The notes beneath the pieces were generated by a model. It had not been told where the DNA came from. It searched no databases and was given only the letters and a program-made list of their open reading frames with translations. From Acidobacteriota bacterium (GTDB taxonomy: Bacteria > Acidobacteriota > Blastocatellia > Pyrinomonadales > Pyrinomonadaceae), in the NCBI GenBank assembly GCA_003222895.1, contig QHXI01000076.1:1-64000 (forward strand): a stretch of 64,000 nucleotides of DNA, read 5' to 3'. A program made the position numbers and the translations under genes. Position 1 is the first letter of the stretch, and the number at the start of each line of letters is the position of its first letter. Below are positions 1 to 64,000 of this stretch, one piece after another.

Positions 1-178
1 CCGTAACACGCAAATGCCTTTTTAGTTGTGCTGGGAGACAAATCTCAAGGGTTTCGTCGATTGTGCGGTCCCACTTAGGCACACGTTTATTCTCGGATAA
101 AGCGCCGCGCCAGGTTTGCGATACGACACCCTCTTCCTCGAATTCAGAAAGCGTGCACCACTCAGATAGAGAATGCAC
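1..178 (-). CDS. Unrecognised protein, C-terminus beyond the window
   Basis: A minus-strand frame stays open for 59 codons from a GTG at 178 to the window edge, so only the N-terminus is visible. The GTG overlaps the stop of the next upstream gene (TAGTG), which suggests translational coupling. The visible part is acidic, then basic near residues 30-35, and contains two Trp residues and the motif KRVPKWDRT. I do not recognise a family. Coding is supported by the coupling to an upstream gene with a strong ribosome binding site and by the absence of stops, but 59 codons is short evidence. Confidence 0.45.
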   Translation of the reverse strand, partial: MHSLSEWCTLSEFEEEGVVSQTWRGALSENKRVPKWDRTIDETLEICLPAQLKRHLRVT

Positions 179-348
179 TAACCTCTTTTTTGCTCATCGA
201 GCTTCCTGTTAATCTCGCGGAGTAGCTCTGTCTGCTGCCGTTGTTGCTCCAGCGAGTCTTCGCGGTCGCGGTATTCATTTTCCTCCTCCGCGCACTCCGA
301 GCAGTCAGTGTAATGGTAATGGATGAGCGTACCATGCTTGCAACGCAT
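178..348 (-). CDS. Small putative zinc-binding protein, 56 aa
   Basis: A 56-residue protein begins at ATG 348, eight bases after a consensus AGGAGG (about 357-362 on the minus strand). The N-terminus carries Cys3 and His5, then His10 and His12, then Cys15 and Cys18 (motif TDCSEC), a spacing that suggests a small metal-binding knuckle. The rest, from about residue 20, is highly charged with EEE, QQRQQ and LREIN runs and should form an amphipathic or coiled-coil helix. The gene overlaps the following partial gene. Function is unknown; small zinc-knuckle plus helix proteins of this kind are common in phage and other mobile DNA, which is inference only. Confidence 0.6.
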   Translation of the reverse strand: MRCKHGTLIHYHYTDCSECAEEENEYRDREDSLEQQRQQTELLREINRKLDEQKRG

Positions 349-810
349 TCTTGAGTCCCTCCTAAAATCTTACATAGCGTGTCACCGACGACGTCTGGCA
401 ACCATAGTTAGCATGAGAGTCCACCGCATAGCAGCTTTTACAGCAAGTCCGCAGAATTCGTCAATTCCCTGCCGCAATGATCTTATCCTATACCCCGAGC
501 TTGTCGGGTTTATATCTGATTATGAGGACAAGTGGGATCGGTAATCTTTCTACCAGTGCGTCGCCACAATCTCAAGCATGGGCAAATCCTCTCTCATTGC
601 AACGCCTCAAAACATGTGAATCTATATCTAGCCGAAGGACAATAGCCGAAATTACGGATTTTGTGCCCAAAAACTTTTTCCAAGACGACCAACACAGATT
701 TACCCCACTACCCACGGGAAACCCTGCTTGCCTGGCAACCGGAGCGCCACGTACAATCTCAAATTGCATTCGTGCCCGACTGAAACCAAGAGACGTGAGT
801 ATTAAAAAAG
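349..810. other. Intergenic region upstream of secA
   Basis: This 460-base gap separates the divergent small zinc-knuckle gene from secA. Its short open frames on both strands lack ribosome binding sites and sensible composition. It must hold the promoters for both directions, but I see no convincing -35/-10 pair, no tRNA-like fold and no strong hairpin. Confidence 0.4.
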
Positions 811-3588
811 ATGGCTAGTTTCGACAAAGTATTAACCAAAGTTTTCGGAAGCAGTAACGAGCGCTACCTGAAATCCATTCGTCCGATCATCGAGCGAGTT
901 AATTCGTTCGAACCCGAGATTCAGAAGCTTTCTGACGATCAGTTGCGCGAGCGCACCGCGATCTTCAAAGCGCAGATTCAGGACGCAGTTAAGGATTCGC
1001 GCGATAAAGACGACCGCCAGTATCGCGAACAAGAGAAACTGAACGAGATTTTGCCCGAAGCCTTTGCGGTGGTTCGCGAAGCGAGCAAACGCACGACCGG
1101 CATGCGCCACTTCGACGTGCAAATGATCGGCGGGCTCGTGCTGCACCAGGGCAAGATTTCCGAGATGCGCACCGGCGAAGGCAAGACACTCGTGGCGACT
1201 TTGGCGGCCTACCTGAACGCGTTGACTGGACGCGGCGTTCACGTCATCACTGTCAACGATTACCTTGCCTCGCGCGACGCCGAATGGATGGGGCAGATTT
1301 ATCGCTTCCTCGGTCTCGAAGTCGGTTGCATCCAGAATGACATGGATGATTTCGAGCGGCAGACTGCATACGCCGCCGACATCACCTATGGTACGAACAA
1401 CGAATTCGGTTTCGATTATCTGCGCGACAATATGAAGTTCGATCTCGCGACCTGCGTTCAGCGCGGTCACTATCATGCGATCGTCGATGAGGTCGATTCA
1501 ATCCTGATCGACGAGGCGCGCACTCCGCTGATCATCTCGGGCCCGTCGGAAGAATCAACTGAAAAGTATTACCAGGCGAATGCGATCATTCCGCAGCTTA
1601 TTCGCGGCGAAGAGCTCGAGGAAAACAAGAAAACCGGCGATTACGTTGTCGATGAGAAAAATCATTCGGCGGTGCTCACCGAAGATGGTGTGGACAAAGC
1701 TGAGCGGCTGCTGGGCGTCGGCAATCTTTACGATCCGGACAACATGGAATTGCTGCATTGCGTCGAGCAGGCATTAAAGGCGCACACGCTTTACCGGCTC
1801 GATCATCAATACGTGGTGCAGGACGGCGAGGTGATCATCGTCGATGATTTCACTGGCCGTCTGATGAAGGGCCGTCGCTGGTCAGACGGTTTGCACCAGG
1901 CTGTCGAAGCCAAGGAAGGCGTGAAGATCGAGCGCGAAAATCAAACGCTGGCGACCATTACCTTGCAGAATTATTTTCGTCTCTACGAAAAACTTTCCGG
2001 GATGACGGGTACGGCTGAAACTGAAGCCGCTGAGTTCCATTCGACTTACAAACTCGACGTGATCGTGGTGCCCACGCACATGCCGATGGTGCGCAAGGAT
2101 AATCCCGACATGATCTATCGCACGCTGCCGGAAAAGTGGGACGCGGTGGTCGAAGAGATCAAAGAGCGCTACCAGCACGGCCAACCGGTTCTGGTCGGCA
2201 CGGTGTCGGTGGAAAACTCTGAGTTGATTGCGCGCCGGCTTCAGCGCGTCGGCGTGCCGCATAACGTGCTCAACGCCAAGTATCACGAACGCGAAGCCGA
2301 AATCGTCGCCCAAGCGGGACGCAAAGGCGCGATCACGATTGCCACCAACATGGCCGGCCGCGGCACGGACATCCTGCTGGGCGGCAACCCGGATTTCATG
2401 ACGCGCGAGTTTCTGAAGGAACAGGAAATCGATCCCGACGAAGCGACCGAATCACAGTGGCAACAGGAATACTTGAAAGCCAAGCGCATCGTCGAGGCTG
2501 AGCACAAAGAAGTTGTCTCGCTGGGCGGACTACACATTCTTGGCACCGAACGTCACGAATCGCGTCGCATCGATAATCAGCTTCGCGGACGTTCCGGCCG
2601 CCAGGGTGATCCTGGATCGTCGCGATTTTTCCTTTCGCTCGAAGACGATCTGATGCGCATCTTTGCCGGCGACAAGGTCAAGGCGCTGATGCAACGACTC
2701 GGCATGGAAGAAGGCGTGGCGATCGAATCAAAAATGGTTTCGAAGCGGATCGCCGCGGCGCAGAAATCGGTCGAAGGCCGCAACTTCGAAACGCGCAAGC
2801 ACCTGCTCGAATACGACGACGTGATGAATAAGCAGCGCGAGACGATTTACGGTCTGCGCCGCCAGTTGATGGAAGAACCCGACCAGCGCGACTACTTGTT
2901 AGGTGAAACCGGCGTCGCCCGCGACCTGCTCGCCGACATTACCAAACAGTATCTCGATCCAAATGCCTCGCCCGATGACTGGGACATCGAGAATTATAAA
3001 GTCCAGATTCATACAATCTACGCGCTCGACCCGGACGCGGAAGGCGTTGATTTTCAGAGTTCGTCGTCGGCAGAGATCGACGATCTGATTTGGGAGAAGC
3101 TGAAGGCGAAATACGCCGAAAAGGAAAAGCAGATCGGCGACGAGGCCATGCGCACCTACGAGCGCATTATCATGCTGAACATCATCGATGCGCAGTGGAA
3201 GGATCACCTGCTCGCGCTCGATCACTTGAAGCAAGGCATCGGCCTGGTGGGCTATGGGCAGAAAGATCCGCTCGTCGAATACAAGAAAGAAAGTTTCGAC
3301 ATGTTTCAGGCGATGCTCGATCGGATCGACACGACCACGATTCGATCGCTGTTCAACTTGCAGGTTGTCGCCGAAGAATCACCCGACGAAATTCGCCGTC
3401 GCCGGCTGGCCGCACGACGTCGCGGTTCGATGCAATTCACCGGACCAAATCAGGGCGCAGCCGCGGCCGGAGAAGAAGACGGCAAGATCAAGACGGTCAC
3501 CCGCAGCCAACCAAAAGTTGGCCGCAACGATCCGTGTCCGTGCGGTTCCGGAAAAAAATATAAGAAGTGTCACGGCGCGGGAGTCTAG
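811..3588 (+). CDS. secA: Protein translocase ATPase SecA
   Basis: Motor ATPase of the Sec export pathway: it binds preproteins at the SecYEG channel and drives them across the cytoplasmic membrane with ATP. The 925-residue length is normal for the family. The Walker A motif TGEGKT is at residues 121-126, followed by the [15 protein letters not shown] helicase motif II region and the second nucleotide-binding fold with GRGTDI. The C-terminal SEC-C zinc site is intact (Cys909, Cys911, Cys920, His921 in [13 protein letters not shown]). The ATG at 811 gives the standard N-terminus, although the upstream Shine-Dalgarno is weak. It converges on mqnA with a 27-base gap and no obvious terminator. 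Confidence 0.98.
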
Positions 3589-3615
3589 TCATACTTCCGA
3601 GCAATGGCGCGCGCC

Positions 3616-4404
3616 TCAACCGGAGTGTTTGCGCGCTAGTTCGAAAAAGAGATCCATTCCCTTCTTCATCTCGTCGTCCATGGTGAACGCGATGTTGTTT
3701 GTGAGGTACTCACGAATTTCTTCGGGCGTTAATCCAAGCTGAGTTTCATAGTTAGCTGCGATGTCGTCGACGTGTGCAAGTCCTTCGTCGCGGGCTGCGG
3801 CGAAATCTATCGAGCTCACCGCCGTAGTGCTTTCCGTTCGCGCCATCCACATCGCAAACACAAATCCCAAGCCGGTGTATTCATGCCACAGCGTGGCTAG
3901 ATCGAAGACGAAAAGCTGATCGCGCGGTATCTTCATCGCGGGATCGCCAATAATGAGCGCAGCATCCGCGTGAATAAGCATCGATTTCAAATCCGGCGGC
4001 GACGCTTGCCATTCCGGCTCGACCTTCAGAAACTCGCGAAAAATAATTTTCACCAGAGCGACCGACGTGCGCGATGAATTGTCCAGCGCAACGCGTTCAA
4101 TTTTTTTCAGATTGTTGCGGCGCGTGACGAGCATCACACTGCCGACGGCTGAGCGCGAGCCGACGCAGACGCCGGGAATCATTTCGATATTCGTAGTGCG
4201 CTGAGATTCGATCACGGGCACGAGCGCGGCATCGACTTCGCAGTTCACCAGCATCTCAGCGCAGCGAGCCGGCGCCGCGTCCGTGAACAATTGAACGGCA
4301 TCACGTTGCGAGCCTTTGATAAAACTCCAAATCAGCGGCGCCGTGTTCAGATAACTAGAAGCTGCGATGCGAGGCAATCGGGCTAAACTATCTTCATTCA
4401 TCAT
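3616..4404 (-). CDS. mqnA: Chorismate dehydratase MqnA (futalosine menaquinone pathway)
   Basis: MqnA converts chorismate to 3-[(1-carboxyvinyl)oxy]benzoate, the first committed step of the futalosine route to menaquinone. The 262-residue protein has the family N-terminus (ASSYLNTAPLIW, residues 15-26) that lines the ligand pocket of this periplasmic-binding-protein-like fold, and later the IIGDPAMK segment. Two adjacent ATGs (4404 and 4401) are possible starts. The gene converges on secA. No other mqn gene is nearby, so the pathway is dispersed. It implies that menaquinone is a respiratory quinone here, which fits the cytochrome-rich locus downstream. Confidence 0.93.
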   Translation of the reverse strand: MMNEDSLARLPRIAASSYLNTAPLIWSFIKGSQRDAVQLFTDAAPARCAEMLVNCEVDAALVPVIESQRTTNIEMIPGVCVGSRSAVGSVMLVTRRNNLKKIERVALDNSSRTSVALVKIIFREFLKVEPEWQASPPDLKSMLIHADAALIIGDPAMKIPRDQLFVFDLATLWHEYTGLGFVFAMWMARTESTTAVSSIDFAAARDEGLAHVDDIAANYETQLGLTPEEIREYLTNNIAFTMDDEMKKGMDLFFELARKHSG

Positions 4405-4547
4405 CGGATCATTCGCAATACGGCGTTAGAGTACGACTTTAGTCGGGTTTTTCGAGCGGCGCAAAGCCAAACCAACCTTGATACTCCCGCACGTCTTTGC
4501 GACGATTCGCTTTGCGTTTATATTTGTCGCGACCAGTCACATCAGAA

Positions 4548-5183
4548 ATGCCAATTTACGACATTACAAATTCCATCCGCTCGCAGATGCCCATATACGA
4601 AGGCGATCCAAGCGTTGAGATTGCCGCGTGGTCTGCAATGTCGAAGGGCGATTCCGCGAACGTTTCTTTTCTGCATCTCGGCGCGCATACCGGAACGCAC
4701 GTCGACGCGCCGGCGCACTTCATCAAGGACGCAGCCCGGATCGATTCCCTTTCACTCGACATCTTGATTGGGCCGGCGCGGGTGGTTCAAGTGCCTGATG
4801 AAGCGACCGAAATCGATCGCGATTTTCTTTTGAGCTGCGATCTTGAGCGCGTCGAACGGATATTGTTCCACACACGCAATTCGAGTTTTTGGAATGAAGG
4901 GTTCCGCAAAGACTTTACGCACCTGCTGCCGGAGGCCGCGGAGTATCTGATCGAAAAAGGAGTCAAGCTCGTCGGAACGGATTACCTTTCGATTGAAAAG
5001 TTTCATTCGGGTCATCACCGCACGCACATCGCCCTACTTTCCCACGGTGTCGTGATTTTGGAAGGCCTGAATCTTGGCGAAGTACCCACGGGCGATTATG
5101 AATTGATCTGTTTGCCGCTGAAGGTTTCCGAAGGCGCCGGGGATGGTGCCCCCGCGCGCGCAGTGCTGCGAACCCTCGATTAA
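4548..5183 (+). CDS. Cyclase-family metal-dependent hydrolase (kynurenine formamidase-like)
   Basis: A 211-residue member of the cyclase/KynB fold, which includes kynurenine formamidases and other amide or lactone hydrolases. The metal-binding signature HTGTHVDAPAHF lies near residues 45-56, and conserved segments such as KLVGTDYLSIE and HGVVILEGLNLGEV follow. The open frame extends upstream to 4497, but the ATG at 4548 gives the typical family N-terminus (MPIYDITNSI), so I use it. No kynurenine pathway genes are adjacent, so the substrate is not determined. Confidence 0.85.
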   Translation: MPIYDITNSIRSQMPIYEGDPSVEIAAWSAMSKGDSANVSFLHLGAHTGTHVDAPAHFIKDAARIDSLSLDILIGPARVVQVPDEATEIDRDFLLSCDLERVERILFHTRNSSFWNEGFRKDFTHLLPEAAEYLIEKGVKLVGTDYLSIEKFHSGHHRTHIALLSHGVVILEGLNLGEVPTGDYELICLPLKVSEGAGDGAPARAVLRTLD

Positions 5184-5187
5184 CATA

Positions 5188-5283
5188 AGCCCTCTCCCTC
5201 TGGGAGAGGGTTGGGGGTGAGGGTGAAACTAGTGACACCAAACTAAGCCCTCACCCTTCCCCTCTTCCAGAGGGAGAGGGGAT
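5188..5283. repeat. Pair of inverted palindromic intergenic repeats (REP/BIME-like)
   Basis: Two related palindromic units lie in opposite orientation between the cyclase and alkyltransferase-like genes. The first (about 5190-5226) reads CCCTCTCCCTCTGGGAGAGG followed by a G-rich tail; the second (about 5250-5282) is its near reverse complement. Each can fold alone, and the two can pair with each other. The distal arm supplies the AGAGGGG that acts as ribosome binding site for the gene at 5290. This resembles the REP-type repeats scattered through many bacterial genomes. Confidence 0.75.
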
Positions 5284-5289
5284 CAAGTT

Positions 5290-5697
5290 ATGAAGAATGA
5301 GAAAACCGATCCGAAATATCGCGAACGCGTCTATAAGATTGTTCGGCGCATTCCGAAAGGCCGCGTGATGACTTACGGACAGATCGCTTACGTGCTCGGC
5401 GAAGGCTATACACCGCGGACCGTCGGCTTTGTAATGCACGGCGCCGACGAAAGCAACACGCCCTGGCATCGCGTGATCAATTCGCAAGGCCGCTGCTCGA
5501 CCGGGCGGATCGTTCTGCCGGCTGACATGCAACAAAGAATGTTGGAACGCGAAGGCGTGAAATTTGACAAAACCAACCGCTGCGATCTCGAAACGTTTCT
5601 TTGGAAGCCACGTAATATCAAGCGAGACAAAGCCGCGAAAGCTCGCGGCACTTTGTATCGACGATCGGGTACACGCACAGCAAAGGAGAAGCGATGA
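5290..5697 (+). CDS. Alkyltransferase-like protein (ATL) of the MGMT family
   Basis: ATL proteins bind O6-alkylguanine in DNA without removing the alkyl group and hand the lesion to nucleotide excision repair. The 135-residue protein has the helix-turn-helix segment (RVMTYGQIA, PRTVGFVMHG) of the O6-alkylguanine-DNA alkyltransferase fold. The active-site PCHRV motif reads PWHRV (residues 58-62), with Trp59 in place of the acceptor Cys, the defining change of ATLs such as E. coli YbaZ and S. pombe Atl1. It therefore cannot be a methyltransferase by the known mechanism. The stop overlaps the next start (ATGA), giving a three-gene operon. The basic C-terminal tail (residues 105-135) is longer than in minimal ATLs. 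Confidence 0.9.
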   Translation: MKNEKTDPKYRERVYKIVRRIPKGRVMTYGQIAYVLGEGYTPRTVGFVMHGADESNTPWHRVINSQGRCSTGRIVLPADMQQRMLEREGVKFDKTNRCDLETFLWKPRNIKRDKAAKARGTLYRRSGTRTAKEKR

Positions 5698-6101
5698 ACA
5701 TTGATCCCGTTCCGCAAACCGCGCCCTACGAAGTTAGTCCGCGACAATACTCAGTCTCGCATCAAATGGCTACAACGGCATTCGAGCTGCCAAACTTTCG
5801 CGTATTGCAAACGCTCGGCGTCGTCCGCGGAATCGTGGTGCGCTCGCGCAACGTGTTTGCGACGCTGGGAGCCACCTTTCAACAAGTCGTTGGTGGTAAC
5901 ATCACGATCTGGACGAAGATGTGCGAAGAGACTCGTCGCGACGCATTCGACCTCATGATTCAACACGCATCCGAGATTGGGGCGAACGCAATTATCGGTG
6001 TGCGTTATGACACGACGGAAATCTCAACCGGCGTAACTGAAGTGCTTACCTATGGCACAGCCGTGATTGTGGAGCCAACTGATTCCAGCTACCGATCATG
6101 A
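5694..6101 (+). CDS. YbjQ/UPF0145 family protein
   Basis: A 135-residue protein of the YbjQ-like family (small oligomeric proteins of uncertain role, sometimes described as heavy-metal-binding). The core begins near residue 32 (FRVLQTLGVVRGIVVRSRN), with the family pattern continuing through the DAFDLMIQHASEIGANAIIGVRYD helix-strand unit. The ATG overlaps the upstream stop by four bases and the gene's own stop overlaps the next start in the same way, so the three genes are translationally coupled. Nothing in the context fixes a function. Confidence 0.85.
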   Translation: MNIDPVPQTAPYEVSPRQYSVSHQMATTAFELPNFRVLQTLGVVRGIVVRSRNVFATLGATFQQVVGGNITIWTKMCEETRRDAFDLMIQHASEIGANAIIGVRYDTTEISTGVTEVLTYGTAVIVEPTDSSYRS

Positions 6102-6520
6102 GTCAAACAGATTTGGATCCACGCAGGTTCGAACGCGCGCGTAGCGCTTTTCGGTCGGTCGCTTACGCAAAATTTCTTGGCCTCGAGATGGGAGAAGTTG
6201 GCGATGGCACGGCCCGCGTTCACCTCGACGTTCGCGACGAGTTGTTGCAGTACCACGGTGTCGTGCACGGTGGTGCAATCGCTTCACTGATCGACACGGC
6301 GTCAGCCTTCGCCGTGCTAACGCGAATCGATCTCGATGACCAGATAACTACCACCGATCTCACCATTCACTATCTTCGGCCAATCAGTTCGGGGCGCATG
6401 ACGGCGACCGCGCGAATCGTTCGCGGAGGCCGGCGGCTGTTCGTCCTCTCGGTCGATGTCAGCAACGACAGTGGCGCGCTGGTGGCAACGGCCGTCACAA
6501 CTTACATAAGACTCCAATAA
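6098..6520 (+). CDS. Hotdog-fold thioesterase, PaaI type
   Basis: A 140-residue single-domain acyl-CoA thioesterase of the PaaI/YbgC hotdog group. The signature HGGAIASLIDTASAFA is near residues 52-67, where the HGG loop and the following Asp belong to the active site in characterised members. The C-terminal strands (LTIHYLRPI, TATARIVRGG) are typical. It is the last gene of the coupled run starting at 5290. The acyl substrate cannot be told from sequence. Confidence 0.88.
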   Translation: MSQTDLDPRRFERARSAFRSVAYAKFLGLEMGEVGDGTARVHLDVRDELLQYHGVVHGGAIASLIDTASAFAVLTRIDLDDQITTTDLTIHYLRPISSGRMTATARIVRGGRRLFVLSVDVSNDSGALVATAVTTYIRLQ

Positions 6521-6649
6521 ATCATCCACAAACCTCAACAAATCTTGCAAAAATTGCCATAGACAACAACGGCGGCAAAATGCCAAAATGGTTTTGGCTC
6601 ACTTAACCTCGTCGAGTCGCCATCCTGTACGCTCACCGACAGCCCGCAA

Positions 6650-8299
6650 ATGCATTCTCTTTACGATCTACTTTTGACTCAGCACGGCCGTCAGCTCGTG
6701 CCGGTTCGCTGTGCTTATTCAACAGTCGGGCAACTTCATCGATATTTTGAAGAGGTCGTTCTTGAAAACAATTTGAGCGCGCTGGTGATCGAGTCGCTGC
6801 CGCTTTCGTCCAAGCGCAGCGCGAGAGAGAAGGCGCGTATTCGCGAACTCGCCCGCGGTAATCGGCGTGCTTTCTTTTTTGCGCATCAAGCCGACGCGTT
6901 GACTGATCTCGCCAGCAGTCTTGGATCGACAGGACCGATCATCCTGCCGCAGTCAGTCGAAGCGCACGTCAACGAACATTTCATCGTTATTGCCGATGCG
7001 CGGTTCTCTGCGCTGTTGGCAACTGTGCGCGGCCGGGCCGATGCGCGCGTTGGCGCTGATGAAGTTATCTGGACCTTCGAGCCCGACATCGTTTATTCCG
7101 CGCTCGAGTATCTAATGGCGCGCGTAGGCGCCGAACATCCTTATCAGGCATCAATGTTTGGATCGGCGGTACGCAGCTCGATGCCGAAAGCGACGTCTCT
7201 GCAACTTACGATCAGCGTCACAACCAAAGTCGCGCACCTGCTTCAGGAACAAGCTGGCCGCGAGATCGCCGTCAATCGAATCGCGACTGCCATTCGTGAA
7301 TCGTTGGAGTTGGGCGTGATTCTGCAGAAGACAGTGGATGAAGTAGGCGTGGCGTTGAACGTCGCCAATTGCGCTCTGCGCGTGGAAGGATCGTCCAGCG
7401 AACAGGCGCTGACCTATTTCTATTTCGATGACCAAGCGGAAAAGATAACTGGTCAGCTAAGTCAGGATCTCGATCGATACTGTTTACGGTTGGGCGAGCG
7501 TTGCGATGTGATCGTTCAGGAGGGTGAGGACGCAGTCGAATCGCAAACGGAGCAATTACCCTTCGCAGTTGTGCCCCTGGTTTTTCACGAACGCTTGATG
7601 GGCGCGTTGCAGGTGACGGCGGCGGATCGCGCGCGTGTCTGGCATGAAAACGAAATTCTCTTGCTGCGTACGGTGGCCAATCAAGTTGCGGTCGCGGTAA
7701 ACCACGCCGCGCTGTTTGCTCAGATTCAGCAACAGGCTTTGACCGATTCGTTGACCGGTTGCTACAACCGTCGCTCTTTCGAAATGCAGCTCGATAAAGA
7801 CATTCAAATGGCGAAGCGTCTCAATCAGCCATTGTCACTGATTATGCTTGATCTCGATCGCTTCAAACACCTGAACGATACCGCCGGGCACGACGCCGGT
7901 GATGAGGCGTTGCGGCTTCTGGCAAATTGTTTTCGACAGGAACTGCGTGCCGTCGATTCAGCGGCACGATTCGGCGGCGACGAATTCGCGCTGATTCTGC
8001 CACAAGCCTATGCAGACGGAGCGATGATCGTCGCCGAGCGTCTACGCGAGCGAATTGAAAAGATCAACGTCCCAGGATTTGGAAATATTACCTCATCAAT
8101 CGGTATTGCGACGTTCCCGTTCCACGCGAATTCACGCGCTGAATTGTTCCGCGCCGCCGACGACGCGCTTTACGCAGCCAAACGCGCCGGACGCAACCGA
8201 GTTGTTCTCTCAGCGAACCCCACGGCCGAACCGACGCCGATCACTCTTAGCGCCGACGACACGCACACACCGGATGTTTCCGGCGAACACGTGATGTGA
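6650..8299 (+). CDS. Diguanylate cyclase with DICT-like, GAF and GGDEF domains
   Basis: Predicted to make cyclic di-GMP from two GTP in response to a signal. Residues about 1-160 resemble a DICT sensory domain, about 190-355 a GAF domain, and 365-525 a complete GGDEF domain. The catalytic GGDEF is at 442-446 and an inhibitory I-site RxxD (R433-D436) lies exactly five residues upstream, so both activity and product inhibition should be intact. There is no signal peptide or membrane segment, so it is cytosolic. The protein ends in a Thr/Pro-rich tail. The ATG has no clear Shine-Dalgarno. The PilZ protein at 22664 is the only likely c-di-GMP receptor in the window. Confidence 0.92.
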   Translation: MHSLYDLLLTQHGRQLVPVRCAYSTVGQLHRYFEEVVLENNLSALVIESLPLSSKRSAREKARIRELARGNRRAFFFAHQADALTDLASSLGSTGPIILPQSVEAHVNEHFIVIADARFSALLATVRGRADARVGADEVIWTFEPDIVYSALEYLMARVGAEHPYQASMFGSAVRSSMPKATSLQLTISVTTKVAHLLQEQAGREIAVNRIATAIRESLELGVILQKTVDEVGVALNVANCALRVEGSSSEQALTYFYFDDQAEKITGQLSQDLDRYCLRLGERCDVIVQEGEDAVESQTEQLPFAVVPLVFHERLMGALQVTAADRARVWHENEILLLRTVANQVAVAVNHAALFAQIQQQALTDSLTGCYNRRSFEMQLDKDIQMAKRLNQPLSLIMLDLDRFKHLNDTAGHDAGDEALRLLANCFRQELRAVDSAARFGGDEFALILPQAYADGAMIVAERLRERIEKINVPGFGNITSSIGIATFPFHANSRAELFRAADDALYAAKRAGRNRVVLSANPTAEPTPITLSADDTHTPDVSGEHVM

Positions 8300-8332
8300 T
8301 TCCGGCCTCGCTTTGCCACGCAGATCATTCTC

Positions 8333-8401
8333 CCTTAAACTCGAAAATTCAGAGTCAACGATTCTCCGAGCTTCCTCGAACGATATTCATTCGAGTTAAG
8401 G
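8333..8401. repeat. Imperfect inverted repeat before the ABC exporter genes
   Basis: The arm CCTTAAACTCGAA at 8333-8345 is matched by TTCGAGTTAAGG at 8390-8401 with one bulged base and a loop of about 44 bases. It lies between the diguanylate cyclase and the first ABC gene and ends just before the TTG start. It could be an operator or a weak terminator; there is no U-tract. Confidence 0.35.
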
Positions 8402-8405
8402 TGGA

Positions 8406-10103
8406 TTGAAACTCTGTTTTGAGTTTATGGGTGATCTGCGCAAATTCTTCGGCTATTTTCGGCCATACAAGACTTCATTGATTGTTGGTGTCGTCTGCAT
8501 CCTGGTGGGGGTTATTTTCAATGTCACTATTCCGTTGATTGTCGGCAAGGTGATCGATGCGAATTGGAACGACGTAACCTGGACCAAGTTGACGATCGCA
8601 GCCTTGAAGGTACTCGGCGCCAGCGCCTTAAGCGGACTGTTTCTGTTTCTGCAACGCCGCATCCTCATTGGCATGTCGCGGCACGTTGAATACGATCTGC
8701 GCAACGATTTCTATGCCGCGCTCGTCGACCAACCGCTCTCATTCTTTCACGAACACCGCACCGGCGATCTGATGGCGCGCGCGACAAACGATCTCGCCGC
8801 CGTGCGTCAACTCGCGGGCCCGATGATCATGTATTCGCTGCAGACTGTTTTCGTTGTCCTCATCATCCTGCCGATCCTTTTCACGATCAATTGGAAACTC
8901 ACGCTGCTGTTATTTGTGACGATGCCGCTAGTGTCGCTCACCGTAAAGTTTTTTGGACAACAAGTTCACGTCCGCTTCGAAAAGATCCAGGATTTCTTTT
9001 CGCAGATTACTGCGCGCGCGCAAGAGAATTTCACCGGCGTGCGCGTTGTGCGTGCGTACGCGCAGGAGAACGCCGAGATCGAAGCTTTCAATAAGCTGAA
9101 CTACGAATACGCGCAAAAGAATCTCGGACTGGTGCGCACCGATGCGCTGATGCGGCCGTTGATGACTTTTCTAATCGGCTTCGGATTTGTGCTGATTATT
9201 TGGGTCGGCCCGCTGTTGGCGGCGCGCGGCCAACTCACCGCCGGCCAGTTCACCGAATTCAACATGTATCTCTTCCGCTTGATTTGGCAGGCCATCGCTA
9301 CTATCAAGCCGCTGATTGCCGATGCACCTCAGGTGATTCCACGGCCGCCGATCCAGGGAAAAATCGATTTCCGCGATTTCACTTTTCGCTATCACGCCGA
9401 TTCGGAACCGGTGCTGCGCGACATTAACTTGACGATCGAAGCGGGTCAGACGGTGGCGTTCGTCGGACGCACGGGCAGCGGCAAATCAACTTTGGTGAAT
9501 TTGATTCCGCGGGTGATCGAAGCGCCCGCCGGCTCTCTTCTAATCGATGATATTCCCGTGGCCGAATATCCGTTGGCCCAACTGCGCGGCGCAATCGGCT
9601 ATGTCCCGCAGGAGACTTTTCTATTTAGCAATTCGCTCGCGAAAAACATCGCGTTCGGCGTTGATGAAGCAGAGCGCCAAAAGATCGAGTGGGCCGCAGA
9701 AGTCGCCGGCCTAACCGATGACGTGCGCGATTTTCACGAGGGCTTTGATACATTGGTGGGCGAGCGCGGCATCACACTTTCAGGCGGACAGAAACAACGC
9801 ACGGCGATCGCCCGCGCAGTCCTGCGCGAACCGAAGATTCTGATTCTCGACGACGCGCTGTCGTCGGTTGATACGTACACGGAAGAAAAGATTTTGTCGA
9901 AATTGCGCGCCGTGATGCGCGCGCGCACCAGCATCATCGTTTCGCATCGCGTCTCAACCGTGCGACATGCCGATCTGATTTGCGTCCTCGATGAAGGCCG
10001 CATCATCGAGCGCGGCACGCATGATGAATTGCTTGCGCTCGGCGGCGAGTATGCTGAATTGTACGAACGGCAATTGTTGGAAGAAGAGTTGGCGGCAACA
10101 TAA
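8406..10103 (+). CDS. ABC exporter half-transporter with degenerate catalytic site
   Basis: Membrane domain (about residues 15-300) fused to an ATP-binding domain. Walker A GRTGSGKS is at 354-361 and the signature LSGGQ at 458-462. Walker B ends LDDALSSVD, with Asp483 where the catalytic Glu is expected. That substitution marks the degenerate partner of heterodimeric exporters such as TM287/288. The link between the last membrane helix and the ATPase domain is short: the conserved stretch that in the neighbour protein reads [14 protein letters not shown] is missing around residue 298, an in-frame loss of some 20-30 residues. The start is TTG 8406 or ATG 8427; neither has an ideal ribosome binding site. 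The partner gene follows at 10187. Substrate unknown. Confidence 0.9.
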
Positions 10104-10180
10104 TTGTCAGTACCACCTGCGATAGCGGGTGGGTTAAGGCAGGCAGGATGCCCGCGAACTGCAGGCAGGATGCCCGCGCT
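10104..10180. repeat. Composite intergenic repeat between the ABC genes
   Basis: A hairpin-forming unit (CCACCTGC with GCGGGTGG, about 10112-10131) is followed by two direct copies of GGCAGGATGCCCGCG at 10142-10156 and 10164-10178. If the second ABC gene is started at the upstream ATG (10148), this repeat would be translated, an argument for the later start. Confidence 0.65.
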
Positions 10181-10186
10181 CCAAAC

Positions 10187-12058
10187 ATGTCGACCTCAGT
10201 CAAACAATTTCACGAAGAAGAAGCCATCGGCAAAACGTATGACTTTCAGGTCGCGCGCCGTTTGCTCGGCTATCTCAAGCCATACATCAGGCTGCTGATT
10301 CCGGCGCTGATTCTTACGCTGCTGCTCAATCTGTTTGGAATTCTTCAACCGCTCTTTACGCGCTTCGCGATCGATTGGTACATCCTGCCGAAGAGAACTG
10401 AGGGAGTCGGGTTATTTGCGCTTGCGTTTGTGGCCAGTCAATTCCTGCGATTGGTCTTCTCGTATTTCCAGGTCGTATCGCTTAACACCGTCGGCCAATA
10501 CGCGATGTACGATCTTCGTCGCGAGATTTACGAGAAACTCCAGCATCAGGAAATTTCTTATTACGATCGAAATCCGGTGGGCCGCATCATTACGCGTTTG
10601 ACCGCCGACGTCGATGCTTTGAACGAGTTGCTGACTTCCGGTGTGACCGATCTGCTTGGCGACCTGGTCATGATCGTGGCGATCATCGCCGTGATGGTCT
10701 ACATGGATTGGCGTTTGACGCTGGTGACTTTGTTGACGGTGCCGATGTTGATCGCGGCGACCACGTGGTTTCGCAAAGGGGCGCGTCGCGGTTATGACCT
10801 GGTGCGCACGCGCATCGCGCGCATATATGCATTTTTGCAAGAGCATTTCTCAGGCGCGCAAACGGTTCAAATCTTCAACGCTCAACTGAAGTCGATTCGC
10901 CGCTTCGCGAAGATCAACGACGAGCATCGCCAGGCAAACATCGACACGATTTTCTATTACGCAGTGTTCTTTCCGCTGGTCGACTTTATCGGCGCGGTCG
11001 GTATCGCTTTACTGATTTGGTTCGGCGGCTATCGCGTAATGCAACACGCGCTGACGCTGGGCGGCCTGGTCGCCTTCATCCAATACTCCGGCTTCTTGTT
11101 CCAGCCGATTCGCGACATCTCAGACAAATACAACGTCCTGCAGGGCGCCGTAGTCGCGTCGCATCGAATCTTTCAGACGCTCGATCAACCGACTTTGATT
11201 ACGACGCCGGCCCAGCCGTTGAAAAAAGGCCGCGCCGAAGGACGAATTGAATTCGAGAATGTTTGGTTCGCTTACAAAGACGAAGATTGGGTTTTGAAAG
11301 ACGTCTCGTTTAGCGTCTCGCCGGGGCAATCGGTGGCGCTCGTGGGCCACACCGGTTCCGGCAAGACGACCATCACGAATTTGTTGATGCGATTCTACGA
11401 TGTGCAGCGAGGTCGCGTGCTACTCGACGGCGTTGACGTGAAAGATTGGGATTTGCAATCGCTGCGCGAGAATTTCGCGGTGGTCTTGCAGGACATCTTT
11501 CTCTTTAGCGGCACGGTTGAAAGCAACATTCGCCTCGGTCGCACCGACATTTCTGACGAACGCATCCGCTGGGCGGCGACGGAAGTGCGCGCCGACAATT
11601 TCATTCGTCGCTTGCCGCTCGAATATAAGTCAGAAGTGCGCGAGCGCGGCGCCGGGTTGTCAGTCGGCCAGAAACAATTGATCTCTTTTGCGCGGGCGCT
11701 GGCTTTCGATCCGGCGCTCTTGATTCTTGATGAAGCGACCAGTTCGATCGACACTGAAACTGAACAATTGATCCAGGAAGCTATTGCGCGCGTAATGCGC
11801 AATCGCACTTCGGTGATCGTTGCGCATCGCCTGTCGACGATTCAGCGCGCGGATAACATCATCGTGCTGCATCACGGCGAGATTCGCGAGCAAGGCTCGC
11901 ATCAAGACCTGCTGGCATTACAAGGCCTCTATTGGAAGCTTTACAAACTGCAATATTCGGATCCGACCTGGCTGGCAGAAGCGAAGGAAGAAGAGCAAGA
12001 ACAAATCACCTATCGACCACGCGGGCCCAGCTTTTCCTTCGGCGAAGGAATGGGCTGA
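10187..12058 (+). CDS. ABC exporter half-transporter, catalytic partner
   Basis: A 623-residue half-transporter with six predicted membrane helices (about 30-320) and an ATPase domain. Walker A GHTGSGKT is at 387-394 and Walker [10 protein letters not shown] has the catalytic Glu516. The signature reads LSVGQ (491-495) rather than LSGGQ. In heterodimeric exporters the degenerate ATP site pairs the Asp-type Walker B of one subunit with the deviant signature of the other, and that is the combination seen here. The two genes should therefore form one transporter with one working ATP site. I chose the ATG at 10187; the open frame begins at 10148 inside a repeat. It converges on a broken LamG gene. 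Confidence 0.92.
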
Positions 12059-12066
12059 GGACCAGT

Positions 12067-12532
12067 TCACGGCTTACTACATTTTCCAACTCTTCCAGCG
12101 TCATAGATCGCGAAAACCTCGCTCTCTGTGAGAGCGCGGTTGAAGAGTTCCAATTCATCGAGGGTTCCTTTCCAATATCCATTCAATGAGAACGAGCGAA
12201 CTCCCAGCCGCAACGGCGCAGCATTATCCAACGTGCCCGTCAGAGGTGTGCTGGGAGGATGGATCCAGGCTCGTATCTTTACCGTCAACGTACCACCTGA
12301 CTGTGAACTTGTTAATTGTGCGATTCACCGCGACGGCAATGTGATGCCAGGTCCCATCCGCGACAAATGCACTCGCGGGGTAATTGTTGTAGGTACCTCC
12401 GGCCGCCAGTTGTAGAAACTCGCTGAAGTCCGGCATTTGGCGAGTCTGCGTTTTAGCCTCAACGCCCGCAAGTGTCATCACGATCAGAAATAAACCAGCT
12501 CGGATAACAGTTGAAGTACTTGTGAGAGCCAT
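12067..12532 (-). pseudogene. LamG/concanavalin-like secreted protein, frameshifted
   Basis: Two overlapping minus-strand frames make one gene. The first starts at ATG 12532 after AAGGAG, encodes a signal peptide (residues 1-26) and the LamG strand motif DGTWHHIAVAVNR, and runs off frame after YVDGK near 12280. The second frame carries the rest of the fold (TLDNAAPLRLGVRS, YWKGTLDELELFNRAL) and stops at 12067. A single-base change between about 12230 and 12290 joins them. Even repaired, the domain is short, since the first half of a usual LamG sandwich is absent. It lies downstream of the cytochrome operon on the same strand. It is either a decayed gene or a sequencing error. Confidence 0.75.
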
Positions 12533-12586
12533 TACACTCCTTCAGGTTGAGAATTTACCAATTCGCGAGACGCAGACGCCATCTTG

Positions 12587-15495
12587 CTATGAGCAACGAA
12601 ACGGCCCGCTCGTGTTGCTGCAGCTCACGGAATTTTGCACGATCTTCAATTTCCACCCATCAGCCTCAGTCCCATCGAGGTTCAGGTGACCTGCCAGGAA
12701 ATACAAACGCCGCGTGTCTGGTCCATCGGGTCATCGGAGTTCCGGCAAGGTTGCCGATAACATAAGTCAGACTATCGCCGCCCCCGCGTTCGTAATCCTT
12801 GTCTCCCCCAACCCCTTCCGATTCAACGGCCGTGGCGAGATTCTCGTCTATCTTTGAATCGGTGGGAGTCGTATCACCCAACGCCCGCGCAATCTTCAGG
12901 CGATCGGCCAACGGCAAAAAGCCGCGCGGAAGAATACGATTATCCTTTACCTCATCATCGATACTCAGGAAGCTGGTGGTGAGAAACCCGTCCTTGTCTT
13001 TCGCGAGATCCTGATAGATTTGTGCCTGACTCTGCTCAGTGATTTTTGTGTAGTGCGGTTGCCACTTCTGCTCGTTAGCCGGTATGCGCGCCGAGCAATC
13101 GGCCTTCCACCAGTGTTCACCGGCGATCGGTTGGTTCTTTTCATCGACGATCACGCCGGCATCGTTGGTGCGGCCCGAAGCCCACTGGGTGTTGCCATCT
13201 TTGTCGAGCACTTCCAATTCGATGAAGGCGCGCCGGAAGCTGACGCCTGAAGGAAACTTGTGACCGGTTTTGTTTTCGACTTCGACTTGCGCGGTCAGGG
13301 TTTTCTTCGTGGCGTCCCAGTTAGGCGTGACTTTGATCGCCGCGGTTTCATTCTGCGCCTGATCAAGCATGCGTTGTGCAGACGTAACCAGCGGAGCAAC
13401 TGAACCCGGCAAACCGCTCGGATTGTTGATGCGAATTCCCAGCACGTCGGGAAACTGCTGGAACATCTTCAGCAGAAAAACATTCAGCCCAACCAACTCG
13501 TGACGGCCATACGGCGCGCGGGGCGCCAGATCGATATCGCCAGCCGGCAGACGGTAATCAGTCTCAGGATAGTTGCTGAACTCTTCGATCGTGGCGATCT
13601 TGCTTGAATACGCGTTGCCCTTGTTATCATGGTCCGGCATGTGACATCCCTGACATGACTTGGCCAGGTTGCCCGCGCCCAGCGGCAACGGTTTGCCATC
13701 GGCTTCGCCGGTGCGATAAGCGCTGAAGGCCCACTCGGGATAGGTCATCTGTTCATAAACTTTTCGATAGGGCTTCAAAGGATCGCTGCCCGCGGCCGAT
13801 TCATTCTTTATCGGATCGTCAAGCACCGGAAGATGAATCGTGTGACAACTGCCGCACATCTCTGAACTCATCAAGGTAGTGGTGTTGTGGATCGGCTTGA
13901 TGTCCAGAGAGTTTTGCATCAGCTTGGTCTTGGGATTCTCAAATGGACCATACAATTCGTTTGACGGCCCCAGCAGGAAATTCCCGGTGAACGTCAGAGC
14001 AAAACCGGAATGTGTCGCGGGCGGATTGAACTCTTTCTGCTTCTCAGCCACGCAGCGGTTGGCGGGCAGATTGCGATACTTCTCGGCGTCCGCGCCAAGC
14101 ACGAGGTGATGGCACGTTGTGCACGAAATTCCGTCGCGAGCGAGTGCGCCATAAGTCGCATTGGCCGCAGTTGGGTTACTGCTCGGATAAGGAATTGCCT
14201 TGGCGAGGTTGCGTGGGAACTGCCCGCAATCGCCATTGCTCGCAGTGTCGAGCGCGTATTGCCGCTGGCCCATGATGCCGTGACATTGAAGACAAGTGTC
14301 CTGGACCAGCGTGGCTTGTTTGGGATGGAACTGTTGTTCGCTTTCAAGCTGAGCAAAGAAGATCGGATCTCGGCCCGCCAGGCCCATCGGCGATGAAGCC
14401 CACATAGCATAAGGCGAATGATCGAAAAGTGCGCCGCCCAGCTTCGCTTGATTTGCCGCAGGCACGGGCGTCGTCATGTCGTACTGCAATCCCGTCGCGA
14501 ATGGCGTGTGACAGCCGAGGCATTGAGTCGATGTCTGAAAATAGACGGGATCCTTGCCCAGCATCACTTTCTGTTTGCCGCCCACGACAAGATCATCGTA
14601 AGTCTGCGACGGCATTCGATCCACCGTGCCCCAATCGGGCGCCGCGAGTTCTCCTTTGAAAGTCTCCTCGAACGAGTCGTCATAGTTGTAAAGCGCTTCG
14701 CCGAGACGGGCGACGCGATTGGGCGGCAACGCGACCAGTTCATGATGCGGCACGGCCGGCGGAAGGTTCGGAACCAGCTGCGTAAGAAAATGATGAACGT
14801 TCTTTCCATCGTAATTCCGCATCGACACGAACGTGTTGCCGGACACCGTGGCGGCGTGACAGTTTGAGCAGAACTGCGAAGCGCCCTCGCCGCTTCCGGT
14901 CAACGGATTACTTGCCGCGGCCGGCCAGGCGGGCGCCCAACCGGGACCATACCAACTGCCAAACCAACCAGTGCTGAAAGTTTGATCGTCACGAATCCAA
15001 AACACTGCGCCCGAGCTATCTGGTTTTACGCAATCCCAACACGTGCCGGCCCAACGCGCGAGCGGCGGAGTCCACATTTCCTTCACCATCATCGCGCCAT
15101 TGGGAATCGCGGGAGGATCAATTGGCGCCCTGGTTTCATCTTCCGGCCGGTAACGCTTCATCCAGTCGAACATCGGCGGCGAATACCAAACGCGCGAAAC
15201 GGCATGCTGGTTGTAGGCTTGCGACTTCAACACGCCACCCGCCAGCGTCGCCGTGTACGGGCCCGTATCGCGAGCAGTTGAATCATGCGGCCACGCGCGA
15301 TAGCAGAGCTTCTCCATGAACTCAGCCATGACGGGTTCGTACTTATCGAGTTGCGCCTGTCCGCGCGTCGTTGTTCTGTTGCGCCCTTGCAACGGTGGCG
15401 ACGCACCTCAGTAATCCGGCGACTGTCATCAGAGCACAGATTGCGACGATTAGGAGTCGCGCGCGAAAATCAATCCTGGCGTCGTGCAGTTTCAT
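12587..15495 (-). CDS. Six-heme c-type cytochrome with P460-like N-terminus, frame broken at both ends
   Basis: The main open frame (12666-15392) carries six CxxCH heme sites: CSNCH, CLGCH, CLQCH, CTTCH, CGSCH and CQGCH. Before the first site the pattern WYSPPMFDWM, IPNGAMMVKE, GWFG resembles cytochrome P460 domains. The protein is a paralogue of the one at 18396 (shared CHGxMGQRQ, LARDGISC, GHKFPSG). The signal peptide (LLIVAICALMTVAG) lies in another frame, starting at ATG 15495 after GGAG, and the frames meet near 15360. The expected C-terminus (YFLAGHLNLDGTEADGWKL) also lies in another frame, ending at a TAG at 12587-12589, and about 45 residues present in the paralogue are missing near 12740. 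Likely a periplasmic electron carrier or oxidoreductase. Confidence 0.8.
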
Positions 15496-15586
15496 ATCGG
15501 CTCCACATCGAATCGGGTGATGCGATGGTGGATTTCCAAGGGCGGACAAATGCATACGGTTCTCTTAAGACTTGAAAACAGGTCCT

Positions 15587-15982
15587 TCACTGACACTCGC
15601 CAGGCGTTGAATCGACTGGCGAAAATGTTGCGAAGAGCAGTGAGTCTTCCTTCGAAATATTGTGATATGCGTGGCAGACGCCTTTGGGAATAACGATAAT
15701 ACCGCCCGCCGCCATGCTGACCTTACCTTGAGAAAGCTGAACATAGCCGTTGCCGTTAAGAACGGAAATCACTAGATCGCTATTGGGGTGTGTATGGGGA
15801 AGCTCATGACCGCGAACCAAAACCAAAACCTGCTTAACGCCGGCCTGCGAGCTGAGGATCTTCGCGGCAAGTTGCGGGGTATCGGGCGGCAGCTTATCGA
15901 TTTGTTTGCGCAATTGGATTGCCACGTCGTTCAAATCGATTGGCTTGTCGCCCGCTACCGTAAAGCTGTGAATCATTATCAT
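15587..15982 (-). CDS. Cupin-domain protein
   Basis: A 131-residue protein with a single cupin barrel in its second half. The metal-binding pattern is partly visible: HTHPNSDLVISVLNGNG (about 63-79) for motif 1 and PKGVCHAYHN (about 98-107) for motif 2. The N-terminal 45 residues are helical and not part of the barrel. There is no signal peptide, so it is probably cytosolic. It lies 42 bases downstream of the GMC oxidoreductase and upstream of the broken cytochrome on the same strand, so it is probably co-transcribed. A regulatory or small-molecule-binding role for the redox operon is a guess. Confidence 0.8.
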   Translation of the reverse strand: MIMIHSFTVAGDKPIDLNDVAIQLRKQIDKLPPDTPQLAAKILSSQAGVKQVLVLVRGHELPHTHPNSDLVISVLNGNGYVQLSQGKVSMAAGGIIVIPKGVCHAYHNISKEDSLLFATFSPVDSTPGECQ

Positions 15983-16024
15983 CTGAACCTTTTGTCTTGA
16001 TCAGCAACTTACTTTGAAGAATCT

Positions 16025-17947
16025 TCACGGACTCAACTGATTCTTGATCGTGTCGGCCGCCCACAGTGCTAAAGCAGAGATCGTTAGCGTGGGATTTCCT
16101 GTCGCGTAACTGGGCCAATTACCAGAGCCCAGCAAATAGAGATTCGGATGGTCGTGCGCTTGCTGTAATCTGTTGGTGACCGACATCTTCTTGCCTGCGT
16201 CCGTGTCCGGACCCATTCGGTGCGTGCCCATCACGTGGCCCGCGCCGGCCCAGCCTTCGCGGATGAAAATGTTTGGCGTGCCGCTGTCGGTGGTCCGTCC
16301 TTGATCGATAACGATGCTTCCGTTCGCGTCGGAAAACTCTTCATAGTTCCACTGGACGACGGGGTTCTTGATCATGCTCTTGAAGATTTGCACCGACGCC
16401 GCCACTGCCGCGGCCAGCGCGCGCCGCCCATAGGTATCAATCCCATAGGTAAGTTGTGGCATCAGGATGCCAAGCTGATCGGGCGTTTTGGAAAGCTGCA
16501 CGCGGAAATTTGGGTTGGGCAGTTGCTCGGTGAGACAGCCGATGCGAATTTGGCGCGTCAAGGTATTAGCGACTTGCTCTGCTAACGCCTGGCCCCAGAT
16601 GCCGTTGCCCGGCGTGCCGAGCAGATTCATCGGCGTGGTGTAGGGATCGCTGATGGGCCAGGACCATGCGTCGTTGCCAATCTCCATGCGAAACGCGCCG
16701 CGATAAGATCGGAACCCGCCGTCACGCAAACTTTCGACACCGGACGTGCTGAGTGGACCACGATATCCGTAGACCGGATTGTCGGTGAGCGCGTAAACCA
16801 AAGACACTGGATGATCGGCGAGATTGCGCCCCACCTGATCACTTTGATTGGCGACGGTGATTGTGCCGCACGGCGAGTTCAATAACAGCTTAGAGTTTTC
16901 GACCGCGTGCGACGCCAGCACGTAGATCTTTCCCGTTACTATGCCCTCGGTGCTGCTGATATTTCCGTTGGCATCCGTTTGCCAGTTCTTATATTTGATT
17001 CCCGTGATGGGCAGATTTGAATTGGTGGTGTCGGCGACCACTTGATAAGCAACACACTGCACGCGGAACTCAACGTTACCGGTTTGCTGTGCCAGTTGAA
17101 TGTGTTGGGTAGCGTCGTACTTTGCTTGAATCGGACAGACCGGAATGCAACTGCTGCTGCCCTGACATTGCGGACGGCCGCCGTAACCAGGCGCCGAATT
17201 TCGCGCCTGCGGCGTGGGCGCAACTTCGAGCGGATAATTCTGCTTGGTCCATCCGTCGTAAAAAGTCTCTCCTTGAATTGCGGCGATCAGTTGCTGATCG
17301 AGATAGCTCTGCGGAATTCCGGGCATGGGATAAGCGCTGCTCCGCGTCAGCCCCAGATATTCCTCACCTTCGTCCGGCCCTGAGACGCCGATGGTTTGTT
17401 CGGCGAGTCCGTACCACGGCTCGATCTGGTTGTATGAAATGGGCCAGTCGTAGGCCGTAAGACCGCCGGGTACGCTCGGGTTGTAAGTGCTCTCGAGTGC
17501 GAAATCCGTGGGCAGCAGGCGCAGCGTAGTTCCCAGCCAATGCCAGGTCGCACCACCCAACTGCCGCTCATAATTTGACTGAAACCAATCACCTTTGGTC
17601 GTGACGTCGGTACTGATGATGTTGTAATCGCTGAACGGCTCTGCTATTTCGTTTATCTGAGCGCCGATTGGTCCCTGCGCAGGTCGCGTCGGCGGCTGCT
17701 CCTGATAATAGTTTGTGCTGTTGGTGAAGAAGTCATAGTTCTTCAACGCGGCGGGACGCAGCGGATAAGGCAAGCCGCTGACTTTGAAGTTGTCCACGTA
17801 ACTTTGTCGCTGCGCGAGACTCTGATTTCCGGGACCGGATTCGAGCACGATCACCTTCACGCCTTGTGATCCCAGCTTCCACGCGACCAGCGAGCCCGCG
17901 ATGCCGGCGCCGACGATCACTACATCACAATCAAGTGGTTGGCTCAT
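16025..17947 (-). CDS. GMC-family FAD-dependent oxidoreductase, large subunit
   Basis: A 640-residue flavoprotein of the glucose-methanol-choline family, closest in arrangement to membrane-associated sugar or alcohol dehydrogenases that pass electrons to a cytochrome. The FAD-binding GAGIAGS motif is near residue 12, followed by VIVLESG. A Cys-rich stretch (CQGSSSCIPVCP) sits mid-protein as in fructose and gluconate dehydrogenase subunits. The C-terminal GTHRMGPD and NPTLTISALALWAAD motifs hold the active-site region. I start at ATG 17947, with GGAG about eight bases upstream; the open frame reaches 18040. It begins 15 bases after the small-subunit gene. I see no Tat signal, so export may depend on the partner. 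Confidence 0.9.
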   Translation of the reverse strand: MSQPLDCDVVIVGAGIAGSLVAWKLGSQGVKVIVLESGPGNQSLAQRQSYVDNFKVSGLPYPLRPAALKNYDFFTNSTNYYQEQPPTRPAQGPIGAQINEIAEPFSDYNIISTDVTTKGDWFQSNYERQLGGATWHWLGTTLRLLPTDFALESTYNPSVPGGLTAYDWPISYNQIEPWYGLAEQTIGVSGPDEGEEYLGLTRSSAYPMPGIPQSYLDQQLIAAIQGETFYDGWTKQNYPLEVAPTPQARNSAPGYGGRPQCQGSSSCIPVCPIQAKYDATQHIQLAQQTGNVEFRVQCVAYQVVADTTNSNLPITGIKYKNWQTDANGNISSTEGIVTGKIYVLASHAVENSKLLLNSPCGTITVANQSDQVGRNLADHPVSLVYALTDNPVYGYRGPLSTSGVESLRDGGFRSYRGAFRMEIGNDAWSWPISDPYTTPMNLLGTPGNGIWGQALAEQVANTLTRQIRIGCLTEQLPNPNFRVQLSKTPDQLGILMPQLTYGIDTYGRRALAAAVAASVQIFKSMIKNPVVQWNYEEFSDANGSIVIDQGRTTDSGTPNIFIREGWAGAGHVMGTHRMGPDTDAGKKMSVTNRLQQAHDHPNLYLLGSGNWPSYATGNPTLTISALALWAADTIKNQLSP

Positions 17948-17961
17948 GTTCGCTCCAGTCG

Positions 17962-18399
17962 TCATGCTCCGCTTGGCGGATATTGCCAGTAGCCAAACGA
18001 CAGCGGCACGCCCATCGGATGCCCTTGCGCCAGCACCCAAACCAACGCGCGTTCATAGTTCGCAGGATCGGGAGTCGGTTGTTGACCCGGAAACCACGGA
18101 TGAAATCCGTTGTACCAGGCCAGAATGATCTGACGCGCCAGCAAACCGAGATTCGGATCATTCATGATTTGCGTGTTCACCAAATTGGTCCATTGATTCG
18201 CAGGTTGTTGCTGAATCTGCGTCCAGTTGGTGAGCAATGAATTCATGTACGAGGCTTGCGGGCTGTGCTGGTTCAGTTGCGTGAAATAAATATTCGCTAA
18301 ATCAGGATCGAGATCGGTGATCGGAGATAGAACCAGCGGTGGTTGCAGCGGAATTCCCAAAAGGAATTCCGAAAGGCTGATGAAGTCTTGCAAGTTCAT
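17962..18399 (-). CDS. Small subunit of FAD-dependent dehydrogenase (sorbitol/gluconate dehydrogenase type)
   Basis: A 145-residue protein resembling the small subunits that accompany GMC-type sugar and alcohol dehydrogenases. The family features are the FISLSEFLLG start, a central LARQIILAWYNG segment (about residues 87-98) and the C-terminal YERALVWV and FGYWQYPP motifs. The small subunit is usually needed for folding or export of the large subunit, and some carry the Tat signal; none is evident here. The ATG overlaps the stop of the upstream cytochrome gene (ATGA), and the GMC gene follows after a short gap, so the three are one operon. Confidence 0.75.
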   Translation of the reverse strand: MNLQDFISLSEFLLGIPLQPPLVLSPITDLDPDLANIYFTQLNQHSPQASYMNSLLTNWTQIQQQPANQWTNLVNTQIMNDPNLGLLARQIILAWYNGFHPWFPGQQPTPDPANYERALVWVLAQGHPMGVPLSFGYWQYPPSGA

Positions 18400-21300
18400 C
18401 TGAAAGTTCCTTTCGGCAGCTTGATTCGCTCAGGCAAAGCGGCCGGCGAAACCGACGGCGGACAAGTCATTCCGGCCATTTCTGCGAAGCAAGCCGAACC
18501 GATGTTCATGGTCCAATTGTTTGAAACCAGAGCCGGCAGACCCTGCTGTTGCGGGACCGAATTGGTGATGTTCATGTCCAGATGACTGGTCGCAAACAGC
18601 AGACGTTCAGTAGCCGCTCCCAATCCAACAACGCCGCCTTCGCTCATCGGATTCGAATAGGCTTGGCCGTCATAAAATCGATCGCGCAGGAAGTAAGGCG
18701 GAATCGATTGATAGTGCATGATTACCTGGACCTTCGCGACCTTCGCGCCATTCAAAGCACTGATCGGAATTTTGTAGAGCACATGATCGACTCCGGCGAT
18801 GCCTGAAGGCTGGCCGCCCGTCACGCCACCAGGAGTGCAAAAATCCGGATCAGAAAACGCACCCATCGGATTGATCGTCACATTTGGATCAGTTCCTTCG
18901 ATCCCCGCGGGCGCCGTGATCCGGGAAACCAGAAATCCATCGAGACCGTTCACCATTCGACCGGAACTCGAATCGGCAGTGCCCGGTCCGATCTTGCCAC
19001 TGCAGTTGTAGGGCGGAATCCAACCAGCCGGAGGAATGCGATTGTCTTTGGCTTCACTGAAAAGCCGCGTGGTTGCGGTGGTCAATTGTCCGTACTCGTT
19101 TTTCGATCGCACTTCATAAATTTGCACTTGATCCTGACGAGTGATCGCCGGATTAGCGGCGCTGCCGAAATGCGGCTGAAGAAACGCGGACTGATACGGC
19201 ACGTTGCCCGGCGGAAACTCTGTCGCCAAAACCTTACCGTCGTTATCTACGATCGCTCCGAACTGATCGACGGCGCCTGACACCCAAAGCGTTTTGCCCG
19301 CGCTGTCGAGTAGCCGAAACTCCAGGAAACCGCGGCGGAATCCAGCGCCGGTTGGGAACCGATGACCGCTGAAATTTTGCACCGCGACTTGATACGTCAG
19401 ATTGTTTGGATCGGGCGTAAGACTGCCGCAGGGCGTGTTGTTTGTGCCCGCCTTACAGACCGACACCGAAATCGTTGTCGGCGCGTGAGTCAGGATCGTC
19501 TCTTCGGCGTTCTGCAAACTCTTCACGGTGCCGGGCGGCACGGCGGCTTCAGTCGCATCGGACATTCCCAGGATGTTGGGGAATTGTTGATACATCTCGT
19601 GCACGAACAGATTGATCGCCATCAGACGATGTCGCGGATAACTCGCATTGCTCGAAACTGAGACCTGATCGTTGGCGCGATATTGCGATTGCGGAAACCC
19701 ACCGACACCGGCCGGCGACGAATCAGTCGCGACTGTGCCCGGGCCGTTGATGTTGGCGATCGCCATCATGCGCCCTTCGGCGTTCGGCATATGACAGAAA
19801 GTGCAGGACGTCTGTGGTGTCGCGCCGCCAAAGCTGGCAGAAGCGGCCCACTCGAGGTACGTCGACTGTTCAAAGGATTGCTGTACGCATGGATCGATCG
19901 TCGGATCGTATTTTCCGTTTGGCAGCGGCTTCACGGGCGGACACGGCTTGTTGGTTCCCGGATACATCGCCGGTTGGGTTGGCGGCGCATTCGGATTGTT
20001 GGGATTCAGCTGATAGCTGTTGCGAACAGTGGGATAAGCAATCGGAACCTCAGGCGCAATCACCACGTGACAGCCACCGCACAACTCGCCCTTCGGCATA
20101 AATTCGCGCGTAACAGTCGCAACGTTGAAGTTCTGTGAATGTCCATAGATGTTCGCGGCCGGCGGATTAGATCCGGCAACAAAGCGAGCTGCGCCCGCAT
20201 AACTGTTGAGCGGATCGGGATCAGGCGCGGCAAAGTTTTTGAGGTTGTATAAAACCGATCCGGCAAACGGATACGGCAAACCTACCGGCAGTTCCAACGA
20301 AGCGACCGCCGGATTCTTGAATCCATAAAACACCGACCACGCATCGGACGGCGCCGGACCTTGCTGTGGTCCGATGTAATGACACATTGCGCAGGAGATA
20401 CCGTCGCGGGCGAGTGCGCCGTATTTTGCAAACACCGGTTGCGCGCCCGGCTTGTTACAGGGGAATCCCCGATAGGTGCATCCGTTAGGCGTCGCATAAG
20501 TCATGAGGTGACTGAAATTCGGTTCGCGGGGCAGCGGCGTTCCCGGCGGAACCTGTGTCGGGTCGCCGCCATTGTCGATATGAAACTGGCGCTGACCCAT
20601 CGGTCCGTGGCATCGATAACAGAAATTATCGATTGAGGTCGGCTCGACCATATTGTGAAGCACTCGCTCAGTCTCGATTTGAGAGAGGAACGCCGGGTCG
20701 CGCGACGCCAGCGCCATAATCGAGACCGACCATTCTCCATACTGCGAGATGTTGAAGAGGTTGCCGCCTTTTGGCGCTGATCCCGGTCCTTGCACACTGT
20801 ACTTGTAAGCAGTAGCCACCGGCGCCCATTGCCTGGCGCCGTTAGACTGCATTGAAAGCAGTGCCGTCGAATCGTGGCATCCCTGGCATTGGTTCGAAGT
20901 GATGAACGCCGGTTGATTCGGTCGCAGATATACGCTGTCCGTCACTTGCGGCGGAATGGCGAGCACTTTGGACACGGGTAAACTCGCAATCGGCGGCAGC
21001 GGTTTTTTTTGAAACTCGATCACCGCGCTGTTGAAAAAATCGATGAACTGCTGGGCCGCGATGTCTCCCAACGGCTGACGCAACTGCGAAGTTGCCGGTG
21101 GCGTCAATGCGGACAACAACGAACTGGTGCTCTGCGAGATGAAAGTCGGAGTGTAAGTCGACGGCGTCGGTGGGCGTTTGGTGTTTGCAAAACTCGCGAA
21201 CGTCAGATTGTTAACGGCCGACGAGTGACACGCCACGCACAACCCGAGCGAATAGTTTCCCATCGATGCGGCCACTCGCGTACCACCAAAGTTATTTGGA

Positions 21301-21776
21301 TCAATAATTATTTGACTGAAGAACCATCCGCTTGCCGGATCGCTTTTTCTGTTCGCCGCCTGACGAATCATCACGAGATAACCGGTGACAGCCGTGGTCG
21401 GCGATCCTGAGACTGGCATAATCGCGGCAACCATTGTCGCGCCATCAGGAATAGCGGCAATCTGCGAGGGTATCGTGATCCCGTCGGGGCGATTCGTTTG
21501 CATCCACGACAACATCGCCGGCGAGTAGTAGACTTTGATTTGATCGTGAACGCTGTAAGTGACGCCCGAGACTGTGCTGCCGGTCAGATGTGACGCAGCG
21601 TCTGCTGTCCACGCCGTCAGAAAACAACCGCCGCGCACAAAAGTCTGAACGGCCTGCTGATAGACCCCAACGTTGCCGTTGGCAGGAGCAGTCGGCGCCA
21701 CGCATGCGGCCCGAGCGACTGACATCGACAGCAGGACAAAACCGATTGCGAGAAAGAGGCCTCGAGAGCTCTTCAT
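18396..21776 (-). CDS. Six-heme c-type cytochrome with P460-like N-terminal domain
   Basis: A 1126-residue exported protein (signal peptide residues 1-23, GGAGG seven bases before the ATG). Six CxxCH sites are at 180-184, 297-301, 386-390, 462-466, 566-570 and 658-662. The region before the first heme (YYSPAMLSWM, IPDGATMV, SGWFF, then CVACH) resembles cytochrome P460. After residue 700 there is a heme-free beta-rich domain (GHRFPTGAGFRRGFLEFRLL) shared with the paralogue at 12587. It is first in the operon, overlapping the dehydrogenase small subunit by four bases. The simplest model is that it takes electrons from the GMC flavoenzyme in the periplasm. The exact family is not one I can name. 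Confidence 0.88.
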   Translation of the reverse strand: MKSSRGLFLAIGFVLLSMSVARAACVAPTAPANGNVGVYQQAVQTFVRGGCFLTAWTADAASHLTGSTVSGVTYSVHDQIKVYYSPAMLSWMQTNRPDGITIPSQIAAIPDGATMVAAIMPVSGSPTTAVTGYLVMIRQAANRKSDPASGWFFSQIIIDPNNFGGTRVAASMGNYSLGLCVACHSSAVNNLTFASFANTKRPPTPSTYTPTFISQSTSSLLSALTPPATSQLRQPLGDIAAQQFIDFFNSAVIEFQKKPLPPIASLPVSKVLAIPPQVTDSVYLRPNQPAFITSNQCQGCHDSTALLSMQSNGARQWAPVATAYKYSVQGPGSAPKGGNLFNISQYGEWSVSIMALASRDPAFLSQIETERVLHNMVEPTSIDNFCYRCHGPMGQRQFHIDNGGDPTQVPPGTPLPREPNFSHLMTYATPNGCTYRGFPCNKPGAQPVFAKYGALARDGISCAMCHYIGPQQGPAPSDAWSVFYGFKNPAVASLELPVGLPYPFAGSVLYNLKNFAAPDPDPLNSYAGAARFVAGSNPPAANIYGHSQNFNVATVTREFMPKGELCGGCHVVIAPEVPIAYPTVRNSYQLNPNNPNAPPTQPAMYPGTNKPCPPVKPLPNGKYDPTIDPCVQQSFEQSTYLEWAASASFGGATPQTSCTFCHMPNAEGRMMAIANINGPGTVATDSSPAGVGGFPQSQYRANDQVSVSSNASYPRHRLMAINLFVHEMYQQFPNILGMSDATEAAVPPGTVKSLQNAEETILTHAPTTISVSVCKAGTNNTPCGSLTPDPNNLTYQVAVQNFSGHRFPTGAGFRRGFLEFRLLDSAGKTLWVSGAVDQFGAIVDNDGKVLATEFPPGNVPYQSAFLQPHFGSAANPAITRQDQVQIYEVRSKNEYGQLTTATTRLFSEAKDNRIPPAGWIPPYNCSGKIGPGTADSSSGRMVNGLDGFLVSRITAPAGIEGTDPNVTINPMGAFSDPDFCTPGGVTGGQPSGIAGVDHVLYKIPISALNGAKVAKVQVIMHYQSIPPYFLRDRFYDGQAYSNPMSEGGVVGLGAATERLLFATSHLDMNITNSVPQQQGLPALVSNNWTMNIGSACFAEMAGMTCPPSVSPAALPERIKLPKGTFR

Positions 21777-22012
21777 GACGTCCTCCAGGGATAAGAACAG
21801 TCACAGCCTTGAGTAACAGCTTGAAAGTAAATGACAAAAGCGAGGCTACTAATAACCTTGCAATGCGTGACCGGCGCACTCTATCACTGCTTGCGCGTTC
21901 TCGACAATGATTTTTTTTGGAAGTTGGTAAGATCGCGCCCTCGGGAGATTCAGCTCGACTTTGAATTAATTTTGTCCTCGTCCTTCCGAGGTTATAGACT
22001 CTCAAGCCACAA

Positions 22013-22663
22013 ATGAGCAGAAGCCAACCAGCCGATTCCATCATTACGGTCCGCCACACGGCGAGCGATATTGCCGGGAGTTTGGACGATCGTGAATGGC
22101 GCGAAGCGCAGCCGGTGACAATCGATCATTACTGGTCAGGTGAGAAAGCTCCCGCAGGTCGTCAAGCCGAAGCGCGGATCCTGTGGTCAAAGAAAGCGCT
22201 GCACATCCGATACGTTTGTCATCAAGCCGAGCCGCTAATCATCAGCGACAAGCCGCAGACAGAAAAGAAAACGATGGGGTTGTGGGATCGGGATGTCTGC
22301 GAAATTTTCATCGCGCCGGATCCAAACACCATCGAAAGATATCTCGAGTTTGAAGCGGCACCGACGGGCGAATGGTTGGACGTGGCGATTCACTGGACGC
22401 CGGAGAAGCGCGATTCAGATTGGGAATTTAATTCGCACATGACGACGGCCGCACACATCGAAAAGGATCGCGTCACGATTGCGATGCGCATCCCCTGGAA
22501 CCATTGGATTCATGAACCACAGAAGGGTGAGCGCTGGCGAGTAAATCTCTTTCGTTGCGTCGGGAAAGATCCGAATCGCGGCTATCTTGCCTGGCAGCCG
22601 ACGCGAACGCCCGAACCAAGTTTTCATGTGCCGAAGTTTTTTGGGTGGCTTAGGTTCGCTTAA
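22013..22663 (+). CDS. Carbohydrate-binding family 9-like protein
   Basis: A 216-residue protein matching the CBM9-like beta-sandwich in its key positions: a DDREWREAQPV start, the LWSKKALHIRYVC strand, and the diagnostic WDRDVCEIFIAPD segment (about residues 95-107), followed by YLEFEAAPTGEWLD. It consists of the one domain with no signal peptide or catalytic module. Such stand-alone proteins are common in Acidobacteriota and Bacteroidota and their ligand is usually unknown. It is divergent from the cytochrome operon and convergent with the PilZ gene. Confidence 0.82.
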   Translation: MSRSQPADSIITVRHTASDIAGSLDDREWREAQPVTIDHYWSGEKAPAGRQAEARILWSKKALHIRYVCHQAEPLIISDKPQTEKKTMGLWDRDVCEIFIAPDPNTIERYLEFEAAPTGEWLDVAIHWTPEKRDSDWEFNSHMTTAAHIEKDRVTIAMRIPWNHWIHEPQKGERWRVNLFRCVGKDPNRGYLAWQPTRTPEPSFHVPKFFGWLRFA

Positions 22664-23107
22664 TTACCTCGCCGAATTGAGTTCTAAGCCTTCCCGCGTA
22701 AAACTCAAGTAGCGCTGACGATCCGCCTCGTCGATTCTTACGATGCGCGCCCCGATGAGATAGTTACAACCCAACTCGGCAGTATCCAAGTGCTCATAGC
22801 GGTTAGGCACGACAATCATCGTGATTGGGTCTCCACCTAGTTCAAGCCGCAGATCCAGTTCGCGACCTTCGGCCGCGAGGTGATGGCCATGCAGATGAAC
22901 TTGCGGCACCAACAAGGCCAGGCCGTTCGCACTTATGTCTCGCGTGTGGCCTTTCAGCGATTGCGACCAACGATTCGATCCGTTCCCATTGGTCGAACGG
23001 TGAAGCCCGATCGTGAAAACCAGACGCACGCACAGCCGCGGCGATTGCCGCCGATTTCTTAAATAGACACGCACGCGCGATGCTACGGAACGAACTAGTT
23101 CGGGCAT
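22664..23107 (-). CDS. PilZ-domain protein
   Basis: A 147-residue single-domain protein with both parts of the c-di-GMP binding signature: an RxxxR (Arg20 to Arg24) near the N-terminus and DISANG (residues 57-62, DxSxxG). It should bind cyclic di-GMP and act on an unknown target. There is no other domain. A Shine-Dalgarno (AGAGG) precedes the ATG at 23107. The stop abuts the CBM9-like gene on the other strand. Confidence 0.82.
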   Translation of the reverse strand: MPELVRSVASRVRVYLRNRRQSPRLCVRLVFTIGLHRSTNGNGSNRWSQSLKGHTRDISANGLALLVPQVHLHGHHLAAEGRELDLRLELGGDPITMIVVPNRYEHLDTAELGCNYLIGARIVRIDEADRQRYLSFTREGLELNSAR

Positions 23108-23218
23108 GGCTAACCTCTTTCTCGTGTGAGTGAGGAAATCGATTAGTGAAAGGGTGGCAAGAAGGGCGGGGCTCGTCCGGCTAGTATTTTATCCACTAGC
23201 GAGCAGGGACGGCAATCA

Positions 23219-24001
23219 CTATTTTGGTTGAACGGATTTTCCGCCGTTATCCGCGCTTTTGATTGCTCCAGTCTGGTCCATCCAATACGAAAGTTTTCCC
23301 GTGTGTCCGTAACGAGTCGGTTCGGCGGTCGCGATAAAAGTCTTTCCGCCGGGTGGGACGACGATGTGAGAATTGTAGCCGGACGATTTTGGATCGACTG
23401 TATCTGGAGAAATGAGCCCGGCGTTAATTAGATCCTTAAGCTCACCAAACGCGCCGTTGTGCGTCTGTGCGTAAAGTGCCTGAACGGCAATCAGCCGCTT
23501 CAGCAAATCTTCCGTGCTGCTTTGATTAAGATCGATGAGCGCATCGAGAAAATAGCGCGCCCCGGCTTTCTTAACATTGGCTTGTTCCGCTTCGGTCCCG
23601 ATAATCCAAGCGCCATCGACGAGAATCAAATCGGCCGGCTTCGAAGTTATCTGCGGCGTGGCATCAGCCAGCGGAATTTGCACAAACACCCGCGCCGTGT
23701 TGCCCGAAATTTTTTCGGTGTCGATTTGAATTTGAGCTGGAACCTCTGCCGCCTGCCCTTCAAAAATTGGCCGCAGGTCTTCCATCTCCTCAGCCGTTAG
23801 ATTCTCGACCGCAGATTTATAAACGGTCATCGACCAGGCGTCTTTGAAACGCCGCTCATGCATGGCTTTGTAGAAATCGCGCACCACATCGGAAGGACTA
23901 CGCTGCGTTTGCGCGTTCACTGCGAAGCATGAAGCAAAAATAATAACCAGCAGAGCGATTGAAAAGGATTTGTAAAAACACAACGACTTGGAATGAAACA
24001 T
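23219..24001 (-). CDS. Secreted protein with NTF2-like and pilin-like halves
   Basis: About 260 residues with a signal peptide (SIALLVIIFASCFAVNA). The first half (SPSDVVRDFYKAMHERRFKDAW, then VDGAWIIGTE) has the look of an NTF2-like lumazine-binding fold. The second half (LIAVQALYAQTHNGAFGELKDL, GYNSHIVV, RYGHTGKLSYWMDQTG) resembles the globular part of type IV pilin-like or GspG/GspH proteins, though without a prepilin leader. I use ATG 24001, preceded by GAAGGT; the frame is open to 24025. Both assignments are by eye and tentative. Confidence 0.6.
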   Translation of the reverse strand: MFHSKSLCFYKSFSIALLVIIFASCFAVNAQTQRSPSDVVRDFYKAMHERRFKDAWSMTVYKSAVENLTAEEMEDLRPIFEGQAAEVPAQIQIDTEKISGNTARVFVQIPLADATPQITSKPADLILVDGAWIIGTEAEQANVKKAGARYFLDALIDLNQSSTEDLLKRLIAVQALYAQTHNGAFGELKDLINAGLISPDTVDPKSSGYNSHIVVPPGGKTFIATAEPTRYGHTGKLSYWMDQTGAIKSADNGGKSVQPK

Positions 24002-24105
24002 TAGTTTATTACCTTCGTCCCTCATGAAATACGAGGCGCGCTTAACTATAAACTACAAGCGCGCCCCGGATTAATCAGATTCAGAATCTGGCGAAAAGGT
24101 TTGAC

Positions 24106-26817
24106 TTAACCTGTTCCTGTTTTCGTCTTGAGAATGACCTCGCGGCCCACCAAATACAGCAGCAACATCAAAACGATGAACGGAATCATCGATAACAAGT
24201 CGCCGTTCGCGTTGCCAAACAGGGGGTTGTGCGCAGTCGACCAGTCTTCGATTGCTCGGTTGAAGTTTGCCAGGCCCTGTCTCGGCACGCCCTGCAGGAT
24301 CGCAATCACGATCGCGGCCAACGCGCCGCCGGCAATATAACCGGAAGCCATCAGCACGCCGGGACTCTTATCAGTCTCCGCGACGATCTGATCTTCCGAA
24401 AGTTTTTTGTGCTTCAGCTTCTTGCGCAGATACTTATCGACCAGCAGGCGAATCATGCCGCCGATAAAGATCGGACTCGATGACGACAGCGGCAGGTAAA
24501 CACCGACCGCGAACGCCAGCGAGGGAATGCCGCTCATCTCCAGGACGATGGCAATCATCACGCCGAGCAGGACCAGTCCCCACGGAAGTTGCCGATTCAA
24601 GATGCCCTTGATGATGTAAGACATCAGTGTGGCTTTCGGCGCGTCATACTTGGTGACCTGCGAGCCGTCGGGCCGCGTCTTATGAATGCCGTTGATGCCC
24701 GGGTCGGCGAGATAGACCGGCACGCCTTGATCATTCACGAGGTAGCGGCCAGCTGGGCCGGCGGTGGTGTCGGTCTTGTGATACGGACGATACGAAGCGG
24801 AATCGGAATTCGCTTGCGGACCTTTTAATTTTTCCGGCGCGCCCGCTTGGGCCGGATCAACCTTCAGTGTCGCGGGAAAATTCTCTTCCATCTTGTACGC
24901 GACTTTGCCCGACGCATCGACCAAATATTCACCGGGGTCGAGCCCGGCGACAATCGGCGCGGCAGCGTCATTTTTGAGAACGCGATAATTGCCCGGCGTC
25001 GTTGGCTTAATCTGATCAGTGAACCCGGGCAATGAAGCGGCCTTCGTCGAATCGACCATGACGTTCTTGGTGGCCGGCTCAAAACTCAAGCGTTGCACGT
25101 AAACCGTCGCCGAATCGTTCAGCACTAAAAGAATTGGCCCGAGGATCAAGGCCGAAGCAAACGCGCCAACCAGGATGGCGATCTGTTGAAGCCTTGGCGT
25201 CGAACCCACCAGGAAGCCAGTCTTCAAATCCTGCGAAGTCGTGCCGCCGTTTGACGACGCGATGCAGACGATGCCGCCGATCGAAAGCGCGGTGATGTAA
25301 TAGCTTGGGCCGGTCCAACCGATAACCAAAAAGATCAGACAAGTCAGCAACAACGTTGCTACCGTCATTCCCGAAATCGGATTCGAAGATGATCCAATCT
25401 CGCCCGTGAGTCGCGACGAAACCGTGACGAAGAGAAAACCGAACGCCACGATCAAGAGTGCGCCGATCAAATTAAACTTCAGATTCAACTGCGGGAATAA
25501 CATGATCATGACGACCAGCACGATGATCCCGCCAATAACGACTTTCATCGACATGTCCTGATCGGTCCGGGGGGCGCCAGCCGTTGCCGCCGAACCGCCG
25601 CGAAGATCCGCTAGTCCGCCCTTCAATCCATGCCAAATCGTCGGCAGTGATCGAAACAAGCTGATGATGCCGCCGGCCGCCACCGCGCCCGCGCCAATGT
25701 ACAAAATGTAGGCGCCACGAATTTGCGATGGGCTCATCTCGCTGATGGGCACAGTTCCGGGCGGAAGGACGGTAGTCATTCCCGATCCGAAAAACTTAAT
25801 TGCTGGAATCAAGACCAGGTAAGCGAGCACCCCACCCGCGCACATGATCGATGCGATGCGCGGCCCGATGATGTAACCAACGCCCAGCAGCGCCGGAGAT
25901 ATTTCCGCCGAAATCGATCCGGCTTTGAATGGCGCGCCGAAAACTTTTTCCGGCGTATCTTTCCAACCCTTGAAACCGGTCATCAGCACTTGATAAAGGA
26001 ACCCAACACCCAGTCCCGCGAAGATCGTCTTCGCGCCCATTTGCTCCGTCTCAACTACTTCGCCGGCCCGATGCGCTGCGGCGCGCGACTCGTCCGACGC
26101 GCCAGCTTTTAGAACTTCCGCGCAGGCGGTGCCTTCGGGATATTTCAGATAGCCGTGCTGGGCAACGATCAGCGCGCGTCGCAACGGGATCATCATCAGG
26201 ATTCCGAGCAAGCCGCCGAGCAATGCCACCAACATTACGCGCGTTACTTCGAGGTCTAGCCCCAGGATCATGATCGCCGGCATCGTCACGCCCACGCCGA
26301 AAGCGATCGACTCGCCCGCGGAACCCGCCGTCTGTACGATGTTGTTTTCGAGGATGGTGGCGTCGAGCGATCCATTAAACGCCAGCCACGCCAGACCTAA
26401 GAAGAGAATTCCAACCAGAGCGATCCAATAAATCGCCGCGCCGGTGCTGATGAGAAAATAGATGCTGGCGATACCTGCGGCAAGAATAAGAACCGCTAAG
26501 ATTGCGCGGATTGCTATTGGAGCAATTCTTATCTTAGAAAGAGCGCGAAACACGGTGATCGAGATTACGGCGACCGGAATCGACGCGCTGACTGTCAGAC
26601 CAACTTTCAGCACCAGGTACAGCGAAGACGCGCCGAACACCATGCCGAGCAGCGTTCCCATGATCAACGGCAGCAGCGTCAGTTCCCGCAAGCGCACTCC
26701 AGCGGGAATGTACGGCCTAAAGTTTGTCAGATATGGATTGTCTGGTTTGAATCCCACTCGATCGGGGAATTCCTGCGCGGCCGCGGCTTCGTTGGCGCTG
26801 ATGTTTTCGCTGGACAT
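24106..26817 (-). CDS. OPT-family oligopeptide transporter with a large inserted loop
   Basis: A 903-residue polytopic membrane protein of the OPT superfamily, proton-coupled importers of oligopeptides or metal chelates. Recognisable motifs are YPEGTACAEVLKAG (226-239), GEIGSSSNPISGMT (472-485) and GGTTSQDLKTG (524-534). About 14 or more hydrophobic helices are visible. Residues about 570-730 are a hydrophilic insert that most bacterial OPT proteins lack; it contains repeated GxYLV...G..VxY units. GGAGG lies nine bases before the ATG. The divergent neighbour is a peptidase-like lipoprotein, consistent with peptide uptake and processing. Confidence 0.92.
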   Translation of the reverse strand: MSSENISANEAAAAQEFPDRVGFKPDNPYLTNFRPYIPAGVRLRELTLLPLIMGTLLGMVFGASSLYLVLKVGLTVSASIPVAVISITVFRALSKIRIAPIAIRAILAVLILAAGIASIYFLISTGAAIYWIALVGILFLGLAWLAFNGSLDATILENNIVQTAGSAGESIAFGVGVTMPAIMILGLDLEVTRVMLVALLGGLLGILMMIPLRRALIVAQHGYLKYPEGTACAEVLKAGASDESRAAAHRAGEVVETEQMGAKTIFAGLGVGFLYQVLMTGFKGWKDTPEKVFGAPFKAGSISAEISPALLGVGYIIGPRIASIMCAGGVLAYLVLIPAIKFFGSGMTTVLPPGTVPISEMSPSQIRGAYILYIGAGAVAAGGIISLFRSLPTIWHGLKGGLADLRGGSAATAGAPRTDQDMSMKVVIGGIIVLVVMIMLFPQLNLKFNLIGALLIVAFGFLFVTVSSRLTGEIGSSSNPISGMTVATLLLTCLIFLVIGWTGPSYYITALSIGGIVCIASSNGGTTSQDLKTGFLVGSTPRLQQIAILVGAFASALILGPILLVLNDSATVYVQRLSFEPATKNVMVDSTKAASLPGFTDQIKPTTPGNYRVLKNDAAAPIVAGLDPGEYLVDASGKVAYKMEENFPATLKVDPAQAGAPEKLKGPQANSDSASYRPYHKTDTTAGPAGRYLVNDQGVPVYLADPGINGIHKTRPDGSQVTKYDAPKATLMSYIIKGILNRQLPWGLVLLGVMIAIVLEMSGIPSLAFAVGVYLPLSSSSPIFIGGMIRLLVDKYLRKKLKHKKLSEDQIVAETDKSPGVLMASGYIAGGALAAIVIAILQGVPRQGLANFNRAIEDWSTAHNPLFGNANGDLLSMIPFIVLMLLLYLVGREVILKTKTGTG

Positions 26818-26891
26818 CAGTTCTAACCTCCGACTAGTTTTGCAAAGCAGGGAGAATTGTTGGGAAAGACAGCGTTACTTTACACTTGAAC

Positions 26892-27002
26892 GAGCTAAGA
26901 GCAAAGCGCTTAGAGGAGGAGAAGCAACAGCGCAGGAAAGTGCTCCGGCCCTCACTTATTTGGCTTGTGATCCTTCTCAACTTTGCGCTTTGCTCTTAGC
27001 TC
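26892..27002. repeat. Perfect 18-bp inverted repeat enclosing about 75 bases
   Basis: GAGCTAAGAGCAAAGCGC at 26892-26909 is exactly reverse-complementary to 26985-27002. The element is 111 bp and lies between the divergent OPT transporter and lipoprotein genes. The interior includes GAGGAGGAGAAG and a weak complement (CCTTCTC), so the fold may extend. It could be a small non-autonomous mobile element or a structured leader. There is no U-tract. Confidence 0.7.
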
Positions 27003-27085
27003 CCAGCCGCCAGGATCGTTGACTTATTCAAGCATATCGCATACAAGCAACCTGCTTTTGACACCAAACAATTTGAGGAGTTGCT

Positions 27086-28336
27086 ATGACGCGTCGAATT
27101 CTCTTGTTAGTACTCTGCCCGACCGCAAGCCTTGTCTTGCTTTCATGTCAGCAGATGCCGAATCAACCTGTCGCGACTGAAAACAAACCTGCTGCAAGTT
27201 CGGAAGCAACGAAGAAGGCCGCGGCTTATGACGCCGAAGCCGTCGCCAATCGCTTGATCACCCAAGTCGTGGGCGTGAAGGAGAACGACGTTGTCTTTAT
27301 TAACGGCGGCGTGCGCGATCTGGAGTTGCTCGAAAATCTGAACACCGACACGCGCAAAGCCGGCGCCTGGCCGCTGCTCACGATCAGCAGCGATCGCATG
27401 GGCAAGAAATACTATGAAGAAGTTCCCGAGAAATACGATACGCAAGCGCCCGATCTCGATCTGAAGTTGGCGACGCTCCCAACCGTATCGATCAGCATCG
27501 ACGCCAATGAGAGTGAGGGGTTGCTCGCTGACGTCTCGCCAACGCGGCTTGCGAATACTGCTAAAGCCGGACAGCCGGTGGGCGATCTCTACCTAAAACG
27601 AAATGTTCGCTCAGTCGCGATTGGCAACGATCTCTATCCGACTGAATGGCGCGCCAAGCGTTATGGCATTTCGTTGGACGAGCTGACGAAGGCTTTTTGG
27701 GCGGCGGTGAATACGGATTACTCGGGTGTGCAGGCGACCGGCGAGAAAGTTAAGACAACTCTGTCGACTGGAAAAGAACTTCACATTACCAGCCCCGAAG
27801 GAACCGATCTGAAACTTAAGATCGAGGCACGGCCCTTCTTCGTCAGTGATGGAATCATTTCTGCCGAGGACGTTCAGAAAGGTGGACCAGCGGTTTCTGT
27901 CTATCTGCCTGCCGGTGAAGTTTACTCGACGCCTGTCGCCGGAAGCGGTGACGGAAAAGTTGTGATTGCGCAAACCTTTTACCAGGGCAAAGAGATCACG
28001 AATCTGACGCTGATGTTTGCCGGCGGAAAGATGACGTCAATGACCGGGAGCGGCGCGGGATTCGATCCATTCAAGAAGGCGTACGACGCGACCACCGATT
28101 CCAGCAAAGATTTGCTGAGTTACATCGATTTCGGCATCAATCCGAATCTGAAAATTTGGCCGGCAAGCAAACTCGGCAATTGGGTGCAAGCCGGAATGGT
28201 CAGTATCGGGACCGGAAATAACACCTGGGCCGGAGGTGATAACAAGGCTGCGTTCGACGCAGGCGGTCATCTCGGCGGCTGCACGGTGACGCTGGATGGA
28301 AAGACGATTATCGAGAAGGGTGAGTGGAAAAGTTAG
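27086..28336 (+). CDS. Lipoprotein related to M29 aminopeptidases
   Basis: A 416-residue protein with a lipoprotein signal peptide (lipobox LLSC, lipidated Cys at residue 21), so it is membrane-anchored outside the cytoplasm. The body resembles M29 (AmpS/thermophilic) metalloaminopeptidases: the PAGEVYSTPVAGSGDGKVVI segment matches the metal-ligand Glu region, YIDFGINPNLKI matches the ELGIGLNP motif, and GGHLGGC is near the end. M29 enzymes are normally cytosolic, so an exported lipoprotein is unusual. GAGGAG lies five bases before the ATG. It diverges from the OPT transporter. Confidence 0.75.
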   Translation: MTRRILLLVLCPTASLVLLSCQQMPNQPVATENKPAASSEATKKAAAYDAEAVANRLITQVVGVKENDVVFINGGVRDLELLENLNTDTRKAGAWPLLTISSDRMGKKYYEEVPEKYDTQAPDLDLKLATLPTVSISIDANESEGLLADVSPTRLANTAKAGQPVGDLYLKRNVRSVAIGNDLYPTEWRAKRYGISLDELTKAFWAAVNTDYSGVQATGEKVKTTLSTGKELHITSPEGTDLKLKIEARPFFVSDGIISAEDVQKGGPAVSVYLPAGEVYSTPVAGSGDGKVVIAQTFYQGKEITNLTLMFAGGKMTSMTGSGAGFDPFKKAYDATTDSSKDLLSYIDFGINPNLKIWPASKLGNWVQAGMVSIGTGNNTWAGGDNKAAFDAGGHLGGCTVTLDGKTIIEKGEWKS

Positions 28337-28384
28337 ACCGCAGGAAGCAGGAAGGAGCGGACGAGCCTTCTGCCAAGACAAATA

Positions 28385-28419
28385 AATAAAGCGGAGACTC
28401 GAAATGTCTCCGCTTTATT
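28385..28419. terminator. Bidirectional rho-independent terminator
   Basis: A perfect 14-bp stem (AATAAAGCGGAGAC with GTCTCCGCTTTATT) with a seven-base loop sits between the convergent M29-like lipoprotein and the VWFA gene. The A-rich and T-rich ends of the stem give a U-tract on either strand. Confidence 0.9.
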
Positions 28420-28450
28420 ATTTACGAGTCTTCTGCTTTCTGTCTTCTGC

Positions 28451-29716
28451 CTACTGCTTTCCGCCTCCGGTCTTACCACCGCTTGCAGCATCAGGTTTCG
28501 GCGCGTTGTAAACTTCGCGGGCGCGCACGACATAGGCTTTATCGTCATACTGGCCGTCGCCATCGACATCGACCTTTACGACGATCTTGTGCGACTTGCC
28601 GTCGGCAATGTCATCTGGTTTGAAACCAAGGCTGTACTGACTGCGAAGCAGCGCATTAATCGATCCGAGTACGTCCGGCAATTCACCTTCGAAGGTCACG
28701 GGATAAAAAGCGCCGCCGCTTTCCTTGGCGAAAGTCTTCATCGTGTTGTCGGCTTGCAGGAATGTCATGCGATCGATCGGAATGCCACCGATGTTGGAGC
28801 CACGACCGGGATCCATCAAGTCACCATACTTCTTCACAAATAACTGTCCGGTGCCGACGATGTAGATCGGAATGCCGGCGTTCTGCACGATCTTACGCGC
28901 CTGGTCCATGTTGATCTTGCTGAACGTGTCGAGCCCCGAAGCCACCAGCAACACCGCTTTGCGCCGGCCTCCAGGCACGGAGACCATGCCCGAATACTCC
29001 GTCGTGCGTTCCTTGGCATTTTCTAACACGACCGAATCACCGCGTCCGCCGACGAGCGTCAACTTTAACGCATCGTAAAGATTGCTTTCGCTGAAAGCGG
29101 GTTGGTTGTGTAACAGCAAACTGATGACTTGCTGAATTCGGTTCGGATCGTTTGTGAAATCGGTAAGCGGCGTTGGCCGCATATCATAGGCAATCACTGA
29201 AACGAAATCTTCCGGTTTGATGAACTGCGACAGGAACATCGCCGTGGGACGAATAACTTCATTCTGGCCTTCTTCCATGCCACCGCTCCCGAAATAGCCG
29301 ATGCGTTGCGCGGTCCTGCTATATTCGACCACCAACGAAACTGTAATTGGAGCTTCGGGAGTCGAAAAGTTCGTAATGTCTTTCTTTACGCCATCGACGA
29401 AAATCGCAAAGTTGCTTTGCTTCAACTTGAGTTGTGGCTGGCCGGTCTTCTTGTTGTAAACGACCGCATCGACGTTGACGAGGTTTGTAGTTACCGAAAC
29501 CTTCTCAGCTTCCTGCGGCTTGCCGACGAGATCGGGCGGCAAAGGCTCTTGCTTTTGTTCGTCGGTTTGGCCCTCGGGCGGTCGCTTGTTCTTTTTTTGA
29601 TCGGAAGCGGGTGGTTGGCGGCGAGCCTGCGCATAGACAAACGAAGTTGCGCTAACTGCAAAACTAAACACGATTCCGGCGATTAGAGCGAGACGGAGAG
29701 AAAAATTCCTATTCAT
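28451..29716 (-). CDS. Secreted VWFA-related protein of the acidobacterial type
   Basis: A 421-residue exported protein (signal peptide about residues 1-29, ending near FVYAQA), then a charged linker, then a von Willebrand A-like domain. The pattern VTTNLVNVDAVVYNKKTGQ, NFAIFVDGVKKDITNF, SLYDALKLTL and YSLGFKPDDIADGKSHKIVV is that of the VWFA-related family abundant in Acidobacteriota. The usual DxSxS metal site is replaced by EYSRT, so metal binding is doubtful. The C-terminus is Gly/Lys-rich. I use ATG 29716 (AGGA about seven bases upstream). Role unknown. Confidence 0.85.
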   Translation of the reverse strand: MNRNFSLRLALIAGIVFSFAVSATSFVYAQARRQPPASDQKKNKRPPEGQTDEQKQEPLPPDLVGKPQEAEKVSVTTNLVNVDAVVYNKKTGQPQLKLKQSNFAIFVDGVKKDITNFSTPEAPITVSLVVEYSRTAQRIGYFGSGGMEEGQNEVIRPTAMFLSQFIKPEDFVSVIAYDMRPTPLTDFTNDPNRIQQVISLLLHNQPAFSESNLYDALKLTLVGGRGDSVVLENAKERTTEYSGMVSVPGGRRKAVLLVASGLDTFSKINMDQARKIVQNAGIPIYIVGTGQLFVKKYGDLMDPGRGSNIGGIPIDRMTFLQADNTMKTFAKESGGAFYPVTFEGELPDVLGSINALLRSQYSLGFKPDDIADGKSHKIVVKVDVDGDGQYDDKAYVVRAREVYNAPKPDAASGGKTGGGKQ

Positions 29717-29853
29717 AGCAATCCTTTTCTGGAAACCGAGGCAGGCCGAATTCAACTGAAGCGACTATATGGCGCTCTCGCGAGCGCGGTCAAGCTGGCC
29801 CGATTGCGACCTGAGAGTTTGTGATGCGGGATTTGGGGCGCAAGTTGGCAAGA

Positions 29854-29985
29854 ATTTGGAGCGCGGTGGCAAGCACCGGGGTCCCCGGCGCGGCAGCCGC
29901 GCTGGGGTGGTCGTCGCGCGACACCGCTTTGGATGATCTCAATTCATTGAAAGCGCCGTCGCCGCTCCGCCGGCGCACTCCAAAT
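29854..29985. repeat. Palindromic repeat element (ATTTGGAG ... CTCCAAAT)
   Basis: Terminal inverted repeats ATTTGGAG (29854-29861) and CTCCAAAT (29978-29985) bound a 132-bp GC-rich element with a nested imperfect palindrome (GACACCGCTTT against AAAGCGCCGTC). The layout is that of palindromic intergenic elements with the core TTTGGAG...GCGGTG that I know from Acidobacteriota and Verrucomicrobiota genomes. It fills most of the gap downstream of the LecA-like gene. Confidence 0.7.
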
Positions 29986-29987
29986 AC

Positions 29988-30764
29988 TTATCGTGAGCCG
30001 CTTGCCTCGGCTTCGATCACGACGTCGAACGTGCCCGAGTTATCGCTCAGATTTCCTTCGTTTACGCCCAGAAACAGCACGCCATCGCGCTGCGCGACAA
30101 AATCGCGGCCGCGACCAACGAAGATAAAGTCGTCATTATCGTCGCCGATGACGGCGATTAGGCCGCCCGTCGGTTGATTGCGCATCAGCTTGTCCCGGTC
30201 GGGAATATTCGGCAGACCATCCGCGGTCGCCGAACGATTATTGCCGAGACTTACCCGGCCTGACGCGCTGATCCGCAGGCGCTGGCCGCGACGAACCACC
30301 AGGCCGCTGTTCGTCCATCCGTTGCTCGAGTTATCAGCGCGCACGCGCACGTTGACTTGAAAGAACGTCGGATTCGAACTCGTCGGCGGATTGTTGGTCT
30401 GCGTATTGGTCGGAGGTTGATAGCTCGGCTGATTATTCGTGGGTTGATTGTTCGTCGGCTGCTGATACGGAGGCTGATAAGTCGGTTGCGAGGTGTTGCC
30501 GCTAGTGTCATCCGTTGGGCCGCTGGCATTTCCGGCGGAATCAAATTCGATCGAATCCACGTCTTCCATGTAGACGGTGATGCGGCTCTTGCGACCACGC
30601 GCGCCTGACCCGACCATAATCGTGAATTGCTCGTTCTTGAAACTAACAATCTGCCCGCGAATGACGCTGCCGTCCTTCAAACGAATGGTGTCGGCCAGAA
30701 CGACTAAGCCGGCAGCGAAGACGAGCGCAACAACTATGAGGCGGCGAACGAAAAACTTTTTCAT
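29988..30764 (-). CDS. Secreted protein with C-terminal LecA-like domain
   Basis: About 258 residues: a signal peptide (VVALVFAAGLVVLA), a short beta domain starting TIRLKDGSVIRGQIVSF, a long Pro/Gln/Asn/Thr-rich linker (residues about 90-135), and a C-terminal domain resembling the galactose-binding lectin LecA (PA-IL) fold: NGWTNSGLVVRRGQRLRISA, then LIAVIGDDNDDFIFVG and GVLFLGVNEGNLSDNSGTF. The calcium-site residues near NEGNLSDNSG are plausible. The second of two tandem ATGs (30764) is better spaced from GGAGG. Possibly a cell-surface carbohydrate binder. Confidence 0.72.
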   Translation of the reverse strand: MKKFFVRRLIVVALVFAAGLVVLADTIRLKDGSVIRGQIVSFKNEQFTIMVGSGARGRKSRITVYMEDVDSIEFDSAGNASGPTDDTSGNTSQPTYQPPYQQPTNNQPTNNQPSYQPPTNTQTNNPPTSSNPTFFQVNVRVRADNSSNGWTNSGLVVRRGQRLRISASGRVSLGNNRSATADGLPNIPDRDKLMRNQPTGGLIAVIGDDNDDFIFVGRGRDFVAQRDGVLFLGVNEGNLSDNSGTFDVVIEAEASGSR

Positions 30765-31008
30765 CATGACCTCCAGTAAGGAAACCGAACTTTTCTTGTC
30801 AGTATTGCTTGTGACGGATCAGTCGCGAGGAGAGACAGCGAAACTAAGAGACGAAAACACCGAGGCTTCGTGAGCGAGGGCCTGATTTCGAGACCGCGCG
30901 GCATTAAGAAACGTCGCAAACTCCCATCTCTTCAATCTAACGAGCGGAAGTTTACCACAACCACGCGCGAACAGTAGTCGTTAATTAGCGGACGCGTTCT
31001 GGAAGTTT

Positions 31009-31695
31009 TCAATGCGACGTGTCGTCGGTGTGCAGCGCGGAAACCATCAAAGTTCGCAATGCATTCTGATAAGCCGCTTGCGAATCTGATTGGTAAGGAA
31101 CGACGGCGTAGTGAATTCGCGCGCCTGAAACACTGAAGAAACTGTGATATGCGAGATAGTGTTTGCTTGCGGTCAAAGTTCGCAACGTCGAATGCAAACT
31201 TGGATCGAGAAATACAAAATAGACTGCATCGCTTTGCGGTTCACCGAGTTGTCCGCCATTGAACAGATCCGTCAACACATCCTGAATTTGCAAGTCGCTG
31301 ATATTCCGATCGCCGGCAACATCGAGTCTCTCCAGACTAAAGGTTGGACCGAATCGATTGCTTATTCCTGCCTCAGTAACTTCGTCCATTTGCGCGTGAT
31401 CGCGAATCGTCGAAAGCAACTTGCTCAATCTTGTTTCGCGGGCGCGCAGCGAAGTATCGGCCCAGCCCGGGCCAAGAAAAATGCTGTATTGAGAGAAATC
31501 CGAGACGTTGGTTTGACCCGGTTTCACCAGGCCCGTCAATGGGCCACTCGCTGGTTGGATCAAAAAAGCCTGGCCGCCATCTTCATTGAGAACCACCTTC
31601 TCGCGCTGGTCCTGCCGCTCTTGCGGCCATGGCTGTTGCGCGGAAGCGATTGCCGCGCAAGCCAGAATGATTGGAGCAATAAGCTTAATTCGCAT
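31009..31695 (-). CDS. Unrecognised secreted protein
   Basis: A 228-residue protein with a clear signal peptide (IAPIILACAAIASA) and a good ribosome binding site (GGGAG). The mature part has alternating strands and helices, with hydrophobic runs at about 150-200 (AVYFVFLDPS, LAYHSFFSVSGARIHYAVVPYQ). I do not recognise a family. It begins 14 bases after the Ig-like protein gene, which itself follows the NRPS genes by 13 bases, so it appears to be the last gene of the NRPS minus-strand operon. Confidence 0.65.
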   Translation of the reverse strand: MRIKLIAPIILACAAIASAQQPWPQERQDQREKVVLNEDGGQAFLIQPASGPLTGLVKPGQTNVSDFSQYSIFLGPGWADTSLRARETRLSKLLSTIRDHAQMDEVTEAGISNRFGPTFSLERLDVAGDRNISDLQIQDVLTDLFNGGQLGEPQSDAVYFVFLDPSLHSTLRTLTASKHYLAYHSFFSVSGARIHYAVVPYQSDSQAAYQNALRTLMVSALHTDDTSH

Positions 31696-31709
31696 ACTCT
31701 CTCCCAGGA

Positions 31710-33775
31710 TTACGGAGTCATTGCATTCAGCGCAAAGTCATCGACGACGAATGACGTCTTCAAACTCGAATCTTCCACGCCGATCAAATAGATTTGAATC
31801 GCCTGGCCTTTGTATGAACTCAAATCGAAAGTAACTTGCGTAAACCCCGTCGCCGCGTTCAGGTTCGAATAGGTTGCCAGCGTCGCCAACACTGAACCCG
31901 AGGAATTTCGCACCTGCACTTTGAGCGTGTCGTACGAAGTCGTCGCGGTCGTCTCAGTCGTGTCGATGTGCAGCCAGAAAGTCAGCGATGCCGCGGTCGC
32001 CGTCGATGGAATCGTCACCGATTGCTGCAAGGTATCTGTATGAACCGAGCCGTAACCATTCAACCAGGCCTTCCACGATCCGCTGTGCGCAGCTTCAAAG
32101 GCGGAGTTATCAATCACTGAGCTAGTAACCGACCACGGCGCGGGATTCGATGGACCGTTCTCGAAACCTGGATTGCCGAGCAACTGCTGTGTCGTGCCGC
32201 CGCCGCTGCTGTTTACGGTCAGGCTGATCGTCGTCGAATGTGTTTGTCCGCCGCCCGTGCCGGTTATCGTGACGCTGTAAGTTCCGGTTGCCGTGGCGCT
32301 GCCTGCCAGGAAGGTGACTGTCGACGATCCGTTGCCGGGCGCGGCGATCGACGCCGGATTGAAATTGGCAGTTGCGCCTGCGGGTAAACCCGAGGCTGAA
32401 AGCGCGATCGCAGAACTAAAGGCGCCTGAGATCGTCGTCGTAATGGTTGAATTCGCCGAACTCGCCTGGACCATCGATACGGCCGAAGGATTTGTCGAAA
32501 TAGCAAAGTCGCCAGCCGCTCCTGACGTGCTCGCATTCAAAGCAAAATCGTCAACGATGAAGGATGTCTGCAAGCTGCTGTTCTCAGTGCCTGCGAGATA
32601 GATCTGAATTGATTGCCCTTTGAATGACGTGAGGTCAAACGAAACTTGAGTGAAGTCGGCGATCGGATTCAGGTTCGAATACGTCGCTAACGTCGTCAGC
32701 ACCGCGCCCGACGAATTACGAATCTGAACTTGCATTATATCGTTCGCCGCCGTGGTCGTCGTTTCTTTCGTATCGATGTGCAGCCAGAACGAAAGTGTCG
32801 CGCTCGCGACATTCGCAGGGATGCTCACGGTCTGAAACACTGTGTCGGTATGTGCGCTGCCATAACCGTCGAGCCAGGCCTTCCAGGATCCGGTGTGCGA
32901 CGCTCGATTACTTGAGTTGTCGATCACGGCGGCAGTCACAATCCACGGTCCGGGATTCGCTGATCCATTTTCAAATCCGGGATTGCCCAATAGTTGCTGT
33001 GTCGAGCTGCCACCGCTCGTGACGGTCAAATTGATCGTAATCGAATGCGTCTGTCCGCCGCCCGATCCGGTAACCACCAAATTGTACGTGCCTGCCGGCG
33101 TCGAAGCTCCCGCCGTGATCGTCAACAAAGACGTACCCGAACCCGGCGCAGAAATGGACGACTGGCTGAAATTGGCCGTCGCTCCCGCCGGCAATCCGGA
33201 AATTGAAAGCGAAACAGTCGTGTTGAATGGTCCTGAGAGTGCCGACGTGATCGCGGATGTTGTCGCGCCGCCCTGCGCGGCCGTCAACGACTGTGGTGAA
33301 GCAGACAACGCGAAGGTCGAGTCGAAAGTGATGTCGAGAATTGGATGTAACTCGATTCCGTTTGACGCCTGTCCCGTCTGTCCTTCGAGATAATCAAAGA
33401 ATCCAACTCCGGTAATGCGCACCGGCACGTCAACATTCTGAAAAGTATCTGTCACCGAAAACATCGCATCAAATTGCGCGCGCGCATGAGCAATGCCCGC
33501 AGCGAACGGACTGCCGGCGGGAATGCAGCTCGGCGAAGGGATCTCAGCAATCATCGTTCGTCCTGCTGAGTCGGCAATCACCATGTGGTAATCAAGGTCG
33601 TACATCAAAGCGTATTTCTTCAGCGTTGCATTGAGCACATAGACTTTCTTTTCCGCCGCTTGCCGCCGATCTTGACGGGCCAGCGCTCGCCTGAGCATTG
33701 ACCAAAGGCTTCAACCGGAATGAACAACAGCAGTAGTCCGATGAGCAGACCGAACTTACCCGGGTTTTTTTTCAT
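31710..33775 (-). CDS. Secreted protein with two tandem Ig/galactose-binding-like units, frameshifted near its start
   Basis: The main frame (31710-33698) has an N-terminal domain (YALMYDLDYHMVIAD, TMIAEIPSPSC) and two tandem units of about 265 residues. Each unit has an Ig-like repeat rich in Ser/Thr/Gly (LPAGATANFS) and a jelly-roll-like domain (LLGNPGFENG, WLHIDT, FIVDDFALN). Unit 1 is about 32508-33314 and unit 2 31713-32507. The signal peptide (FGLLIGLLLLFIPVEAFG, from ATG 33775) and the CSGERWPVKIG segment lie in a different frame. They join near 33660, where roughly 60-70 residues expected in relatives seem to be missing. It starts 13-22 bases after the NRPS stop. Confidence 0.75.
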
Positions 33776-33797
33776 CGTCGTCATGGAATAAACCGCT

Positions 33798-36700
33798 TCA
33801 GTAATTGGCGCAGCTTTTCAGAAGACATGCGCGTAACTCTTCCGCCAGCAGACTCACGCCAGGTTCTTTAATAATGTTCAGGTGATTGCCCGGAATTTCG
33901 TGCGTCTCGATATTTCCGCGCACCAGTTCGCGCCATCCATCTTTCGAGTCGTAATCCGCCGTCAGGTCGCTCGCGAGAAACAACGTCACGTCACCCGAAT
34001 AAATCTGCGGCTCGTAGTCTTTGACTGCCGTGAAGTTGATCTCTTCGATGTTCTTGAGAACCGGAGGCAGCGGCCGGCCGATCTTCTGATAGATCTTGTA
34101 AGCACGACGATAAATTTTGTGCTTCGCTTTCGCCGGGGCGAAACGCAGCTTGGTCGCCAGATATTGCAGCTGGTCTGCCGCGTTCAATCCGCGCAGATTC
34201 GTAAGATGCGACTGCCATTTCCTGGCGCGCCGCGCGAAACGTTGACCGAAAGACGAATTGCCCGGCAACAACTTGAAGTAACCCGCCGGAAAAGTATCGA
34301 GCAAAGCTAACAGCCCGACCTGCTCGCCGGCGGCTTCAAGCTGGCAGGCTATCTCAAACGCGATCGTGCCGCCGGACGATCGACCGCCGAGCAGGTATGG
34401 TCCTTCCGGCTGAATCTCAAGCAGCTCGTTCAGATAATGCCCGGCCATTTCTTTGATCGTGGTGTGCGGCTCTGACTTTCCGTCCAGGCCTTTTGCCTGC
34501 AATCCGTAGAACGGCTGATCCGGACCGAGTAATCGCGCAAGATCGTGATACTCGAGCACGTTGCCGCCCGCGGCGTGAATACAAAAGAACGCCGGGCGCG
34601 CGCCACCGGCTTGAATCGGCACCAACGACGACCACGCGGATTGCCAACCTTCGTCGCGCAAAACGCGCGCGAGCTGTCGCACCGTCGGCGCCTGAAACAA
34701 AGTTGCCAGGGGAAGATTCTTGCCAAAGAGTTTTTCGATTTGCGCGAACAGTTTGACCGCGAGAAGCGAGTGACCACCCAGCTCGAAAAAGTTTTCGTCA
34801 GTTCCAATTGGGTGAACGTTCAGGACTTGTTCCCAAATGCGTGTGAGCTTCAATTCAAGTTCATCCGCCGGCGCCACGAAACTTTTTTCGGCTTCGCGTT
34901 TGAAGTCGCCCGCCGCGGGTAACGCGCGGCGATCCACTTTGCCCATCGGAGAGAGCGGTAACGATTCGAGCACCACAAAAACCGAAGGCACCATGTAATC
35001 GGGCAAACGCTGCTGAAGATATTCGCGGACTTCGCCGGTGGCGACCTCGCCGTTGCGCGGAACGAGATAAGCTGCGAGGTGCTTGTCTCCGCTGTCTTTG
35101 CAAGCGATAACCACGGCTTCACTAACTGCCGGGTGTTCCGCGAGCGCGGCTTCGATCTCGCCAAGCTCAACGCGAAATCCGCGAACCTTAACTTGATTGT
35201 CAACGCGTCCGATGAATTCAATTTCGCCGGTTGCGCGATAACGAACTAGATCGCCGGTGCGATAGAGACGCGAACCGTTTCCTGAAAATGGATCGCGCAC
35301 GAATCGTTCGACGGTTAACTCAGGACGATCCAGATAGCCGCTGGCCAACCCATCGCCGCCGATGAAAAGTTCACCCGGCACGCCGACCGGCGCCGGATTC
35401 ATTTTCTTGTCGAGTACGTAAACAGACGTGTTCGCGATCGGAAATCCGATCGGCACTGAGCCGTTTACTTTCGCCAGATCGTCGACGGGATAACAGCACG
35501 TGAACGTCGTGTTCTCAGTCGGACCATAACCATTGATGAAGCGACAGCTTTTCAGATCGTTCACAACTTTTTTAACGTGCGGAACGGAAAGCACGTCGCC
35601 GCCCGCGAGCAATTGATGCAGCCCGCGCAGATCGTCGAAATGATTTTCGACCATTAAATGAAACAGCCCGGCAGTCAGCCACAGCGTCGTGACCTGGTGA
35701 CGTTTGATTGCCGCGCCCAACTCTTTCAATGAAGGAGTGCCCGCAGGCAGCAGCACCAAACGCGCGCCATTCAGCAGGCTGCCCCAAATCTCGAAGGTCG
35801 ACGCGTCAAACGAAATCGTCGAGCACTGCAGAAAAACTTCCTCGGGCGAGAACGATGCATAGTTCGTGTTCTTCACCAGCCGCACGACGTTGCGATGATT
35901 GACGGTGACGCCCTTCGGCTGTCCGGTCGAGCCCGAGGTGTACATCACATACGCGAGATTGTCCGCCGTCGTGATCGCTTTGGGATTTTGATCGCTCTCG
36001 CGCGCGAGTTCGTCGGCGATTCGATCGAGACAAACAATCTCGGTCCCTGCATCCGGTAAGTTCGCGAGCAGCGAACTCGTCGTCAAAAGCAGCGGCGCGC
36101 CTGAATCCTCCAACATGAATTCCAAACGCGTCTGCGGATAAGCAGGATCGAGCGGAACATACGCGCCGCCGGCTTTCAGGATCGCGAGGATTGCGACAAT
36201 CATCTCCGGCGAACGATTAATGCAGACACCAACGCGCGCATCAGGTGTCACGCCACGATGGCGCAGATAATGAGCGAGTCGATTTGCGCGCGCATTCAAC
36301 TCTGCATAAGTAAGTGACTGATCGTCCCACTCGAGCGCAAACGCATCTGGCGTACTCGAGACTTGCTGCTCGAACAATTCCTGAATGCAGTTGTGCGACG
36401 GATAATTCGTTTTGGTGTTGTTCCACTCAACGAGCAACTGATGACGCTCGCGTTCAGTCAAAAGCGGCAGCTCAGAAATTTTCTGCGCCGGATTTTCGAC
36501 GATGCCTTCGAGCAGCGTGCGAAAGTGGTTGAGCATTCGCGCGATCGTTTCGTTCTCCAAAAGATCGGCGTTCGATTCGAACAGGCAATCCAATTCATCG
36601 CCACGCTCGACCGCATCGAACGTCAGGTCGAAATTCGCCATGATATTATCGACGCGAAAATGCTCGGTCTTCAGTCCGGGCAGTTGCAGCGGCAGAATCT

Positions 36701-37925
36701 CTTCACTCTGCAACACGAACATCACCTGGAACAGAGGGTTGTGCGCCAACGTGCGCTCAGGCTGAAGCTCTTTCACCAAACGCTCGAATGGAAGATCCTG
36801 ATGCGCATAAGCCCCCAAGGCGGTTTGCTTGACGCGTTCGAGCAACTGTCGAAACGTCACGTCGCCCGAAAGATCGGTGCGCATCGCCAGCGTGTTGATG
36901 AACAATCCGATCAGCTCTTCGGTTTCCGGCCTATGCCGTCCCGCGATCGGCGTGCCGATAACAATGTCTTCCTCGCCGGTGTAGCGATGCAGCAGCACTT
37001 GATACGCCGCCATCAAAATCATGAACAGCGTGACGTTTTCTTTCTGGCAAACCTGTTTCAGACGCTTCGTGAGTTCAGCCGGCAAAGTGATCGTCTGCTG
37101 CGCGCCGCGAAATGCGCGATACGCCTGAACGTTTGGCCGAGGATGATCGGTTGGCAGCTCGAGCGCCGGCGGCAACGTCGCAAACTGCTGTTTCCAATAA
37201 GCAAGTTGTGATTCGTAAACCTCGCCGTCGAACCATTCGCGTTGCCAGACGGAATAGTCACCGTACTGAATCGACAGTTCGGCAAACGGCGAAGGCTTGC
37301 CTGACGCGAAGGCTTCATAAAGCGCGGACAACTCGCGATGAAAGATTCCGATGGACCAACCGTCAGTGACAATGTGATGCATCGTGACAAGCAGGATGTG
37401 CTCCTGCTCCTTCAGGCGCAGCACGACAGCCCGGATCAATGGCCCTTGCGAAAGGTCGAACGGCCGGCGCGCATCATGCCGAAGAATCCGCCAGGCTTCG
37501 ACATCGCGTTCGGCTTCCGCTTTTTCGCTGAGATCGATCAGCGGCACATCGAGCATGAATTCCTGAACAACTTGCTGCGGCGTTCCATCGACGATTTTGA
37601 AAATCGTGCGCAGCCCATCGTGACGCGCGACGATTGTCTGCAAAGTCTTGACGAGAGCTTCAACGTCAAGTGGGCCCGTGAGGCGCGCGGCCGTCGGCGA
37701 GTGGTAGAGCGACTCGCCCGGCATCAGTTGATTCAAAACCCAAAGGCCTTGCTGGTTGTAAGAGAGCGGCGCCGTCGTTCGATCCGCGCGACGCTCGATC
37801 GATCGCGTCGTCTTGGCGCGCCGGTTCTTTTGCATCAGGCGCAGCTCGAGCAGCTTGCGCTGCGCCGGTGAAAGCCCAGCCAGTTGCTGATCGATATTCG
37901 ATTGTGAAGCGCGTATTTCCATCAT
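33798..37925 (-). CDS. Nonribosomal peptide synthetase, C-A-T-TE, predicted Val-specific terminal module
   Basis: A 1375-residue termination module. Condensation domain about 50-480 with MHHIVTDGWSIG; adenylation domain about 510-1010 with YTSGSTGQPKG and YRTGDL; carrier domain with GGHSL (phosphopantetheine Ser1053); thioesterase about 1105-1375 with GGRSSGG (nucleophile Ser1183) and a late His (GNHLNI, His1348). By alignment to PheA the A-domain code reads D-A-F-W-L-G-G-T-F, a known valine code. It begins 12 bases after the A-T-C-A-T gene, so it receives that peptide, adds Val and releases it by hydrolysis or cyclisation. Confidence 0.93.
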   Translation of the reverse strand: MMEIRASQSNIDQQLAGLSPAQRKLLELRLMQKNRRAKTTRSIERRADRTTAPLSYNQQGLWVLNQLMPGESLYHSPTAARLTGPLDVEALVKTLQTIVARHDGLRTIFKIVDGTPQQVVQEFMLDVPLIDLSEKAEAERDVEAWRILRHDARRPFDLSQGPLIRAVVLRLKEQEHILLVTMHHIVTDGWSIGIFHRELSALYEAFASGKPSPFAELSIQYGDYSVWQREWFDGEVYESQLAYWKQQFATLPPALELPTDHPRPNVQAYRAFRGAQQTITLPAELTKRLKQVCQKENVTLFMILMAAYQVLLHRYTGEEDIVIGTPIAGRHRPETEELIGLFINTLAMRTDLSGDVTFRQLLERVKQTALGAYAHQDLPFERLVKELQPERTLAHNPLFQVMFVLQSEEILPLQLPGLKTEHFRVDNIMANFDLTFDAVERGDELDCLFESNADLLENETIARMLNHFRTLLEGIVENPAQKISELPLLTERERHQLLVEWNNTKTNYPSHNCIQELFEQQVSSTPDAFALEWDDQSLTYAELNARANRLAHYLRHRGVTPDARVGVCINRSPEMIVAILAILKAGGAYVPLDPAYPQTRLEFMLEDSGAPLLLTTSSLLANLPDAGTEIVCLDRIADELARESDQNPKAITTADNLAYVMYTSGSTGQPKGVTVNHRNVVRLVKNTNYASFSPEEVFLQCSTISFDASTFEIWGSLLNGARLVLLPAGTPSLKELGAAIKRHQVTTLWLTAGLFHLMVENHFDDLRGLHQLLAGGDVLSVPHVKKVVNDLKSCRFINGYGPTENTTFTCCYPVDDLAKVNGSVPIGFPIANTSVYVLDKKMNPAPVGVPGELFIGGDGLASGYLDRPELTVERFVRDPFSGNGSRLYRTGDLVRYRATGEIEFIGRVDNQVKVRGFRVELGEIEAALAEHPAVSEAVVIACKDSGDKHLAAYLVPRNGEVATGEVREYLQQRLPDYMVPSVFVVLESLPLSPMGKVDRRALPAAGDFKREAEKSFVAPADELELKLTRIWEQVLNVHPIGTDENFFELGGHSLLAVKLFAQIEKLFGKNLPLATLFQAPTVRQLARVLRDEGWQSAWSSLVPIQAGGARPAFFCIHAAGGNVLEYHDLARLLGPDQPFYGLQAKGLDGKSEPHTTIKEMAGHYLNELLEIQPEGPYLLGGRSSGGTIAFEIACQLEAAGEQVGLLALLDTFPAGYFKLLPGNSSFGQRFARRARKWQSHLTNLRGLNAADQLQYLATKLRFAPAKAKHKIYRRAYKIYQKIGRPLPPVLKNIEEINFTAVKDYEPQIYSGDVTLFLASDLTADYDSKDGWRELVRGNIETHEIPGNHLNIIKEPGVSLLAEELRACLLKSCANY

Positions 37926-37937
37926 CGGTTGAATCGA

Positions 37938-40900
37938 TTACGCCGCCGCTTGTTCAGTTACCAGTTCCGCTTGCAGATGCTGCTGGGCTTCTTCTTCAGA
38001 CATGCAGGCAATCTCTTCGAGCAATTTCGCTAACTCGTTCTGCGATTCCTTTTCAGCCACGCGCGGGTAAAGCAACTCGGCGAGACTCGCGATCGTCGGC
38101 GCCTGAAAGACGTCGACCATCGTGAATTGCACGTCGAGATCGTTGCGCACCAGCGAAACAACTTTCGCCGCCAGCAATGAGTGTCCGCCGAGATCGAAAA
38201 AGTCATCGTGCGCGCCGATGCGTTCGAGGTTGAGCACTTGACGCCATGTCGACGCGAGCAACTCTTCGAGCGGTGTCGCAGGCGCAACGAAAGTTTCGTC
38301 GGCTTCCGGTTGCGACTGCGGCGCCGGAAGCGCGGCGCGATTAATCTTGCCGTTCGGCATCAGCGGCAACCCCTCGATTATTTCAAACAACGCGGGCACC
38401 ATGTACGAAGGCAGCTTGCCGCGCAGGAGGTTGCGGAGTTCACTCGCGCTCGGCTGCAGGCCTTCTTCCGCCACAACGTAAGCGACCAGTCGCTTATCGT
38501 GATCTTCGCGCAGCACCACGACGCACTCATTCACGCTTTCGTGACTACGCAGCGCCTGCTCAATTTCTTCGAGCTCGACGCGGAATCCGCGAATCTTGAT
38601 TTGATTGTCGGCCCGGCCGAGGAAGTCAAGAATTCCATTCGCGCGATAACTAACGATGTCGCCCGTCCGGTAGAGACGTTCGTCGGGATCGTCGCTGAAC
38701 GGATTGCGAATGAATCGTTCGACAGTGAGATCCGGCTGATTCAGGTAGCCGCGGGTTACGCCGGGACCGCCGACATGAAGTTCGCCGGCGACACCGATCG
38801 GCACGGGCCGCAGTGTCTTATCCAAAACGTAAACCGGCGTGTTCGCGACGGGCCGCCCGATGGGAACCGCGCCTGATCGATTACCTTCGCGCGAATTCAT
38901 GTCCCACATCGTGCAGGCGATCGTCGTCTCAGTCGGGCCATAGGTATTGATCAGACGAATGCGCTCGCCGACGCTTTTGTGCCAGGCAGCGAAGCGATCG
39001 GCAGACGCCTTTTCGCCGCCGATGATCACCAGCCGAGCACTTTCCGGCATCTTCAGGTTGTCATCAGCCAACGCGCCGGTCAGTTCGTGCCAGTACGCCG
39101 TCGGTAGATCGAGAATCGATACGCGCTCTTCTTCACAAAACTGCGCGAAGTCCTGCGGCGAACTGATCATGTCGTCGGTGCGCAGGACCAACGCGGCGCC
39201 GTTCGTCAGCGACACGTAAATTTCTTCCGCGCTCATGTCGAACGAGAGCGACGCGAACTGCAACATCCGATCGTTGGGTGTGATTTCGTAGACTTGATTT
39301 GCCGCGCGGGTGAAGTGAACCAGCGAGCGATGCTCAATCGCGACGCCCTTCGGGTTGCCGGTTGAGCCCGAAGTGTAAATCACGAAGGCGACGTTCTCCG
39401 GATCGACGTTCGTGGTTGAATTAGCATCGCTTTCTCGGGAAATCATTTCCCAGTCGCTGTCGATACAAAGCACCTGCGCACCGCCGACGGGAATTTCTTT
39501 CACCAGATGCTGTTGAGTGATCAGGAGCGCGAGCTTAGCGTCGTCAACCATGAAAGCAATGCGATCGCGCGGATAATTCGGATCGAGCGGCACGTAGCCG
39601 CCGCCGGACTTCAGCACGCCAAAGACCGCAATCAGCATGTCGAGGCTGCGCTCGACGCTGATGCCGACGAGAGCTTCCGGCTCGACGCCTTGCTTTTGCA
39701 GATAGTGCGCAACCTGATTCGCCCGCGCGTTCAGCTCACCGTAGGTCAACTGCTCGCCATTAAATTCGGCGGCCAGCGCTTCGGGATTTTTCGCGGCTTG
39801 CGCCTCAAACAATTGATGGATGCCGGCATTTTGAGGAACATCGATACGATTGCTGTTCCATTCGACCAGCAGGAGATTGCGTTCGTGCTCTTCAAGCATT
39901 GAAAGATCGGCCACGCTCGCTGCCGGTTCTGCCACGATCGCTTTCAACAGATTTTGGTAATGAGCCAACAGGCGCTCGATCGTTTCCGGCGCGAACAAAT
40001 CCGTGGCGTACTCAAACGAAATTGAAATACCGCTCGCGTCTTCGCTCACGTCCAAACTCAGATCGAATTTGGCGGCTTCGCTTTCGATATCGATTGTCGA
40101 GAACTTGGTTCCGTTTACCGTCAGTTCCGGCTCGGGCATGTTCTCGAACGAAAACATCACCTGGAACAACGGTGAACGATTTGCTTTACGTTCCGGGTTC
40201 AACTCTTCAACTAATTTTTCGAACGGAAGCTCCTGATGACAGAAAGCACCGAGCACGGTTTGTCGCACGCGCACGAGAAATTCGCGGAAGCTGGGATTGC
40301 CGTTGAGATCGCCGCGCAGCACCAGCGTATTAACGAAAGCGCCGATCAAATCTTCAGTCTCGATCATCGAACGCCCGGCCACCGGCGTGCCGACGACGAC
40401 GTCTTCCTGTCCGCTGTAACGAAACAGCAGCGTTTGAAACGCCGCCAGCAACGTCATGAATACTGTGGCATTTTCGTTTCGACTCAAGCGGCGAATCGCA
40501 TCGGTAAGTTCGGCCGGCAACACAAGCGAAATGCGACGGCCTTCATAACTGCGCAGCGATGGCCGCGGAAAATCCGTCGGAAGATCCAAAGCCGTCGGCG
40601 CGTCAGCGAGCTGCTGCTTCCAATAATTCAGTTGGCGATCGATCGTGTCGTCTTGCAGCCAACGACGTTGCCAGAGCGCGAAGTCCGCGTATTGAATCGA
40701 CAACTGCGGCAGCGAACTCCGCCGTTCGTAGTTGTGATAGAGCGAAGTCAGTTCGCGCCACAGCACATTGATCGACCAACCGTCGCAAACGATATGATGA
40801 AGCGTAACGAGTAAAACGTGCTCGCGAATATCGAGCTTCAGTAATCGCGCCCGAATTAATGCACCGCTGCCGAGATCGAAAGGCCGAGTCCCCTCCTCGG

Positions 40901-43124
40901 CGAGCGCGCGTTCGACTTCGTTCTCGCGCTGCGACTCAGTCCGGCTCGAAACATCTGCAATCGAGAGCGGCACCGGCATTGATGAAGAAATCACTTGCAC
41001 GGCTGAGCCGTTCGTTGTGACGATGTTCGTTCTCAGAATTTCGTGACGAGCTACGACGGTGTCGATGGCGCGCTGTAATTTCTCAACGCTCAGTGGTCCG
41101 GTGATCTTCAGCGCAGTGCGCACGTTGTAAGCGCTGCGATTCGGACTGGATTGATCGAGCAGCCAAAACTGCTGCTGATTGAAAGACAGCGGCGCGGCGC
41201 CGTTGCGATCGAACGGCTGAATTGATCGCGCGACGAGTTCTTCTAGCTCGCCGGCGCGGACGAATTGCGCCAGCAGCGCAACGGTCGGATATTCAAACAG
41301 CGAACTGATCGGCGCTTCGATGCGAAACTCGCGACGCATGCGGGCAGAGATTTGCGCAGCCAGAAGCGAGTGCCCGCCCAATTCAAAGAAATTGTCATTG
41401 CGGCCGATTTGCTCAACGCGCAACACGTCGCGCCAGATCGAGGCGAGTCGATCTTCCAATTGATCCTGCGGCGCGCTGAATTCGCTGGCAACATTCGCGC
41501 GCGCGAGTTCCGGCATTGGCAGCGCGAGCCGGTTGAGTTTTCCGTTCGCGGAAAGCGGCAGCGCCTCAAGCGCAACGAAAAATGAAGGAACCGCGTATTC
41601 AGGCAAACGCGCGCTGAGAAATTCGCGCAGATCGTTCGCGGTCGTTTCAGCATTCTTCGAAACGTAATATCCGATTAGTTTTGTGTCGCCGTAAATCTCG
41701 CGCGCGACAACTGCGCACTCGCGAATCGAAAGATGTTCCGACAGCGCACCTTCAACTTCGCCCACCTCGATGCGAAAACCGCGCAGTTTTATTTGCTGAT
41801 CGCGCCGGCCGGCAAATTCGATACGGCCATGCGCACGCACTCGGGCCCAATCGCCCGTGCGATAGAGACGCTGGCCATCGAGTTCGATGAATTTTTCCGC
41901 GGTTACTTCTGGTCGATTCAGATAACCGCGACCGACACCGGCGCCGCCGATATACAACTCGCCGGCTTCGTCGATCGCGCACGGCTGCTTGTCTTCGTCG
42001 AGAATATAAATGTCAGTGTTCGCGATCGGCCCCCCGATGGGAATGTAAACCTCTCCATCGAAATCGCGCGGTATCGGAAATAGCGACACGATGCCCGCCG
42101 TTTCAGTCTGGCCGAACATGTGCACGTGACGCGCCGGATGATTGAAACCGTTCATCCAGGTGCGCACAACTTCCGACGGCAGCGGCTCGCTCGCCGACAG
42201 CATCACTCGCAAACCATTGTCGAGCAGCGCACGTCGCTCTTCTTCCGGCAACCCAGACAGGATCGCGGTGCAGTTGCGCCAAAATGAAGGCACGGCATCC
42301 ATCACGCTAACGCCGCGCGTCTTGATCATCTGAAACAAGGCGATCGGATCTTTGCGCTGATCCGAAGTCGCAATCACCACCGCCGCGCCTTGCGAAAGCG
42401 GCAACAACAACTGTCGCCGCGCGGACGAGAACGCGATTGAAGCGGTGTGTAGGTATCGATCGGTCGGATCGATCCGCACTTCGTGATTCAAAGCGAGGAC
42501 GTAGTTCGAGAGATTGCGGTGCTCGATCATCACGCCCTTGGGCTTGCCCGTCGAGCCGGACGTGTAGATCACATAAGCCAAATCTTTCGGCTCAGGCTTC
42601 TCTTTCAAATCCGCAATTGAGTTTGCTGCAATGGCTTCTTCATCCTGATCGAAAAACACTGCCCGCGCGTTTTCGAGCAGACCGATTTGCAAACCCGCCT
42701 TAGTCAGCACAACTGCGGGTTGCGCGTCCTCAAGCATGAACGCGATTCGTTCTTGCGGATATTCAGGATCGATCGGAAGGTACGCTGCGCCCGCTTTCAG
42801 AATTCCGAGAATGCCGACAGCCATCTCGACCGAACGATCGATGCAGAGCCCGACCAGCGACTCGCGTCCGACACCAAGGTTGCGCAAATGCCGCGCAAGC
42901 TGATTAGCGCGTGCATTCAACTCTGCGAATGTAAGCTGATCGTTCTCGCAAACGATGGCGGTCGCGGTCGGATTGCGTGCAACTTGCTCTTCGAACAGAA
43001 GGGTGGTGGGACGTTGCGGAAACTGAGGATGACAATCACCGTGCAACTCGGCAGACGTCAACTGATCCGGCAGATTAAAAGTCTGGGATTCGAGATTTGC
43101 TGTCTCGACGAAAGTTCGGGGCAT
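37938..43124 (-). CDS. Nonribosomal peptide synthetase, A-T-C-A-T, with non-canonical starter A domain
   Basis: A 1728-residue two-module enzyme without an N-terminal C domain, so module 1 is a loading module. A1 (about 40-540) has YTSGSTGKPKG and the A10 Lys (NGKLNR). Where the FDxS motif holds the Asp that binds the substrate amino group, it reads FSSA (232-235), so the substrate probably lacks a free alpha-amino group. T1 Ser is 586. C (about 645-1070) has HHIVCDG (776-782). A2 has FDMSAEE; its code reads roughly D-M-E-D-I-G-T-I-A, which I cannot assign. T2 Ser is 1649. The C-terminal tail (MSEEEAQ) is like that of the plus-strand A-T protein. No thioesterase: the chain passes to the next gene. 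Confidence 0.93.
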   Translation of the reverse strand: MPRTFVETANLESQTFNLPDQLTSAELHGDCHPQFPQRPTTLLFEEQVARNPTATAIVCENDQLTFAELNARANQLARHLRNLGVGRESLVGLCIDRSVEMAVGILGILKAGAAYLPIDPEYPQERIAFMLEDAQPAVVLTKAGLQIGLLENARAVFFDQDEEAIAANSIADLKEKPEPKDLAYVIYTSGSTGKPKGVMIEHRNLSNYVLALNHEVRIDPTDRYLHTASIAFSSARRQLLLPLSQGAAVVIATSDQRKDPIALFQMIKTRGVSVMDAVPSFWRNCTAILSGLPEEERRALLDNGLRVMLSASEPLPSEVVRTWMNGFNHPARHVHMFGQTETAGIVSLFPIPRDFDGEVYIPIGGPIANTDIYILDEDKQPCAIDEAGELYIGGAGVGRGYLNRPEVTAEKFIELDGQRLYRTGDWARVRAHGRIEFAGRRDQQIKLRGFRIEVGEVEGALSEHLSIRECAVVAREIYGDTKLIGYYVSKNAETTANDLREFLSARLPEYAVPSFFVALEALPLSANGKLNRLALPMPELARANVASEFSAPQDQLEDRLASIWRDVLRVEQIGRNDNFFELGGHSLLAAQISARMRREFRIEAPISSLFEYPTVALLAQFVRAGELEELVARSIQPFDRNGAAPLSFNQQQFWLLDQSSPNRSAYNVRTALKITGPLSVEKLQRAIDTVVARHEILRTNIVTTNGSAVQVISSSMPVPLSIADVSSRTESQRENEVERALAEEGTRPFDLGSGALIRARLLKLDIREHVLLVTLHHIVCDGWSINVLWRELTSLYHNYERRSSLPQLSIQYADFALWQRRWLQDDTIDRQLNYWKQQLADAPTALDLPTDFPRPSLRSYEGRRISLVLPAELTDAIRRLSRNENATVFMTLLAAFQTLLFRYSGQEDVVVGTPVAGRSMIETEDLIGAFVNTLVLRGDLNGNPSFREFLVRVRQTVLGAFCHQELPFEKLVEELNPERKANRSPLFQVMFSFENMPEPELTVNGTKFSTIDIESEAAKFDLSLDVSEDASGISISFEYATDLFAPETIERLLAHYQNLLKAIVAEPAASVADLSMLEEHERNLLLVEWNSNRIDVPQNAGIHQLFEAQAAKNPEALAAEFNGEQLTYGELNARANQVAHYLQKQGVEPEALVGISVERSLDMLIAVFGVLKSGGGYVPLDPNYPRDRIAFMVDDAKLALLITQQHLVKEIPVGGAQVLCIDSDWEMISRESDANSTTNVDPENVAFVIYTSGSTGNPKGVAIEHRSLVHFTRAANQVYEITPNDRMLQFASLSFDMSAEEIYVSLTNGAALVLRTDDMISSPQDFAQFCEEERVSILDLPTAYWHELTGALADDNLKMPESARLVIIGGEKASADRFAAWHKSVGERIRLINTYGPTETTIACTMWDMNSREGNRSGAVPIGRPVANTPVYVLDKTLRPVPIGVAGELHVGGPGVTRGYLNQPDLTVERFIRNPFSDDPDERLYRTGDIVSYRANGILDFLGRADNQIKIRGFRVELEEIEQALRSHESVNECVVVLREDHDKRLVAYVVAEEGLQPSASELRNLLRGKLPSYMVPALFEIIEGLPLMPNGKINRAALPAPQSQPEADETFVAPATPLEELLASTWRQVLNLERIGAHDDFFDLGGHSLLAAKVVSLVRNDLDVQFTMVDVFQAPTIASLAELLYPRVAEKESQNELAKLLEEIACMSEEEAQQHLQAELVTEQAAA

Positions 43125-43161
43125 GTGGATTTATTCGGAACCACCCGGCACGGCGGTATGT

Positions 43162-44064
43162 CTATTTTTTGGCTACCTGCGTTTCTTCCTTGCTGATTTC
43201 AATAATGTTTCCGACCTTATGTTTCAGATCGCTTTGCACACTCACAAAAACATTTCCCTGATCGTCGACGGTCACGCCCTGCACATTTTTGAGGTGCCCG
43301 CCGAACGCCGCGATCGTCTTCAACTCTTCACCCGGCGTGTACACGTAAAGTTTTCCGTTGCGACTGTCGGTGATGTAGAGAGAGCCTTTCGAGTAGTAGA
43401 TCGTTTCCGGCGAGAACGAATCGTTGCGATCGATGATGCGATGCAGCTTTCGATTCGCGTCGAGCAGATAGAGAACGTTGTCTTCGTTGTCGGCTATGTA
43501 CAGATTGCCCTGCTCATCAAAGACCATGCTCTCGGGCTTCGTGATGCCGGCGTCTTTGCCGAGAAACTCGGTCACGTTGCCGTCGCGCGTCACACGAAAG
43601 ACTTCATGCTGTTCGCCATCGCCAACTAACAAGGAGCCATCGCGAGCCAGCGCGATTCCTTCGGTTGAAATCAAGCCTTTGTCTTTGCCGGCAACCTCGC
43701 GTAGCTTGCCGTTGGCGGTGTACTCCCAAAGGCCGCCCGCATCGTCGTCGGTAAAGAAAACGTTGTCCTGGGCATCGATCACCAAATCTTCAGGCGACAA
43801 GAATCCAACGCCAGCGTCCGCCAACTTCTTCAACCCTTCATTTCTATCCCACGACTCAAGCGCCACGCCGCCCTCATCTGCGAAGTAAAGCTTGCCTTTG
43901 TGCCACAACAATCCGTCGGGCGAGCCGATACCGATTTTGTTCGTCGCGAACAATGTCGCCTTATAAGAGTGATCGGTCATGATCACAATGCCTTCCTTCT
44001 GCACCTTGCACGAGGTCAGGAAGAGAAAAGCGAATGACGCGATGGCGATGCTAAATTTCTTCAT
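43162..44064 (-). CDS. Beta-propeller lipoprotein, SMP-30/NHL-like
   Basis: A 300-residue lipoprotein (lipobox LTSC, lipidated Cys at residue 19) with a six-bladed propeller pattern: SPDGLLWHKGKLYFADEG, PEDLVIDAQDNVFFTDDD, STEGIALARDGSLLVGDG, PESMVFDEQGNLYIADN, SPETIYYSKGSLYITDS and VQGVTVDDQGNVFVSVQ. These match SMP-30/gluconolactonase or NHL-type blades; some relatives are lactonases. It is 37 bases upstream of the NRPS gene on the same strand and so part of that operon. A role in binding or hydrolysing the peptide product is possible but unproven. Confidence 0.8.
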   Translation of the reverse strand: MKKFSIAIASFAFLFLTSCKVQKEGIVIMTDHSYKATLFATNKIGIGSPDGLLWHKGKLYFADEGGVALESWDRNEGLKKLADAGVGFLSPEDLVIDAQDNVFFTDDDAGGLWEYTANGKLREVAGKDKGLISTEGIALARDGSLLVGDGEQHEVFRVTRDGNVTEFLGKDAGITKPESMVFDEQGNLYIADNEDNVLYLLDANRKLHRIIDRNDSFSPETIYYSKGSLYITDSRNGKLYVYTPGEELKTIAAFGGHLKNVQGVTVDDQGNVFVSVQSDLKHKVGNIIEISKEETQVAKK

Positions 44065-44117
44065 AAGTATGATTTCGAATTAAGCAGTCTCATGGTCGGG
44101 CGACTGCCCCGCTTATA

Positions 44118-44972
44118 TCAACTCATTCCCAGCAGCACGTGCCGCCGCATAGCTGCCAATAATCCAAGGAAAGCTCTGATGTGAATCATCGTGCTCGAAA
44201 CTTCGAAGGCGACGAGAAAGATAACGGCGCTGGAAAGAGCGCTGTAGCGAAGCGTGAGCGAAGTCAGCTTCTCGAGTAGTCCGCTGAATCGTTTTCGCAG
44301 TACAAATTGAATCAGTGACACCTCAACGATGGCGACCATCGCGCCCGCTGCGATATCCAATGGCGTGTGTTGCGCGCTGATCATCTTGCCGCCCATAATC
44401 ACAACCAGCGTCCAGCCGAGTGCGAGCCATCCCAGTCGCCGCGACGCCAGCCAGATACCGAGGGAGATCGCGATGAAGAAACCTGCATGGTCGCTGGGAA
44501 ACGATCCGAGGTCGTTGGTTTCCACATCGCCGCTCAACAACGCGCGATAATTCTTCTGACTCTCTTCGTCGAGCATGAACCGCACAGGCATGCGCTTCAT
44601 TTCCACCAATTGCTCGCCTTCGAGCCGGTAAATCTTTTGTGACTGGATTTCCGGGCGCGGCAGGAAAATCGTCTTCGAAAGTACCTTGGTCGTCGTGATC
44701 ACGCAGACCGCGGCAATGAGAGTCGCGATCAGAATCTTGCGCCGCGCATTCGTGCTGTTCGTTGATTTGCCGCCGTACCAGGCGGCCAGAAAGCAACAGC
44801 CGATCACGCCCGCCTTGGCCAAATCGTTGTCGAGAAAGAACGCGACGAGGCTGTCGAACAGCCACGATCTGCCGGCCGCACTGTTCAAGAGCAGCAGCAG
44901 CTTATCGTTCAAATCCGAAAGCCCGCTCGTGAGCGAAGCCAGAATCAATGGCATTAATGCTGAAATGACCAA
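44118..44972 (-). CDS. PAP2-superfamily membrane phosphatase
   Basis: A 284-residue membrane protein with about six hydrophobic helices and the three phosphatase motifs: KTIFLPRP (KxxxxxxRP), FPSDHAG (PSxH) and SAQHTPLD (SxxxHxxxD). The family includes undecaprenyl-pyrophosphate phosphatases such as BcrC, and lipid phosphatases. The start appears to be TTG 44972, preceded by GGAGG at good spacing; ATG 44954 is an alternative. It is the first gene of the minus-strand NRPS operon. Given the PAP2-type bacitracin resistance proteins, self-protection of the producer is a reasonable guess. Confidence 0.85.
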   Translation of the reverse strand: MVISALMPLILASLTSGLSDLNDKLLLLLNSAAGRSWLFDSLVAFFLDNDLAKAGVIGCCFLAAWYGGKSTNSTNARRKILIATLIAAVCVITTTKVLSKTIFLPRPEIQSQKIYRLEGEQLVEMKRMPVRFMLDEESQKNYRALLSGDVETNDLGSFPSDHAGFFIAISLGIWLASRRLGWLALGWTLVVIMGGKMISAQHTPLDIAAGAMVAIVEVSLIQFVLRKRFSGLLEKLTSLTLRYSALSSAVIFLVAFEVSSTMIHIRAFLGLLAAMRRHVLLGMS

Positions 44973-45138
44973 AATAACCCCTCCGACTCATCTGCGAGTC
45001 ATCAGCTGAAATAAATGTTCAAAACACACAACTTGCCAGAAAACGGCGGGCTCGCGCGGCGATCACAATTTTTGTCGCTAATTGTTTCGCCAAAACTGTG
45101 GGGAAACTCCGTGCTATTAACCATTTAACTATTGCGTA
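44973..45138. promoter_or_regulatory. Divergent promoter region of the NRPS locus
   Basis: This gap separates the two divergent arms of the NRPS locus and must hold both promoters. A short inverted repeat (GACTC-ATCTGC-GAGTC, about 44987-45000) and an AT-rich stretch near 45065-45090 are the only notable features. I cannot point to a specific -35/-10 pair. Confidence 0.4.
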
Positions 45139-47064
45139 GTGGCTGAAGATTCGCCCTTCACATTGAGTGCCATGTCAACTGCGTTAATCCGTTCGAGTCT
45201 CAACATCCATTCATCGTTGACGGCAAGATTGATCGCCCCGCCGAGTCCTGTGCGACCGGATGCAGGCAACGAGTCGATTGTCGAAATGGTCGCGGCGCGA
45301 GCGATCGCTACGCCGAATGGTCCCGCGGTCATCTGCCGAGATGAAGTGTTGAGCTACGCCGATTTGGATCGTCGCGCGAACCAACTCGCTAATCGTCTGA
45401 TTGCGCTCGGAGTGAAAGCTGGGAGGATCGTTGCCTTGTGCGTCGATCGTTCGATTGAGTCGGTAATTTCGACGCTGGCGATCATGAAAGCCGGCGGCGC
45501 GTTCCTGCCGCTCGATCCGAAGTATCCGATCGATCGTATAAGATTCTTGCTGAACGACGCGCAGCCGCGCGCGTTAATTACCAGAGAAAATTTGGCCGAT
45601 CAGCTAGACGGCGGCGCCTGGGACATTATCAATATCGACGTTGACAGATTCGCAGCTTGTTCAAGCGAAGCGCCGATCGTTGAGATCGTGAAGACCCAGC
45701 TCGCGTACGTCATCTACACGTCGGGATCGACGGGCGAGCCAAAGGGCGTCGAAGTTACTCATGAGGGTTTGCTAAATCTTATTTTCTGGCATCGAACCGC
45801 CTTCGATGTAGCGTCGCGAGATCGCGCGTCGCATCTCGCGGGTGTCGGCTTTGATGCTTCGGTGTGGGAAGTCTGGCCTTACCTCACAGCGGGTGCTTGT
45901 TTGTATTTGCCCGATGAAGAGACGCGCCTCTCGCCGAGTTTGCTGCGTGATTGGATCGTTGAGAACCAAGTTACGATCAGTTTTCTTCCGACAGCCTTGG
46001 CTGAAGCTTTGATGATTCTCGATTGGCCAGACGAGACGGCGCTGCGATTTCTGCTCACGGGCGCTGACACGTTGCATCGTTACCCGGGCGACCATCTGCC
46101 GTTCACCGTGGTGAACAATTACGGGCCAACGGAATGCACCGTCGTGGCGACTTCGGGCTGTATTAATTCAACGGATGTGTCTGATCGGTTACCAACCATT
46201 GGACGCCCGATTGACAACGTGGACATTTACATCCTCGACGAAAATCGTGCGCCGGTCCGCGATGGCGAGGAAGGCGAGTTGTACATTGGCGGCGCCGGCG
46301 TCGCGCGCGGTTATCTCAATCGGCCTGATCTAACTGCCGAGAGATTCATTGCGGATCCGTTCAGCGCAAAATCCAGTGCCCGGCTTTATCGCACCGGCGA
46401 CCGGGCGCGGCGACTCGCAAGTGGCGACATCGCTTACCTCGGCCGCGTTGACGATCAGATCAAGATTCGCGGGTTTAGAATTGAGCCGGCTGAGATTGAA
46501 TCGGCGCTTGATCGGCATCCGGCGATCGCTTCGAGCGTGGTCATCGCGCGCGGCCCGAATTGTTCTGACAAGCGACTCGCTGCATACATCGCCATGCGCA
46601 ACAGCAGTACTCCGGCGGCGGGCGAACTTCGCAATTTCCTCGGCTCATCGCTGCCCGATTACATGCTGCCGTCGCTGTTCGTGAAAATTTCCGCGCTGCC
46701 GCTAACCAGCAACGGCAAAATCGATCGCGCTGCGTTGCCTGAGCCCACGATTGAAAACACACTCCGCGACGACGACTTTGTCGCGCCCCGCTCACCGCTT
46801 GAAAAGAAACTCTCGGACATCGTTTGCACGCTGCTCAAGCTGGAGCAGGTCAGCGTTAACGACAACTTCTTCCTGCTCGGCGGTCATTCGCTGCTGGGCA
46901 CGCAATTGATCGTGAAGATTCACCGCGGTTTTGGAGTAGACGTCGCGCTGCGCGCGTTATTCGACGCTCCGACTATTGATGAGTTATCCAACGAAATCGA
47001 ACGGCTAATCATCGCTCGGATTGAAAGCATGAGCGAAGACGAAGCCCAGAGATTGCTCACTTGA
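45139..47064 (+). CDS. Free-standing A-T didomain NRPS, predicted Leu-activating
   Basis: A 641-residue protein with one adenylation domain (about 45-545, YTSGSTGEPKG, YRTGDR, SNGKIDR) and one carrier domain (GGHSL, Ser584), no C domain. The specificity residues, aligned to PheA, read D-A-W-F-L-G-N-V-V, a known leucine code. The C-terminal tail (IESMSEDEAQ) resembles that of the A-T-C-A-T enzyme. The start is GTG 45139 or ATG 45172; neither has a strong ribosome binding site. The next gene is a P450, the pairing used in novobiocin- and nikkomycin-type pathways to oxidise an amino acid while it is tethered to the carrier. Confidence 0.9.
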   Translation: MAEDSPFTLSAMSTALIRSSLNIHSSLTARLIAPPSPVRPDAGNESIVEMVAARAIATPNGPAVICRDEVLSYADLDRRANQLANRLIALGVKAGRIVALCVDRSIESVISTLAIMKAGGAFLPLDPKYPIDRIRFLLNDAQPRALITRENLADQLDGGAWDIINIDVDRFAACSSEAPIVEIVKTQLAYVIYTSGSTGEPKGVEVTHEGLLNLIFWHRTAFDVASRDRASHLAGVGFDASVWEVWPYLTAGACLYLPDEETRLSPSLLRDWIVENQVTISFLPTALAEALMILDWPDETALRFLLTGADTLHRYPGDHLPFTVVNNYGPTECTVVATSGCINSTDVSDRLPTIGRPIDNVDIYILDENRAPVRDGEEGELYIGGAGVARGYLNRPDLTAERFIADPFSAKSSARLYRTGDRARRLASGDIAYLGRVDDQIKIRGFRIEPAEIESALDRHPAIASSVVIARGPNCSDKRLAAYIAMRNSSTPAAGELRNFLGSSLPDYMLPSLFVKISALPLTSNGKIDRAALPEPTIENTLRDDDFVAPRSPLEKKLSDIVCTLLKLEQVSVNDNFFLLGGHSLLGTQLIVKIHRGFGVDVALRALFDAPTIDELSNEIERLIIARIESMSEDEAQRLLT

Positions 47065-47132
47065 AGGTAATATGAACTTCAGTCTGTGTTTCCCGGCCCC
47101 GGAATCCAGAGTGAAGCCCAGCCGTAAAACTT

Positions 47133-48452
47133 ATGAGTGCCGACTCCGAATCCATCTCAACTCAATCATCGCAGACTCTCAGTCTCTATCACCTGCTCGA
47201 CCCTGAGGTGCTGGCGAATCCTTATCCGCTGTATCAACGGCTGCGCACTGAGTCGCCCGTCCATTGGGATCCGTATCTGCACGCCTGGGTCGTCACGCGT
47301 TACGACGACGTAATTACGGTGCTGCATCGCTTCTCGGCGAATCGCACGCCGACACCTGAGCAATTCGCGGCGATGGGATTGGCCGAACTGACTCCGCTCG
47401 CGCAATTGATGACGAAGCAGATGCTGTTCATGGACGCGCCGGCCCACACGCGTCTGCGCAGCCTGGCATCGCTGGCATTCGCTCCGGCAAGAGTCGAGGC
47501 GTTACGCGCCCACATTCGCGAGATTCTCGACGACTTGCTCGCACCGCTGCTCGGCGCCGGGCGCATGGATGTCATTAACGATCTTGCCGCGCCGCTGCCC
47601 GCAATCGTCACCGCAGAAATGCTTGGCGTTCCGATTTCAGATTGCCATCAATTGAAAGCGTGGTCCGCGGATTTCGCGGAAGTGCTCGGCAACTTTCAGC
47701 ACAATCCAGATCGAGCCTCGCGCACGGTCAAATGCGTCGAAGAGATGACCGCATACTTTCGCGCCGCCATTCAGCATCAGAAACAGCATCCGTGCGAAGG
47801 CTTGATCAGTTCATTTATCAACGCTGAGATTGACGGTGATCGATTGACCGAAGAAGAAATCATTGCGAACTGTATCGTAACGATGGTTGGCGGCCAGGAG
47901 ACAACTACAAATTTGATCGGCAATGGAATCCTGAGTCTGCTGCGCCATCCAGATCAGATGCAACGTTTGCGCGACGATCTTTCTCTCATTCCATCGGCCG
48001 TCGAAGAGCTGCTGCGACATGAAAGTCCGAGTCAGCACACCGCGCGAATTTGTCCTGAAGATACAGAAATCGGCGGCAAATTGATCCGCAAAGGCCAGGC
48101 TGTGATCGCGGTGATGGCCGCGGGCAATCGCGACCCGGAACGGTTTGCCGATCCCGATCGGCTCGACCTCGCGCGCGCGGACAACCGGCATCTGGCGTTT
48201 GGCTGGGCCAGCCATTTTTGTTTCGGAGCGGCGCTCGCGCGTATCGAAGGGCAACTCACTTTCGAGGCAATCGCCCGCCGCACGGCGAATCTCGCATTCA
48301 AAGCCGATCACAAAATAGTTTGGAGAGAAAACCTTGGTCTGCGAGGTCTGACCGCGCTTCACATAACTTTCGATCAAGTAATGTCGCCTCACGTAATTGC
48401 TTCGGCCGCCGATCAACCCCAAAACGGTTGCCCGTTTCATCACTCGACCTAA
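47133..48452 (+). CDS. Cytochrome P450
   Basis: A 439-residue soluble bacterial P450. The I-helix motif reads GGQETT (the usual A/G-G-x-D/E-T-T), the K-helix ExxR is EELLR, and the heme loop is FGWASHFCFG with the Cys thiolate ligand; the second Gly of the usual FGxGxHxC is Ala. It lies between the Leu-loading A-T protein and a C-A-T-TE synthetase. Known P450s in this position hydroxylate the beta-carbon of a carrier-bound amino acid, so beta-hydroxyleucine is the first hypothesis. No ferredoxin or reductase gene is adjacent. Confidence 0.93.
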   Translation: MSADSESISTQSSQTLSLYHLLDPEVLANPYPLYQRLRTESPVHWDPYLHAWVVTRYDDVITVLHRFSANRTPTPEQFAAMGLAELTPLAQLMTKQMLFMDAPAHTRLRSLASLAFAPARVEALRAHIREILDDLLAPLLGAGRMDVINDLAAPLPAIVTAEMLGVPISDCHQLKAWSADFAEVLGNFQHNPDRASRTVKCVEEMTAYFRAAIQHQKQHPCEGLISSFINAEIDGDRLTEEEIIANCIVTMVGGQETTTNLIGNGILSLLRHPDQMQRLRDDLSLIPSAVEELLRHESPSQHTARICPEDTEIGGKLIRKGQAVIAVMAAGNRDPERFADPDRLDLARADNRHLAFGWASHFCFGAALARIEGQLTFEAIARRTANLAFKADHKIVWRENLGLRGLTALHITFDQVMSPHVIASAADQPQNGCPFHHST

Positions 48453-48470
48453 CGTTTCCGGATTTCCGTC

Positions 48471-49112
48471 GTGCTCGAAAACCCTTCGCCATCTGAATCC
48501 AAACTCAATGCCGCGATGATTTCAGCGGCTAAACGGGATCTGCTTGCAAAGTATCTGCGGGGTGAAATCGATCACGACCTTTCGAGCACAATTCAGCGCC
48601 GCGGGCCGGATGCTTCGCTGCGTTTGTCCTTCGCGCAAGAGCGCCTTTGGTTTCTCGATCACCTGATGCCCGGTTCGCCGGTTTTCAACGTGCCGACTGC
48701 GGTCAGGATTTCACGGCCACTCGATCTCGACGTGCTGCAACTATGCGTTAATGAAATTGTTCGTCGTCATGAAGTTCTGCGCACCACCTTTGTCACGCTC
48801 GACGGAGAGCCGACCCCGGCAATTAATTCGCAGGCCGATGTAAAGATCGGCGTGATCGATTTGACCCGGCTCGATGAAACTTCGCGGGAATCTGAGAGTC
48901 TGCGTCTGACTAAAGAAGCCGCGCTGCGGTCATTCGATCTTTCACGCGGGCCGCTAATTCGGACCAACCTGATCAAGCTGACTGAATCCGAATCGATTTT
49001 CCTGCTCACGATGCATCACATCGTCAGCGACGGCGGATCGATCCTGATCTTCTTTCGCGAACTGTCAGCGTTGTATGCGATCGCCAGCTGGCTTACTGGA
49101 AAGAAAAGTTGA
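48471..49112 (+). CDS. N-terminal half of an NRPS condensation domain, frame broken
   Basis: A 213-residue frame with the first half of a condensation domain: LSFAQERLWFLDHLMPGS, RRHEVLRTTF, and the catalytic MHHIVSDGG. It should continue into the frame at 49109. After FFRELSALYA the expected 35-40 residues (equivalent to the SIQYGDYSVWQREW region of the other synthetases) are absent, and the frame then reads to a stop at 49112 while RQLAYWKEKL continues in the +2 frame. The start is GTG 48471 or the ATG at 48516. Either the gene is a natural split or pseudogene, or the sequence is wrong here. Confidence 0.8.
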   Translation: MLENPSPSESKLNAAMISAAKRDLLAKYLRGEIDHDLSSTIQRRGPDASLRLSFAQERLWFLDHLMPGSPVFNVPTAVRISRPLDLDVLQLCVNEIVRRHEVLRTTFVTLDGEPTPAINSQADVKIGVIDLTRLDETSRESESLRLTKEAALRSFDLSRGPLIRTNLIKLTESESIFLLTMHHIVSDGGSILIFFRELSALYAIASWLTGKKS

Positions 49113-52100
49113 GTGGCGATCTGCCTGTCCTCGATATTCCTTCCGACCATCCGCGGCCACCAGTCCAAACTTATTCCGGGGGTCGCGCGGTGGCAACGCT
49201 ATCCAAAGATTTGACCAGCGCGTTGTATGCCCTGAGTAAGCGCGAAGGAGCGACGCTGTTCATGATGCTGCTTGCGGCGTTCAAGGTTCTGCTGCATCGC
49301 TACTCTGCTAACGAAGACATCATTATCGGATCGCCGATAGCGAATCGTGCGCAGTCCGAAACTGAAGACCTGATCGGGTTCTTTCTCAACAATTTGGCGC
49401 TACGTACCAGCGTCCCGGGCGATTCAACTTTTCGCGAGGTGCTTTCGCGCGTCCGCCACACGGCGCTCGATGCCTATGCGAATCAGGACGTCCCGTTTGA
49501 AAGATTGATTGAAGAGTTAAAGCCGGAACGCGATCTCAGCCGCACATCGATCTTCCAGGTGTATTTCAATCTGTTCAGCTTTTCCGATCAGATCGATTTG
49601 CCTGACGGCGAATCGATCAATTTCGTCGACGCGTGGCTACAGTCAGAAGAAAACCTTTCGAAATTCGATCTCACTCTGTATGCCGGCGCCGGCGACAAGA
49701 CGATCAAGCTTGCATTTGTTTACAACACGGATTTGTTTGCGCCTGAGCGAATGATTTTGATGCTCGATCAATTTCAGCATCTGCTTTCGCAAATCGTTGC
49801 GCGTCCGGACGAAACAATCAGTCGATTGTCCCTCGTCACACCGTCGGCGCAAAAGTATTTGCCGGACCCGAGCGCTCCAATTGGCTCGAATGGCAACCAG
49901 GCGATCACCTCGCTCTTTTCTGCACAAGCCAAACAACAGCCGAACGCTTTGGCGCTGAGCGACCCGAACGAGCGTTGGACTTATGACGAATTGGAGCGTC
50001 GCAGCAATCAACTCGCGAATTACTTGCGCGGCAACGGAATCCGGAAGGACGACGTCGTGGCTATTTACGCGCACCGCAGTGCGCCGTTGGTCCTCGCGAT
50101 TCTCGGCGTGCTTAAGGCCGGCGCAGCTTTCACGATTCTGGATCCCGCACATCCCGCAGCGCGATTGATCGACTGTCTGCGGATTGCTTCACCGCGCGGC
50201 TGGATTCAAATCGAAGCGGCGGGAGCATTGCCGTTGGCCCTGGATGAATTTGTCGAGAAGCTCGCTTGTCGTTCTCATCTGTCGCTAAAGAGAGGGCGTA
50301 ATACGGAAAACGATCCGCTCGCGGGTTGCTCGACGAACAATCCAAACATCGAAATCGACGCGGACGATCTCGCTTACATCGCGTTCACTTCCGGTTCGAC
50401 CGGACAGCCGAAGGGCGTGATGGGTCGGCATGGTCCGCTGCCGCTTTTCACGTCATGGGCGCGAGAGAAATTCAATCTGAATGAATCCGACCGCTTCTGC
50501 ATGCTTTCCGGTTTGGCTCACGATCCTTTGCATCGAGACATCTTCACGCCGCTGCAACTTGGCGGGGCGATTTGTATTCCCGATCCAAACGATCTCGAAG
50601 CGCCGGAACGATTACGAGCGTGGCTCAAGCGGCAAGCAATCACCATCGCCAATCTCACGCCGGCGATGAGTCAGCTTCTGACAGACGGTTGTGGAATTGA
50701 CGAGCAGATCGAGTCCCTTCGTTATTCATTTTTCGTTGGCGACGTTTTGACGAGGCGCGACGTGGCGCGGCTGAAGCAGCTTGCGCCGTCGATTAGCTGC
50801 GTGAATCTATACGGCTCGACGGAAACGCAACGGGCCGTCGGGCACTTCCTCGTCGACGATTCATACGATTCATCAGGGAAAGAAATTCTGCCGCTCGGCA
50901 AAGGCATTCACGATGTGCAGTTGCTGGTTTTGAATAAGTCGCAAGAGCTATGCGGCATCGGCGAAATCGGCGAGATTTACTTTCGCACTCCGCATCTCGC
51001 GAAAGGCTACCTGGCTGATGAGAAGCTGACCCGCGAACGTTTCATCGCGAACCCGTTCACGAATGACCCCGCAGATCGTCTGTATCGCACGGGCGATCTG
51101 GGCCGATATTTGCCGAATGGAGATGTCGAGTATGCCGGCCGCGCTGATCGACAGATCAAGATTCGCGGATTTCGAATCGAGCCGGCCGAGATCGAAGCCG
51201 TGCTAACCAAACATCCCGGCGTGCGCGAAGCCGTCGTCATCGCGCATCAAAACGACCGCGATTGCCTTCTCGCCGCCTATATAGTTTGCGCTCAACCTGA
51301 GATTACGGCGTCAACTCTGCGCGACTGGCTAACTGAAAAACTTCCCGCGTACATGATCCCGTCATCCATCATGATGATCGAGGCGTTGCCGCTGACATCG
51401 AACGGCAAACTCGATCGACGTGCTTTGCCGGCGCCTGAGCACAGCGAAACCGCTAACGAGTTCGCGTGGCCGCTGTCGGCAACCGAAGAAGCCTTAGCGC
51501 TGATATGGAAAGGAGTTCTCGGGCTCGAGCACATCGACATTCACGACAACTTTTTTGAATTGGGCGGGCACTCGCTGTTGGCAGTACGTCTGTTTGCGCT
51601 GCTCGAAAAACGATTCAACAAGCGTCTGCCGTTGGCGACGTTGTTTCAAGCGCCGACGATCGCGAAACTTGCTAAAACGATCGAAGACGACGCGTCGAAA
51701 AGATCGGCTTCGCTGGCGCCGATTCAACCGTGCGGCACGCGGCCGCCGTTCTTCTGTATTCATGCTGTGGGTGGAAACGTGCTTGAGTACTACGACCTGG
51801 CGCGGCATCTCGGAAACGATCAGCCGTTCTATGGCTTGCAGTCGCGCGGGCTAAACGACTCACATCAGCCACATGAACGCATAGAAGACATGGCTGCGCA
51901 TTACGTGAAAGAGATTCGCGAGCTTCAATCTGATGGGCCTTACTTCATCGGCGGACGATCATTGGGCGGAATCATCGCGTACGAGACGGCGCGGCAATTG
52001 AAAGAGCAAGGACAGGAGGTCGCGTTGCTTGTGTTGCTTGATTCGTATCCGGTCGGCCATCAGAAGCTTTCGAACGCGGATGGGTTAACGGTTAGAGAGC

Positions 52101-52555
52101 GACGCGCGATCAGAAGAATCCAAACGCACCTTTCGAATCTTCGGCAATTGCCAACATCCGCGAAGCTAAATTACTTGTTGAGCAAATCACGGTACGCGCC
52201 GAAGCGGATCACGGGCACCCTGTGGCGCGGGGTTTATCGCTCATGCGTGAAGCTCGGCGTCGCACTGCCGCGGTCGTTGCGCAGTGTCGAACAATTCAAT
52301 TGGCTGGCGGCGCATCAATTCGTGCCAAGACTCTACGATGGGCCAGTGACTTTGTTTTGGGCGAGCGGCGATCTGCGCGCGAAGTTCGACATGATCGAAG
52401 GGTGGAGAAAGTTGGCGCCGGGTGAATTGGAAGTTCACGAGATTCCGGGAACGCACCTCGATATTATCAAAGCGCCAAATGTGGAAGAGGTCGCGAAGAA
52501 GTTGAGTGCGTGCCTGAAGATTGCACAGACTTTGTATCAGAACCGCGAGCGCTAG
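49109..52555 (+). CDS. NRPS: second half of C domain, A-T-TE, with Lys2-like A domain
   Basis: A 1148-residue frame continuing the broken condensation domain (VLDIPSDHPRP, FMMLLAAFKVLLHRYS, QDVPFERLIEEL to about residue 245), then an adenylation domain (about 270-775; FTSGSTGQPKG, YRTGDLG, SNGKLDR), a carrier domain (FFELGGHSLL) and a thioesterase (GGRSLGG, late GTHLDI). The A4 core reads SGLAHDPLHRDIFTPLQLG instead of FDxS, as in alpha-aminoadipate reductases of the Lys2 type and related A domains, so the substrate cannot be read with the usual code. The TTG at 49109 is probably not a true start. The thioesterase is a paralogue of the one at 33798. Confidence 0.88.
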   Translation: MSGDLPVLDIPSDHPRPPVQTYSGGRAVATLSKDLTSALYALSKREGATLFMMLLAAFKVLLHRYSANEDIIIGSPIANRAQSETEDLIGFFLNNLALRTSVPGDSTFREVLSRVRHTALDAYANQDVPFERLIEELKPERDLSRTSIFQVYFNLFSFSDQIDLPDGESINFVDAWLQSEENLSKFDLTLYAGAGDKTIKLAFVYNTDLFAPERMILMLDQFQHLLSQIVARPDETISRLSLVTPSAQKYLPDPSAPIGSNGNQAITSLFSAQAKQQPNALALSDPNERWTYDELERRSNQLANYLRGNGIRKDDVVAIYAHRSAPLVLAILGVLKAGAAFTILDPAHPAARLIDCLRIASPRGWIQIEAAGALPLALDEFVEKLACRSHLSLKRGRNTENDPLAGCSTNNPNIEIDADDLAYIAFTSGSTGQPKGVMGRHGPLPLFTSWAREKFNLNESDRFCMLSGLAHDPLHRDIFTPLQLGGAICIPDPNDLEAPERLRAWLKRQAITIANLTPAMSQLLTDGCGIDEQIESLRYSFFVGDVLTRRDVARLKQLAPSISCVNLYGSTETQRAVGHFLVDDSYDSSGKEILPLGKGIHDVQLLVLNKSQELCGIGEIGEIYFRTPHLAKGYLADEKLTRERFIANPFTNDPADRLYRTGDLGRYLPNGDVEYAGRADRQIKIRGFRIEPAEIEAVLTKHPGVREAVVIAHQNDRDCLLAAYIVCAQPEITASTLRDWLTEKLPAYMIPSSIMMIEALPLTSNGKLDRRALPAPEHSETANEFAWPLSATEEALALIWKGVLGLEHIDIHDNFFELGGHSLLAVRLFALLEKRFNKRLPLATLFQAPTIAKLAKTIEDDASKRSASLAPIQPCGTRPPFFCIHAVGGNVLEYYDLARHLGNDQPFYGLQSRGLNDSHQPHERIEDMAAHYVKEIRELQSDGPYFIGGRSLGGIIAYETARQLKEQGQEVALLVLLDSYPVGHQKLSNADGLTVRERRAIRRIQTHLSNLRQLPTSAKLNYLLSKSRYAPKRITGTLWRGVYRSCVKLGVALPRSLRSVEQFNWLAAHQFVPRLYDGPVTLFWASGDLRAKFDMIEGWRKLAPGELEVHEIPGTHLDIIKAPNVEEVAKKLSACLKIAQTLYQNRER

Positions 52556-52608
52556 CGAGCGGCTCAAACATCAACCTGCCGGCTAACGCTCCGCGACTCT
52601 GAGACGCT

Positions 52609-52902
52609 TCATCGTCGTTTGGTCATAAACCCGCCAAGAAATCCCAACGTCAATCCGACTCCCAGGGCAATGCCAACTGATTGCCACGGATTGTGTTTGA
52701 TGTAGCGCCGCGATTCGTCGAGGTAATCTTCGCCGACTTCGTATCCCTGGCGCACCAGCCGTTGCGCCCTGCGTTTGCCGATCTCAACTAAATCTTCCGC
52801 GATAATTTTTCCTTCGACAGCTTTTGCTGCCAAATGACCGAGCTTGAATCCCGCGCTCTTGCCGTTATCGACTGCCGTTGTTGCTGTTGTCGTCGTTCCC
52901 AT
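52609..52902 (-). CDS. DUF883/ElaB-like small membrane-anchored protein
   Basis: A 97-residue protein with a helical charged middle (GKRRAQRLVRQGYEVGEDYLDESRR) and a C-terminal membrane helix ending KHNPWQSVGIALGVGLTLGF and then a basic MTKRR. The NPWQSVGIA plus Gly-rich helix is the hallmark of the ElaB/YqjD/DUF883 group, inner-membrane tail-anchored proteins linked in E. coli to stationary phase and ribosomes. A perfect GGAGG six bases before ATG 52902 sets the start. It converges on the NRPS gene. Confidence 0.82.
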   Translation of the reverse strand: MGTTTTATTAVDNGKSAGFKLGHLAAKAVEGKIIAEDLVEIGKRRAQRLVRQGYEVGEDYLDESRRYIKHNPWQSVGIALGVGLTLGFLGGFMTKRR

Positions 52903-53023
52903 CTTGTTCCTCCGTGAATTATGACAATATTCTAGCACCTTACGATTCTGATGCCGTTAGTAGGTTTCAAAACTGCAACGTTCTTATTGCTAAAAGCTGT
53001 AGGCTGAACCCGCGGGGCAGAGG

Positions 53024-53187
53024 TTATGTGATGAGAACGCTGTTCGGGTCGGCTTGAAAGTGGCTTTGCGCTCATTGACAGTGGAATGACGAGGAACGGA
53101 AGTTTTTTGTTTGATGGTGGCGAATGCGTCCTTGATGGCTTGGAAGTCAGCAGCAGAGATTGCGGCATCGATGTTCTGGTAAGGCAT
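53024..53187 (-). pseudogene. Remnant of a conserved small protein, several frame changes
   Basis: Starting at ATG 53187, the reading MPYQNIDAAISAADFQAIK matches the start of a small conserved family I know from cyanobacteria and other bacteria. The next family segment (KLPFLV) lies in a second frame, NERKATFK is back in the first, and ADPNSV ending at a TAA (53024-53026) is in a third. The usual C-terminal half is missing. It is therefore a decayed fragment, or a badly sequenced stretch. The rest of 52939-53272 shows nothing else. Confidence 0.6.
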
Positions 53188-53272
53188 ATTCGATTCTCTT
53201 TGTGAGCTTATGTTTTCATTAAAAAAGCCGTTATGAAAATGGTGACGTAGCCAGTGAGAGTGAATCCACCAA

Positions 53273-53796
53273 CTACTGAAGCTCCAAAGCCTTGGCGACA
53301 TGTTCGGCGAACTTCCTGCTGAAGAAAACGTCTTTATTGTTTTGGGGGCTTGGCACGCTCACGTTCACGAGAAATTCACCTTTTCTGAAGGCTACAGCTT
53401 CAGAACCTCTGACATCGGAGACGAATCCTTCATCACCCAACGTCGATAAGTCTTCTTTAATTAAGTGAAATTCTTTTCCTCGGTTTTTGGTTGTGGCTTT
53501 TTCTTCTATTATCAAATGAGATTTGAACTCCTTGAAAGCGCGCACAGCCTGTTCTTCATTGGAATACTCCGTAACGGCTATCTTTACGATGATGTCTCCT
53601 AGCTCCCACTGCTGAATAATGACGCCCTGACTTCCCTCGAATGTCTCGATTGAACGATGTGTCCAGCCGGGCATTTCTTTACCTATTTTCTCTTTCAGCG
53701 ATTTGCGTGCCTTGTCAGACTTATCCGAGTCTCCTTGTCCTTGCGCAAACGCGTATACCAGGAGAAAAAAATAATTACAATCCCTATCCTTTTCAT
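53273..53796 (-). CDS. Small secreted protein, paralogue of the one at 57025; frameshift in a homopolymer
   Basis: The gene starts at ATG 53796 after GGAGGT. A signal peptide begins MKRIGIVIIFF, then the frame changes in a run of seven A (plus strand 53765-53771). One extra base restores LLVYAFAQGQ and the following KSLKEKIGKEMPGW, which leads into the main frame (53273-53674). The mature domain (MPGW..., GVIIQQW, ALRAF-like helix, GDEGFV, FRKGEFLVNVSV, FAEHVAKAL) is shared with the 57025 protein, where it is intact. No known family comes to mind. Confidence 0.7.
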
Positions 53797-53832
53797 TACA
53801 TACCTCCAGAGAAGATGTTGGGGTTCAGTCGC

Positions 53833-54862
53833 TCAATGTTTGTCCACCACCTCGAAAAACAAAGGCTCCGAATCGGGCGTCCACGAACCTTTAATCTCTA
53901 AACGATATCGATTGGTAAGCCGATAAGAGCCGGGTTCTAGATCCCCATACCAATTGTCCAAACGGAGATCTCTCAAATCTGATGATGAGTATGGCCCAAC
54001 AGAAACGCCTGGTTTCACGGAAACGAATTCCGGATACTCTTCTTGTTTTTGAAGCGATTCCGCTAATCCGGCACGATAAGGTACTAATTTTCCATCTCTG
54101 AATAGCTGCGGCCGGTTCTGGTAATATCGGTCGACAATCCTAATCCTGATGTTTTGGTCAGAATCATTTTTTACAACAACTCTCACATAAACTTTATTTG
54201 TTAGGCGGTACGGTTTTTCCCGCGGCTTATCACCTAGTTCGGATTCAGGAATATCGAGGCTAATCGTAATGAGCTTCGCTGAAACCAGTTCTTGTAGGAC
54301 GTTTGCATTAGATGACACCTGAAACAAAAGCGGCGCAGAATCAGGCGTCCAGGGGCCATGCACATCTAAGCGATAACGACTGATGAGTCGGTAACTTCCC
54401 GGTTCAAGCTCGCCGTACCAATCGCTCAGATCGATTTCAGTTAATTTTTCTGAAGAATAAGGTGAAATCCAAACCACATGTCGCAAGCTTACGAATACCG
54501 GATCCTCTTCCTGCCGTTGAAGCGATTCCGCTAACTCGCCACGGTAGGGTACTAATTTTCCATCCTTGAAATAGCTGAGGGCGGTTTTGGTAAAAACGAT
54601 CTGCAACTCTGATCATAATCCTTTGATCTGAATCATTTTTCACAGTAACTTGCACGTAAGGCTTGCCGGCTACGCGGTAGGGTCTTTCGCCGGATTTATT
54701 TAGCAGTTGCTCCTCGGGGATATCCAGACTTATCGTGATGAGATTAGATGAAACTAGCGGCTGTAAGACCTTTGCATTAGATGATGGTGTTTGTCCTGCT
54801 AGTGTCGAAAAGCTTGAAACTAGCAATGAGGCAACGGCTACCTTGAAGATGGATGCGCGCAT
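53833..54862 (-). CDS. Secreted protein with two copies of an unrecognised repeat domain; frameshifted
   Basis: Two frames (54437-54862 and 53833-54606) make one gene from ATG 54862 (GGAGG upstream), with signal peptide VAVASLLVSSFSTLAG. The break is at a TTT run near 54577: with one base fewer, QNRPQLF continues into KDGKLVPYRGELAESL. The repaired protein has two tandem domains of about 120-130 residues, each with V-K-N-D-S-D-Q, RPQLF-DGKLVPYR, DLxDWYGxLEPGSYRL and GPWTPDSxPLxF. The same domain occurs in the next two genes. I do not recognise it; it looks all-beta. Confidence 0.72.
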
Positions 54863-54886
54863 CTTTTTTTCCTCCGGTCCACTCAA

Positions 54887-55428
54887 TCAATGTTTATCCA
54901 CGACCTCGAAAAGCAGCGGCGCAGAGTCAGCGGTCCAGGGCCCATTGATGTCTAAACGATATCGATTGACCAGTCGGTAGGAGCCAGGTTCCAACGGGCT
55001 ATACCAATCATTCAAATCAACCTCGGGTAAATCGATTGAAGAATAAGCTGATAACGAAAGAAAGCGTCCGAAACGAACAAATTCCGGGTCGGCATCTTTC
55101 TTTCTAACCAATTCAGCAATATTGGGGCGATAGGGTACTAGAACGCCATTCTTGAACAACCGGGGGCGATTCTGATAATAAGGATCGACAACTCGTACTT
55201 TGATCGGCTGATCTGAATTGTTGCTGATAAGAACTTTGACATAAGGCGCTTTGGCTACGCGATAAGGCCTTTCGTCCGGTTTACCGAGCAACTCAGTTGA
55301 GGAATATCCATCGATATAACGAGAAGTTTTTGATCCGGATACTCCTGCAAAGCGTTAGAAGCCTTCGTTAGCATTCCAAATAGCAGGAAGCTGAAAAACA
55401 AAACAATTCTTGACGGTGCGTAGTTCAT
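54887..55428 (-). CDS. Secreted protein with one copy of the same repeat domain; frameshifted
   Basis: From ATG 55428 the frame encodes a signal peptide (IVLFFSFLLFGMLTKASNA) and the start of the domain (LLVISMDIP). It then shifts near 55302, where one extra T would lead into STELLGKPDERPYRVAK in the main frame (54887-55291). The domain shows the shared features NRPRLFKNGVLVPYR, DLNDWYSPLEPGSYRL, NRYRLDINGPWT and FEVVDKH. The final residues VVDKH are identical to those of the neighbour at 53833, consistent with recent duplication. Confidence 0.7.
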
Positions 55429-55502
55429 GGCATGATTTCCTCGTAAGATTCCAACGCGATGCTCGGACTGTCCCAGCAGTTTAAAGTGTTACTAGCTGCC
55501 GG

Positions 55503-55802
55503 TTAAGGCGGGCCAAAGCGACTCCGGTATTCGGTAGAAACTATGAAGCCTTTTAGCACCTGGCTGTATTTGTAATCTCCCGCATCCGGATTGGTGCCAT
55601 CAAGCACGCCAACCCAGAATTTGAAACCGTCCCAATTATTATCCGGCGGTGCATTCGGCTCCCGCTGCAAGATCCCCCGATAGACCCAAAGCACGAATGC
55701 GGAGTTGTATCCGTGAGTTCCCCGTTGACCTCCAATTTCAGGATGCATCCCAATAAACTCTTGCGAATAAAAAGTTGCGAGAGCGACATGAGTGCGCTGA
55801 GA
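55503..55802 (-). pseudogene. C-terminal fragment of a DUF4214-type protein
   Basis: An open frame with no proper start (stop at 55803-55805) encodes VALATFYSQEFIGMHPE, YNSAFVLWVYRGILQREP and GFIVSTEYRSRFGPP. This matches the C-terminal DUF4214-like domain of the protein at 57569 (AFVKICYLKYLHRDP, SFLVSTEYRGR). No signal peptide or upstream body is present, so it looks like the tail of a lost or displaced gene. Confidence 0.6.
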
Positions 55803-55834
55803 TTACGCAGAGAAGCTAGATTGGCTTACAGCAG

Positions 55835-56866
55835 TTAAGGCACCATTTCGAATACGAGTTCGGCGGAGTCCTTAGTCCAAGGCCCGCCGATTTCAAAACG
55901 GCGGCGATCCGTTAAGTGGTAAACACCGGGAGCCAGCGGTCCGTACCATTGCTTCAGGCTAAAGCCGTCCAGACGTGAACTGGTTTTCGGATCGAGAAAA
56001 AGATTGGGACTGACTTCGACTAACCGCGCGTCTTTATCCTTCGCTTCGACTAGTTTCGCCGTTTCACCACTGTAAGGAATTAACTTTCCGTCTTTGATTA
56101 ACTGCGGACGATGACCGTAGGAGCGATCTATGACGCTGACTTGAACGCGTTGCTCAGAATCATTTATCAACTCGACCGCTACACCTTCGTCGTAAGCCAA
56201 ACGGTAGTGGCCGTCAGGCAATGGCTTCGATGTATCCGGCACGAGTCGGAGGCTAACAGCGTCAGGGATCGGAGTCGGCTGCTTTCGCGGAATAACGTCA
56301 AACGTAACCGGATTTGATTCGACCCAATCACCATTCGGTAGAAATTGCTTTCTGACCAACAGTTGATAGTGACCAGGGTTCAAAGGAGTCTCGTACCAAT
56401 CCTCCAGGTTTACGAAATGGTCGAGATATTCGCGCCCTGAGGTCAGAGTCTCCGGTGCATGCCCGAACCCGTCACCGCCTGGTTCCCGTCCAGCTCTTTC
56501 GACGCATTCACGTGCCTCCTTCGTGTAAGAGAGAATATCGCCGTCTCTGATTAATTCCGGCCGGTACGCGTAACACCTATTTCGGTCATACCCATATGTT
56601 AAATCTTCACCGGCAGCCAGTGAGATGAACATCTCGAATTGCGTCCAGTTGTCACCTGTGTAAGGTGGCGGCGTGGTTGAACCTTCGCGGCCGACTGGCG
56701 CAAGACGAATCGTTATGATGCCGGTTGGGTGCCGTAAGATTTCAACTCGCCGCTTGTAGGCGGCTATCTCAGCCTCAGTCGGCTGGTGGTCGGTCACGGT
56801 TTGGCTAGACACTTGTACTGTAAAGCCGGCACACGTCAAGAGAGTCAAGAGAAAGACCTTTTTCAC
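55835..56866 (-). CDS. Secreted protein with two divergent copies of the same repeat domain
   Basis: An intact 343-residue protein with signal peptide VFLLTLLTCAGFTVQVSS. The first copy (about 45-190) is diverged and longer (YRPELIRDGDILSYT, VNLEDWYETPLNPGHYQLLVRKQF). The second (about 200-343) is typical (INDSEQRVQV, HRPQLIKDGKLIPYS, LKQWYGPLAPGVYHLTDRRRF, GGPWTKDSAELVFEMV). It shows what the broken neighbours at 53833 and 54887 should look like. No catalytic residues stand out, so a binding or structural role outside the cytoplasm is likely. Confidence 0.78.
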   Translation of the reverse strand: MKKVFLLTLLTCAGFTVQVSSQTVTDHQPTEAEIAAYKRRVEILRHPTGIITIRLAPVGREGSTTPPPYTGDNWTQFEMFISLAAGEDLTYGYDRNRCYAYRPELIRDGDILSYTKEARECVERAGREPGGDGFGHAPETLTSGREYLDHFVNLEDWYETPLNPGHYQLLVRKQFLPNGDWVESNPVTFDVIPRKQPTPIPDAVSLRLVPDTSKPLPDGHYRLAYDEGVAVELINDSEQRVQVSVIDRSYGHRPQLIKDGKLIPYSGETAKLVEAKDKDARLVEVSPNLFLDPKTSSRLDGFSLKQWYGPLAPGVYHLTDRRRFEIGGPWTKDSAELVFEMVP

Positions 56867-57024
56867 CAGTTCACCATCAACTACGGCTGATCCAACGCCG
56901 TCAATACATGCTTGACGAATTCACCTCTCCGCCGTTTGACCTCGGATTACTCGCGCTCTTCTCGTTGTGACGGGGTAAGTCGCCGGGTAAAGACGATAGT
57001 CGTCACGAACCTGAAAGGCGTCAA

Positions 57025-57549
57025 TCATGGGGCATCTGCTACGTCAACAACATGATTCGCAAATTCTTTTGTCCAACGCTTAATCTCTGCCTTCTCGCGC
57101 GATTGCCGCTCAGCCCCACTTAGTGATCGCGCATCGTCATCCAAATTGACATCCGCGCCCACTTCTATGTCAAAGATGATTTTTCCGCGTCTAAAGTGTG
57201 TTTGCCTCAGATCATATCCCCAAGCATAACCTTCATCCCCAGCTTCAACCCATGGTTGTGCCTCTCGGACGTTCCGCGCGAAATTGTTCATCGATTCTTT
57301 GGCATCGGCTGCCGACCCTTTTTGTATGGCAACGATTCTCACCTTCCGGTTCTTACTCGACCACACCTGGATCAAAACACCAGCACCGCCTTGCATTGGC
57401 TCGACCCGTGAATACGACCATCCGGGCATCTTCTTTTCCAAGTGTTTGCGCAACTTGTCATCAAGCCGATCCAGATCATTTTGCGCATTCGCCGTGTAGG
57501 CGAACAGTAACATCAACGCGCACGTGACCGTCCAAAGTAAACGTTTCAT
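57025..57549 (-). CDS. Small secreted protein of the MPGW paralogue family
   Basis: A 174-residue protein with signal peptide TVTCALMLLFAYTANA and GGAGG before the ATG. The mature part (LRKHLEKKMPGWSYSRVEP, GVLIQVWSSKNRKVRIVAI, GDEGYAWG, RRGKIIFDIEV) matches the protein at 53273. The order strand-helix-strand with an exposed basic patch suggests a small alpha/beta domain; no known function. It begins 20 bases after the large TolB-like gene and is probably co-transcribed with it. Confidence 0.75.
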   Translation of the reverse strand: MKRLLWTVTCALMLLFAYTANAQNDLDRLDDKLRKHLEKKMPGWSYSRVEPMQGGAGVLIQVWSSKNRKVRIVAIQKGSAADAKESMNNFARNVREAQPWVEAGDEGYAWGYDLRQTHFRRGKIIFDIEVGADVNLDDDARSLSGAERQSREKAEIKRWTKEFANHVVDVADAP

Positions 57550-57568
57550 GACGAGTTTCCTCCATTCG

Positions 57569-60500
57569 TTAGAACTTTTCGTACGAAGTTGTAAAGTCTG
57601 CTCGACCCCTGTATTCAGTGGAGACGAGGAATGATTTAATCGTATGCAAGTAGTCTCCGTTCGAGTTCAGATCATTAGTCCAGAAATTCCATCCATCAGG
57701 ATCGTCGGCTGGATCTCGATGAAGATACTTGAGGTAACAGATCTTAACGAAAGCTCGATTATAAACAGGCGGGTTGAAATTCGGACTGCCGGGGGGATTG
57801 GCCAGATTAGGATCAGTGTGAACGAACTCACCAGAAAGAAAGAACGAGAGGCCATCGTTTGCCCGGTGAAAGTCGATGCAAGATAAATCGAACGCACATT
57901 GTGAGATCTGACTCGTCCAGAACTTCCACCCAGGCAGATCTGTATTTTCGAAATCAAAAGGTTCATTCGGATTTCCGTCCGGGTCGCGTCCCAGGAAATC
58001 TTTGTAATGAAACCTGACGAATACTCTGGAAGAATCTATGAGGTTGTTAGTCGGCAGTGGAGCCCCTACGCAGGGTACGAATTGATTGTTTTGCGCCCGG
58101 CCGTTCAATGAGACCATCGAGTTCGTCGGAATGCCGGTTTTCGGTCCGGCAATAGTTAGGCTGGACCGAATCCTGTGTTGGCCTGGTGGGTCAAAGACAA
58201 CAAGTCCGCCCCGGTTCCAAGGCACCTTGCCAAGCGGCCGCTGTGAACCGGCATTAGGTGAGTTTGGATTCCCCGCGAAATACACGACATACATCTCAAA
58301 CTGGTCGTCAACATACAGCGCATCTCTCATTTCGTTATCCAAGACACGGGTCAACTTGTAGTCGGGGTAATCATGGGTATGCATTGATAGGTCGTTACCC
58401 TCTGAGAAGTAATGGACCGGATAGCCCGGAAGAACGTACGGATCAAATGGGTTGTCACTATCCAATTCCCAACCTGGAGCATTATTGGCTGGATCTAGCA
58501 TATTGCAGAGTAAGTTTCCACCCTTAATTTCCTTGCTAAAAGTCTTTATTGCTTGCACATATTTGATCCCGCTTTTTGAGGGATCAGATATGAAGCCCGG
58601 CTGCGCGTGCACGCTGGCGTCAAATGCCATTCCTTCCTGAGCACCACATCCCAAGCGGTAGAGCCAAAACGGAAATACGTCCCCGCATGGATTGGACAAG
58701 CCAGGCTGTGGACCCTGCGTAACCTGATCAGCGACTTGATTCCCAGTGAAACTCGTCAGGGTCGGCAAGGCCGAATTAATAGTAAGCGAACTGGACGTTT
58801 GCACCCCGCTCCTAGTGTAGGTCACGGTAGCCGTAAATGTGCCGACCTCGTTGAAACGCATCGTCACCGACGAAGAATTGCTCGGGCTGACGATCGAACA
58901 TTGGTTTACCGGTGCACACGACCATGTGTATGTTCCGCCCGAGAACGCGCCCGGAAGCGGACTCGCGTTCAGTGCGACATCCGCGCCTAGCAAGGCATTC
59001 TGCGTCGTTCCATTCAAATAACCATTCACCCTGCCGCTGGTAATTTTCACATCCGCAGGCACATTGAAACTGAAATCATCGAAGCCGATACCAAACGGAT
59101 CGCTAATACTTCGAATCACGATCTTAGTTATATTGTCCAGCCCTACGAAGTTAATCCCTTTCGTGGTTGTGCCGTTCCCAAAAACGGCCAAAGAGCCGTA
59201 AGGTGAATTATTGCGATAAACATCAATGACTGCGAACTGATCAAAAAAGACATCGATGCCGATGATGGAAAAGCTTAAATTGCTTGCCGGCTGCGTGAAC
59301 TCGACAATTGTTTGGCCAGTGATATTCGGAGCAGTCCAAATGAAGTTTGGCAACGAAGTGGTGGAGCAGAAACCACAACTCTGCGATGTGTGCACGGAGG
59401 TAAAAGGATTATCCGAATAGAACCTGACACCATCGGCCGCAAGATACTGATCGGCAATGATCGTGTTATTTGGTACGGCTGTGCCGTCTGGGAACCTGTC
59501 GAAATCGATTCTTACTGGAAAAGCAGCTGAATCCACGCTTACAAATGCCTGTGATGAGGCAGAGTTCCCAGTGTTGTCAGTAACGGTTAACGAAACCGGA
59601 TAGACTCCGGCGGAGTTGTATTGATGATTCACGATTGAACCCGTGCCTGACGTGCCGTCCCCAAAATCCCAGGAGTAGTTGGTGATCGTTCCATTTGGAT
59701 CGAATGAGCCGCTGCCGTTCAACTGCACGATCTGTCCTGTTTGCGAATTGTATGGCCCCCCAGGATTCGCCACGGGCGTCTCGCGTGTGCCACCGCCAAA
59801 GGGTGTGTCAATGACGCCACCCAATGTCCAACTGGCGATGTAATCTCCATTACCGCTATTCGATAAATCTGTTTGGCTCGTGCCGTCAGCATTCATTGTC
59901 CAAACTTGAGCGATTGGATCGCAGCAGTCGCGTTCCCGATCACTGCGAAAGACTATTTTCGAACCATCGGGCGACCACGAGGGAGCATCATCATTTGCCA
60001 GTTCATCCGTTAGTCTCGTCTGGCCTGAGCCATCGGCATTCATCACATAGACTTCTTTGTTGATGTCCAATTTTGACTTGGTGATGTAATTGCCGTCGTC
60101 ATCTGTCTCCTGCCACGTCTCAAAAATGCTGTCGCGTGTACTGACAAAAGCGATCCGGGTACCATCGGGCGACCAGGCTGGCTGGCCGTCTTGCACATCT
60201 CCACTGCTGAACGTGACGCGTTGTTGATTCGTGCCGTCGCTGTTCATCACATAGATGCTCTTGAAGCCTTCACGATCGCGATCGCTAACAAAAGCCATTT
60301 TCATTCCGTCTGGAGACCACGCAGGTTCGCCGTCGTTTGCTGATGAATTGCTAAGGTTAACGTGATTCGAACCGTCTGCGTTCATTACATACACTTGATA
60401 CTTACTACCATTGCGCAGGCTCTGAAAAACAACTCTCGATCCGTCGGGCGACCACGTCCCCATGCTGTCGTCATTAGGATCTGACGTAAGGCGTGCCACA

Positions 60501-60985
60501 CCGCTCCCGTCGGGATTCATGACATAAATATCCATGTAACCAGTTTCGCGATTGTCACGGTCACTCTGAAAAAGGATCTTCCAGCCATCGTGTGACCAGC
60601 GAGGAAAGTCATCATTCGCGCCTGAGTTAGTCAATCGCGCGACACCGCTGCCGTCGCCATTCATTACATAGATTTGCATTGAGCCTTCACGATTACTCGC
60701 GAATACAATCTTTGAAACGCCGGATTGCGGCATCGCAGGAACAAAGAAATCGAATGTGGCGTTCGCTTGCTTCCAATCGGAATGAAGAACGGGAGAGCGA
60801 AGTAATCCGAGCGCTGAATGATTCCATACGTCGGAACTAGCCGGCTTGATCAAATCGATTAGCAAAAGCGAATAATGGCTCAAGGCGGGCTTAGCAAGCA
60901 CATCAGAATGTGACGAGAACCATGCAATTGAAACTACAAGGCTGAATCCGAGCAGCAATCTGTGCAAAAGTGGGATGAGTCGCAC
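57569..60985 (-). CDS. Large secreted TolB-like beta-propeller protein with PKD and C-terminal DUF4214-type domains
   Basis: An 1138-residue exported protein starting at GTG 60985 after AAGGCGG. After the signal peptide there are about seven propeller repeats (residues 90-385) of the form IYVMNADGSGxxxLT and PxWSPDGxKIxFxSDR. A PKD domain follows (PVANPGGPYNSQTG, NYSWDFGDGTSGTG), then a jelly-roll-like region (FDRFPDGTAVPN, GIGFDDFSFNVP), an Ig-like stretch, and near the C-terminus two DUF4214-like units ending FLVSTEYRGR. It is probably a surface or secreted adhesive protein. It heads the minus-strand run of small secreted genes. Confidence 0.85.
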   Translation of the reverse strand: MRLIPLLHRLLLGFSLVVSIAWFSSHSDVLAKPALSHYSLLLIDLIKPASSDVWNHSALGLLRSPVLHSDWKQANATFDFFVPAMPQSGVSKIVFASNREGSMQIYVMNGDGSGVARLTNSGANDDFPRWSHDGWKILFQSDRDNRETGYMDIYVMNPDGSGVARLTSDPNDDSMGTWSPDGSRVVFQSLRNGSKYQVYVMNADGSNHVNLSNSSANDGEPAWSPDGMKMAFVSDRDREGFKSIYVMNSDGTNQQRVTFSSGDVQDGQPAWSPDGTRIAFVSTRDSIFETWQETDDDGNYITKSKLDINKEVYVMNADGSGQTRLTDELANDDAPSWSPDGSKIVFRSDRERDCCDPIAQVWTMNADGTSQTDLSNSGNGDYIASWTLGGVIDTPFGGGTRETPVANPGGPYNSQTGQIVQLNGSGSFDPNGTITNYSWDFGDGTSGTGSIVNHQYNSAGVYPVSLTVTDNTGNSASSQAFVSVDSAAFPVRIDFDRFPDGTAVPNNTIIADQYLAADGVRFYSDNPFTSVHTSQSCGFCSTTSLPNFIWTAPNITGQTIVEFTQPASNLSFSIIGIDVFFDQFAVIDVYRNNSPYGSLAVFGNGTTTKGINFVGLDNITKIVIRSISDPFGIGFDDFSFNVPADVKITSGRVNGYLNGTTQNALLGADVALNASPLPGAFSGGTYTWSCAPVNQCSIVSPSNSSSVTMRFNEVGTFTATVTYTRSGVQTSSSLTINSALPTLTSFTGNQVADQVTQGPQPGLSNPCGDVFPFWLYRLGCGAQEGMAFDASVHAQPGFISDPSKSGIKYVQAIKTFSKEIKGGNLLCNMLDPANNAPGWELDSDNPFDPYVLPGYPVHYFSEGNDLSMHTHDYPDYKLTRVLDNEMRDALYVDDQFEMYVVYFAGNPNSPNAGSQRPLGKVPWNRGGLVVFDPPGQHRIRSSLTIAGPKTGIPTNSMVSLNGRAQNNQFVPCVGAPLPTNNLIDSSRVFVRFHYKDFLGRDPDGNPNEPFDFENTDLPGWKFWTSQISQCAFDLSCIDFHRANDGLSFFLSGEFVHTDPNLANPPGSPNFNPPVYNRAFVKICYLKYLHRDPADDPDGWNFWTNDLNSNGDYLHTIKSFLVSTEYRGRADFTTSYEKF

Positions 60986-61248
60986 GAAGCACCGCCTTTT
61001 TAGGATTGGACGGTTGCTGGGAGGCTAAACCGCGAGTTTGCGGGGCGTCAGGCTCGTGGGTTAGCCATTTCGTTTTCAAATAACGCGCGCACAATACTCT
61101 CGCATTGTTCTCATGTCAAAATATTTTTTGTGATAGCAAGATTCTCCACTAGGTACTCGTTGGGACGCGGCCCGCAACCCTACGATCACCGCTATGGCTG
61201 GTGATTTGTCCGCCATTCTTGGGCGAACTATTTGCTTGCATTCTCCGG
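60986..61248. other. Intergenic region, nothing recognised
   Basis: This gap lies between the 5' end of the TolB-like gene and the 3' end of the OsmC gene. It must contain the promoter for the former. I see no RNA gene, clear hairpin or coding frame. Confidence 0.4.
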
Positions 61249-61692
61249 TTATGCCACTAGATCTTTGACCGTGATCTCTGGCTGTAACTTGATTTCCGCC
61301 TTAATCGAATTTGAGATCAAGCAATGCTTCTCAGCCTTCTCTAAGATTCGCGAGGCGCGTTCAGCGTCGCGCGCGCGAGTGATCGTTAAAGTTGGATGCA
61401 AGACGATCTCAGTTATCATGAAACCGCCGTTAAGCTTCTCGAGCTTGCCATCTGCGGCGGCTTTGAAGCTGACGAAATCCAATTTCGAATTCTCAGCAAT
61501 CGCCAGGAACGTAGTCATGAAACATGAATTGACGGCGCCAACGAACAGATGCTCCGGTGTCCACGATCCTTCATGCCCTTTGAATTCCGGCGGCGCATCC
61601 ACGTGCAAGCACGGCAGCACCGGCGAGCACAAATCGCCTTCGCGCTCTTTCGTCCACTCGACCTCGGTCGAGTAGAAATATTGGTTCTCCAT
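61249..61692 (-). CDS. OsmC-family peroxiredoxin-like protein
   Basis: A 147-residue OsmC/Ohr-type protein that reduces organic hydroperoxides with paired cysteines. Both are present: Cys57 in AVNSCFMTTF and Cys124 in EKHCLISNS. The N-terminus (YFYSTEVEW) and the TPEHLFVGA segment are typical. The open frame extends far upstream, but GGGAG before ATG 61692 and the family length set the start here. Confidence 0.88.
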   Translation of the reverse strand: MENQYFYSTEVEWTKEREGDLCSPVLPCLHVDAPPEFKGHEGSWTPEHLFVGAVNSCFMTTFLAIAENSKLDFVSFKAAADGKLEKLNGGFMITEIVLHPTLTITRARDAERASRILEKAEKHCLISNSIKAEIKLQPEITVKDLVA

Positions 61693-61849
61693 TTTTGCTC
61701 CCAGTTTGGAAAGACTCACAGTCAAAGCTTTGCTCAATATGAAAGGCTCTGAGTCTCTGCATTTAGATCGGCGAGACAACTTCACCACAGAGGCACTGAG
61801 TTCACACCGAGATACAGATACCCGCACATGATCGAGTTGTTCAGCAATC

Positions 61850-61998
61850 CTAGATCTTCTGAATCGTGATTGTGACGATCGTGACCGGGCCGGCTGTTCG
61901 GTTGTATGAAACCCAAAAGCCCAGCGACGCGTAACGCACAACTTTGTATTGCGAGCCATCCGGCTGCGTGTCGAGACTTGGTCCAACCACATTCTTGA
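61850..61998 (-). pseudogene. C-terminal fragment of an unrecognised protein
   Basis: The frame PDFKNVVGPSLDTQPDG, VVRYASLGFWVSYNRTAG and VTIVTITIQKI ends at a TAG at 61850 and has protein-like composition. It lacks a start and runs into a fragment of another gene on the opposite strand at about 62000. It is probably the tail of a truncated gene; I cannot name the family. Confidence 0.4.
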
Positions 61999-62142
61999 AA
62001 TCCGGAGCGCCAACGCCTGCCGCAAATCGCTGAACTGGATTGCAATCCATTCGTGGTTAACGCGAACGGCGCAGTGATTCTTGACGCTCGCGTACGCGTG
62101 GAAGCCGTCGAGCCGAAACCGTTGTTGGGTGTTAGGGGATAA
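61999..62142 (+). pseudogene. C-terminal fragment of an ADP-forming acyl-CoA synthetase-type protein
   Basis: The plus-strand frame RLPQIAELDCNPFVVNANGA then VILDARVRVEA, ending at a TAA (62140-62142), matches the extreme C-terminus of the ATP-grasp domain of ADP-forming acetate-CoA ligases and related lysine acetyltransferases (consensus PEIAELDINPxxVxxxGxxxLDARVRV). An in-frame TGA at 61996 closes the upstream side and nothing upstream belongs to this family, so only about 45 codons survive. Confidence 0.65.
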
Positions 62143-62173
62143 CGGAAAAACGAAACCGATCCAAAAGAAGCAG

Positions 62174-63064
62174 TCATACGCCGGCGCGCAGCGTTCCTTT
62201 GAGCTTCCGGTATTCGTTCGCGGCGCTAATCAACAACCCGGTCGTGTTCGTGACCCAATCGATTCGCGATTTCTTCCACGTTTCCCAACCTTCGGGAAGG
62301 CGCTTAGCGACAAACATCGTCTTGAGATCTCTTATGTCCAACGCCGGCTCGCCTGCAACTGTCTTGCTGCCGGGTTTGTGGGCGAAGAAAGCGAACAGCA
62401 GACCGAATTCTCCGGACGACCCGACCAGATTGTCTTCGCCACCCAGCTTCGTGAGTTTCTCTTCCAGGTCTCGGTGACTGTCGGCCTGGTTCGGCTTGAT
62501 CAGATCGCCGATGAATCCAAAGCCGCTCTCGACGATATGAACCAGGTCGCCCGCGAGCAGTGCGACCGTGCGATGATCAAGCACTTTCGATTTTGGATCG
62601 CGAATCAAATTTTCCGCGATAAAGCGGCCCACATCAGATCGCTTGAGAAAACCGTCGGTTGCTAGATTAATCAGACGATCAAAATCGGCTTGACTGAATC
62701 GGCCCGAGTTCAAACTCTCCGGATCTCCCTGGAGGATGCCGCTGTGACCGGGATGCGAACCTTGCGAACCGGGAAAGTCGAGCGAGAAGAATCCCAATGG
62801 CACAGCTGCGTCCAGCTTGCCGGAAGCGCCGCGCATGAACGCGTGATTGCCACTTGCAAAGAAAACCAGCAGGTCTCCGAGATTGCCACCGCCAGTATTT
62901 CCTAGTCTGCGTACGTCTTCGATGCCGGCGAGCGGATCGTTCGCGTCGTTTCGGATCGGGAGCGCGTCTTGCGCCACGGCACTGCCGATAAAGGGACACG
63001 TCGCCTTCTTTTCGACAACACTGGTTCTTTCATCCGCAGTCGGTTGAATGGGATCGGTATTCAT
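62174..63064 (-). CDS. Conserved protein of unknown function
   Basis: A 296-residue protein without a signal peptide. Distinct motifs are CPFIGSAVAQ (near residue 23), LGNTGGGNLGDLLVFFASGNHAFM (about 57-80), FPGSQGSHPGHSGILQGDP and a following FSQADFDRLINLATDGFLKRSDVGRFIAENL. The paired HPGHSG and the Cys-Pro near the start hint at an enzyme, perhaps heme- or metal-dependent, but I cannot assign it. ATG 63064 is preferred; the frame opens at 63133. Confidence 0.65.
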   Translation of the reverse strand: MNTDPIQPTADERTSVVEKKATCPFIGSAVAQDALPIRNDANDPLAGIEDVRRLGNTGGGNLGDLLVFFASGNHAFMRGASGKLDAAVPLGFFSLDFPGSQGSHPGHSGILQGDPESLNSGRFSQADFDRLINLATDGFLKRSDVGRFIAENLIRDPKSKVLDHRTVALLAGDLVHIVESGFGFIGDLIKPNQADSHRDLEEKLTKLGGEDNLVGSSGEFGLLFAFFAHKPGSKTVAGEPALDIRDLKTMFVAKRLPEGWETWKKSRIDWVTNTTGLLISAANEYRKLKGTLRAGV

Positions 63065-63187
63065 GAGGACAGCCCTTTCGCGCAAACAGGAGTAGCGGTA
63101 GAACGCGAGGGAGCAGAGTTTATCACTCGACAAACAAATAGCAAGAATATTTCGCCGCGACTGGCCGGACTGAATTTTGCTGATGAA

Positions 63188-64000
63188 TTACGCAGGTCGA
63201 GCAAGCGGCAAGCGAATTCGGAAGGTTGATCCCTCATTAACGGTTGAGGTGGCGGCGACGTCCCCGCCATGCGCGCGCGCGATGCGGCGGACTGCGGGAA
63301 GGCCCAAGCCGGTGCCGCCTTTCGTCGTGGTGAAGAAAGGATTGAATATGCGGGTGAGATCTTCTTCGGTGATTCCGTGGCCGGTGTCGGAAACTTCGAT
63401 CACTGCTTCGTCACCAGTGTCTTCAGTCCGCTCGCGCTTGAGGCTGACCGTGATGCGGCCGTCGTCTTCGATTGCTTCGATGGCATTAAGAATTAGGTTC
63501 AACACGGCATCTTCAATCTGCGGAGCATCCACATCAATGCGGACATCTTCCGGCGGTTCGTCAAAGATGACGTGCACGCGACGGCCGCGCGAAAGCGCGC
63601 CAATTGCCTGTGAACGCGCGACATTCACAGCTTTCAAGGTCAGCTCGGTCAATGAAACCTGCGTGGGACTGAGCGCGCGCGGACGAGCGCGATCAAGCAA
63701 AGCTCGCACGGTTCCATCGATGCGCGCTACTTCGTGACGAACTCCTTCCAGCGCTTCGCGCTCAGGATCGTTTGCGTCGCGGCGGCGAATTAGAATATCA
63801 ACCGCGCCCTGGATGCCGGCCAGCGGATTCTTGATCTCATGAGCCAGGCCCGCCGCCAATTCACCGACAAACGAAAGTTGCGCCGCGTGCTGAAGCTCAG
63901 CCTGTAAACGTTTGGCGTCCGTGATGTTCGTGTTGACGATCAATTTCTGAATTGGTTTGCCCTGCTCGTCACGAACCAGGGTCCAACGACTCTCTACGAT
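63188..64000 (-). CDS. Sensor histidine kinase, NtrB-like, N-terminus beyond the window
   Basis: The frame is open to the window edge, so at least the sensor part is missing. The visible part begins in the tail of a PAS domain (WTLVRDEQGKPIQKLIVNTNIT), then has the H-box GLAHEIKNPLAG with the phosphoacceptor His, the N-box LNLILNAIEAI, the G1 box DTGHGI, the F-box FNPFFTTTKGGTGLGL and G2. This is the HATPase pattern of NtrB/nitrogen-type kinases. The response regulator would be expected outside the window. Confidence 0.93.
   Translation of the reverse strand: MVESRWTLVRDEQGKPIQKLIVNTNITDAKRLQAELQHAAQLSFVGELAAGLAHEIKNPLAGIQGAVDILIRRRDANDPEREALEGVRHEVARIDGTVRALLDRARPRALSPTQVSLTELTLKAVNVARSQAIGALSRGRRVHVIFDEPPEDVRIDVDAPQIEDAVLNLILNAIEAIEDDGRITVSLKRERTEDTGDEAVIEVSDTGHGITEEDLTRIFNPFFTTTKGGTGLGLPAVRRIARAHGGDVAATSTVNEGSTFRIRLPLARPA

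Follow-up and report, generated by a model that had tools for sequence, protein, structure and literature searches.

A GMC dehydrogenase gene pair overlapping the gene for a six-heme cytochrome with a P460/c′-beta-type domain: a possible redox unit in an Acidobacteriota genome

FAD-dependent glucose, fructose and sorbitol dehydrogenase complexes consist of a GMC alpha subunit, a gamma "hitchhiker" subunit and a triheme cytochrome beta subunit, and this FDH/GDH-type enzyme class is used in direct-electron-transfer glucose sensors. In the classical enzymes, a Tat leader on gamma exports alpha. The P460 fold is so far known from the chemistry of hydroxylamine and NO. For BcGDH, PMC6719666 gives Cys212, Cys218 and Cys222 as the ligands of a 3Fe-4S cluster that is held to pass electrons to the c-type subunit.

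The window examined here (the whole 64,000-nt stretch of acidobacterial contig QHXI01000076.1 that was analyzed) contains the features listed in the table. Its alpha subunit carries the Pfam domains GMC_oxred_N and GMC_oxred_C and finds glucose and fructose dehydrogenase large subunits (7w2j, 6a2u) among PDB sequences, with its three cluster cysteines aligning with those of BcGDH. The gamma subunit matches PF12318 with 39.9 bits (E 6.4e-10; cut-off 24.2). The cytA and gamma genes overlap by 4 bp (ATGA), as do the gamma and GMC genes, and the GMC start was set at 17965 because of the overlap with gamma. Searching by eye from gamma back to the previous stop revealed no leader, Tat or otherwise, and no export signal was found on the window GMC protein. 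The disulfide between alpha Cys213 and gamma Cys152 has no counterpart in this pair, as Gln occupies the alpha position and gamma contains no Cys. A three-heme cytochrome subunit is likewise absent from the window operon, where six-heme cytA is found in its place.

Table. Features of the window discussed in the text.
Feature	Position	Strand	Basis or remark
Second six-heme gene, cytB (908-aa open frame at 12666-15392)	12587..15495	(-)	homologue of cytA
Cupin, 131 aa (Pfam Cupin_2)	15587..15982	(-)	Pfam; sits between GMC and cytB
Alpha subunit (GMC dehydrogenase), leaderless, 646 aa	16025..17965	(-)	Pfam, PDB matches
C-x5-C-x3-C, 3Fe-4S ligand motif in GMC	17135..17167	(-)	alignment to 8hdd
gamma, small subunit of the GMC enzyme (145 aa; PF12318, FAD-SLDH), leaderless and without Cys	17962..18399	(-)	Pfam
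cytA, six-heme cytochrome, 1126 aa	18396..21776	(-)	Sec-type signal peptide by eye
Pentaheme c552-like core of cytA (residues ca. 285-1126): hemes 2-6 plus the C-terminal beta region, which is free of heme	18399..20924	(-)	superposition on 5ze8
P460/c′-beta-type domain of cytA (residues ca. 35-205), carrying heme 1	21162..21674	(-)	family-profile match
Ala117 codon of cytA, column of the P460 cross-link lysine (McP460 Lys78)	21426..21428	(-)	alignment

A sequence-only reading of this DNA had described a 1126-residue cytochrome with six CxxCH sites whose gene overlaps that of the small subunit, and had assigned to it a P460-like N-terminus and a heme-free beta domain; each of these points is borne out. 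The CxxCH motifs of cytA are at residues 180, 297, 386, 462, 566 and 658, the first of them near the end of the P460/c′-beta-type domain. A family profile of the N-terminal domain finds PDB chains of cytochrome P460 (E 1.5e-7), and the remaining core gives a sequence-profile match to pentaheme c552 (E 1.2e-7). The predicted model of cytA, which is low in confidence (mean pLDDT 56.8), superposes on pentaheme c552 5ze8 over 332 of 385 residues (Z 11.6, rmsd 4.0, model range 341-1100), compared with Z 8.0 for the next-ranked row, and the heme-free C-terminal beta region lies within the superposing part. Across 22 aligned homologues, neither the six-heme arrangement nor dozens of individual residues vary, and the observation is therefore more than chance. 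Judged from the profiles and the predicted model, cytA is a fusion of a cytochrome P460/c′-beta-type domain to a pentaheme c552-like core.

In McP460, Lys78 is the heme cross-link lysine, according to a table in PMC11928373. A conserved lysine of the six-heme family aligns with residue 78 of the McP460 chain in 6hiu, and this column holds Lys in 39 of 43 six-heme rows, Ala in two, a gap in one and Asp in one, the last being a damaged, partly masked record. The two Ala rows are cytA, in which the N-terminal domain thus lacks the cross-link lysine, and the protein of locus L112; these are exactly the two GMC-linked six-heme proteins. The same two cytochromes group together in trees (support 99/99 with 22 rows and 96/93 with 41 rows), in a join between two long branches that the tree program flags as possibly false. 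Among 21 conserved columns changed in both, seven bear the same new residue and are shared derived characters.

Within the class, 25 of 162 genomes contain matches to cytA; such matches also occur in 16 of 396 genomes in a sample of the phylum and 22 of 294 in a sample of Planctomycetota, as well as in 15 of 282 genomes of the phylum and 6 of 289 of the class of the Myxococcota MAG SZUA-265; these sets overlap partly and have different limits, and many of the weaker matches are pentaheme-only relatives. When 44 other six-heme loci were viewed with their flanks, a GMC gene was found at one, several of the 44 lying on contigs shorter than 9 kb, where a missing GMC gene is weak evidence. That one locus, L112 in SZUA-265, has the cytochrome-gamma-GMC order of the window in a different phylum. 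The 44 include four without a complete six-CxxCH ORF (L039, L185, L188 and L193) and count L163 and L112 once as the same place; left out are the pentaheme-only relatives of about 570-660 aa (L154-L157, L166-L169, L172 and L173) and L040, which has a short match only. Seen from the enzyme side, six-heme linkage occurs at one of 80 GMC loci from a genome scan, and in a tree of the GMC enzymes, those of the window and L112 do not join. The six-heme family is usually solitary, and its linkage to GMC is rare. As to a conserved linkage of the two families, for which a neighborhood search had been suggested, the order recurs at L112, and the other 43 loci show no GMC gene.

Two side observations concern this family and its relatives. 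A six-heme member annotated as hypothetical resides on a plasmid of Paracoccus seriniphilus (L174:11737-14748), where Nqr genes and a gene of the cytochrome c3 family lie nearby. Some pentaheme relatives (L155:7173-10066, L156:563-3534, L157:7483-10291) come after, and overlap, a one-heme c-type protein whose C-terminal region is long, which represents a different pairing.

The genomic site was compared with that of a same-genus genome, G005, one continuous stretch of which (locus L027) matches window positions 3933-15366 and 22085-22602. In G005, the same flanks enclose a cytB gene (82% identity) but not the block of cupin, GMC, gamma and cytA that occupies 15.4-21.9 kb of the window; the block may have been gained in the window or lost in G005. 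Compared with the L027 orthologue, the window cytB, which has a below-cut-off match to PF16694, is out of frame at both ends and has no in-frame signal peptide. The sole upstream start resembling a signal peptide, the ATG at 15495, is in another frame, which ends near 15343. Close to the 3′ end, a 68-nt gap in the comparison with the orthologue shifts the frame, which may explain why the gene was earlier read to 12587. This frame damage may reflect mutations or assembly errors. Elsewhere in the window, positions 33798-43124 on the minus strand hold two very long tandem ORFs of 1375 and 1728 aa.

These data bear on the earlier picture of a GMC dehydrogenase between two cytochromes, with a paralogue following the enzyme. 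The second six-heme ORF is indeed homologous to cytA and both cytochrome genes are on the same strand, but a cupin gene intervenes, cytB is damaged as sequenced, and its position beside the enzyme looks accidental, given that G005 has cytB there without GMC. Because of this relative, and because cytB is out of frame here, we exclude cytB from the cytA-gamma-GMC unit. Two same-strand six-heme genes flanking the enzyme might otherwise suggest that cytA, cytB and GMC form one periplasmic or extracellular electron-transfer system; with cytB at the same place in G005 without GMC, out of frame at both ends in the window, and with no leader on gamma or GMC, we consider this very improbable.

A chance join at a site of gene exchange, in which cytA would act alone like its solitary relatives, agrees with the block missing from G005 and with the 43 other six-heme loci, several on short contigs, at which no GMC gene is seen. 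We nevertheless judge such a join unlikely, as it leaves the 4-bp overlaps of three genes and the same order in another phylum to coincidence, together with the loss of the conserved lysine in exactly cytA and the L112 protein. The nearest relative of the window GMC enzyme (67%; L070) shares the GMC-cupin order, with a related cupin downstream in a different setting, and has no cytA beside it; a search of its genome for a cytA homologue found none.

A smaller heme protein accompanies many related enzymes. Of the 80 loci from the genome scan, which was run with a GMC alignment, L109 was dropped (its GMC is cut by the contig start, and no gamma was found), and the remaining 79 with nine further loci, including the window, make up 88 gamma-GMC rows, in which one contig is duplicated (L063 = L138). 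By profile, 30 of the 88 encode, directly upstream of gamma and on the same strand, a protein of some 450 aa that has a single CxxCH. The gamma proteins fall into 31 with Tat-like leaders and 57 with none; a Tat pattern had automatically called 35, four of which (L086, L093, L095 and L099) were reclassed as leaderless by eye. The one-heme neighbor occurs in 28 of the 57 leaderless rows, with 24-116 bases between profile matches, and in two of the 31 Tat rows, at 239 and 317 bases (Fisher p 3.9e-5, overstated because near-identical strains remain among the rows). A further 28 leaderless rows have no one-heme match, and one has a match elsewhere. Another locus, from a Planctomycetota MAG, encodes gamma as the C-terminal domain of a protein of 1242 aa (L101:6313-10041) that by eye resembles a molybdopterin oxidoreductase and whose gene overlaps a GMC gene at 10013-11803.

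Pfam searches with 18 one-heme members yielded no convincing family match. The predicted structure (pLDDT 73) has P460 or c′-beta proteins as its best 17 rows (Z 5.0-6.1), the next unrelated row scoring Z 3.5, and the alignments span 129-144 residues, nearly the whole of the targets. Foldseek ranked P460 chains second and third, with weak E values of 0.29 and 0.41. All 18 rows retain the lysine of a G-x4-K motif. Since Z near 6 is modest, it is the rank order, the full-domain coverage and the lysine together that make the case, and by this predicted model the one-heme neighbors apparently have the P460/c′-beta fold. An attempt to connect the N-domain of the six-heme proteins with the one-heme family by sequence was dropped, hhalign being weak (probability 19%, P 0.0012) and the one-heme profile finding no P460 match among PDB sequences; the link is drawn instead from the predicted fold and the common G-x4-K spacing. 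A second one-CxxCH family near gamma-GMC genes (L061:7274-8977, L059:12028-13557, L109:3977-5440, L112:4116-6062) has the same spacing by eye and is possibly another P460-fold family. Heme proteins of the P460 fold thus appear to be repeated partners in this branch of GMC enzymes, with cytA as the six-heme version, and the previously proposed pairing of GMC with a P460-like cytochrome fares better in its one-heme form (30/88 rows) than in its six-heme form, for which the linkage is only 1/44.

The compartment in which these enzymes work is harder to reconcile with such a partnership. Inspected by eye, the N-termini of cytA and of most one-heme proteins resemble Sec or lipoprotein signals, whereas the window gamma and GMC are leaderless, which makes the periplasmic oxidation system proposed in the sequence-only reading less likely. 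The link to extracellular electron transfer that the same reading put forward finds no support in the features observed. The BcGDH-type gamma-alpha cysteine pair is found in 27 of 31 Tat rows and in none of the 57 leaderless rows. The missing pair was considered as proof of a cytoplasmic place, and this was dropped because at two one-heme loci, L120 and L145, gamma has a Tat leader and no pair; its absence may mark descent rather than place. The leader at these two loci suggests that enzyme and heme partner would there share one compartment.

If the leaderless alpha-gamma is instead cytoplasmic and uses an internal acceptor, the exported P460-fold protein would serve the same pathway outside without direct electron transfer, in ligand, NO or peroxide handling or in later oxidation of the product. 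Such an arrangement, a serious possibility that we hold at clearly less than even odds, agrees with the 57 of 88 gamma rows that have neither leader nor inter-subunit cysteine pair, and with leaderless loci that include Streptomyces without a heme neighbor. It also has a precedent in MftG, known as a GMC enzyme connecting a cytoplasmic cofactor with respiration (PMC11778925). Nineteen GMC loci (e.g., L121), none with a Tat gamma, have a common neighbor cluster whose example reads as ferritin-like, which again fits a cytoplasmic place. Less easily accommodated are the surface 3Fe-4S motif, kept in 88 of 88 GMC rows, the two one-heme loci with a Tat gamma, and the heme gene immediately upstream, with its 4-bp overlap in the window. 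On balance, a cytoplasmic enzyme is nearly as likely as a redox pair with an exported heme protein.

Our preferred reading, with a probability of roughly 0.45, is that cytA, gamma and GMC form a translationally coupled redox unit in which a P460-fold heme protein replaces the usual three-heme cytochrome. The enzyme would be of the FDH/GDH type, with FAD, a surface 3Fe-4S cluster and a hitchhiker-type small subunit, and its partner would be a one-heme protein in many relatives and a six-heme protein in the window and one Myxococcota MAG. Electrons would pass from a substrate hydroxyl to FAD, to the 3Fe-4S cluster, to heme 1, to hemes 2-6 and to a periplasmic acceptor; the heme 1 domain, having no cross-link lysine, would be c′-beta-like, and hemes 2-6 would form a pentaheme c552-like wire. 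Of this, the gene order with its overlaps, the identities of the domains, the conserved cluster cysteines and the repeated occurrence of the P460-fold neighbor are observed, and we infer the electron transfer between proteins, its direction, the substrate, and the arrival of alpha-gamma in the periplasm although it carries no leader. The redox unit is supported by the 4-bp overlaps, the gene order at L112, the universal cluster motif and the one-heme neighbors, and by the alanine confined to the two GMC-linked six-heme proteins, which group together and share seven derived residues. It is weakened by leaderless gamma and GMC set against exported cytA and most one-heme proteins, by the single linkage among 44 six-heme loci, the GMC tree without a join, the flagged long branches and L070 without cytA, and by the leaderless rows in which a one-heme match is missing or lies elsewhere. 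The broader proposal, that a widespread GMC branch without a Tat leader uses a P460-fold redox partner, either a one-heme protein with an invariant cross-link lysine or a six-heme fusion without it, is offered more tentatively.

A search of open-access journal articles found no system joining a GMC oxidoreductase to a cytochrome P460. The gene neighborhoods point to a previously unrecognized partnership between enzyme and cytochrome. If this is true, the P460 fold takes part in the oxidation of carbohydrates or alcohols, many one-heme proteins that now lack annotation receive a name, and the enzyme class of direct-electron-transfer glucose sensors acquires new natural partners. It would also raise the puzzle of how an enzyme without a leader comes together with a heme protein that is exported.

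Among known systems, the locus has in common with the BcGDH/FDH complexes the GMC fold, the C-x5-C-x3-C motif and a PF12318 subunit encoded just upstream; it differs from them in that gamma has neither a Tat leader nor the gamma-alpha cysteine pair, and in that a six-heme cytochrome with a P460 domain replaces the triheme beta subunit. The N-terminal domain of cytA resembles cytochromes P460 and c′-beta by profile, as the one-heme neighbor family does by predicted fold, but cytA carries an attached pentaheme core and has lost the cross-link lysine of cytochrome P460, and by our reading of the alignment, the McP460 distal carboxylate Asp102 listed in the table of PMC11928373 is not conserved at the aligned column. 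The pentaheme cytochrome c552 whose structure (5ze8) superposes on the core of the cytA model (Z 11.6) is that of Thermochromatium tepidum; cytA is distinguished from it by an additional N-terminal heme domain and by long insertions.

Follow-up and report, generated by a model that had tools for sequence, protein, structure and literature searches.

An A-T didomain and P450 pair as a putative portable leucine starter cassette, beside a separable nonribosomal peptide line in an Acidobacteriota genome

Judged from its genes, the locus described here is made of two adjoining but independent small-peptide NRPS clusters placed around one divergent gap. It lies in an Acidobacteriota bacterium (assembly GCA_003222895.1, contig QHXI01000076.1, positions 1-64,000 of the forward strand); this whole stretch of 64,000 nt is called the window, and the original prediction concerned its positions 31,009-52,555. 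Cluster 1, on the minus strand, contains a PAP2 phosphatase, a propeller lipoprotein, and A-T-C-A-T and C-A-T-TE synthetases (line 1). Cluster 2, on the plus strand, contains a free-standing Leu A-T didomain, a P450 and a C-A-T-TE synthetase (line 2). The didomain and P450 genes of line 2 probably form a portable leucine starter cassette, in which leucine would be loaded on the didomain, oxidised on this carrier by the P450, and transferred to the following synthetase, independently of line 1.

Genes of the locus and separate inheritance of its two lines

The genes are as follows.

31009-31695, minus strand: small protein behind line 1, with an apparent signal peptide and no Pfam family
31710-33698, minus strand: repeat protein of secreted type, following line 1; a different frame immediately upstream encodes its signal peptide
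33798-37925, minus strand: line 1 terminal synthetase, C-A-T-TE (Pfam)
37938-43124, minus strand: line 1 synthetase, A-T-C-A-T (Pfam)
43162-44064, minus strand: NHL/SMP-30-like propeller lipoprotein, conserved partner of line 1 (Pfam NHL/SSL_N/SGL)
44118-44972, minus strand: PAP2 phosphatase, conserved partner of line 1 (Pfam PAP2)
45139-47064, plus strand: free-standing A-T didomain, putative first half of the cassette (Pfam AMP-binding and PP-binding)
47133-48452, plus strand: cytochrome P450, putative second half of the cassette (Pfam p450)
48471-49112, plus strand: line 2 synthetase, 5' half, with the N-terminal linker and the first half of the C domain (Pfam Condensation, 6-159 of 456)
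49109-52555, plus strand: line 2 synthetase, remainder, with the second half of the C domain, A, T and TE (Pfam)

The original prediction had the gene list right in outline, Pfam confirming the A-T-C-A-T, C-A-T-TE and A-T proteins, the P450, the PAP2 phosphatase and the propeller, and it correctly called the didomain, whose A code is DAWFLGNVVK, as leucine-specific. Its third synthetase has the C-A-T-TE domains announced, but split over two frames. The single divergent promoter proposed corresponds to a shared divergent gap of about 166 bp, but a scan for sigma-70-type promoters found none there, a result that leaves room for promoters of other types. The lack of adjacent MbtH and PPTase genes holds for the window but not for the genome, where a search by family found one MbtH gene (contig C119) and three PPTase-family genes; since these are present elsewhere, we do not retain their absence here as an oddity. 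The assembly is a bin of 167 contigs, and its named relatives are metagenome bins of Blastocatellia/Acidobacteria.

Among relatives, line 2 orthologues (A-T, P450 and C-A-T-TE) were found without line 1 in G001, G002 and G034. The starter A domain of line 1 had no match in G001, G002 and G005 at the threshold used, and its only relative in G034 stands at 50% and is located on a different contig. In G001, the didomain adjoins a gene that is found, in the window, beyond the far end of line 1. Line 1, together with the PAP2 and propeller genes, is present in G003, G004, G006 and G014, the last of which belongs to another genus; in G014 the didomain has no close match, and line 1 occurs there without the A-T/P450 pair. 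On this distribution, lines 1 and 2 are separable units that are neighbours within one genus.

The original prediction had proposed that two thioesterase-ended lines imply either two products or an action in trans of one of them on its neighbour. Because the lines are inherited separately in both directions, each occurring without the other among relatives, two products is the better reading, and action in trans is disfavoured. The adjacency of the lines in the window, G006, G003 and G004, where they flank one divergent gap, would suit a joint pathway, in which both make one product or line 2 supplies a modified leucine to line 1. Yet line 2 stands alone in three genomes, line 1 does without the cassette in G014, and each line ends in its own TE, so that such a pathway appears very improbable. 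A single co-linear NRPS pathway running over both lines was rejected, as the lines occur apart, in both directions, among relatives. It had also been stated that no described cluster has this combination of genes. This fits, as the combination comes from two clusters lying side by side, but it does not make line 2 a one-off, this line belonging to a large multi-phylum Leu A-T and P450 family.

The A codes of line 1 are SSRDMSMGIK for A1, which is without Asp235, DMEDIGTIAK for A2, both read by eye from the A4-A5 stretches, and DAFWLGGTFK for A3, of Val type, read from an alignment. Ser at A1 position 235 is also found in G003, G004, G006, G014 and G034 (FSS[AS]RRQ or FSSSVRQ). Given the lack of Asp235, the starter of line 1 may be other than an ordinary alpha-amino acid. 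The A2 code bears only a loose resemblance to the reported Orn/Lys code, DMEDVGSVDK (PMC12283262). The third A domain of G006 is of a different, Gly-like type, and this position differs between sister genomes.

The PAP2 gene lies beside the propeller gene, at the same place by line 1, in G003, G004, G006 and G014, and by this conserved position both genes belong with line 1. The N-terminus of the propeller protein reads as a lipobox, LTSC. As to the role of the two proteins, self-protection or product processing are guesses. A megablast search of line 1 against plasmid records returned only short matches to conserved motifs. The gene at 31710-33698 is also found behind line 1 in G003 and G004; it and the 31009-31695 gene are neighbours of line 1, with at most a putative role in it.

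The didomain and P450 pair across phyla

The T domain of the didomain has the motif LGGHSLL, with its serine, and full-length orthologues sharing 58-73% identity were found in 4 relatives. Its A code, DAWFLGNVVK, was the most frequent one for Leu when bacterial A domains were surveyed (PMC12283262). In the P450, the heme Cys363, the ExxR motif and the acid-alcohol pair (ETT) are conserved, and an alignment of 5 orthologues showed the motifs FGWASHFCFG, EELLR and GGQETT to be invariant; the P450 fold of this product is not in doubt. With its adjacency, A code, T-domain serine and P450 motifs, the pair fits the A-T didomain and P450 systems of the NovH/NovI kind.

A scan based on the P450 alignment yielded 80 loci, 62-88% identical; their selection used peptide patterns and is skewed to the closest relatives. 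They span Acidobacteriota, Chloroflexota, Verrucomicrobiota, Rokubacteria, Pseudomonadota and Planctomycetota. An A-T didomain gene, usually a separate frame of about 580-770 aa, precedes the P450 on the same strand by less than 400 bp in 72 of the 80; contig ends cut some of the remaining loci. The A code is nearly constant: among 75 complete codes, which include the window and its relatives and count a few loci twice, DAWFLGNVVK occurs 68 times, DAWFLGNVLK 4 times, DALFLGNVLK twice and DAWFLGNVAK once. A partly independent check was made on 297 genomes drawn evenly over the phylum, with some overlap with the first set. The P450 was matched in 10 other genomes, and in each of the 9 loci checked (64-69% identity, outside the window's family) the didomain preceded the P450 and a C domain followed it. 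A single distant P450 match (43%) had neither. In two genomes of this draw, the P450 is fused to the synthetase as a P450-C-A-T-TE protein of 1830 or 1788 aa, with the didomain adjacent.

The genes that follow the pair are more varied. Behind the P450 we found C-A-T-TE in 28 loci, A-T-TE in 8, C-A-T-C-A-T-TE in 4, C-C types, and TE only in 3; in 12 loci nothing recognisable lay within reach. The downstream synthetase usually begins with a C domain and has no loading module of its own. Its first A code varies between loci, the DIEDIGTVIK type being common; other codes resemble those for Gly, Val, Ser and beta-Ala, and some were left without an assignment. In G004, the cassette stands at the same locus with a different, longer synthetase without a leading C domain, which counts against the starter reading. 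The A-T and P450 pair thus seems to be a portable starter cassette, placed before different synthetases in at least six phyla.

Distance matrices computed on 52 loci gave a correlation of 0.76 between A-T and P450, and of 0.59 between either of them and the downstream C domain. The difference speaks for a tighter A-T/P450 coupling, short of proof, since common descent by itself would also make the three correlate with one another, as they do. In a quick tree, the P450s cluster by phylum, except that Verrucomicrobiota and Acidobacteriota are mixed in one well-supported branch, which suggests transfer without proving it.

Proposed carrier-bound oxidation and its alternatives

In the proposed mechanism, the A domain would adenylate L-leucine and load it as a thioester on its own T domain, and the P450 would oxidise leucine while it is held there, most likely by hydroxylation of the beta carbon, as commonly happens to amino acids bound to a carrier. 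In the C-A-T-TE synthetase behind the pair, the C domain, for which no donor but the didomain is obvious, would then accept the oxidised leucyl group in trans and couple one more amino acid, and the TE would release a small product. For line 2 of the window, provided its synthetase works at all, this would be oxidised Leu joined to a single residue. Gene order, the Leu code, cross-phylum linkage, the variety of partners, separability from line 1 and the P450-C-A-T-TE fusions are direct observations. There are precedents: Qui15 hydroxylates Trp only once loaded on the A-PCP didomain Qui18 (PMC3578932), and a beta-hydroxylation of leucine was proposed for PlyR (PMC3943440).

The pair might instead be a building-block factory, freeing oxidised leucine in the NikP1/NikQ/NikP2 style for reactivation by another synthetase. 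Loci in which the P450 is followed by A-T-TE, or first by a TE, offer no evident C domain to receive the leucyl group; they speak for this and against a starter role, and release by a type II TE has been proposed for the beta-hydroxy-Trp of echinomycin (PMC3578932). But in most loci the gene right after the P450 encodes a C-first synthetase, in two this synthetase is fused to the P450, and in the window no stand-alone TE lies beside the pair. We therefore regard free release as unlikely for the family.

A distinct question is whether cluster 2 makes anything in this genome. Frame 48471-49112 stops by a frameshift inside the C domain, and 49109-52555 resumes in another frame. Relative to the intact orthologue of sister genome G006 (1428 aa, 72% identical to the 49109-52555 product), the C domain lacks exactly 100 nt, out of frame, at about 49078-49085, as placed by anchors on both sides. 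This deletion accounts for the two frames and refutes the single intact C-A-T-TE frame first proposed; the line 2 synthetase in this genome appears broken or misassembled. In the gene at 31710-33698, a second out-of-frame deletion cuts off the signal peptide. Together, the two deletions would suit a decaying remnant without product, a reading compatible with a starter cassette at the level of the family. Against it, neither the didomain nor the P450 gene is interrupted, no other convincingly broken gene came out when the frames of the window were compared with those of relatives, and the deletions may be artefacts. With a 167-contig assembly and metagenome bins as relatives, decay and assembly error both fit, and we hold a remnant to be a real possibility, without favouring it. 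The A code of this synthetase, DPRNFVLRAK, is of the DPR type, reported for AMA and Asn (PMC12283262), and its best NCBIfam model is TIGR03443, an aminoadipate reductase model, with a score below the cut-off.

Affinities of the P450 and place among known systems

In a PDB search, the best-scoring solved P450 was P450BioI (CYP107H1; 3ejb), with 282.7 bits. P450BioI acts on a carrier-bound acyl chain, fatty acyl-ACP. Among the best 60 PDB matches, whose entry names are generic, no chain was recognisable as a NovI/NikQ/P450sky-type hydroxylase. The cassette P450 shows no evident closeness to the aminoacyl beta-hydroxylases characterised so far, and a position other than the beta carbon may be oxidised. 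Plasmid-borne Nostoc P450s with 40-45% identity, whose neighbour is annotated "AMP-binding protein", were rejected as members of the family, since this neighbour is of the fatty-acyl ligase-carrier type and not a leucine didomain. P450BioI and the Nostoc genes together suggest a P450 lineage for carrier-bound acyl groups, with one branch serving leucyl carriers, and the cassette oxidation may be other than the usual beta-hydroxylation. We propose tentatively, at somewhat less than even chances, that the oxidation of amino acids on carriers has here an origin of its own, of P450BioI type, with one near-fixed oxidised-Leu starter spread over at least six phyla with exchanged synthetases, giving a large family with the same first residue.

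Like NovH/NovI, NikP1/NikQ and Qui18/Qui15, the pair associates a stand-alone A-T didomain with an adjacent P450 and a predicted carrier-bound oxidation. Unlike them, it uses leucine instead of Tyr, His or Trp, its P450 is nearest P450BioI among solved ones, it stands mostly before a C-first synthetase without an adjacent MbtH, and it is found in Acidobacteriota and other non-actinomycete phyla. Its predicted substrate, carrier-held leucine, is shared with P450sky (skyllamycin) and PlyR (polyoxypeptin), both linked to beta-hydroxyleucine; PlyR, however, is NikQ-like, and its cluster has separate free-standing A, PCP and TE proteins (PMC3943440). P450BioI differs from the cassette enzyme in acting on fatty acyl-ACP by C-C cleavage in biotin synthesis, with no A-T didomain partner.

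Literature searches, mostly over open papers, found no description of the cassette, which is provisionally considered undescribed, nor any characterised cluster with the gene set of the locus; in a study of BGC-rich Acidobacteria, no Ca. Angelobacter cluster was linked to MIBiG (PMC9723581). The cassette seems to be a widespread variant, carrier-bound oxidation by an A-T and P450 pair being itself already known. If the starter model is true, the two conserved genes together flag a large, uncharacterised group of small nonribosomal peptides, mostly from soil phyla that are largely uncultured (Acidobacteriota, Rokubacteria, Verrucomicrobiota, Ktedonobacteria), a few carriers such as Thermogemmatispora carboxidivorans and Dictyobacter kobayashii being cultured, and would be a simple handle for genome mining. 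They would also offer a natural case in which many different synthetases share one starter module, two of them by fusion to the P450, and possibly a second evolutionary route to carrier-bound amino-acid oxidation.

Cassette loci in relatives and its homologues elsewhere

In two relatives, the P450 and the C-A-T-TE synthetase occur as a natural fusion protein, with the Leu didomain directly upstream. In many Acidobacteriota loci (both fusion loci, and also L038, L039, L042 and L046), the region about 2 kb upstream encodes a further AMP-binding protein, which stands alone and is about 530 aa long. It scored 31-35% in sequence comparison with the Leu A domain; none was seen in the window.

L135:4032-9524, P450-C-A-T-TE fusion, 1830 aa
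L136:2477-7843, P450-C-A-T-TE fusion, 1788 aa
L135:13232-14821, AMP-binding protein
L136:11651-13234, AMP-binding protein

Outside the cassette, a P450 45% identical to that of the cassette is encoded on Nostoc plasmid pNLP2, within consecutive vanadium haloperoxidase, fatty-acyl ligase-carrier, P450, PKS and NRPS genes (L121:4612-18691). The window's own genome contains a second NRPS cluster (G000:C19, L026), which includes an A domain that shares 48% identity with the Leu didomain.

Secreted-type proteins

The secreted repeat protein gene (31710-33780, minus strand) has an out-of-frame deletion of about 100 nt relative to G003 and G004, two relatives with both lines side by side, and the remainder of the protein is out of frame with the signal peptide. 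Small, related secreted-type proteins with common 'NRPxLxxDGKLxPY' repeats lie in tandem at 53833-56866 (minus strand); the one tested matched no Pfam family.

A domains of line 1

Asp235 of the amino-acid code is absent from the starter A domain (41423-43124, minus strand), an absence kept among relatives (motif FSS[AS]RRQ). This domain may load a substrate other than an alpha-amino acid. The third A domain is Val-type in the window (33798-37925) and Gly-like in the sister genome G006 (L015:2206-4962), an apparent domain swap.
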